Below, piece by piece: positions 1-33,039 of a stretch of DNA of 33,039 bases. Where the stretch lies: the NCBI GenBank assembly GCA_021849505.1, contig JAJZSW010000025.1, forward strand, positions 1 to 33,039. The letters run 5' to 3'. The notes under the pieces were generated by a model. The model was not told the origin of the DNA. It made no database searches and was given only the letters and a program-made list of their open reading frames with translations. Origin of the DNA: Pseudomonadota bacterium. Lineage in GTDB: Bacteria > Pseudomonadota > Gammaproteobacteria > Burkholderiales > Rhodocyclaceae. The position numbers and the translations under genes were made by a program. Positions within the stretch are counted from its first letter, which is position 1; each line of letters begins with the position of its first letter.

Positions 1-79
1 ACCGTGCGGATGTCCGAGCCGCCTTCCAGCAGGTGGGTGGCGAACGAATGCCGCATCATGATGATACATATACAATATT
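1..79 (-). pseudogene. Integron-type tyrosine recombinase fragment (remnant of intI)
   Basis: Read on the minus strand from about 59 down to 1, the sequence encodes MMRHSFATHLLEGGSDIRTV. This is the box II region (R-H-x-x-R side) of tyrosine recombinases, and the DIRTV ending resembles integron integrases more than XerC or XerD. The frame is open only back to a TAA at about 80-82, so the 250 or more N-terminal residues expected of an integrase are absent on this side. The rest of the C-terminus would lie left of the window. Orientation, opposite to the cassettes, is normal for an integron. Inference: a 5'-truncated, inactive integrase. A XerC/D fragment is the main alternative. Confidence 0.65.
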
Positions 80-148
80 AAGACAGAATACAGACGAAAG
101 TCATGGCTATGACGGAGTATTTTTCGCCTTTTAGGAATTACATTAAAC

Positions 149-155
149 GTTAGGC
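149..155 (+). other. attI-side core site (GTTAGGC)
   Basis: GTTAGGC matches the GTTRRRY consensus cut by integron integrases between G and TT, and lies 6 bases before the first cassette's ATG. It marks the junction between the truncated integrase side and cassette 1. The 60-148 stretch before it is AT-rich and would contain attI and any cassette promoter. I see no convincing -35/-10 pair there. Confidence 0.6.
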
Positions 156-161
156 ATTCCA

Positions 162-581
162 ATGAACTCATCACACATTCGAGCAGTCGTAGAAAGCTTC
201 TACGCCGACATCTGGAACCGACACGACAAGTCCAAGATTCCTGCCTTACTTCGTGACAACTTCACTTTTCGTGGTTCACTTGGTCAGGCCAAGGTAGGTC
301 ACGAGGGGTTTGGGTCGTATGTCGATTTTGTTCACACCGCGCTGGCCAATTACCGCTGCGACATACTTGATCTTGTTGTCGAGGATTCAAAGGCGTTTGC
401 GCGCATGCGTTTTTCCGGCATTCATCGGGGTGAGTTCTTCGGCTTCAAACCGACCAACAAACCTGTTGAGTGGCTGGGGTCTGCTCTCTTTTCGTTCGAG
501 GGTGAGAAGGTTGCTGACTTGTGGGTCCTTGGCGACGTTCACGGTTTGCTCCAATTGCTCGAACAGAATGCCAATGGCTAA
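162..581 (+). CDS. Cassette 1: SnoaL-like / ester-cyclase family protein
   Basis: A 139-residue protein with the NTF2-like fold signature of SnoaL-type proteins: an N-terminal helix with FYADIWNRHD (residues 13-22), then alternating strands and a C-terminal W-x-LGD segment (WVLGDVHGLL). The family includes polyketide cyclases and many small enzymes or binding proteins of unknown substrate, so no reaction can be assigned. Length is typical for a single-domain member. The start is the only ATG just after the GTTAGGC core, with no strong ribosome site, which is common in first cassettes. The TAA stop is embedded in the GGCTAAC core of attC1. Being first in the array, it would be the cassette best expressed from an integron promoter. 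Confidence 0.8.
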   Translation: MNSSHIRAVVESFYADIWNRHDKSKIPALLRDNFTFRGSLGQAKVGHEGFGSYVDFVHTALANYRCDILDLVVEDSKAFARMRFSGIHRGEFFGFKPTNKPVEWLGSALFSFEGEKVADLWVLGDVHGLLQLLEQNANG

Positions 582-645
582 CCCATCATTCCACCGGACG
601 CTGCGCGATAAAGCCGCGCAGCGCTGGTGAATTCAGACGTTAGCC
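576..645 (+). other. attC1 recombination site
   Basis: A 70-bp imperfect palindrome bounded by GGCTAAC (576-582) and its exact complement GTTAGCC (639-645). The inner arms (TTCCACCGGAC... and ...GCTGGTGAA) pair with the extra-helical differences typical of attC sites, and the apical stem is GCTGCGCG/CGCGCAGC. The site overlaps the stop codon of cassette 1. Confidence 0.88.
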
Positions 646-685
646 CCTTGGATCTGTAGCACATTTGCAAATTGGGAGGTTACAA

Positions 686-1876
686 ATGAACAAAAAGCAG
701 ACGCCCTCGCCTGAACAGGAGGTCAATGCTCGCGTTGAAGCTGCCGTAAAACGGAAGCGTGCTCAGCGTCCCTTCCCTGCTTGCGGGTTCGAGGAGGCTC
801 TTGCTTTTGCCAAAGAACTTTTCGATTACGGCAGCGGGAAACCCGTGCGACGACTTAGCCTGTTCGATCATCTGCAGAAGTCACCGGAAAGCGGCCCGAG
901 CAGAATGTTAATTACCAACGCCAACAAGTATGGGCTCATCAAAGGTGGCTACGCCGCAGAGCAGTTGGAGCTAACGCCAGAAGGCATCAAAGCACTTGAC
1001 GAGGAGCTTCCGCGACGAGAACAGGTGAAGGCCCGCATTCAGTTGGCAGTTGATCAGATTGAACCGTTCGCGAAACTGTACGAACGGTTTGCAGGAAACA
1101 AGCTCCCGGCTCGCGCCGCTCTCATAGACGCAATCAAGGATTTCGATGTCCCTAGCGAACTCGCTGAAGAAGCCGCTGACACGTTTGTCGTAAACCTTCG
1201 GTTTCTTGGGCTGCTGCAAACCCTCTCTGGTGCTGAACGAATCGTTACGAGAGAGCATTTGCTTGACTCATTGCCTGCATCTCCGATTCGTAACACTTCA
1301 ATTGCAGCCGCCCCGCAGACCCAGAGTTCGTCTTCTTCAGCCAAGGTAGGGACAGGACTAATTACGGCAGAACATGCTCAGTTCGAGGCGACTTGCTTTT
1401 ACGTAACACCGATTGGTGAAGATGGAAGCGAACAACGAAAGCACTCCGATCTATTCCTTGGATCGATCGTTGAGCCAGCGCTTGAACAATTGGGTCTTAG
1501 AGTTATTAGAGCGGATGCGATCGACAAACCCGGAACAATCACTCGGCAAATCATTGAGTATCTACTCAAGTCACGATTGGTCATTGCAGACCTCTCTTTC
1601 CACAATCCCAACGTCTTTTATGAACTTGCAATCCGCCACGCAGCTAGGCTACCGGTTGTTCAATTAATCCGCGCGTGCGACAGAGTACCGTTTGACCTGA
1701 ATCAGGTACGTACGATCAAGATCGACACTTCCGACATCTATGCACTTGTTCCCAAGATCGACACATACCGCGCCGAGGTCGGAAGCCAAGTGCGGCGGGC
1801 ACTTGAAGACCCAGACTCGGTCGACAATCCGATAACGACGTTCTATCCCGATTTTCGTGTGCACCTTGGGGGCTAA
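686..1876 (+). CDS. Cassette 2: winged-helix-like plus TIR-like/nucleoside deoxyribosyltransferase-type domain protein
   Basis: A 396-residue protein. The start at ATG 686 is chosen because GGGAGG (674-679) sits 6 bases upstream. The N-terminal part (about 25-110) is helical with a YGLIKGG...LELTPEG pattern resembling a winged helix. A Ser-rich linker follows near 213-222. The C-terminal domain (about 237-350) begins CFYVTPIGEDGS and contains IADLSFHNPNVFYELAIRHA (299-319, written in part) and a PFDL element. That pattern is seen in TIR-like/nucleoside 2-deoxyribosyltransferase-related domains common in phage-defence effectors. Inference: a nucleotide- or NAD-processing effector with an N-terminal regulatory or DNA-binding domain. 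The substrate is unknown and defence is not shown. The stop lies in attC2. Confidence 0.7.
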   Translation: MNKKQTPSPEQEVNARVEAAVKRKRAQRPFPACGFEEALAFAKELFDYGSGKPVRRLSLFDHLQKSPESGPSRMLITNANKYGLIKGGYAAEQLELTPEGIKALDEELPRREQVKARIQLAVDQIEPFAKLYERFAGNKLPARAALIDAIKDFDVPSELAEEAADTFVVNLRFLGLLQTLSGAERIVTREHLLDSLPASPIRNTSIAAAPQTQSSSSSAKVGTGLITAEHAQFEATCFYVTPIGEDGSEQRKHSDLFLGSIVEPALEQLGLRVIRADAIDKPGTITRQIIEYLLKSRLVIADLSFHNPNVFYELAIRHAARLPVVQLIRACDRVPFDLNQVRTIKIDTSDIYALVPKIDTYRAEVGSQVRRALEDPDSVDNPITTFYPDFRVHLGG

Positions 1877-1937
1877 CAAATCATTCCACCGGACCTGCGC
1901 GAAAAGCCGCGCAGGCCGGTGAATTCAGACGTTATGC
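1871..1937 (+). other. attC2 recombination site
   Basis: Runs from GGCTAAC (1871-1877) to GTTATGC (1931-1937). The interior is almost identical to attC1 (ATCATTCCACCGGAC, GCCGCGCAG, GGTGAATTCAGAC), with complementary apical arms CTGCGCG/CGCGCAG around a short A-rich loop. GGCTAAC pairs with the GTTAGCC at the start of cassette 2, not with the GTTATGC that belongs to cassette 3, exactly as the cassette model predicts. Confidence 0.88.
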
Positions 1938-1957
1938 GTCGAAAGACCATGCCGCCC

Positions 1958-1987
1958 TTGACATACCATTATTGGTATATACATAAT
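1958..1987 (+). promoter_or_regulatory. Toxin-antitoxin cassette promoter with embedded palindromic operator
   Basis: A consensus -35 TTGACA (1958-1963) and a -10 CATAAT (1982-1987) are separated by 18 bp and end 5 bases before the toxin ATG. Between them is a perfect inverted repeat, ATACCA-TTAT-TGGTAT (1963-1978). An operator inside the spacer fits autorepression by the downstream XRE-family antitoxin. The transcript would have a very short leader. Confidence 0.7.
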
Positions 1988-1992
1988 GTGGC

Positions 1993-2277
1993 ATGTGGCA
2001 GATTGAAGAACACCGTCGCGTCGACAAGCAGCTTTCCGGCTCAGTTCCGGTTGTGGTTCTGAAACGTTACGAAAAATGGAAAGACATTGCCAGGCTTTCC
2101 GGGCCGCAAGGCTTGCGGGCCATCAAGGTGTTTCACGACGAATCCCTATCTGGTGACTGGAAGGGCCATCGCTCATCCCGGCTCGGGCTTCAATGGCGGG
2201 TGATTTATCGGGTTGTCGCCAATGTGTTGCAGATTCAAGTTGTACATGTCACCGCTCACGACTACAGGAGGCCATGA
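1993..2277 (+). CDS. Cassette 3: HigB/RelE-superfamily toxin
   Basis: A 94-residue protein of the RelE/ParE superfamily, closest in pattern to HigB-type mRNA interferases. The central GDWKGHRSSRLG (54-65) and WRVIYRV (69-75) strands match the family's LKG...R...YRV core, and the C-terminal THDYRR-like segment (residues 87-93, with H89 and Y91) holds candidate catalytic residues. Family knowledge: such toxins cleave ribosome-bound mRNA and are neutralised by the partner antitoxin. The toxin comes first, the order usual for higBA. It ends 1 base before the antitoxin ATG, with the antitoxin ribosome site AGGAGG inside its last codons, so translation is probably coupled. Confidence 0.85.
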   Translation: MWQIEEHRRVDKQLSGSVPVVVLKRYEKWKDIARLSGPQGLRAIKVFHDESLSGDWKGHRSSRLGLQWRVIYRVVANVLQIQVVHVTAHDYRRP

Positions 2278-2278
2278 A

Positions 2279-2539
2279 ATGAAAGAATTTCGTCCCGCGA
2301 AAAAGCGAGTTGAGGTCTCGGTGGGCGAGTCCGTCCGTATCCTGCGCGAACTCCAGGAATTGAGCCAAAGCCAACTGTCCGAACTCACGGGCATTCCTCA
2401 AGCTACCATTTCCGCCATCGAGAATGGTCGCGTGAATCTGGGTGTCGAACGCGCAAAGGTTCTTGCCCGTGCCCTCAATTGCCATCCTGCCGTGCTCGTA
2501 TTTCCTGGCTGGGAGGTTCCACTTGAACGCGCCGCATAA
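2279..2539 (+). CDS. Cassette 3: HigA-like XRE-family antitoxin
   Basis: An 86-residue helix-turn-helix protein. The HTH_3 domain spans about 18-75, with SQSQLSELTGIPQATISAIE (29-48) as the recognition unit. The start at 2279 has a perfect AGGAGG (2266-2271) 7 bases upstream. Expected role: binds and neutralises the preceding toxin and represses the promoter through the ATACCA/TGGTAT palindrome upstream. The TAA stop is inside the GCATAAC core (2534-2540), which makes the pair a complete, self-expressed cassette. In integrons, TA cassettes are known to stabilise arrays against cassette loss. Confidence 0.88.
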   Translation: MKEFRPAKKRVEVSVGESVRILRELQELSQSQLSELTGIPQATISAIENGRVNLGVERAKVLARALNCHPAVLVFPGWEVPLERAA

Positions 2540-2596
2540 CCCATCACCCCAGTGGGACGCTCGCTATGCTCGCACCCCTGAGCTATGGCGTCAGCC
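2534..2596 (+). other. attC3, divergent or degenerate recombination site
   Basis: The R'' core GCATAAC (2534-2540) is an exact complement of the GTTATGC that opens cassette 3. The inner arms pair imperfectly (CCAT...CAG...GGG against CTCAGGGG...ATGG read in reverse), so it can fold like an attC but is not of the attC1/attC2 sequence family. Its right-hand core, GTCAGCC (2590-2596), differs from GTTAGCC by T to C in the normally invariant TT, which should weaken recombination here. Confidence 0.6.
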
Positions 2597-2614
2597 ATGG
2601 TAGAGGAAGCGCAG

Positions 2615-2992
2615 ATGAGCAGCATCTTCAGGTACGACAAACCACACGAATCGGAGTTGATCGCACTCTTAAAGTCTGAGCCAGATTGGAACTCATTTAC
2701 CGGCCCGGACTCCATAAGTGGGTTCAAGAAGTCATTACTAAGCAGTGAAACTTATGTTTATAAAGTCGAAAGCAAGATTTGTGGGTATCTCCGCGCCTTA
2801 GTTGATGAATTCGGCATTTACGTAAGCGAACTCTATATTTCGCCAAGCTACAGAAATAATGGTTACGGAACAGAACTACTGAAAAGGATCCAGCAAGAGC
2901 ACCCGAATCAAGACGTTTATGTTCTTTCTGATGAAGACCTGTATTACGAGAAGCTCGGCTGCAAGCGTGTCGGTTCGGTATTTCGGCTGTAG
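2615..2992 (+). CDS. GNAT-family N-acetyltransferase
   Basis: A 125-residue protein with the GNAT core: strand-helix motif A around SELYISPSYRNNGYGTELLK (71-90), with the acetyl-CoA pyrophosphate loop RNNGYG (80-85), and a C-terminal YYEKLGCKRVG (110-120) typical of the last strands. The start at 2615 is preferred over upstream in-frame ATGs because AGAGGAAG (2602-2609) is 5 bases before it. Substrate is not predictable. Base composition is visibly lower in GC than the core genes. It directly follows attC3, so it is probably a fourth cassette, but no R'' core or attC follows its TAG stop. Confidence 0.8.
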   Translation: MSSIFRYDKPHESELIALLKSEPDWNSFTGPDSISGFKKSLLSSETYVYKVESKICGYLRALVDEFGIYVSELYISPSYRNNGYGTELLKRIQQEHPNQDVYVLSDEDLYYEKLGCKRVGSVFRL

Positions 2993-3025
2993 CCGGCATT
3001 GACCGAGGTGGCTGAAGTGGAAGGC

Positions 3026-3766
3026 ATGGAATACTTTCTCGCAATCTTCGGAAGCTTGCCTCGCGCCGGCCCCGGTTCACACGAATGCACCCGGCGGGCC
3101 TATGAATTGATGACCGGCGTGCCGAAGTCCCCGCGCATTCTCGACATCGGGTGCGGGCCTGGGGTGCAAACGGTTGACCTGCTGAAGATATCCGGCGGAA
3201 CAGTGGTGGCGCTCGACTTCCTGCCGCTGATGATCGAGAGAACGAGGTCCAACGCCGCGCAGGCGGGTGTTGCGGAGCGCCTGGAAGTTCTCGAGCAGGA
3301 CATGCGGCAGATGGATTTTCCGCCTGCCAGCTTCGACGTGATCTGGTCGGAAGGCGCGCTCTACAACCTGGGCTTCGAAAATGGCCTCGAGAAAATCAGG
3401 AGCTTTGTCCGCCCGGGTGGGCATGTCGCCGTCAGCGAGGCGGTTTGGTTGAAGCCTGCCCCGCCTGCGCCTGTGGTCGAGTTCTGGAGGCAGTATCCGG
3501 AGATCGACACCATCGAGAACAAGCTCGCGGTGATCGAGCGCCTGGGATATCGACGGGAAGGTCATTTCGTTCTTCCCCGGAATACGTGGACCACCGACTA
3601 CTACGACCCGATGGAAATCCTCCTGGCCGGGAAGTCGAAGGAATGGGCGGGTATTCCGCAAGGCCTCGAGGTGATAGAAGAAGCCCGACACGAGATCGGG
3701 CTTTACCGGGAATACTCGGATTATTATGGCTACGCGTTTTTCGTCATGAGGCGTCCGGTTGAATAA
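3026..3766 (+). CDS. Class I SAM-dependent methyltransferase
   Basis: A 246-residue Rossmann-fold methyltransferase. Motif I is ILDIGCGPG (38-46), the acidic ribose-binding residue at the end of strand 2 is D64 (VALD), and motif post-I/IV is FDVIWSEGALYNLGF. The N-terminal EYFLAIFGSLPRAGPGS resembles UbiE-like small-molecule methyltransferases annotated only at superfamily level. A TTG at 2999 would add 9 residues. ATG 3026 is preferred because the family-like N-terminus begins there. It lies 28 bp before the isochorismatase-like gene on the same strand. Composition is intermediate between the cassettes and the core. Substrate unknown. Confidence 0.85.
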   Translation: MEYFLAIFGSLPRAGPGSHECTRRAYELMTGVPKSPRILDIGCGPGVQTVDLLKISGGTVVALDFLPLMIERTRSNAAQAGVAERLEVLEQDMRQMDFPPASFDVIWSEGALYNLGFENGLEKIRSFVRPGGHVAVSEAVWLKPAPPAPVVEFWRQYPEIDTIENKLAVIERLGYRREGHFVLPRNTWTTDYYDPMEILLAGKSKEWAGIPQGLEVIEEARHEIGLYREYSDYYGYAFFVMRRPVE

Positions 3767-3793
3767 CCCCTGGCTTCCCACGTCGAGGTCCCC

Positions 3794-4342
3794 ATGTCTC
3801 TCGCCCTTCTTCTCGTCGATATCCAGAACGACTACTTTCCCGGCGGCGCCATGGAGGTCGTCGGCGCCACCGCAGCGGCAACGCAGGCTGCGGCCTTGCT
3901 CGCGGCGTTTCGCGGGCAGGCCCGGCCCGTGATCCATGTCCAGCACATCGCCACTCGGCCGGGGGCGACGTTCTTCCTGCGCGATACGCCCGGCGCTGAA
4001 ATCCATCCCGCGGTTGCGCCGCTTCCCGGCGAGCCCGTGTTCCAGAAGCATTTTCCCAACAGCTTCCGCGAAACGCCCCTGCTGGAGCACCTGCGCACGG
4101 CAGGCATTGCCCGGCTCGCCATCGCCGGGATGATGACGCACATGTGCATCGACAGCACCACGCGCGCCGCGGCCGAACTGGGGTTTTCCTGCGTGCTCTG
4201 CCACGACGCCTGCGCCACCCGCGCGCTGTCGTTCAATGGCGTCGAGGTTGCGGCCGAGCAGGTCCAGGCCGCCTATCTTGCCGCGCTCAATGGCCTGTTC
4301 GCGAAGGTCGTGTCGTCAAGCGAACTGCTCGCCGACCTCTGA
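3794..4342 (+). CDS. Isochorismatase-family cysteine hydrolase
   Basis: A 182-residue protein of the isochorismatase/nicotinamidase fold. The catalytic triad of the family is visible: D9 in LLLVDIQNDYF, K85 in FQKHFPNSF, and C118 in GMMTHMCIDSTTRAA, preceded by the usual cis-peptide region. Known members hydrolyse isochorismate, nicotinamide or related amides. The metal-binding His pattern of true nicotinamidases is not obvious, so the substrate is left open. The gene is complete, is GC-rich like the core, and ends 4 bp before the probable earP start, so the two may be co-transcribed. Confidence 0.88.
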   Translation: MSLALLLVDIQNDYFPGGAMEVVGATAAATQAAALLAAFRGQARPVIHVQHIATRPGATFFLRDTPGAEIHPAVAPLPGEPVFQKHFPNSFRETPLLEHLRTAGIARLAIAGMMTHMCIDSTTRAAAELGFSCVLCHDACATRALSFNGVEVAAEQVQAAYLAALNGLFAKVVSSSELLADL

Positions 4343-4346
4343 GCCC

Positions 4347-5390
4347 TTGATCCAGCCCGGACTTGCCTGCGACATTTTCTGCGCCGTCATCGACAACCTC
4401 GGCGATGCGGGGGTCTGCTGGCGGCTGGCGCGGCAGCTGGCGGCCGAGCATGGCTGGCGCGTGCGGCTGTGGATCGACGATCCGGAGCCGGTCGCCCTGA
4501 TGGCGCCCGACCAGGCGGTTGTCGAAGTGCGCCGCTGGGCAGGCGATTTCGGCGGTATCGCGCCGGCCGATGTGGTGATCGAGGCCTTCGCCTGCGAACT
4601 GCCGCCGGCCTACGTCGCGGCGATGCGGGTCCGGCCGCGCCCGCCGGTCTGGCTCAACCTCGAATACCTGTCGGCCGAAGACTGGGTGCCCGGCTGCCAC
4701 GGCCTGCCCTCGCCCCATCCACCGCTGGCGAAATATTTCTTCTTTCCCGGCTTCGTGCCCGGCACGGGCGGACTGATCCGGGAGCGGGACCTTGCCGTCC
4801 TGCCAGCGCCGATTTTTACTGGTCCGATCGAGATTTCGCTGTTCTGTTACGCCAACCCGCAACTGCCCGCGCTGCTCGCGGCGTGGCGCGACGGCGGCCG
4901 GCCGATCACCTGCCATGTCTGCGCCGGCCTGCCGGGGCGGCAGGTGGCAGCGTGGCTCGGCACGGACTTTGCGGCAGGCGCCACGGTACGGCGCGGCCAT
5001 CTGACGCTGCATGCCCTGCCCTTCCTGCCCCAGACCGGCTACGACGCCCTGCTCGCCCGCTGCCACCTGAATTTCGTGCGCGGCGAGGATTCCTTCGTGC
5101 GCGCCCAGTGGGCCGGACGGCCCTTCGTCTGGCAGGCTTATCCGCAGGCGGAGGACGCCCACTTCGCCAAACTGGACGCGTTTCTGGGACTCTACGCAAA
5201 AGTCAGCCCCGACGAGACGGCACTGCGGCGCTTTTTTCTGGCCTGGAACGGCAACGGCACCCTGAACTGGCCCGAGTTCGCCGCGCAATTGCCCGCGCTG
5301 ACCGCCGCCGCGCCCGGCTGGGCCCGGCAGATCGCCGCCCACGGCGACCTGGCGACAAATCTGGTCAGGTTCTGCCGGGAAAAGCTATAA
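4347..5390 (+). CDS. earP: EF-P arginine rhamnosyltransferase EarP
   Basis: A GT-B glycosyltransferase (DUF2331) of 347 residues that transfers rhamnose from dTDP-L-rhamnose to Arg32 of elongation factor P. The family hallmark near the N-terminus is [18 protein letters not shown] (D16, D20), and the C-terminal nucleotide-sugar site is [14 protein letters not shown] (E247, D248), followed by [16 protein letters not shown]. The start is most likely TTG 4347: an in-frame ATG further upstream (4236) lies deep inside the preceding gene. efp follows 35 bp downstream, the diagnostic arrangement. A copy of the dispersed 23-bp repeat lies at 4794-4816, giving [10 protein letters not shown] in the mid-protein. 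Confidence 0.92.
4794..4816 (+). repeat. Dispersed intragenic repeat, copy A (in earP)
   Basis: Matches the core GCCGTCCCGCCAGCGCCGAC plus TTT with two mismatches (C to T at 4801 and 4813). The flanking CTT before and TTACT after are partly shared with other copies. It is the most diverged of the five. Confidence 0.55.
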
Positions 5391-5425
5391 TCCGCGCCTT
5401 TTATTTTCCCCATCAGGCACCTGCT

Positions 5426-5986
5426 ATGAAAACCGCTCAGGAACTCCGCGCCGGCAACGTCGTCATGGTCGGCAACGATCCGCTCGTCGTCCAGAAAGCC
5501 GAATACAACAAGGGCGGCCGCAGCGCCGCCGTCGTCAAGTTCAAGTTCAAGAATCTGCTCACCGGCAACCCCTCCGAAGCCATCTACAAGGCCGACGACA
5601 AGTTCGAGCAGGTCATCCCCGAGCGCAAGGAATGCACCTATTCCTACTTCGCCGATCCGATGTACGTCTTCATGGACGACGAATATCACCAGTACGAAGT
5701 CGAGGCCGAGAACATGGCCGACGCCATCCCCTACATCGAGGACGGCATGCAGGTGGAAGTCGTGTTCTACGACGGCAAGGCGATTTCGGTCGAAATGCCC
5801 AACAGCGTCGTGCGCGAGGTGGAATACACCGAGCCGGCCGTCAAGGGCGACACCTCGGGCAAGGTGCTCAAGCCCGCCAGGATCAAGCCGAGCGGCATGG
5901 AAGTGATGGTGCCGATCTTCGTCGTCACCGGCGACAAGATCGAAATCGATACCCGCACCGGCGAGTACAAGAACCGCGTCAAGTAA
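5426..5986 (+). CDS. efp: Translation elongation factor P
   Basis: A 186-residue, full-length EF-P with three OB-like domains. It binds ribosomes stalled on polyproline and stimulates peptide-bond formation. The domain I loop reads NKGGRSAA with Arg at position 32, the rhamnosylation site used in EarP-type bacteria, instead of the lysine modified by EpmA. This agrees with earP directly upstream. The conserved C-terminal [18 protein letters not shown] is present. The gene ends convergently with nagZ, overlapping it by 8 bp (5979-5986). No strong Shine-Dalgarno is seen before the ATG. Confidence 0.97.
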
Positions 5987-6983
5987 GCAGCGTCTGACAA
6001 GCGGCCCGACCGGCGGCGCACAGCCGGTCGAGTTCCGCGAAAGCCGGCGCGGCTTGCGCCGGCAGCAGCGCCGCGACGCGGTCGCTGCGCTCAGGAAGCT
6101 GTTCCGGCTTCCAGTTCTCCAATAACTCCACCACCGTTTCCGGCTTGTTGCACACTGGCAGCATGTCGCAGCCGGCGTCCCAGGCCGCCTGCGCGCGGCC
6201 GACGATGTCGCCCGCGACGCTGGCGCCCTCCATCGAAAGGTCGTCGCTGAAGATCACGCCGGCGTGGCCGAATTCGTGGCGCAGCCTGTCGATCCAGACC
6301 GGCGAGAAGCCCGCCGGCCGGCTGTCGACCTGCGGAAAGATCACATGCGCGGGCATCACCGCATCGAGCTTCAGCTTCCGATAAGGCAGCAGGTCATCGG
6401 CCATTGCAGCGAGGTTGCGTTCGTCGACCGGGATCGCCAGGTGCGAGTCGGCGGCGACGTGGCCATGTCCGGGGAAATGCTTGCCGCAGCAGGCCATGCC
6501 GGCGGCGTGCAAGCCGTCGATCAGCGCCCCGGCAAGTTGAACGACGGCCTGCGGATCGCGGTGGAAGGCCCGGTCGCCGATCACGCTGCTGACGCCGTAG
6601 TCGAGATCGAGCACCGGCGTGAAGGACAGGTCGACGCCGCAGGCGCGCAGTTCGGCGGCGAGCGTGAAGCCGATGGCGCGCGCGGCGGCGGTTGCGGCGG
6701 CCGGCGCGCGATCCCACCACTCGCCCAGCCGGCGCATCGCCGGGACACGCGTGAACCCCGCCCGGCAGCGCTGCACGCGGCCGCCTTCGTGGTCGATGGC
6801 GATCAGCAGTCGCGGTGTGCGCGCGGCGTGGATGTCAGCACACAGCGCGGCCAGTTGTGCCCGATCGGCATAGTTGCGCCCGAACAGGATCACGCCGCCG
6901 ACCAGCGGATGCCGCAGGCGTGCGCGCTCGGCGGCGGTCATCACCGTGCCGGCGACGTCGATCATCAGCGGGCCGTAACTCAT
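5979..6983 (-). CDS. nagZ: Beta-N-acetylhexosaminidase (peptidoglycan recycling)
   Basis: A 334-residue glycoside hydrolase family 3 enzyme that removes GlcNAc from GlcNAc-anhydroMurNAc muropeptides in the cytoplasm. The GH3 NagZ signature [14 protein letters not shown] (168-181) includes the His of the Asp-His dyad. The nucleophile region [10 protein letters not shown] (245-254) carries D247/D248. [10 protein letters not shown] (63-72) is the usual substrate-loop motif. The start at 6983 overlaps the acpS stop by 4 bp. No signal peptide is present, consistent with cytoplasmic recycling. It is last in the lepA-to-nagZ run. Confidence 0.96.
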
Positions 6984-7357
6984 GATCCCTCCACGACGAC
7001 AAAGGCCAGCGCGTGATCCTTTTCGTCGCTCAGCGACAGATGGCAGGTCAGCCCGCGTCGCCCGATCCAGTCGGCGAGTTCCGGGCCGAAGTCGAACGAC
7101 GGCTTGCCGAGTTCGTCGTGAGTCACCGCAATCGCCGGCAGCAGCACGGGCGCGCGGATGCCGGTACCGAGCGCCTTGCCGAGCGCCTCCTTGGCGGCAA
7201 ATCTTTTTGCCAGGAAACGGCCGGGGTCGCTGCTCGTGCGGCAGTCTTCGCGCTCTGCGGGCGCCAGCAGCTTCTCCAGCGCGCGTTCGCCGTGGCGCTG
7301 CCAGAACTCGTGCATGCGCGCGATGACGACGAGATCGGTGCCGATGCCGTGAATCAA
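6980..7357 (-). CDS. acpS: Holo-[acyl-carrier-protein] synthase
   Basis: A 125-residue AcpS-type phosphopantetheinyl transferase that moves 4'-phosphopantetheine from CoA to Ser of ACP. Magnesium-binding residues are visible as D8 in GIGTDLV and E57 in RFLAKRFAAKEALGKA. The C-terminal SLSDEKDHALAFVVVE is the standard strand pair. Length is normal. Downstream it overlaps nagZ by 4 bp, and it begins 2 bp after pdxJ, the pdxJ-acpS pairing typical of proteobacteria. Its substrate, acpP, is encoded about 14 kb away in this window. Confidence 0.96.
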   Translation of the reverse strand: MIHGIGTDLVVIARMHEFWQRHGERALEKLLAPAEREDCRTSSDPGRFLAKRFAAKEALGKALGTGIRAPVLLPAIAVTHDELGKPSFDFGPELADWIGRRGLTCHLSLSDEKDHALAFVVVEGS

Positions 7358-7359
7358 GG

Positions 7360-8103
7360 CTAGGCAACCTCGCGGATCAGCGCCTTCATCTCGCGCACCG
7401 CTTCACGCAGGCCGACGAAGATGGCGCGGCTGACGATGGCGTGGCCGATGTGCAGCTCGCAGACGCCCGGCAGGGCCGCGATCGGCTGCACATTGACGTA
7501 GTTGAGCGCGTGGCCGGCGTTGAAGCGCATGCCGAGCTGGCGGATTGCCGTCCCGCCAGCGCCGACTTTCGCGAGCTCGGCCTGCGCGGCGGCGCTTTCG
7601 ATGTCGCGGCCGTGCTCGTGGAAGGCATGGGCGTAAGGGCCGGTGTGGATCTCGCAGGCCTGCGCGCCGACGCGCGCGGCGGCCTCGATCTGGCGCGGAT
7701 CGGCGTCGATGAACAGGCTGACGTAGATGCCGGCGTCCCGCATGCGGGCGATGTTTTCCTTCAGGCGCGCTTCCTGCCCGGCCACGTCGAGGCCGCCTTC
7801 GGTGGTCACCTCGTGGCGGCCTTCCGGCACCAGCGTCGCCATCTCGGGCTTGATGCGGCAGGCGATGCCGACCATCTCGTCGGTGGCGCCCATTTCGAGG
7901 TTCAGCTTGGTCTGCACGCTCTGCCGCAGCAGCTCGACGTCGCGGTCGACGATGTGGCGGCGGTCCTCGCGCAGATGCACGGTGATTGCGTCCGCGCCGC
8001 CGAGATGCGCCTCGGCGGCCGCCCAGAGCGGGTCGGGTTCGTAGGTGCGGCGCGCCTGGCGCAGCGTCGCCACGTGGTCGATATTCACTCCCAGATAGAT
8101 CAT
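7360..8103 (-). CDS. pdxJ: Pyridoxine 5'-phosphate synthase
   Basis: A 247-residue TIM-barrel enzyme that condenses 1-deoxyxylulose 5-phosphate with 3-amino-2-oxopropyl phosphate to make pyridoxine 5'-phosphate. Family motifs: [15 protein letters not shown] at the N-terminus, [31 protein letters not shown], and the phosphate-site [17 protein letters not shown]. The start at 8103 has GGAG 9 bases upstream; an in-frame ATG at 8118 would add five residues. A perfect antisense copy of the dispersed repeat (7547-7569) encodes KVGAGGTA around residues 179-186, next to the conserved NAGH, where I would expect a helical stretch in homologues. Confidence 0.96.
7547..7569 (+). repeat. Dispersed intragenic repeat, copy B (antisense in pdxJ)
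   Basis: An exact copy of GCCGTCCCGCCAGCGCCGAC followed by TTT, on the strand opposite to pdxJ. Relative to its host gene it is inverted compared with the copies in earP, rseA, the rsmI-like gene and rne. That argues against a shared protein motif as the cause of the similarity. Confidence 0.75.
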
Positions 8104-8118
8104 TATCAATTGCTCCAC

Positions 8119-8835
8119 TCAGACATCTTGTAGTTCGATGAACACCCGGCGGGTCTGCAAGGGCTGGCCCGCGAGGTAATGGTTCAGAAGGTAGCGCATC
8201 AGCTGCTTGCCTTCGGCCAGGCTGCGCGCATCGGCGTAATTATCCCCCGCCAGGTCGAGCAAGGTCTTGCCGCTGACCGCCTGCCCGGATTCGGTTGTGT
8301 CGGCAGCGACCGCGCCACGTTCGACCTGGTAACGGTAGCTGCGCCCGGCTTCGACCGGCAGGCCCTGCGCATCGCGCTCGAGCACCAGTCCGTAGCCCAG
8401 TTCGCGCAGGAGCGTCTTCTCGAAGCGGCGCAGTTCGGCAGTCTCGGTCGCGCCGCGCGACAGGGCTGCCAGCGCGCTGGCATAGGCATCGAACAGCACG
8501 GCATGCGCATCCTCGCGCGGCAGCAGTTTGAGCAGCAGTTCGTTCAGGTAATAGCCGAGCAGCAGGCCCTCGCCACGGAGCAATGAAATGCCGCCCAGCC
8601 ATTCAGCCTTCGCCAGCGTCTTGACCTCGCCGCCGCCGAACCAGCCCAGTTCGAGCGGCTGGAAGGCATGCAGGACGCCGCGCAGCGCCGACCGCGGCCG
8701 CCGCGCGCCGCGCGCCAGCACGGCCAGCCGGCCATGTTCGCGCGCGAAGACTTCGAGGATCAGGCTGGTTTCGCTGTAGGGATAGGCATGCAGCAGGTAG
8801 GCCGCCGCCCCGTCGATGCGCTGATGCCGGCTCAC
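8119..8835 (-). CDS. recO: DNA repair protein RecO
   Basis: A 238-residue RecO that loads RecA on SSB-coated DNA together with RecR and anneals complementary strands. The N-terminal OB-fold is seen in AYLLHAYPYSETSLILEVFA and GRLAVLARGARRPRSALRG. The helical C-terminal domain contains FEKTLLRELGYGL, the strongest family motif, and the terminal RYLLNHYLAGQPLQTRRVF. The cysteine zinc site seen in some RecO proteins is absent, as in most proteobacteria. The start overlaps the end of era by 4 bp, and pdxJ follows after a short gap, the canonical era-recO-pdxJ order. Confidence 0.95.
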   Translation of the reverse strand: MSRHQRIDGAAAYLLHAYPYSETSLILEVFAREHGRLAVLARGARRPRSALRGVLHAFQPLELGWFGGGEVKTLAKAEWLGGISLLRGEGLLLGYYLNELLLKLLPREDAHAVLFDAYASALAALSRGATETAELRRFEKTLLRELGYGLVLERDAQGLPVEAGRSYRYQVERGAVAADTTESGQAVSGKTLLDLAGDNYADARSLAEGKQLMRYLLNHYLAGQPLQTRRVFIELQDV

Positions 8836-9725
8836 TCGTAACCCAGGGATTTCAGTGCACGCTCGTCGTCGGCCCAGCCGCTTTTCACCTTGACCCAGGT
8901 TTCCAGCCAGACCTTGCCGCCGAAGAGTTTTTCCATGTCCTTGCGCGCGTCGCTCACCACCCGCTTCAGGCGTTCGCCGCCCTTGCCGATGACGATGGCC
9001 TTGTGTGCGTCCCGGTCGACGATCACCGCCGCATGGATGCGCCGCACGCCCTCCACTTCTTCGTATTTCTCGATCTCGACGGCGATGCCGTAGGGCAGTT
9101 CCTCGCCGAGATTGCGGAACAGCTTTTCGCGCAGCAGTTCGGCGGCGAGGAAGCGTTCGGAACGATCGGTCAGCTCGTCCGGCTCGAAGATCGGCGGCGC
9201 CTCGGGCAGATATTTCCCGGCCACCTTGAGCAGGGTATCGAGGTTTTCGCCCTTTTCGGCGCTGACCGGCACGATGTCGGCGAAGGCATGCTCGTTCGCG
9301 ATCGCAGCCATGAGCGGCAGCAAGGCATTCTTGTCGGTCAGGCGGTCGACCTTGTTGATCACCAGCACGATCGGTCGGTCGCTCGGCAACCGCGCCAGAA
9401 CTTCGCGATCCTCGCTGCGCCAGCGCTTGGCATCGATGACGAACAGGATCACATCGACTTCGGCCAGTGCGGAATTGACCGTGCGGTTCATCGCGCGGTT
9501 GAGCGCCGTGCGGTGCTGCATCTGGACGCCCGGCGTATCGACGAAGACATACTGGCAGTCATCGGTCGTCAGGATGCCGTGGATGCGATGCCGCGTCGTC
9601 TGCGCCTTGCTCGATGTGATGCTGAGCTTCGCGCCAATCAGGCGGTTCATCAGCGTCGACTTGCCGACGTTCGGGCAGCCGACGATGGCCAGATAACCGG
9701 CGCGGAATTCTGAAGACCTGGTCAT
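8832..9725 (-). CDS. era: Ribosome assembly GTPase Era
   Basis: A 297-residue Era: an N-terminal GTPase domain with G1 GCPNVGKST (16-24), G3 DTPGV and G4 NKVD, and a C-terminal KH domain ([12 protein letters not shown]) that binds the 3' end of 16S rRNA. It acts in 30S maturation at the inner face of the membrane. The start at 9725 forms an ATGA overlap with the rnc stop (9722-9724); an in-frame upstream extension inside rnc was rejected because it has no family similarity. The rnc-era-recO order is conserved. Confidence 0.97.
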
Positions 9726-10396
9726 GAACTGGACAACCTTGCCAAGGCGGATTGCGCTGCTTCCTGCTCGGCGGCACGACGACTGCCGCCCCGGCCCGTC
9801 ACCTGCAGGTCGATGGCCGGAATGCTGCAATGGACGACGAATTCCTGCGCATGGGCTTCGCCAAGCGTCTCCATCAATTCGTAATGCGGCAGCGGGAGGC
9901 GGCGGCCCTGCAGCCATTCCTGCAGGGCGGTCTTGGCATCCTTGCCGGTATGGCGCGGGTCGATCAGCTCGATGCGGGACTGGTAGAGCCGTTCGATGGC
10001 GGTTCGCGCGGCCTCGAAACCGGCATCCAGATAGACTGCTCCCAAGATGGCTTCCAGCGCATCGGCGAGGATCGACGGACGCCGGAATCCGCCGCTTTTC
10101 AGTTCGCCCTCGCCGAGGCGCAGGGCATCGCCCAAGCCAAGCTCGGCGGCGATTTCGGCCAGGGCTTCCTGGCGCACCAGGTTGGCGCGCAGGCGCGAAA
10201 GCTCGCCTTCCTTGAGGTTGGGAAACTGCTGGAACAGCAGTGTCGCGACGGTGCAGTTCAGCACGCTGTCGCCGAGAAACTCGAGCCGTTCGTTGTGCGG
10301 GGATGAGTGGCTGCGATGCGTCAGCGCCTGCCGCAGCAGTTCAGGCTGCCTGAAGCTGTACGCGAGCGCCTTCTCCAGCCGCGAGGACAAAATCAA
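9722..10396 (-). CDS. rnc: Ribonuclease III
   Basis: A 224-residue RNase III that cuts double-stranded RNA, including the 30S rRNA precursor. The signature [13 protein letters not shown] (34-46) carries the catalytic acidic residues, the second metal-binding set is in [14 protein letters not shown], and a dsRNA-binding domain fills the C-terminus ([11 protein letters not shown] to [14 protein letters not shown]). The start is TTG at 10396, overlapping the TGA of the upstream DUF4845 gene (TTGA), so translation is probably coupled and limited. This fits an enzyme usually kept at low level. Confidence 0.96.
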
Positions 10397-10758
10397 TCCC
10401 TGGAGGATCCCGTGAAGTCGAGAATCAGGCTGACATTCGCGAACAGGGGGATGCGTTTTTCGTAGGAGTAGGCCACCACGATCGCGCCGCCCTCCTTGGT
10501 GACCTCGAGGTCGGCGCCGGTGATGGCCGAGATGTAGTCGACGTTGGCCTGGCGGTCGAAGGCTTCGCGGACCTGCCTGACGGAAGATTCCGGCGCGGCG
10601 CCCGCTGCGACCTTCAGGACCGCGCTGGCGATCGCACGATGTTCCATGTATTCGGGGAAGACCTTCATGCCCAGGAGGGCAACAACCGCCACCACGAAGG
10701 CTCCGGCCAGCAGACCGGAAAGGGTTACGCCACGCTGTCTTGCCTTCATCCCATGCAC
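10393..10758 (-). CDS. DUF4845 membrane protein (pilin-like N-terminus)
   Basis: A 121-residue protein with a short basic N-terminus, one transmembrane helix (about residues 12-30, [20 protein letters not shown]) and a periplasmic domain. The arrangement [11 protein letters not shown] resembles a type IV pilin-like leader but lacks the usual F-T-L-E glutamate. It belongs to the DUF4845 family, regularly found between lepB and rnc in betaproteobacteria. Function is unknown. An alternative ATG three codons in (10749) is possible; 10758 is kept for the GAGG just upstream. It begins 4 bp after lepB. Confidence 0.85.
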
Positions 10759-10762
10759 CTCG

Positions 10763-11551
10763 CTAACGGAAACCGCCGATGCGCTTCAAGTCGCCGAAAT
10801 TGAACCAGATGTAGAACGCCTTGCCGACCAGGTTCTCGTCGGGAACGAAACCCCAGACCCGGCTGTCCTGCGAGTTGTCGCGGTTGTCGCCCATGACGAA
10901 GTAATGTCCCGCCGGCACCTCGCAAACGACGCCTTCGGTATTGTAGTGGCATTTGTCACGCTGCGGAAACTGCATCACATGCGGGACATAGGCCGGCGCA
11001 TCGTCCTCGATCAGGAGCATGTGGTCCCGGTCGCCGAGCTTTTCTTCGTAGCTCGGCGTGTAGAACAGCCGCTCGGCGTCGAAATAATCGCCCGTTTTGC
11101 GGATGTCGACCGGCTGGCCGTTGATGGTCAGGCGCTTGTTCAGATAGGCAACGCGATCGCCCGGCAGGCCGACCACGCGCTTGATGTAGTCGAGCGAGGG
11201 ATCGGGCGGGTAGCGGAACACCACGACGTCGCCGCGTTCCGGGCTGTTCAGCTCGACGACTTTCTTGTTGATCACCGGCAACCGGATGCCGTAGGTATAT
11301 TTGTTCACGGCGATGAAGTCGCCGACCAGCAGCGTCGGGATCATCGAGCCGGAGGGAATCTTGAAGGGTTCGACGAGGAAGGAGCGCAGCAGGAACACGA
11401 TCAGGATGACCGGAAAGAAGCTGGCACCGTACTCGACCCAGGCCGGTTCCCTGGCATCCGGGGCACGGCGCTTGCGGAAGTAGAAATGATCCGCCACCCA
11501 GAGTACGGCGCTGACGACCAGCAAAATGAAGAGAATCAGGGCAAAGTTCAT
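10763..11551 (-). CDS. lepB: Signal peptidase I
   Basis: A 262-residue leader peptidase that removes signal peptides at the outer face of the inner membrane. Two N-terminal transmembrane segments (1-20 and about 45-60) flank a basic cytoplasmic loop. The catalytic Ser is S69 in PSGSMIPTL and the general-base Lys is K124 in DYIKRVVGLPGD. The C-terminal GHYFVMGDNRDNSQDSR is box E. It starts 2 bp after lepA, and the lepA-lepB operon is widely conserved. Confidence 0.97.
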   Translation of the reverse strand: MNFALILFILLVVSAVLWVADHFYFRKRRAPDAREPAWVEYGASFFPVILIVFLLRSFLVEPFKIPSGSMIPTLLVGDFIAVNKYTYGIRLPVINKKVVELNSPERGDVVVFRYPPDPSLDYIKRVVGLPGDRVAYLNKRLTINGQPVDIRKTGDYFDAERLFYTPSYEEKLGDRDHMLLIEDDAPAYVPHVMQFPQRDKCHYNTEGVVCEVPAGHYFVMGDNRDNSQDSRVWGFVPDENLVGKAFYIWFNFGDLKRIGGFR

Positions 11552-11553
11552 GA

Positions 11554-13347
<1,794 letters not shown>

Positions 13348-13348
13348 G

Positions 13349-13374
13349 AAAAATAAAGGCGCTCAAAAGCGCCT
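13349..13374 (-). terminator. Intrinsic terminator between the glutaredoxin-like gene and lepA
   Basis: On the minus strand, AGGCGCT-TTTG-AGCGCCT forms a perfect 7-bp stem with a 4-base loop (13357-13374), followed by TTATTTTT (13349-13356). It would end the rpoE/mucD transcript. Its T-tract abuts the lepA GTG start codon with one base between them. Confidence 0.8.
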
Positions 13375-13395
13375 CGAAAAAGCGAGAGACGGATT

Positions 13396-13629
13396 TTATC
13401 GAAAGCCGGCCAAAACCTCACGCACTTTTGCCGGATCGAGGAAGTAATGGCAGATTTCCCTATCCGCGCAAGCAAGCACCGGAACGAGCTGGTCGTATTG
13501 CTCCAGCTTCCCGGGGCAGGCATCGATATCGACCACCTCGACGGCAAAGTCGAACTCGCCGCGCAGTGTTTCCAGCGCGGCGAGCATGTCCTCGCAGAGA
13601 TGACAGCAAGTCCGTCCGTAGAGGGTCAG
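13396..13629 (-). CDS. Glutaredoxin-family (DUF836-type) thiol protein, unusual start
   Basis: A small thioredoxin-fold protein ending LVPVLACADREICHYFLDPAKVREVL. The redox motif TCCHLCEDML is encoded at 13579-13611, upstream of the first canonical in-frame start (ATG 13587), which would cut it off. Between the in-frame stop inside mucD and the motif there is no ATG, GTG or TTG; CTG 13629 (MTLYGRTCCHLC) and ATA 13644 are the only plausible initiators. From CTG the product is 77 residues, normal for the family. It follows mucD directly and precedes the terminator. The role is presumed disulfide or glutathione chemistry, with substrate unknown. Confidence 0.7.
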   Translation of the reverse strand: MTLYGRTCCHLCEDMLAALETLRGEFDFAVEVVDIDACPGKLEQYDQLVPVLACADREICHYFLDPAKVREVLAGFR

Positions 13630-13636
13630 GACCGGC

Positions 13637-15064
13637 TTACTTATCCTGCATCCCCTTGATCGTCACGAAGGTCTGGCTGTCGCCGCGCTTGACCAGCAGG
13701 GTCACATTGGCATCCTTCTCGGTTTTCGCCAGCAGGCTGTTGAACTGCTCCACGGTCTTCACCTCGGTCTGCACGCCTTTCTGGATCAGGGCGAGGATAA
13801 CGTCGCCCTGCCGCAGGTCGTTGCGCGAACCGTTGCGCACTTCCTCGACGACCAGGCCGTTGCGAATCCCCAGCTGACGCTTCTGTTCGGCCGTCGGTTC
13901 GGACAGCACCAGGCCGAGACGGTTGGCCGGCACGGCCTCGGCAGGCTTGCCGCGGCGCTGATTGCGGCTGGAAGCCAGTTCATCGGGCATTTCCCCGACC
14001 GTGACCGCCATCTCCCGGCCCGTGCCATTGCGCCAAACCTGCAGCGTCGCCTTCGTCCCCGGCCGGGTGTTGCCCACCAGGCGCGGCAGGTCCGAAGACT
14101 GTGTCACCGGCTTGTCGTTGAAGCGGAGGATCACGTCGCCTACTTCGAGGCCCGCCTTGTCGGCCGGACTGCCCTTTTCCACGGAAGCGACCAGCGCGCC
14201 TTGGGGCTTGCTCAAGCCGAAGGAGTCGGCCAGTTCCTTGGTGATTTCCTGGATGGCGACGCCGATGCGGCCGCGCTGCACCTTGCCCGAGGCGCGCAAC
14301 TGGGATTGCACTTCCATCGCGACGTCGATCGGAATGGCGAAGGCAATCCCCTGATATCCGCCCGAGCGGCTGTAGATCTGCGAATTGATGCCGACCACCT
14401 CGCCTTTCATGTTGAACAATGGGCCGCCGGAATTGCCGGGATTGATGGCCACGTCCGTCTGGATGAAGGGCACGAAGTTTTCCTGCGGCAGCGAACGTCC
14501 CTTCGCGCTGACGATACCCGCTGTCACGGTGCTTTCGAAACCGAAGGGCGAGCCGATCGCCACGACCCATTCGCCGACGCGCAGCTTTCCGGGATCGCCC
14601 AGCCGGACGCTCGGCAGGCCGCTCGCCTCGATCTTGATCAGGGCGACGTCGGTGCGCTTGTCGGTGCCGATCACTTTCGCCTTGAATTCGCGCTTGTCGG
14701 ACAGCTTGACGATGACCTCGTCGGCTGCGTCGACGACATGCGCGTTGGTCAGGATGTAGCCATCGGAGCTGACGATGAAGCCGGAGCCAAGCGACTTGTT
14801 CTCGAATTCGCGCGGCATGTTCGGAATGCCGGGAAACTGGCGTGGCGCGAAACGGCGGAAGAATTCATAGGCCGGATCGTCCTCGTCGAACGGCAGGCCA
14901 CCGATGCGCGGGTGGCCGCGCACGACCTGGGTCGCGCTGATGTTGACGACCGCGATGCCCTGCTTTTCGGCAAGATCGGCGAAGTCCGGCAGTTCGCGGG
15001 ATTGCGCCTGCGCCAGAAGCGAAAACAAACCCAGCCAGATGGCCAGCAACCAGTTCTTCAGCAT
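13637..15064 (-). CDS. mucD: Periplasmic Do-type serine endoprotease (DegP/MucD)
   Basis: A 475-residue HtrA protease and chaperone for misfolded envelope proteins. It has a signal peptide (residues 1-20, cleavage after LLAQA), a trypsin-like domain with H109 (TNAHVV), D139 (RTDVAL) and S212 (GNSGGP), and two PDZ domains (roughly 255-345 and 370-470). As the last protease gene of the rpoE-rseA-rseB-rseC operon it corresponds to mucD and is expected to be sigma-E induced. It overlaps the rseC end by 7 bp. Confidence 0.96.
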   Translation of the reverse strand: MLKNWLLAIWLGLFSLLAQAQSRELPDFADLAEKQGIAVVNISATQVVRGHPRIGGLPFDEDDPAYEFFRRFAPRQFPGIPNMPREFENKSLGSGFIVSSDGYILTNAHVVDAADEVIVKLSDKREFKAKVIGTDKRTDVALIKIEASGLPSVRLGDPGKLRVGEWVVAIGSPFGFESTVTAGIVSAKGRSLPQENFVPFIQTDVAINPGNSGGPLFNMKGEVVGINSQIYSRSGGYQGIAFAIPIDVAMEVQSQLRASGKVQRGRIGVAIQEITKELADSFGLSKPQGALVASVEKGSPADKAGLEVGDVILRFNDKPVTQSSDLPRLVGNTRPGTKATLQVWRNGTGREMAVTVGEMPDELASSRNQRRGKPAEAVPANRLGLVLSEPTAEQKRQLGIRNGLVVEEVRNGSRNDLRQGDVILALIQKGVQTEVKTVEQFNSLLAKTEKDANVTLLVKRGDSQTFVTIKGMQDK

Positions 15065-15540
15065 GTTGAGCGATCCTTGACGGAAATTACGGATGATTGT
15101 TTGAAACGCATCGACAAAATAGGTTCCGACCGCGCTGAATCAAGCCCTTGCAGGTGCATCAGCAGGAAGCCGCCCAGCAGGCCGAGCAGCATCCCGGCAA
15201 GCACGAGCAACTCGTTGTCGGCCAGTGCAGCGGCCAGCAAGGCTCCCCCGAGCGCCAGGAACAGGGGCATCCCGTAGGCGCGCCAAACGGCGCGGAACAC
15301 CATGCCGTCGGCGGCCAGGACCACCACCGCGTCGCCCGGACGGGCGTGGATCGTGTTTGGCAAGCGCAACAGCATGGGCTTGCGCGGTTTCCCGCCCGCT
15401 TCGTCGAGAATGCCGCCCATTCCGGCAGTGCGGCAGTTCCCCTGCTGCGCGCAACTGCCGCAGGCGGGCTCCGGGCCCGCCGCCTGCACCCAGGCATGCG
15501 CGCCATCGAGGCGCAGGACCGTCCCTTCTGTTTCGTTCAT
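15058..15540 (-). CDS. rseC: Sigma-E regulatory protein RseC/MucC
   Basis: A 160-residue RseC-family membrane protein. It has a small N-terminal cytoplasmic domain with a cysteine cluster C27-x2-C30-x5-C36 (CGSCAQQGNC), which may bind a metal or Fe-S cluster, then two transmembrane helices (about 82-125) and a short tail. The family modulates sigma-E signalling and, in some bacteria, electron transfer to SoxR. The start at 15540 overlaps the rseB stop in an ATGA arrangement. Confidence 0.92.
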   Translation of the reverse strand: MNETEGTVLRLDGAHAWVQAAGPEPACGSCAQQGNCRTAGMGGILDEAGGKPRKPMLLRLPNTIHARPGDAVVVLAADGMVFRAVWRAYGMPLFLALGGALLAAALADNELLVLAGMLLGLLGGFLLMHLQGLDSARSEPILSMRFKQSSVISVKDRSTC

Positions 15541-16529
15541 TTTCCGCGCATGCCGATACCCTCGGCAAAGCGCCTGATCGCGGGCAGTGGCAAGTCCCCC
15601 ATGACGACCAGCTGATGGCCGTCGACGACGCGCTTCACCACGCCGAGCGCCCCCATGGAGTGAAAGCTTTCCTCGCCGCTGCCGTCCTGCGGGCGCAAGG
15701 GGGAAATGAACACCGACAGGGCGACCAGTCCATCCGAGAAAACCCAATGCAGCATGTTGAGATCGGCGGCATCCTTTCCCATGCTGCGCCGCAGCGCCGT
15801 CTGTTTCCGGAAACCCGGCAAATCGACGCGGAAAACCCACGGCGCATCTTCGCGCAAATCGCGCAATTTGGCCTGCCGGACCTGCCAGCCATCCTTGGCA
15901 AGCGCCGCGTAACTGGGCTTCAGGGCTTCCGGCCGGATCGGCTCGCCAATGCGCAGATCGGTAAAGGCCATGGATTCCAGCGCTTCGCCACGCTCGTTGA
16001 AGATCTCCGCCTTGAGCAGCAGACCCGAGCCGATATCCACCCAGAGCTGATGCCCATGGCGCCAGCCATCGCGCGGTTCGAGACGGATGATCTGGCTGTC
16101 GAAGCCGGCGATGCGCGCAGTACTGCCCTTGCTGATCTGGTAAAGCTCGCCCAGGCCGGCCAGGCTGGCCGGCAGCAAGGCCGGAAAGCCGCGCCGCACG
16201 CTGCGCTGTTCTATGATCACCAGCCGGCTTTCGGGCAGGTAGCAGCTGATCTCGTCGTTGAACCGGAAGAATTCGCGCGGGCTGCCATCGAGCACCTCGA
16301 GCTTTTCCATCTGATTGCCGTTGCTGGCCAGGTGTGCGATGCGCGAGGTTTCGCTGCGGCTGCCATTGCGGTACACGAAGGTTCCGCTGTAATTGAGCTT
16401 ATTTGCCGCGGCGGCAACGCGCTGCAGCCACTGCACTCCTTCGCTCTGCAGCGGCGCAGTCTGCGCCCAGGCCAGAGGGCTGACGAAACCCGCCGCCAGC
16501 CAGAACCAGGTCAGCACCACCGATCTCAT
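15537..16529 (-). CDS. rseB: Sigma-E periplasmic negative regulator RseB/MucB
   Basis: A 330-residue periplasmic protein with a signal peptide (1-22, ending PLAWA). The MucB/RseB N-terminal lipid-sensing domain (LNYSGTFVYRNG, residues 45-56) is a LolA-like fold, and the C-terminal domain (WVFRVDLPGF onward) contacts RseA. Known role: shields RseA from DegS until mislocalised LPS or lipoprotein binds. Start and stop both make 4-bp overlaps with rseA and rseC, consistent with one polycistron. Confidence 0.94.
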   Translation of the reverse strand: MRSVVLTWFWLAAGFVSPLAWAQTAPLQSEGVQWLQRVAAAANKLNYSGTFVYRNGSRSETSRIAHLASNGNQMEKLEVLDGSPREFFRFNDEISCYLPESRLVIIEQRSVRRGFPALLPASLAGLGELYQISKGSTARIAGFDSQIIRLEPRDGWRHGHQLWVDIGSGLLLKAEIFNERGEALESMAFTDLRIGEPIRPEALKPSYAALAKDGWQVRQAKLRDLREDAPWVFRVDLPGFRKQTALRRSMGKDAADLNMLHWVFSDGLVALSVFISPLRPQDGSGEESFHSMGALGVVKRVVDGHQLVVMGDLPLPAIRRFAEGIGMRGK

Positions 16530-17074
16530 GGGCGGATGTGTTCCAGCGCGACGGTCCGGATTTGCTTGGTGCTGTCGCCCAGCCGGATCGTGGCTGCCTG
16601 GGCATGATGCGCCAGCAGGTATTCGCTCAAATCGGCTGCCATGGGAGCCTGAGTCGCTTGAGAAAAAGTCGGCGCTGGCGGGGCGGCACTTGCCGCGGCT
16701 GCGGCCCGGTCTTTTTGCGTCATGGCCAGGTGCTGCCAAGCTGCCTGCCCCTGCGGATCGCCAGTGAGGGCAACCCAGCCGACGACCGCCACGCCGGCGA
16801 CGGAGGCGGCAAGCGCCAGCAGCGGATGATGACGCGGCCTTGCCTTCAGATTGCGTGGCGCCAGCACGACGGGCTCCTCGGCGAGGCGAGCCATGACGCC
16901 GGCGGTCAGGTCCGGCAGATCGACGTTCTCGCCTCGGAGTCCATCGCCGATCAGGCCGTACGCGCGCCAGCGCTCCTGATCCGCAAGGCTCGCCTTGAGC
17001 GCGGCGCGCAACTCGTGATCTTCCAGTTCCCCGTCGAACAGGGCGGAAATTTCCGACGATCGTTCAGCTTTCAT
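16526..17074 (-). CDS. rseA: Anti-sigma-E factor RseA/MucA
   Basis: A 182-residue single-pass inner-membrane protein. The N-terminal cytoplasmic domain (ISALFDGELEDHELRAAL, 9-26) binds RpoE, the transmembrane helix is about 84-103 (PLLALAASVAGVAVVGWVAL), and the periplasmic tail would be cut by DegS and RseP. The start at 17074 has GGAG 6 bases upstream. The tail holds an Ala/Pro linker PPAPTFSQATQ encoded by a copy of the dispersed repeat (16665-16687). The C-terminus ends TVALEHIRP without the Val-rich terminus seen in E. coli RseA. Confidence 0.9.
   Translation of the reverse strand: MKAERSSEISALFDGELEDHELRAALKASLADQERWRAYGLIGDGLRGENVDLPDLTAGVMARLAEEPVVLAPRNLKARPRHHPLLALAASVAGVAVVGWVALTGDPQGQAAWQHLAMTQKDRAAAAASAAPPAPTFSQATQAPMAADLSEYLLAHHAQAATIRLGDSTKQIRTVALEHIRP
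16665..16687 (-). repeat. Dispersed intragenic repeat, copy C (in rseA)
   Basis: On the minus strand, the core GCCGTCCCGCCAGCGCCGAC plus TTT with one change (T to C at the fifth base). The upstream AAGT, also present in the copy in the rsmI-like gene, suggests that the element extends to AAGTGCCG at its 5' side. Confidence 0.7.
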
Positions 17075-17097
17075 TGCATTCTCCAAAGCTACCATTT

Positions 17098-17697
17098 CTA
17101 CCAGCGCCGATCCGGGGCGGCGTCGAGCAGCGGCTTCAGGCGCGCTGCGATCGCTTCGCGCGCACGGAAGATGCGCGAGCGCACCGTGCCGATCGGACAA
17201 TCCATCACCTGGGCGATTTCCTCATACGACAGCCCTTCGATCTCGCGCAAGCCGATGGCCGTGCGTAAGTCCTCGGGCAGGGCTTCCATGGCCGCATTCA
17301 CCGTTTCTCCGATCTGGCGCGACATGAGCACGCGGTCGGGCGTTTCGTCGTCGCGCAACAGTACACTTTCTTCGATGCCCTCCGTTTCGTCATCGACGAT
17401 CTCGCTCATCACCGGCATGCGCCGACCGTTCGCCACCAGCCAGTTCTTGGCGGTATTCACCCCGATCCGGTACAGCCAGGTGTAGAACGCGCTGTCGCCC
17501 CGAAAATTCGGCAGCGCCCGATAGGCCTTGATGAAGGCTTCCTGCGTCACGTCCTCGGCTTCCGCCGGATCGCGCACCATTCGCATCACCAGCCGCAGCA
17601 GCTTGCGCTGGTATTTGCCGACCAGCAGGCCGAAGGCTTCCCGGTCGCCGGACTGGACCCGTTCGACCAGCAGCAAGTCGGCTTCGCGCTCTCCCAT
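17098..17697 (-). CDS. rpoE: RNA polymerase sigma factor RpoE (AlgU)
   Basis: A 199-residue ECF sigma factor. Region 2 contains VRDPAEAEDVTQEAFIKAYR and FRGDSAFYTWLYRIGVNTAK. Region 4 contains LSYEEIAQVMDCPIGTVRSR followed by IFRAREAIAARL. It directs the envelope-stress regulon and is held by RseA, encoded 23 bp downstream. The start at 17697 gives MGEREADLLLVERVQ. A possible sigma-E-type promoter lies upstream on the same strand (17788-17815), consistent with autoregulation. Confidence 0.97.
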   Translation of the reverse strand: MGEREADLLLVERVQSGDREAFGLLVGKYQRKLLRLVMRMVRDPAEAEDVTQEAFIKAYRALPNFRGDSAFYTWLYRIGVNTAKNWLVANGRRMPVMSEIVDDETEGIEESVLLRDDETPDRVLMSRQIGETVNAAMEALPEDLRTAIGLREIEGLSYEEIAQVMDCPIGTVRSRIFRAREAIAARLKPLLDAAPDRRW

Positions 17698-17787
17698 GAC
17701 GTGGCGATTTTCTTGTCGAAATATATTGGCGCATCAGTATAGCCGCCTTCTCATTTTGCACATTTCGCCCCATGCCGTCGCTGGCCA

Positions 17788-17815
17788 ACTGACCGGCCTG
17801 AGCGGGAATAGTTCC
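17788..17815 (-). promoter_or_regulatory. Possible sigma-E-type autoregulatory promoter of rpoE
   Basis: On the minus strand GGAACT (17810-17815) matches the sigma-E -35 element and is followed after 17 bp by TCAGT (17788-17792), a partial match to the TCnnA-type -10. It lies about 91 bp upstream of the rpoE start. The -10 is weak, so this is tentative. Confidence 0.35.
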
Positions 17816-17844
17816 ATAACCATCGTGATATAGTCAGCCGCACC

Positions 17845-19440
17845 ATGGCAAAAGACGACTTCCTGAAGACTTTCGACGTCATCGTGATCGGTAGCGGCCT
17901 CGCCGGCCAGACACTCGCCTTGCGGCTCGCCGACACGCATCGCGTCGCGATGGTGACCAAGCGGCTGATCGACGACACGGCGACCAACTACGCACAGGGC
18001 GGCATTGCCGCCGTGCTGGACGGCACCGATTCGGTCGAGTCGCACATCCAGGACACTTTCGTGGCCGGCGCCGGTCTGTGCGACCCGGTCGCCACGCGCT
18101 TCGTGGTCGAACACGGCCGCGCCGCGATCGACTGGCTGATCGCACAGGGCGTTCCCTTCACCCGTGACGAAGGCGGCTATCACCTGACCCGCGAAGGCGG
18201 CCACAGCACCCGGCGCGTCATCCACGTTGCCGACGCGACCGGCGCCTCGGTCCAGCAGACCCTGAGCCGCAAGGTGCGCCAGCACCCCAACATCACGGTG
18301 CTGGAGCGTCACATTGCCATCGACCTGATCACCGGCAGCAAGCTCGGCCGGAAAACCCAGCGCTGCTGGGGCGCCTACGTACTCGACCTCGACCACGACC
18401 GGGTACTGACCCTGTCCGCGCCCAACACAGTCATCGCCAGCGGCGGCGCCGGCAAGTCCTACCTGTTCACCAGCAACCCCGACACCGCCACCGGCGACGG
18501 CATTGCCATGGCCTGGCGCGCCGGCTGCCGTGTGGCGAACATGGAATTCATCCAGTTCCACCCGACCTGTCTCTTCCACCCGCGCGCCAAGTCCTTCCTG
18601 ATCACCGAAGCGATGCGCGGCGAAGGCGGCATCCTGCGCCTGCCCGACGCATATGGTGGCGAGCGCTTCATGACCGCACACGATCCGCGGCTGGAACTGG
18701 CGCCGCGCGACATCGTCGCCCGCGCCATCGACTACGAGATGAAGAAGCGCGGCCTCGATTGCGTCTTCCTCGACGTGACGCACAAGGGCGAAGCCTTCCT
18801 GAGCGAACATTTCCCGAACATTTATGCCCGCTGCCTCGAACTGGGCATCGATATCGCCAAGGAACCGATTCCGGTCGTGCCGGCCGCCCACTACACCTGC
18901 GGCGGCATCGTCGTCGATCTGGACGCACGCACCGACGTGGCTGGCTTGTATGCCCTGGGAGAGGCTTCCTGCACCGGCCTGCATGGCGCCAACCGGCTGG
19001 CGAGCAACTCGCTGCTCGAATGTCTCGTCTATGGCGAAGCGGCCGCGAACGACATCCGCGCCCAGAAGCCGGTCAGGTCGCCGAAACTGCCTCGCTGGGA
19101 CGAATCGCGTGTCAGCGATGCCGACGAGGAAGTCGTCATTTCCCACAACTGGGACGAGTTGCGCCGCTTCATGTGGGACTATGTCGGCATCGTGCGCACC
19201 ACCAAGCGGCTCGAACGCGCCCGCCACCGCATCCGTTTGCTGGAAAAGGAAATCGACGAGTTCTACGCGAGCTTCCGAGTCAGCAACAACCTGATCGAAT
19301 TGCGCAATCTGGTGTTGACCGCGCATCTGATCGTCGCCTGCGCACTCAAACGCAAGGAAAGCCGCGGCCTGCACTTCAGCCGGGACTATCCCGACCTGCT
19401 GCCGAAGGCGCGTAATACCGTGCTTACGCCGCGCCCCTAG
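17845..19440 (+). CDS. nadB: L-aspartate oxidase
   Basis: A 531-residue FAD enzyme that oxidises L-aspartate to iminoaspartate, the first step of de novo NAD synthesis. The dinucleotide-binding motif is [15 protein letters not shown] (12-26). Flavin and active-site motifs of the succinate dehydrogenase/fumarate reductase superfamily follow: [41 protein letters not shown] and [12 protein letters not shown]. The C-terminal helical domain ends [11 protein letters not shown]. It is divergent from rpoE across 147 bp. The last 4 bases overlap the stop of the small gene on the other strand. Confidence 0.97.
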
Positions 19441-19742
19441 AACTCGTCTTTCGGAACGCGCCACTTCAGCCACACGCGGAGGCGGCGATGCGCCTCGGCG
19501 CCCGTCGCCGCTTGCGGCAGTACGAGCGATTCAATGCGTTCCCGTATGCGGAGGCGCAGAATGACGAGCCCGATGAAGACCGTCGTTCCGGGTTCGACGT
19601 GCGCCTCATCTCGCGAATCATCACACCGGTGGATCTTCATACGGCCATCCGGGCACAGCGTCAGTGCGTCGATATCGCCACGACACAGCAACTGCACGAG
19701 CAGCTGCTGTCGATTGATCGGAATGGTGATGGGCAGTGGCAC
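19437..19742 (-). CDS. Small YgfX-like protein lacking its transmembrane hairpin
   Basis: A 101-residue protein whose second half ([11 protein letters not shown]...[20 protein letters not shown] to [10 protein letters not shown]) resembles the C-terminal domain of YgfX/CptA-type proteins. The N-terminal [11 protein letters not shown] also resembles the start of that family, but the two membrane helices normally between these parts are missing (only [11 protein letters not shown] remains). It sits 10 bp after fabF on the same strand and ends over nadB. Either an internally deleted family member or a soluble variant. Family assignment is from pattern only. Confidence 0.45.
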
Positions 19743-19752
19743 TGCCCGAGCC

Positions 19753-20985
19753 TTACACCCGCTTGAAGGCGAGCGTGCCGTTGGTGCCGCCGAAGCCGAA
19801 GTTGTTCTTGATCGCCACTTCGATATTCAGATCACGCGCGGCATTGGCGCAGTAGTCGAGATCGCACTCCGGATCCTGCTCAATGATGTTGATGGTCGGC
19901 GGCGAAACCTGGTGGTGCACGGCGAGCGCGGTCAGCACCGACTCCAGTCCGCCGGCGCCACCGAGCAGGTGGCCTGTCATCGACTTGGTTGAATTCACCA
20001 CTAGATTGCGTGCGGCATCGCCGAAGGCCAGCTTGATCGCTTCGGTCTCGTTCTTGTCACCGAGCGGGGTCGAGGTGCCGTGCGCATTGATGTATTGCAC
20101 CTGATCGGCATTGATGCCGGCATCCTTGAGCGCATTCACCATGCTGCGGCGCGGGCCGTCGGTGTCCGGCGCCGTCATGTGATAGGCGTCGCCGCTCATG
20201 CCGAAGCCGGCCAGTTCGCAGTAGATGTGCGCACCGCGTGCCTTGGCGTGCTCGTACTCCTCGAGCACCATGACGCCCGCGCCCTCGCCCAGCACGAAGC
20301 CGTCGCGTCCCTTGTCCCACGGGCGGCTCGCCGTCGCCGGGTCGTCGTTGCGCGTCGACAATGCTTGGGCCGAGGCAAAACCGCCGACCGCCAGCGGCGT
20401 GACGGTCGACTCGGCGCCGCCGCAGACCATCGCGTCGGCATCGCCGTACTGGATCATGCGGAAGCTGGTGCCGATGGCGTGCAGTCCGGTCGTGCAAGCG
20501 GTCACCACGGCGATGTTCGGCCCCTTGAGGCCCAGCATGATCGACAGGTTGCCGGAGATCATGTTGATGATCGTGCCGGGAATGAAGAAGGGGGAAATCT
20601 TGCGCGGGCCGCCGGCGAGGAAGTCGTTGTGCGTTTCCTCGATCATCGGCAGGCCGCCGATGCCGGAACCGATATTCACGCCGATGCGATGGGCGTTCTC
20701 TTCGGTCACCACGATCCCCGATTCGCGGAAAGCCTGGATGCCGGCCGCCATGCCGTAGTGGATGAAGACATCCATGCGGCGCGCCTCCTTCGGCGAGAGA
20801 TAGTCGGCGACATTGAAGCCCTTGACCTCGCCGGCGATGCGCGCCTTGAGGGCGGATGCATCGAAGCGGGTGATCGGGCCGATGCCGTTGGTACCGGCAA
20901 GGATGGCGTTCCAGCTATCGGCGACGTTATTGCCGACCGGCGAGACAAGTCCCAGACCGGTCACGACGACTCTGCGACGCGACAA
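19753..20985 (-). CDS. fabF: 3-oxoacyl-ACP synthase II
   Basis: A 410-residue elongating ketosynthase that condenses malonyl-ACP with acyl-ACP. The catalytic Cys is C164 in [13 protein letters not shown], and the two His residues of the C-H-H triad lie in [11 protein letters not shown] and [12 protein letters not shown]. The start is TTG 20985, with AGGAGAG 4 bases upstream. Length and ending ([17 protein letters not shown]) are typical. It is the last fab gene of the cluster, separated from acpP by a terminator-like hairpin, a usual way to keep acpP message in excess. Confidence 0.97.
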
Positions 20986-21023
20986 GGCTCTCTCCTAGGG
21001 GAAGCGGAAAAGAAACAAAGGGC

Positions 21024-21050
21024 AAAAACGAAGGGCACTCTCGTACCCTT
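21024..21050 (-). terminator. Terminator/attenuator between acpP and fabF
   Basis: On the minus strand AAGGGTAC-GAGA-GTGCCCTT (21031-21050) forms an 8-bp stem with one G-U pair and a GNRA tetraloop, followed by CG and five Ts (21024-21028). It would end most transcripts after acpP and let a fraction continue into fabF. Confidence 0.65.
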
Positions 21051-21063
21051 TGGCCCCTTGGAA

Positions 21064-21303
21064 TTACTTCTTGAGATTGTTGTTGACGTAGTCGATCGCC
21101 TGCTGGACGGTGGTGATCTTCTCGGCCTCCTCGTCCGGAATCTCGCACTCGAATTCTTCTTCGAGGGCCATCACCAGTTCGACCGTGTCGAGCGAATCGG
21201 CGCCCAAGTCATCGACGAAGGACGAATCGGTCTTGATGTCGGCCTCGTTAACGCCGAGCTGTTCGGCAACGATTTTCTTGACGCGCTGTTCGATGTTATC
21301 CAT
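21064..21303 (-). CDS. acpP: Acyl carrier protein
   Basis: A 79-residue acidic four-helix carrier. The phosphopantetheine site is S37 in [19 protein letters not shown], the site modified by AcpS. Length and sequence are standard for type II fatty-acid synthesis. A strong ribosome site (GGAAGGAGC) lies before the ATG. The leader also holds a small hairpin, GCGGGT/ACCCGC (21328-21346), of unknown effect. It is located between fabG and fabF as in most proteobacteria. Confidence 0.98.
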
Positions 21304-21395
21304 ATAAATTGCTCCTTCCCTGTGAAGGCGGGTGTTTTGAACCCGCGTAGTTTAGCAAAAAGGTTTCAGATTCCCGTGACAGTCGAACCCGACCA

Positions 21396-22145
21396 TCAAA
21401 CCATGTACATGCCGCCATTGACGTGCAGCATCGTGCCGGTGATATAGGCCGCTTCCGGCCCGGCCAGGAAGGCGACGGCGTTCGCGATGTCCTCCGGTTG
21501 GCCCAGACGACCGAGCGGAATCTTGCCGATCAGCGCGTTGCGCTGCTCATCGGATAGCGCACGGGTCATCGCGGTGTCGATGAAGCCGGGGGCGATACAG
21601 TTGACCGTGATGTTGCGGCTGCCGACTTCCTGCGCCAGCGAGCGCGACATGCCGGCGACGCCGGCCTTCGAGGCGGCGTAGTTGATCTGGCCGGGGTTGC
21701 CCGAGGCGGCGACCACGGACGAAATGTTGATGATGCGCCCGGTGCGCGCCTTCATCATGCCGCGCAGCACGAGGCGGGAGAGGCGGAACACCGACTTGAG
21801 GTTGGTGTCGATCACGGCGTCCCATTCGTCGTCCTTCATGCGCATCGCGAGGTTGTCGCGCGTGATGCCGGCGTTGTTGACGAGGATGGTCACCGCGCCG
21901 AAGCGCTTTTCGACTTCGCCGAGCACGGCTTCGCAGGCCGCCCCATCGGTGACGTCGAGCACCACGCCCTGACCGGGAAATCCGGCGGCTTCGAGCGCCT
22001 TCCGGATCTCGGCGGCAGCCGCTTCGTTGATGTCGGCGCCGATGATCGTCGCGCCGCGCCGGCCCAGCGCCTGCACGATGGCGGCGCCGATGCCGCGCGA
22101 GGCGCCGGTGACGAAAGCGATTTGTCCTTTCAGATCTGCTTGCAT
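21396..22145 (-). CDS. fabG: 3-oxoacyl-ACP reductase
   Basis: A 249-residue short-chain dehydrogenase that reduces 3-oxoacyl-ACP with NADPH. The cofactor motif is VTGASRGIG (12-20), NNAG is present, the catalytic Ser lies in INISSVVAASG, and Tyr and Lys in YAASKAG. The C-terminal GTMLHVNGGMYM is FabG-specific. The start at 22145 (MQADLKGQIAFV) lies 2 bp after fabD; an in-frame extension into fabD lacks family similarity and was rejected. Confidence 0.97.
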   Translation of the reverse strand: MQADLKGQIAFVTGASRGIGAAIVQALGRRGATIIGADINEAAAAEIRKALEAAGFPGQGVVLDVTDGAACEAVLGEVEKRFGAVTILVNNAGITRDNLAMRMKDDEWDAVIDTNLKSVFRLSRLVLRGMMKARTGRIINISSVVAASGNPGQINYAASKAGVAGMSRSLAQEVGSRNITVNCIAPGFIDTAMTRALSDEQRNALIGKIPLGRLGQPEDIANAVAFLAGPEAAYITGTMLHVNGGMYMV

Positions 22146-22147
22146 GG

Positions 22148-23080
22148 TTATCCTTTCACGAGGGCCAATGTCGACTCGACGCTGGCAAGGTCGTTCATCG
22201 CGCCGCCGGCCAGACCGTCGGCGCAGCGCTTGGTCAGCCCGGCGAGCACCTTGCCGGGACCGCATTCGAACACCTGGGTGATGCCCGCCGCCTGCATGGC
22301 CCGGATCGTCTCGACCCAGCGCACCGGGGACGCCGCCTGGCGCACCAGCGCCGCCCTTATGCCCGCAGGGTCGCTCACGACGGCGACATCGACGTTGTTG
22401 ACCACCGGGATCGCCGGGGCCTTGAATTCGCGATCGACCAGCGCCGCCTGCAGGCGCTCGGCCGCCGGCTGCATCAGCGCGGAGTGGAAAGGCGCGGAGA
22501 CCGGCAGCATCACGGCACGCTTGGCGCCTGCCGCCTTGCAGGCCTCGGCCGCGCGTTCAACCGCCGCCTTGTGGCCAGCGATCACCGTCTGTTCAGGAGA
22601 GTTGAAATTCACCGCCTGCACTACCTCGCCCCGGGCCTGCTCGGCGCAGATGGCCTTGATTTTCTCGGCATCGAGGTTGAGTATCGCGGCCATCGCGCCG
22701 ACGCCGGCCGGCACGGCGTCCTGCATCGCCTTGGCGCGCAACTCGACCAGCGGCACGGCGACTTTCAGTTCCAGCACGCCGGCTGCGACGAGGGCGGCAT
22801 ATTCGCCGAGGCTGTGACCGGCGACCATCGCCGGCTGCGGTCCCTGCTTTTCCTGCCACAGGCGCCAGACGGCGATGCCAGCGGTCAGCATCAGGGGCTG
22901 GGTATTCACGGTCTGCGACAGGGCTTCGGCCGGCCCCGCGCTAACCAGTTGCCAGAGGTCGCGACCGAGCGCTGCGGAGGCCTCGTCGAAGGTAGCGCGG
23001 ATGACGGGGCTGTCGCCATATGCAGACATCATTCCCAGCGATTGCGAGCCTTGCCCCGGAAATACGAATGCGAATTTCAT
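22148..23080 (-). CDS. fabD: Malonyl-CoA:ACP transacylase
   Basis: A 310-residue acyltransferase that loads malonyl on ACP. It has the N-terminal FAFVFPGQGSQSLGM, the nucleophile S90 in GHSLGEYAAL, the malonyl-guanidinium Arg region VELRAKAMQDAVP, and a catalytic His in PVSAPFHSALMQPA. The start at 23080 follows fabH by 10 bp. Length is normal for a stand-alone FabD. Confidence 0.97.
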   Translation of the reverse strand: MKFAFVFPGQGSQSLGMMSAYGDSPVIRATFDEASAALGRDLWQLVSAGPAEALSQTVNTQPLMLTAGIAVWRLWQEKQGPQPAMVAGHSLGEYAALVAAGVLELKVAVPLVELRAKAMQDAVPAGVGAMAAILNLDAEKIKAICAEQARGEVVQAVNFNSPEQTVIAGHKAAVERAAEACKAAGAKRAVMLPVSAPFHSALMQPAAERLQAALVDREFKAPAIPVVNNVDVAVVSDPAGIRAALVRQAASPVRWVETIRAMQAAGITQVFECGPGKVLAGLTKRCADGLAGGAMNDLASVESTLALVKG

Positions 23081-23090
23081 GGTGAATACC

Positions 23091-24059
23091 TTACAAAGTG
23101 ACCAGGGCAGCGCCCCAGGTGAAGCCGCCACCGACACCCTCGAGCAGTGCCGTCTCGCCAGCGCGGAGTTGGCCCGACCGCACCGCTTCGTCGAAGGCCA
23201 GCGGAATCGAGGCCGCTGATGTGTTGCCATGGCGATCGACGGTGACGACGACCTTTTCAGGCGGCAGATGCAATTTCTTGGCCGTCGATTGCATGATGCG
23301 AATGTTGGCTTGATGGGGGATCAGCCAGTCAATCTGCTCCTTGGTCATGCCGGCTGCCGCGATGACCTCTTCGGCCACCTCGGCGAGTACCTTGACGGCG
23401 AACTTGAACACCGCCTGGCCGTCCATGCGCAGCAAGGGGTCGCCGATCGGCTGGCCGCCGCAAACGTGGCCGGGCACGGCAAGAATGTCGCGATGCCGTC
23501 CGTCGGCATGCAGCGCGGTTGCATGGATGCCCGGCGTCTCGGAGGCTTCCAGCACGATGGCGCCCGCGCCGTCGCCGAACAGCACGCAGGTACCGCGATC
23601 CTGCCAGTCGAGGATGCGCGAGAACACTTCCGACCCGACGACCAGCGCACGTTTGTGCGAGCCGGAACGGATGAACTTGTCGGCGGTCGCCAGCGCATAG
23701 ATGAAACCGCTGCAGACCGCCTGCAGGTCGAAAGCCGCGCCGCCGTTGGTGATGCCCAGCTTGTCCTGCAGGATCGTCGCGGTGCTCGGGAAGACGAAGT
23801 CCGGCGTCGAGGTCGCCAGCACGATCAGGTCGATGTCGTTCGGCTGCCGGCCGGCAGCTTCGAGGGCACGCCGGCAGGCCACCAGCGCGAGGTCGCTCGC
23901 GGCGACTCCGGCCGGCGCCAGATGGCGCGTGCGGATGCCGGTACGCTCGACGATCCATTCGTCCGAGGAATCGAGCCCCTTGTCCGCGATCAGCGCGGTG
24001 TTATCGACGGGATCGCCGGGGAGATAGCTGCCGGTACCGGTGATGCGGGAATGGATCAT
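23091..24059 (-). CDS. fabH: 3-oxoacyl-ACP synthase III
   Basis: A 322-residue initiating ketosynthase that condenses acetyl-CoA with malonyl-ACP. The triad is C116 ([12 protein letters not shown]), His in [12 protein letters not shown] and Asn in [11 protein letters not shown]. The start at ATG 24059 gives [14 protein letters not shown], the usual FabH N-terminus, rather than the in-frame ATG 24080. It lies 11 bp after plsX and starts the fatty-acid synthesis segment of the operon. Confidence 0.97.
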
Positions 24060-24070
24060 CGCTTGCCTTT

Positions 24071-25105
24071 TCAATCGCAAAGAGTCGGCTCTGACTGGAC
24101 GGCAGGCACGGTCGCCATGCGCGCCGCGATCTTCTCGGGCAGGTTCTGGCGCGCCGCTTCCGCCGCCTGTTCGAGCGCGTGGCGGTAGGCGAAGACATCC
24201 GCCGAACCGTGGCTCTTGACCACCACGCCCTTCAGGCCGAGCAGACTGGCGCCATTGTAGCGGCGCGGATCGACGCGCGCCTTGAAAGCCTTGAGCACGG
24301 GCAGGGCAAACAGGCCGGCCAGCTTGGTCAGCGGATTGCGTGCGAACTCCTCGCGCAGGAAGGTACTGATCATGCGCGCCAGCCCTTCCGAGGTCTTCAA
24401 AGCCACGTTGCCGACGAAGCCGTCGCAGACGACCACGTCCGCCGTACCCTTGTAGATGTCGTCGCCCTCGACGTTGCCGATGAAGTTGAGGCCGCTGTCC
24501 TTGAGCAGTTCGCCGGCGCGCTTGACGACCTCGTTGCCCTTGATGTCCTCCTCGCCGATGTTCAGCAGGCCGACGCTGGGACGCGCATCGTGTTCGAGCG
24601 CGGACGCGAGCATCGCCCCCATGATGCCGAACTGCAAGAGATGCTCAGGTGCGCAATCGACGTTGGCGCCGAGGTCGAGGACGTAGGTGTGGCCGCGCAG
24701 GGTCGGCAGCGTCGTGGCGATGGCCGGCCGGTCGATGCCAGGCAGCGTCTTGAGGACGAAGCGCGACACCGCCATCAGCGCGCCGGTGTTGCCCGCCGAG
24801 ACCGCACCGTCGGCCCTGCCCTCCTTGACGAGGTTCGCCATGACACGCATCGACGAGTCCTTCTTGAGGCGCAGCGCGGTCGCCACCGGGTCGTGCATGT
24901 CGACCACCTCGCTGGCGTGCTGCACCGCCAAGCGGCCGGCCAGCGCGGCATCGGCCATGACCAGAAATGGCTGCAGTTCCTCCGCGCGGCCGACGAGAAT
25001 CGCCGCGCAGTCACGGTCGTGCTGCAGGAACTCGAAGACCGCCGGCACGACCACGGACGGACCATGGTCGCCGCCCATGCAGTCGACTGCCAATGTAATC
25101 GTCAT
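24071..25105 (-). CDS. plsX: Phosphate acyltransferase PlsX
   Basis: A 344-residue enzyme that converts acyl-ACP to acyl-phosphate for phospholipid synthesis. Family motifs: the N-terminal [43 protein letters not shown], and [13 protein letters not shown]. It is peripheral at the inner membrane. It is preceded by rpmF and a perfect hairpin, and followed by fabH, the conserved rpmF-plsX-fabH order that links ribosome and lipid synthesis. Confidence 0.97.
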
Positions 25106-25147
25106 TCAGTCACGCGCAGCGGCGCTTGCGGGGTGGGTGATAATGAA

Positions 25148-25175
25148 ACGGCCGGACGTTCGCACGTCCGGCCGT
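25148..25175 (-). other. Perfect hairpin between rpmF and plsX (possible attenuator)
   Basis: A 12-bp perfect inverted repeat, ACGGCCGGACGT and its complement, with a 4-base loop. On the minus strand it is followed by TTTCATTAT, too poor in T for a strong terminator. It lies between the rpmF stop and the plsX start, so it may reduce read-through or protect the rpmF message. Confidence 0.6.
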
Positions 25176-25191
25176 GTCGGGTGAAACCGGA

Positions 25192-25371
25192 TCACTCACC
25201 CTTGGTCTTGATGACCTTCTTGCCGCGATAGACGCCGGACGGGGAAATGTGGTGGCGCAGATGCACCTCGCCCGTGGTCGGCTCGATGGCCAGCGGCGGG
25301 GCGCTGAGGAAATCGTGGGCGCGATGCATGCCGCGCTTGGACGGGGACTTTTTGTTTTGCTGGACAGCCAT
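25192..25371 (-). CDS. rpmF: 50S ribosomal protein L32
   Basis: A 59-residue basic protein. It begins [20 protein letters not shown] and ends [14 protein letters not shown], the standard L32 pattern. It has no cysteines, so it is the zinc-free form. The start at 25371 has GAAGGAGTC (AAGGAG) upstream. It sits 26 bp after yceD and before plsX, as in most proteobacteria. Confidence 0.97.
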
Positions 25372-25397
25372 GATGACTCCTTCTTGCCTAGATCAAT

Positions 25398-25955
25398 TCA
25401 ATGTTTCTTCAAACCCGCCAGCACCGCGAACGGCGATGGCTCGCTTTTCTCTTCTGCCGCCTCCGCGCCAACCGGCGGGAGGCAATCCGCATGGCGTGGC
25501 ACGAGCGGCAACGCCAGCAGCACTTCATCCTCGACCAACGACAACACAGACAACTCCCGGCTGGCGGGAATCGCATCGTAGTCGTCGGTCTCCAAATCCT
25601 CTTCCGGCCACTCGGCATCCGGCGGAATCAGCAACAGCCGGCTGTCGATGGCGCAATCGAATCCAACCTCGGCCAGGCAGCGCTGACAATACAGGCGCAG
25701 GCGACCATTCACTTGCAAATGCAGGCACAACCTGGTCTCGCCCCCACCTGCCTCGCCCGCTTCACGGAATCCTGTCAGCGCGCAATCCAGCGCGCCCTCC
25801 CGGCTCGCCAGCACGTCGGCGAGACGCGGCAGGCTGTTCAGGGGCAGTTTCCCGGTGATGCGCTCCCCGGCAGCCGCAAACTTGAGGCTGTCGATGACCG
25901 CTCCGGCGAGGTCAGTATCTTCCCGGCACGACATAAAGGGCGCGGATGTTATCAT
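25398..25955 (-). CDS. yceD: YceD/DUF177 family protein (23S rRNA accumulation)
   Basis: A 185-residue DUF177 protein. The characteristic cysteine pair LYCQRCLAEV and the acidic EEDLETDDYDAIPA segment, then LVEDEVLLALPLVPRH, match the family, which supports 23S rRNA accumulation. The start at 25955 has a good GGAAAGGG upstream; ATG 25934 (MSCREDTDL) would shorten it by 7 residues and cannot be excluded. The pairing with rpmF immediately downstream is diagnostic. It is divergent from yceF across 72 bp. Confidence 0.9.
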   Translation of the reverse strand: MITSAPFMSCREDTDLAGAVIDSLKFAAAGERITGKLPLNSLPRLADVLASREGALDCALTGFREAGEAGGGETRLCLHLQVNGRLRLYCQRCLAEVGFDCAIDSRLLLIPPDAEWPEEDLETDDYDAIPASRELSVLSLVEDEVLLALPLVPRHADCLPPVGAEAAEEKSEPSPFAVLAGLKKH

Positions 25956-26027
25956 GCGCCGCCCTTTCCAGTCAAAGGTTTATTCGGGAAAAAAGCCTGA
26001 AAAAACATCCCATAACCATCTATTGCC

Positions 26028-26612
26028 ATGATTATTCCACGCCTCGTTCTGGCTTCGACCTCTCCCTATCGCCGCGAGTTGCTAGGCCGGCTGCAGCTGC
26101 CCTTCGAGGTCTGCGCGCCGGAAACCGACGAAACGCCGCTGTCCGGCGAGGTCCCGGCCGCGACCGCCGAGCGGCTGGCCGTCGCCAAGGCTGCGGCGGT
26201 GGTCGAAAAATACCCCGATGCCCTGATCATCGGCTCCGACCAGGTGGCCTACTTCGGCAACCAGCGTTACGGCAAGCCCGGCAACCGCGAGAATGCCCGG
26301 CTCCAGTTGCGCAGCCTGTCGGGCAAGATCGTCGTGTTCCATACCGGCCTGTGCCTGCTGAACACGCGGAGCGGGCGCCGCCACCTGCGCGGCGTGGCGA
26401 CCGAAGCCCGTTTCCGAGAACTGTCCGACGCCGAAATCGAGCGTTACATGGACAAGGAAAACGCGCTCAACTGCTCCGGCAGCGCGCGCTCCGAAGGACT
26501 TGGCATCAGTCTGCTCGAGTGGATGCGCAGCGACGATCCGACCGCGCTGGTCGGCCTGCCGCTGATCGCGTTGGCCGAGATGCTGCGCGCCGAGGGCATT
26601 CCGCTGCCCTGA
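26028..26612 (+). CDS. yceF: Maf-like m7GTP pyrophosphatase (YceF subfamily)
   Basis: A 194-residue Maf-fold nucleotide pyrophosphatase that removes non-canonical nucleotides (m7GTP in the YceF subgroup). Motifs: [23 protein letters not shown], the catalytic-base region [18 protein letters not shown], and the C-terminal [17 protein letters not shown]. These match YceF rather than YhdE. It shares a divergent region with yceD, as in E. coli where yceF and yceD are also neighbours. The rsmI-like gene follows 7 bp downstream. Confidence 0.93.
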
Positions 26613-26619
26613 ACCGACC

Positions 26620-27336
26620 ATGAGCGGGGCTCTCTACCTTCTGCCGACCCAGCTCGGCGAATCGGACTGGCCCTCCGTCCTGCCGACTGCGACCCGCGAC
26701 ACTGCCTGTCGCTTGCGCCACTTCATCGTCGAGAACGCCAAGACGGCCCGCGCTTCGCTGAAATGGCTGGGCCATCCCGTTCCGCTGCGCGAACTGGCAA
26801 TCGAACAGTTGCCGGAAGCGCTGAAACCGCAGGATATCGAGCGCTTGCTGGCGCCCTTGCTGGCCGGCGAGGATGGCGGCCTGATGTCGGAAGCCGGCTG
26901 TCCCGGCGTCGCCGATCCCGGCGCCCTGCTCGTCCGCCGCGCCCATGAACTCGGCATCCCGGTCAAACCGCTGGTCGGTCCCTCCTCACTGCTGCTGGCG
27001 CTGATGGCCTCGGGGCTCGACGGCCAGCGCTTTGCCTTCCACGGCTACCTGCCGCAGCGCGAACCGGAGCGTTCGAAGCGCATCATCGAACTGGAGAAGG
27101 AATCGCGCCAGAAGCGGCAGACCCAGCTGTTCATCGAGACGCCCTACCGCAACGAGGCGCTGTTCGAAGCCCTGCTCAAGGCCTGCCAGCCGGACACGCG
27201 GCTGTGCGTCGCCACCGAACTGACACTGCCCGGCGAAAGCATCGCGACACGACGCGTCGCCGACTGGAAGTGCCGTCCCGCCAACGCCGACTTTGCGCGG
27301 CGTCCGACGGTCTTTCTTTTGCTCAGCGAACGCTGA
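26620..27336 (+). CDS. RsmI-like SAM-dependent methyltransferase (tetrapyrrole methylase fold)
   Basis: A 238-residue protein of the RsmI/CbiF fold. It has an N-terminal LYLLPTQLGE, the helix VENAKTARASLKWLG replacing the EDTR motif of true RsmI, the cofactor loop GLMSEAGCPGVADPG, and LVGPSSLLLALMASG. It is a short paralogue often encoded next to maf in betaproteobacteria; whether it 2'-O-methylates C1402 like RsmI is unknown. A copy of the dispersed repeat (27272-27294) encodes RPANADF near the C-terminus. Its last 14 bp overlap the end of sppA on the opposite strand. Confidence 0.88.
   Translation: MSGALYLLPTQLGESDWPSVLPTATRDTACRLRHFIVENAKTARASLKWLGHPVPLRELAIEQLPEALKPQDIERLLAPLLAGEDGGLMSEAGCPGVADPGALLVRRAHELGIPVKPLVGPSSLLLALMASGLDGQRFAFHGYLPQREPERSKRIIELEKESRQKRQTQLFIETPYRNEALFEALLKACQPDTRLCVATELTLPGESIATRRVADWKCRPANADFARRPTVFLLLSER
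27272..27294 (+). repeat. Dispersed intragenic repeat, copy D (in the rsmI-like gene)
   Basis: The core GCCGTCCCGCCAGCGCCGAC plus TTT with one change (G to A at 27284). It is preceded by TGGAAGT, part of which is shared with the rseA copy. It is read in a different frame from the earP, rseA and rne copies (RPANADF instead of PAPTF). Confidence 0.7.
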
Positions 27337-28267
27337 ACTGCGTCAAGGCATTGGCCAGGCCGGCGGCCGCATCGGCACCGAACCGGCGCGCGAATTTCTC
27401 GGCGAAGTTCGGCTTGACTGTGTAGTCGCGGATTTCTTCGGCCTTGATGACGTCGCGAGCGACCGAGTCCACCGTGCCGTACGCATCCGCCAGGCCCAGC
27501 TCGATGCTCCTGGCACCCGTCCACATCAATCCGGAAAACATCTCCGGCGTTTCCTTCAGTCGCGTACCGCGCCCCTTGCGCACCACGTCGATGAACTGCC
27601 GGTGGATATCGTCGAGCATGCCCTGGGCATGCGTCTTGTGGCGTTCGTTCTGCGGCGAGAACGGATCGAGGAAGCCCTTGTTCTCGCCGGCCGTCAGCAG
27701 GCGCCGCTCGATGCCGAGCTTGTCCATGCTGCCGGTGAAGCCGAAGCCGTCCATCAGCACCCCGATCGAGCCGATGATGCTGGCCTTGTCGACAAAAATC
27801 TTGTCGGCGGCCGCGGCGACATAGTAGCCGCCTGACGCGCAGACATCCTCGACCACGACGTAGAGCGGCTTGGCGGCGTGCTTGGCGCGCAGGCGGCCGA
27901 TCTCGTCAGCGATGATGCCGGCCTGCACCGGGCTGCCGCCGGGACTGTTGATGCGCAGGATCACGCCGGCCGCGCCCTTGTCGTCGAAGGCGGCCTGCAG
28001 TGCGCTGACGACGTCGTCGGCGTTCGCGTCGCCCTTGGCCTGGATCACGCCGGTCAGTTCGACCAGCGCGGCGTGGTGCTGCTGCTGTTCAGGACTCATG
28101 GTGTTCCAATCGACCAAGGTCAACAGCACGACCGTCAGGTACGCAAAGCCGAGCAGTTTGAAGAAAATGCCCCAGCGCCGCGTGCGCCGCTGCTCGGCGA
28201 CTGAGGCCAGCGCCACCTTTTCCAGTACCTTGCGTTCCCAGTTGCCGTCTTCCGCCACGTCAATCAC
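27323..28267 (-). CDS. sppA: Signal peptide peptidase SppA, 36K type
   Basis: A 314-residue S49 peptidase that degrades cleaved signal peptides at the periplasmic face of the inner membrane. One transmembrane helix (about 33-52) follows a cytoplasmic NWERKVLEKVALASVAEQRR. The Ser-Lys dyad is S145 in DVCASGGYYVAAAADKI and K197 in TAGENKGFLDPFSP. INSPGGSP is the substrate loop. The start is taken as GTG 28267, overlapping the Rieske gene stop; GTG 28258 is possible. It ends convergent with the rsmI-like gene. Confidence 0.94.
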   Translation of the reverse strand: MIDVAEDGNWERKVLEKVALASVAEQRRTRRWGIFFKLLGFAYLTVVLLTLVDWNTMSPEQQQHHAALVELTGVIQAKGDANADDVVSALQAAFDDKGAAGVILRINSPGGSPVQAGIIADEIGRLRAKHAAKPLYVVVEDVCASGGYYVAAAADKIFVDKASIIGSIGVLMDGFGFTGSMDKLGIERRLLTAGENKGFLDPFSPQNERHKTHAQGMLDDIHRQFIDVVRKGRGTRLKETPEMFSGLMWTGARSIELGLADAYGTVDSVARDVIKAEEIRDYTVKPNFAEKFARRFGADAAAGLANALTQFSVR

Positions 28268-28613
28268 CTTCCTGAATCAGAAATACTTCGCCATTTTCCT
28301 CGACCATCCGCAACGCATCCAGCCCGCGGCCGTTGCAGCGTCCGCCAAGGCAGGCGCCAGTGGCGGGATCGAAGAGCGCGCCATGCGTGGCGCAGATCAA
28401 GTATAGCCCGCTGACATCGAAGAACTCACCCGGTTTCCAGTCCAGTTCCATGGGCGTGTGCCCGCAACGATTGAGGTAGGCACGCGCCTCTCCCCGGAAA
28501 CGCACGACGAAGGCCGGCGCCGCATCCGCGCCGGAACCGGTCTCGAAGCGCACACCGCGCCCTCCTTCCGCCAGCTCGGCGCTGGCGCAGATCAGGCGTT
28601 TGCTCTCAGCCAT
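28260..28613 (-). CDS. Rieske [2Fe-2S] domain protein
   Basis: A 117-residue single-domain Rieske ferredoxin-like protein. The cluster ligands are C50-x-H52 (NRCGHTPMEL) and C74-x2-H77 (ICATHGALF). No membrane anchor or catalytic domain is present, so it is an electron carrier or regulatory protein of unknown partner. It overlaps gph by 22 bp and sppA by 8 bp, so translation of the three is probably coupled. The start at 28613 is chosen because the in-frame upstream sequence, inside gph, has no Rieske similarity. Confidence 0.92.
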   Translation of the reverse strand: MAESKRLICASAELAEGGRGVRFETGSGADAAPAFVVRFRGEARAYLNRCGHTPMELDWKPGEFFDVSGLYLICATHGALFDPATGACLGGRCNGRGLDALRMVEENGEVFLIQEGD

Positions 28614-29245
28614 GCCTGCAGGTCGGCGACCGAATCCGCGCAATAGCGGTAATTCACTTCCGCAAGGCCGGTGCGCGGGTGGGCGCCGTAGCTGACAGCG
28701 ACGGCATCGACCCCGGCATTGCGGGCCATCAGCAAGTCGTGCGTCGTGTCGCCGATCATCAGAGTCTGCTCCGGCGCGACGGCAAGTTCGTCCATCAGCT
28801 CCTCGATCATCTGCGGATGCGGTTTCGAATGGCACTCGTCGGCACAGCGGGTGCCATGGAAGAAAGTGCCGAGTCCGCTATGCGCGAGCGCGCGGTCCAG
28901 CCCCTTGCGCGACTTGCCGGTCGCCACGCCCAGCCGGAAGCCGTGCTCCGCCAGTTCGCGGACCAGCGCAGCGGCGCCGGCGAACAGGGTCAGCTGGTGA
29001 TCCCGCGACAGGTAGTGATGGCGATAGCGCTCCACCAGCTCGGGATAATGATCCTCGGGCAGGTCTGGCAAGGCATGGCGCAGGGCATCGCCCAATCCCA
29101 GTCCGATGATGTGGCGGGCGCGCTCTTCCGGGGGCGGCTCCAGCCCGAGATCGCGCGCGGCGGACTGCACGCTGTCGACGATCATCGCCGCCGAGTCCAT
29201 CAGCGTGCCGTCCCAGTCGAACACGATCAGCTCATAGCGTTTCAT
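28592..29245 (-). CDS. gph: HAD-superfamily phosphatase, phosphoglycolate phosphatase-like
   Basis: A 217-residue HAD hydrolase. Motif I is FDWDGTLMDS (nucleophile D10, acid D12), motif II is in LGVATGKSRKG, motif III Lys is in HSKPHPQMI, and motif IV is MIGDTTHDLLMA. The cap is the small helical C1 type of Gph/YjjG-like enzymes. In betaproteobacteria the gene beside rluC is usually annotated as phosphoglycolate phosphatase; the substrate is not proven by sequence. Its start overlaps the rluC end by 14 bp. Confidence 0.88.
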   Translation of the reverse strand: MKRYELIVFDWDGTLMDSAAMIVDSVQSAARDLGLEPPPEERARHIIGLGLGDALRHALPDLPEDHYPELVERYRHHYLSRDHQLTLFAGAAALVRELAEHGFRLGVATGKSRKGLDRALAHSGLGTFFHGTRCADECHSKPHPQMIEELMDELAVAPEQTLMIGDTTHDLLMARNAGVDAVAVSYGAHPRTGLAEVNYRYCADSVADLQAWLRANA

Positions 29246-30191
29246 TTGCAGTTTCGAGTTTATTCAGGAATTTTTGCAGTTCGGGCGGCAACGGCGCTGC
29301 GAGGTGCAGTTTTTCCCCGGACAGCGGGTGCGGCAGGCGCAGCACTGCCGCGTGGAGGAACATGCGTTTCACCCCGGCCTTTTGCAAGTCCCGGTTGAGC
29401 GCGAAATCCCCATATTTCTCGTCGCCCAGGATCGGGAAGCCCAGATGCGCCAGATGCACGCGGATCTGGTGGGTGCGGCCGGTGCGCAGTTCCACTTCCA
29501 GAAGGCTGAATTCGCCCAAGGGATGCTTCCAGCGTCCTTTCAGGCGCATGATCGAGTGCGCTTCCTTGCCCTCAGGGTCCACCCTAACGCGGCGTTCTCC
29601 CTCGGCCGACATGTATTTATGAAGCGGCAGCTTGACGTTGCGCAGTTTGTCCCGCCAGTGTCCCTTGACCAGCGCGAGGTAGCGCTTGTCGATGCCGCCG
29701 TCGCGGAACAGGTCATGGAGCTTGGTCAGCGCCGACCGCTTCTTGCCGATCAGCAGCAGGCCGGAGGTATCCCGGTCGAGCCGGTGGGCCAGTTCGAGGA
29801 ACCTCGCCTGCGGCCGCGCCTTGCGGAGCTGCTCGATCACACCGAAATCGACTCCGCTGCCGCCATGCACCGCGACGCCGGCCGGCTTGTCGATGACGAT
29901 CATGGCCTCGTCCTCGAAGACGACGGCGAAATCGCGGGCCGGCACCGCCGCCACGTCTTTCGGTTCGGCCAGGCGGATCGGCGGCAAGCGCACCCGGTCG
30001 CCGAGCTCCAGCCGCCGGTCGGCAGTCGACCTTCCCTTGTTCACCCGCACCTCGCCGCTGCGCAGGATGCGATAGACGTGGCTTTTCGGGACCCCCCTCA
30101 GAACTTTCAGCAGGTAGTTGTCGATCCGTTGCCCGGCGCCATCCTCGCCAACCTCAAGAAAGGTGGCGGATTCTTTACTCAAGTCTTTCAT
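29232..30191 (-). CDS. rluC: 23S rRNA pseudouridine synthase RluC
   Basis: A 319-residue RluA-family enzyme that makes pseudouridine at 23S positions 955, 2504 and 2580 in E. coli. The N-terminal S4 domain is RIDNYLLKVLRGVPKSHVYR (22-41). The catalytic Asp is D139 in HRLDRDTSG, and the C-terminal RTGRTHQIRVHLAHLGFPI and GDEKYG are motifs II and III. The start is taken as ATG 30191; TTG 30197 is also in frame. It is divergent from rne, the arrangement seen in E. coli as well. Confidence 0.94.
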   Translation of the reverse strand: MKDLSKESATFLEVGEDGAGQRIDNYLLKVLRGVPKSHVYRILRSGEVRVNKGRSTADRRLELGDRVRLPPIRLAEPKDVAAVPARDFAVVFEDEAMIVIDKPAGVAVHGGSGVDFGVIEQLRKARPQARFLELAHRLDRDTSGLLLIGKKRSALTKLHDLFRDGGIDKRYLALVKGHWRDKLRNVKLPLHKYMSAEGERRVRVDPEGKEAHSIMRLKGRWKHPLGEFSLLEVELRTGRTHQIRVHLAHLGFPILGDEKYGDFALNRDLQKAGVKRMFLHAAVLRLPHPLSGEKLHLAAPLPPELQKFLNKLETANETL

Positions 30192-30203
30192 TTCCAATAT
30201 AAT
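30174..30203 (+). promoter_or_regulatory. rne: Probable sigma-70 promoter of rne
   Basis: TTTACT (30174-30179) and a perfect TATAAT (30198-30203) are separated by 18 bp on the plus strand. The -10 lies just upstream of the rluC start on the other strand, so the rne promoter overlaps the 5' end of rluC. Transcription would begin near 30210, giving a leader of about 325 bases. Confidence 0.6.
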
Positions 30204-30535
30204 GATCGTGCTCAGCCGTCTCCGTGCGGCGTGCCCGACATTCCGAAGTGGTGCCGGGGCGTCCTGCCGATGCGACTGCAGCCCAAGGGTAGATCGCCCG
30301 CCTGAAGCAGCGATACTACTATCGTCTCAAGACATTTTTTCGCGCACAAGACAGGCTTCGATACGCGCTGCCGCTTTGCATCGGCAGCGCATCCGACAAA
30401 TTTTCTAACCCATTTGCCCTTTCCCTCATCCCACCCCGATGATCCAGATCCCGCAAATCCGTTAAGCGCCGCCAATTCAAAGCGGCGTGATTTGTCGTGC
30501 CTTCCTGCCTGCCCAAGTGCGCACCGGGAGCACAC
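30204..30535 (+). promoter_or_regulatory. Long structured 5' leader of rne
   Basis: About 330 bases with no gene I can support. It holds a stem GCGCTGCCG/CGGCAGCGC with an 8-base loop (30365-30390) and a second stem CGCCGC/GCGGCG with a 9-base loop (30467-30487), then GGGAG (30526-30530) 5 bases before the rne ATG. In E. coli the 361-base rne leader carries stem-loops through which RNase E controls its own mRNA decay. By position and form this leader could do the same. Confidence 0.55.
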
Positions 30536-33039
30536 ATGAAACGCATGCTGTTCAATGCGACGCAAGCCGAGGAACTCCGCGTCGCGATCGTCGATGGTCA
30601 GAAACTGATCGACCTCGACATCGAATCGGCCGCAAAAGAGCAACGCAAGAGCAATATCTACAAGGCAGTCATCACCCGCATCGAGCCCAGCCTCGAAGCC
30701 GCGTTCGTCGATTACGGCGCCGAGCGTCACGGCTTCCTGCCCTTCAAGGAAGTCTCACGCAGCTACTTCCTGCCTGATGTCGAACCCGGCCGCGCCCGCA
30801 TCCAGGACGCGCTGAAGGTTGGCCAGGAACTGATCGTCCAGGTGGAGAAAGACGAGCGGGGCAACAAGGGCGCGGCGCTGACCACCTACATCTCACTGGC
30901 CGGCCGCTACCTCGTGCTGATGCCGAACAACCCGCGCGGCGGCGGCGTCTCGCGCCGCATCGAGGGCGAGGACCGCCAGGAACTACGCGAGGTGATGGAC
31001 CAGCTCGAAGTGCCCAACGGGATGAGCCTGATCGCCCGCACCGCCGGCATCGGCCGCAGCGCCGAGGAACTGCAGTGGGACCTCAATTACCTGCTGCAGC
31101 TCTGGGGGGCCATCGACGGCGCCGCCAAGGCACAAACCGGCGCCTTCCTGATCTACCAGGAATCGAGCCTCGTCATCCGCGCCATCCGCGACTACTTCCA
31201 GCCCGAGATCGGCGAGATCCTCATCGACACCGACGACATCTTCGAGCAGGCCCAGCAGTTCATGGCGCACGTGATGCCGGGCAACGTCGCCCGCGTGAAG
31301 CGTTACCGCGACGACGTGCCGCTGTTCTCGCGCTTCCAGATCGAACACCAGATCGAGTCCGCCTACTCGCGGCAGGTCAATCTGCCCTCCGGCGGCGCGG
31401 TCGTCATCGACCATACCGAAGCGCTGGTCTCCATCGACGTCAACTCCGGCCGCGCCACCAAGGGCGCCGACATCGAGGAAACCGCCTTCCGCACCAACTG
31501 CGAGGCGGCTGACGAAATCGCCCGCCAATTGCGCCTGCGCGACCTCGGCGGCCTGATCGTCATCGACTTCATCGACATGGAATCGGCGAAGAACCAGCGC
31601 GAAGTCGAAAACCGCCTGCGCGACGCCCTGCACTTCGACCGTGCCCGCGTCCAGACCAGCAAGATCTCTCGCTTCGGCCTGCTCGAACTGTCCCGCCAGC
31701 GCCTGCGCCCCGCACTCGCCGAGGCCAGCTACATCACCTGCCCGCGCTGCACCGGCACCGGCCACATCCGCAGCACCGAATCCGCCGCCCTACACATCCT
31801 GCGCATCCTCGAAGAAGAGGCGATGAAGGAGAACACCGGCGCGCTTCACGTGCAGGTGCCCGTCGATGTCGGTACCTTCCTGCTCAACGAAAAACGCGTG
31901 GATATTGCCCGCATCGAGATGCGCCACCGCGTCAATCTGCTGATCATCCCGAACCGCCACCTCGAGACGCCCCAGCACGAAATCATCCGCCTGCGTCACG
32001 ACCAGCTCAACCAGGAAGGCGTCGTGCTCGCCAGCTACGAGATGGCCGTCAAACCCGCCGAGGAGGAATCCGCCATGGCCGCCGGCGAGAGTCGGGCGCC
32101 GCGCGCCGAAGCCGCCGTCAAGGGCATCACGCCCGATCAGCCCGCCCCCATCGTCGCTCCCAGCGAACCTGAAGCGCCCGCCCCCGCGCCGGGTTTCTTC
32201 GCCCGCATCCTGTCCTGGCTGACCGGCGGCGGAAAGAAGGAAGAAGCCGTCGCGGAAGCGCCGAAGAAATCCGAGCGCCCGGGTCGCCGGGATCGTGCCG
32301 AGCGCGGCGAAGGTGGCGAGCGCGGTGACCGCGGTGGCCGTGGCCGGCGCGAAGGTCGCGACCGCAATGAGCGCGGCGATCGTCCCGAGCGTGGCGAACG
32401 CAAGGACCGCACCGAGCGCGCCGAGGGCGGGAAGGAACAGCGCGAAGGCCGTCAGAACCGTCCCGAGCGTGGCGAGCGCCCCGAACGCGGCGAACGCAAG
32501 GAACGTGCCGAGCGTGCCGAAGGCAGCAAGGAGCAGCGCGAAGTTCGCCAGAGCCGCCAGAAACCCGCTGCCGATACCGAGGCCCCGGCCATCATGGGTG
32601 CCGCACCGGGCGAAGGCAATGCGCCCGAGGCGGGTTCCGAAGGCGGCCGGCGGCGAGGCCGGCGTGGCGGCCGCAACCGCGGCGAACGTCAGGTCGAGGA
32701 AGTTGCCGCCGCCGTCGCTGCCATCGCCGTGCCGGTTGCAGCGGAGGCCTCAGCCAGCATTGAACCCGCAGCTGCCGCACCGGTAGAAACAATCCCGGTC
32801 GCTGAGTCTGCTGTTGCCGTCCCGCCAGCGCCGACTTTCAGCGAGCCCGCCGTCGAGCCTGTCGTGGAGGTCGTGCCGGCCGCACCTGCACCTGTAATGG
32901 CTGCCGAACCCGTCGCTGCCGAGCCCGTCATCGCGAATGAACCGGTCGCCGCAATCGAAGTCGCACCGGAGCCCGTGCCTGTTCCGGCGAACATCCCGGC
33001 GACGATCACTGCGCCGGCAGAGCCGATCGATCTCTCGAG
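30536..33039 (+). CDS. rne: Ribonuclease E (partial, cut by the window end)
   Basis: The first 834 residues of RNase E. The catalytic half is intact: S1 domain (about 35-120, with AFVDYGAERHGFLPF), 5'-sensor region, DNase I-like domain with metal-binding D301 (VSIDVNSGR) and D344 (IVIDFIDM), and the Zn-link C402-P-R-C405. From about residue 525 the C-terminal scaffold is disordered: a short amphipathic segment FFARILSWL (a possible membrane anchor), an Arg/Glu-rich block with a 96-bp tandem repeat, and a Pro/Ala/Val-rich tail containing a copy of the dispersed repeat. The stop is beyond the window. Confidence 0.97.
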   Translation, partial: MKRMLFNATQAEELRVAIVDGQKLIDLDIESAAKEQRKSNIYKAVITRIEPSLEAAFVDYGAERHGFLPFKEVSRSYFLPDVEPGRARIQDALKVGQELIVQVEKDERGNKGAALTTYISLAGRYLVLMPNNPRGGGVSRRIEGEDRQELREVMDQLEVPNGMSLIARTAGIGRSAEELQWDLNYLLQLWGAIDGAAKAQTGAFLIYQESSLVIRAIRDYFQPEIGEILIDTDDIFEQAQQFMAHVMPGNVARVKRYRDDVPLFSRFQIEHQIESAYSRQVNLPSGGAVVIDHTEALVSIDVNSGRATKGADIEETAFRTNCEAADEIARQLRLRDLGGLIVIDFIDMESAKNQREVENRLRDALHFDRARVQTSKISRFGLLELSRQRLRPALAEASYITCPRCTGTGHIRSTESAALHILRILEEEAMKENTGALHVQVPVDVGTFLLNEKRVDIARIEMRHRVNLLIIPNRHLETPQHEIIRLRHDQLNQEGVVLASYEMAVKPAEEESAMAAGESRAPRAEAAVKGITPDQPAPIVAPSEPEAPAPAPGFFARILSWLTGGGKKEEAVAEAPKKSERPGRRDRAERGEGGERGDRGGRGRREGRDRNERGDRPERGERKDRTERAEGGKEQREGRQNRPERGERPERGERKERAERAEGSKEQREVRQSRQKPAADTEAPAIMGAAPGEGNAPEAGSEGGRRRGRRGGRNRGERQVEEVAAAVAAIAVPVAAEASASIEPAAAAPVETIPVAESAVAVPPAPTFSEPAVEPVVEVVPAAPAPVMAAEPVAAEPVIANEPVAAIEVAPEPVPVPANIPATITAPAEPIDLS
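32395..32560 (+). repeat. 96-bp imperfect tandem repeat in the rne scaffold region
   Basis: CGAACGCAAGGA starts at 32395 and again at 32491, followed in both by GAGCG(C/T)GCCGA, GCAAGGA-like and CAGCGCGAAG blocks. The 32-residue protein unit is ER(K)-x-R-x-ERAEG-x-KEQRE-x-RQ, with further half-units (PERGER) between. It lies in the Arg-rich RNA-binding part of RNase E, where repeat number probably varies between strains. Confidence 0.75.
32816..32838 (+). repeat. Dispersed intragenic repeat, copy E (in rne)
   Basis: An exact copy of GCCGTCCCGCCAGCGCCGAC followed by TTT. It encodes AVPPAPTF in the disordered tail, the same frame as the rseA copy. Identical at all 23 positions to the antisense copy in pdxJ, 25 kb away. 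Confidence 0.75.

What the first reader, a model, noticed from the sequence alone, without database searches (positions are those of the whole stretch)
4794..32838. A 23-bp repeat placed five times inside unrelated genes, in several frames
GCCGTCCCGCCAGCGCCGAC followed by TTT occurs at 4794, 7547, 16665 (minus), 27272 and 32816, with 2, 0, 1, 1 and 0 mismatches. All five are inside coding sequence and none is intergenic. The reading frame differs (PPAPTF, RPANADF) and in pdxJ it is antisense (VGAGGTA), so protein selection cannot explain it. Chance occurrence of two exact and three near-exact 23-mers in 33 kb is very unlikely even at this GC content. It resembles, in concept, the intragenic palindromic elements of Rickettsia.
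Basis: partly seen in the sequence, partly recalled or inferred. Interest (0 to 1): 0.8.

Follow-up and report, generated by a model that had tools for sequence, protein, structure and literature searches.

The report
Genome-wide DNA signal, probably for uptake
The repeat is one of hundreds of copies of a 25-letter DNA signal scattered over the genomes of some little-studied bacteria; it looks like the 'self' labels that two other bacterial families use when they take up DNA, which would make it a third such system.

Summary
The five copies are real and far beyond chance. They belong to a genome-wide, non-palindromic 25-bp repeat, TGCCGTCCCGCCAGCGCCGACTTTY: 512 copies at ≤3 mismatches in the 2.75-Mb own genome, 0 in the reversed control. 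Copies are not insertions. In pdxJ the motif replaces existing codons without a gap in 71 of 71 motif-less relatives. At 54 sites with a motif-less aligned partner, no closest partner is 21-27 nt shorter. Of 249 family genomes, 36 in nine of 68 genera carry 97 or more copies of the bipartite core, in dialects. 368 genomes of other families stay at control level. Forward copies of one closed genome show no replichore bias. Sites are enriched outside coding DNA, and inside genes prefer three of six frames. This matches the published profile of Neisseriaceae and Pasteurellaceae DNA uptake sequences. Best reading: a third, undescribed uptake-sequence system, accumulated by point mutation plus biased uptake. 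Against it: no canonical ComEA found in 17 of 19 motif bearers tested, no receptor found, no experiment. The Rickettsia-type insertion analogy is rejected.

The parts
4793..4817 (+). copy 1 of the 25-bp motif, in earP (EF-P rhamnosyltransferase), read as AVLPAPIF
   Evidence: 2 mismatches to the 23-mer; 38 bits; host Pfam EarP
7546..7570 (+). copy 2, antisense inside pdxJ, read there as KVGAGGTA
   Evidence: exact; 42 bits; ungapped in 71 of 71 motif-less relatives
16664..16688 (-). copy 3, in the C-terminal part of rseA, read as AAPPAPTF
   Evidence: 1 mismatch; 37 bits; host Pfam RseA_N
27271..27295 (+). copy 4, near the C-terminus of a TP_methylase-family gene, read as CRPANADF
   Evidence: 1 mismatch; 36 bits; host Pfam TP_methylase
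32815..32839 (+). copy 5, in the Ala/Pro-rich tail of RNase E, read as AVPPAPTF
   Evidence: exact; 40 bits; host Pfam RNase_E_G
   Evidence: 33 bits; its CTGACTTT end is the form usual in genus g11
23148..23172 (+). weak match (4 mismatches), perhaps a decayed copy
   Evidence: 25.5 bits
24080..24104 (-). weak match (4 mismatches), perhaps a decayed copy
   Evidence: 25.8 bits
12520..12544 (+). partial match antisense in lepA, probably chance
   Evidence: 28 bits; 55 of 55 spanning motif-less homologues align without a gap there and the examples shown share [11 protein letters not shown]
28760..28784 (-). weak match (5 mismatches), doubtful
   Evidence: 21 bits

Best explanation
A DNA-uptake-signal system (it works like Neisseria DUS or Haemophilus USS) in a third family, the Rhodocyclaceae (family inferred from the record names). 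Shown: a sharply defined 25-bp bipartite motif, in hundreds of copies per genome and near-equal numbers in both orientations, that arises in place by substitution, sits preferentially outside genes or in three tolerable frames, and exists as dialects by genus or species group. Inferred: a surface receptor, most likely a type IV minor pilin, binds DNA carrying the motif. Such DNA is imported through ComEC and recombined into the chromosome. This spreads mutations towards the consensus and repairs decayed copies, so the motif accumulates by molecular drive and marks self DNA. When the receptor's preference drifts, the copies follow, giving a new dialect. When uptake is lost, the copies decay.
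For: 512 copies in G000 and 458 in closed G080, 0 in reversed controls. Graded mismatch classes 17/22/18/7/14/6 for 0-5 mismatches, control empty below 6. Substitution, not insertion. Forward copies of G080 split 54/46 between halves of the chromosome (p=0.42) and fit a uniform spread (KS p=0.53). About 31 bits of conservation (matrix built from sites picked by likeness, so somewhat inflated) against 13.5 bits needed to find 458 sites. Noncoding enrichment, and 74 of 87 coding copies in three of six frames. Two sites where about nine are expected in 40 kb of ribosomal-protein, rpo and tuf genes, a stretch picked afterwards as the emptiest. Dialects. Single species without the motif inside bearing genera: G247, G155, G084. 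ComEC in 35 of 35 genomes. [quoted passage not shown]
Against: Canonical ComEA (TIGR00426) is over its cut-off in 7 of 35 genomes, and in 2 of 19 motif bearers, both g64. PF12836 in 17 genomes gives 12 long Tex-like frames, one ComEA-sized frame (G148) and two hits below the cut-off (G019, G211). Four genomes gave nothing at all, not even the long frame, so this search can miss genes. ComEC is equally present in motif-less genomes. No receptor found: one pilin candidate fails, and the minor pilins of motif-less G247 are closer to G000's than G080's are (PilE-type 69.6 against 60.5%, FimT-type 62.5 against 38.0%). Density, about 170 per Mb in G080, is below the 300 per Mb that PMC12616744 used as a floor. 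No sites closer than 150 bp in G000, so no inverted pairs. No uptake data exist.
Confidence: 0.62

Rival explanations
1. A genome-wide binding site for an intracellular DNA-binding protein (nucleoid organiser, segregation, repair or occlusion factor), kept by selection at each site.
For: Sharp bipartite motif with two boxes ten bases apart; even spread of the forward copies; 31 of 85 aligned sites have the motif or a near form (up to 5 mismatches) in all their partners; ComEA mostly not found.
Against: About 31 bits conserved where 13.5 would do (matrix value somewhat inflated). No polarity or domain bias seen in forward copies. Few sites in a strongly conserved region. Nine of 68 sampled genera have it strongly, and single species inside a genus lack it, which is hard for a housekeeping factor.
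Confidence: 0.25
2. A mobile intragenic repeat (like Rickettsia palindromic elements, REP or MITE-like) that inserts into genes.
For: Many near-identical dispersed copies. Two of 54 sites have some partner 21-27 nt shorter, and among the five closest partners outside +-20 nt two are 43 and 45 nt shorter. 40 viral contigs carry an exact copy.
Against: 0 of 54 sites show +21 to +27 nt against the closest motif-less partner. The pdxJ copy is ungapped in 71 of 71 relatives. The consensus is not a palindrome. No full 23-mer among the best-ranked matches in 72,556 plasmid and 50,697 phage records.
Confidence: 0.03
3. A replication- or recombination-polarised signal (Chi-, KOPS- or matS-like).
For: High copy number.
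Against: Forward copies 54 against 46 between the two halves of closed genome G080, and uniform; 25 bp is far longer than Chi or KOPS (recalled).
Confidence: 0.03
4. A transfer signal for another import or packaging route (conjugation-like, gene transfer agent, vesicle uptake) that works by the same biased-recombination drive but not through type IV pili.
For: The drive-like features hold, while ComEA is mostly not found.
Against: I know of no such route with a 25-bp chromosomal repeat (recalled; not searched for here).
Confidence: 0.07

Closest known systems
Neisseriaceae DNA uptake sequence (DUS, ATGCCGTCTGAA) and its eight dialects, receptor ComP
   Same: Very many copies, dialects around a fixed core that follow phylogeny, restricted within a family, some members without it. 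TGCCGTC and CTGA also occur in forms of the present motif (a lead only).
   Different: 25 bp and bipartite instead of 10-12 bp; about 170 per Mb; no close inverted pairs in G000; no receptor identified and ComEA mostly not found; another family.
Pasteurellaceae uptake signal sequence (USS, AAAGTGCGGT; second dialect ACAAGCGGTC), predicted receptor PpdA/ComN
   Same: More than one dialect, evolution by point mutation. The reverse complement ACCGCACTTT resembles ...CCGACTTT (a lead only).
   Different: Different sequence and length; host of 63% GC; beta- rather than gammaproteobacterial lineage (recalled).
Rickettsia palindromic elements (RPE; recalled, no paper seen)
   Same: Repeats inside unrelated genes, in more than one frame.
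   Different: Those are about 100-150-bp insertions that add peptides to proteins (recalled). These are 25-bp, non-palindromic and replace existing codons.

Membership tests
DNA uptake sequences (DUS/USS) | strong genome-wide over-representation of a short non-palindromic motif | tested here: met
   512 copies against 0 in control; 458 in closed G080
DNA uptake sequences (DUS/USS) | copies arise by point mutation, not by insertion | tested here: met
   many partners only 60-80% alike, and several of the 54 sites are homologous to each other
[quoted passage not shown]
   54 of 100 forward copies in one half, KS p=0.53; reverse copies not listed; origin and terminus placed by noisy GC skew
DNA uptake sequences (DUS/USS) | preference for noncoding or unconstrained coding DNA | tested here: met
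   87 of 153 coding against 453 of 600 random positions; three frames hold 74 of 87 (ad hoc classifier); emptiest stretch is ribosomal-protein and rpo genes
DNA uptake sequences (DUS/USS) | dialects that follow phylogeny inside a family | tested here: inconclusive
   dialects shown for eleven genomes and restriction to one family; that they follow phylogeny was not tested with a family tree, and G249 (inferred g1) differs from other g1 genomes
DNA uptake sequences (DUS/USS) | competence machinery present | tested here: inconclusive
   ComEC 35 of 35; pilin-type genes in 3 of 3 genomes; ComEA over cut-off in 2 of 19 motif bearers; DprA not tested
DNA uptake sequences (DUS/USS) | sequence-specific receptor (ComP or PpdA/ComN-type minor pilin) | tested here: inconclusive
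   one pilin candidate does not track the motif; minor-pilin comparison does not separate bearers from G247
DNA uptake sequences (DUS/USS) | motif increases DNA uptake or transformation | not testable with these tools
   needs a culture
Rickettsia palindromic elements | in-frame insertion that lengthens the host protein | tested here: not met
Rickettsia palindromic elements | palindrome | tested here: not met
   the consensus is not its own reverse complement (seen in the sequence)
Chi/KOPS-type polar signals | strand bias with replication | tested here: not met
   (forward copies of one genome only)

The most novel reading that the evidence does not exclude
A third family-level DNA uptake-sequence system in bacteria, outside the Neisseriaceae and Pasteurellaceae. 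It has a long bipartite 25-bp signal, at least six distinguishable dialects, an unidentified receptor and perhaps no canonical ComEA in most bearers. It gives an independent test of whether self-recognition in transformation evolves by molecular drive and receptor drift.
Probability: 0.55. Interest if true: 0.88.

Novelty: new variant of a known kind. Interest (0 to 1): 0.74.

Why it matters
In the papers seen here, genome-wide uptake signals are described for two bacterial families, and why they exist (mate recognition or by-product of a biased receptor) is still argued. A third case, with several dialects, near relatives that lack it and species without it inside bearing genera, lets drive, receptor co-evolution and loss be compared directly. 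It would also predict natural transformation in these Rhodocyclaceae (the nine bearers named are all metagenome-assembled), and gives a DNA 'watermark' for tracing gene transfer between them.

Tried and rejected
Insertion element: rejected. The first DNA comparison was noisy because of balanced 1-nt gaps (333 of 601 pairs showed some gap in the motif +-5 nt) and was replaced by the net-length test.

Receptor candidate: an MSHA-like pilin (label recalled) with 91% identity between G000 and G080 over the mature part (89%). In one search it had matches in 172 of 249 genomes and did not track the motif: G187, with 717 copies, had no match; G066 had 66% identity with 1 copy at ≤3 mismatches (12 of the core). 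Minor-pilin cluster (PilE/FimT/PilV/PilW-type, names recalled): motif-less G247 is closer to G000 than G080 is.

Low-GC motif desert as a genomic island: it is the ribosomal/rpo/tuf region. Viral contigs: 40 contigs with 42 exact matches in the IMG/VR collection. Extra sites there run at 7.6 per 100 kb against 19.3 in the host sample, but they are conditioned on a hit, so this is not used as evidence. The first two Tex-type trees (Tex named by recall) contained wrong-strand ORFs; one search is the valid one. Terminator role: no close pairs in G000; in the G080 sample the only close copies are three in one orientation 54 bp apart.

Literature: the listings of searches (0 to 20 rows shown each, of up to 358 papers) show no paper that ties uptake sequences to Rhodocyclaceae. 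One search found no paper holding both terms, and the 20 of 34 papers listed concern other subjects by title. Subscription papers are not held. In PMC2843746 a word search for uptake, competence, DUS and three genus or family names found nothing.
Full report
Observation. The five 23-mers are at the stated places with 2, 0, 1, 1 and 0 mismatches, and none is expected in shuffles. Their hosts are EarP, PdxJ (antisense), RseA, a TP_methylase protein and RNase E. In the own genome (G000, 2,749,208 bases, 161 contigs) there are 512 copies at up to 3 mismatches, 239 forward and 273 reverse, and none for the pattern read backwards.

Anatomy. In 391 kb of G000 (the window plus the stretches), 64 copies have at most 3 mismatches. 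The 61 with full flanks define a 25-bp unit, T GCCGTC(C/T)(C/T)GCCAGCGCCGACTTT (C/T), with sharp edges. Mismatch classes 0-5 hold 17, 22, 18, 7, 14 and 6 copies; the control has none below 6. A weight matrix finds 88 sites over 18 bits against 0 in reversed sequence. The window has five further matches over 18 bits. The one at 5198-5222 (minus) is a convincing degenerate copy, while 12520-12544 lies on conserved LepA residues and is probably chance.

Distribution. A pdxJ search in named genomes returned 'Rhodocyclaceae bacterium' assemblies such as UBA2250 as the nearest relatives, from which I infer the family. In 249 genomes of the family, own genome included, 114 have at least one match and 28 carry 200 or more copies of this dialect: 8 of 9 in the own genus g1, 7 of 8 in g2, 1 of 1 in g9, 1 of 1 in g38, 4 of 4 in g46 and 7 of 7 in g64. 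The bipartite core GCCGY-N10-YYGACTTT adds g11 (6 of 7, 380-492 copies), g45 (119) and g23 (97 in one of two genomes), and weakly g66 (62 and 38 in two of six); the remaining genomes have at most 20. In 368 genomes of other families of the class the maximum is 3 for the full motif and 6 for the core, where the reversed control reaches 9. In the 80 pdxJ loci (1.28 Mb, 3 to 21 kb each) there are 24 core matches and 0 control matches: 22 in L051-L058 and L074, one each in L061 (Azonexus) and L111 (Propionivibrio), none in the others, which include Dechloromonas, Azospira, Azoarcus, Thauera, Accumulibacter and Methyloversatilis. The best-ranked plasmid and phage matches fall short of the full 23-mer; 40 viral contigs hold an exact copy.

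Dialects. Per-position tables for eleven genomes show steady differences. G000 and G080 have TGCCGT...GCGCCGACTTT. UBA2250 (G249) has CGCCGC and GA(G/C)TTT, which the listing shows as well. G008 has mostly CCAGCACCGACTTTT. G045 has (A/G)CCGT...AGCGTCGACTTTT. The two g11 genomes have CGCCGT...CTGACTTT with a variable spacer. G148 (g64) has TC(A/G)CCAGCGCCGACTTT. G038, G046 and G069 differ from G000 chiefly by C before GCCGT. Common to all are box A, YGCCG(T/C), and box B, YYGA(C/G)TTT, ten bases apart; G045 often has A for the first G.

Origin by substitution. In PdxJ the species with exact or one-mismatch copies read KVGAGGTA or KVGAAGTA where most relatives read K(I/V)-x-x-AG-x-A, with no gap in 71 of 71 motif-less homologues. 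Of 292 queried sites in motif-bearing genomes, 85 align across genomes and 54 have a motif-less partner (6 or more mismatches). The closest partner's net length difference is 0 in 17, up to 9 nt in 23, 10-20 nt in 9 and other in 5 (+43, +45, -23, -30, -60). None is +21 to +27, though 2 of 54 have some partner in that range. Several of these sites are homologous, and many partners are only 60-80% alike, so 54 is not 54 clean independent events. The EarP copy lies in a gap-rich loop (15 of 17 homologues gapped) and says nothing.

Placement. In the closed genome G080 the 100 listed forward copies at ≤1 mismatch split 54/46 between the two halves suggested by a noisy GC skew and fit a uniform spread; reverse copies were not listed. 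By an ad hoc codon-usage classifier on G000 and G080 samples, 87 of 153 sites are coding against 453 of 600 random positions (Fisher p about 1e-5). 74 of 87 coding copies use the frames [16 protein letters not shown] and CRPASADF, while [15 protein letters not shown] and PSRQRRL hold 13. The emptiest 40 kb of the sample, with rpoA, secY, ribosomal proteins, two EF-Tu genes and RpoC, holds two sites where about nine are expected. No two of the 88 G000 sites lie within 150 bp.

Reading. Conservation of about 31 bits (somewhat inflated, since the matrix gathers sites by likeness) exceeds the 13.5 bits needed to find 458 sites in G080. With origin by point mutation, graded mismatch classes, no polarity in the copies tested, avoidance of coding DNA and dialects, this is the published profile of uptake sequences (PMC1939737 and PMC3630211, passages only; PMC2346458, the first of three parts). 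A 2025 paper predicts a minor pilin as the Pasteurellaceae receptor (PMC12616744, passages). The mechanism proposed is biased uptake plus recombination; receptor and uptake are inferred, not shown.

Against. ComEC is present in open frames in 35 of 35 genomes, with or without the motif. ComEA by TIGR00426 passes its cut-off in 7 of 35, and in 2 of 19 motif bearers, both g64. PF12836 in 17 genomes gives 12 long Tex-like frames, one ComEA-sized frame in G148 and two hits under the cut-off (G019, G211). G187, G069, G010 and G023 gave no match at all, so the search can miss genes (Tex named by recall). The minor pilins of motif-less G247 are closer to G000's than those of motif-bearing G080 are. 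An intracellular binding site remains the main rival.

Losses. G247 (same GTDB genus) has 0 copies genome-wide at ≤3 mismatches and nothing over 11 bits in 102 kb. In a one-gene tree it has a very long branch, and if the other genera are taken as outgroup it falls among g1 genomes (single gene, placement unsure). G155 in g11 and G084 in g23 also lack the motif (G084 is 79% complete).

Counts were recounted. Mended: the number of dialects (six, not seven), the rating of 'dialects follow phylogeny' (now inconclusive), the ComEA statement, and the viral matches. None of these asks for other odds.

Noticed in passing
G083:C1 1,461,266-1,502,266; G262:C148; G257:C35; G056:C104: In genomes with few copies, these often cluster within tens of kilobases, as if DNA had been transferred from motif-bearing donors: a possible natural watermark of gene transfer.
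   Followed up: no
G247 (same GTDB genus): Motif-free, with a very long branch in a Tex-type protein tree: perhaps a lineage that lost DNA uptake and evolves fast.
   Followed up: partly
L135 positions 879-2242: A viral contig carries five motif copies in one orientation, 316 to 385 bp apart, perhaps in a repeated gene or element.
   Followed up: no
window 32369-32556: Two 92-bp direct repeats (82% alike), 96 bp start to start, in the charged part of the RNase E gene.
   Followed up: no
Rhodocyclaceae genomes: Canonical ComEA was over the cut-off in only 7 of 35 genomes although ComEC was found in 35 of 35, so any competence here may use another periplasmic DNA receptor.
   Followed up: partly
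motif consensus: The motif contains TGCCGTC (as in the Neisseria DUS) and, in genus g11, CTGACTTT; its end CCGACTTT resembles the reverse complement of the Haemophilus USS. Shared ancestry or coincidence; untested.
   Followed up: no
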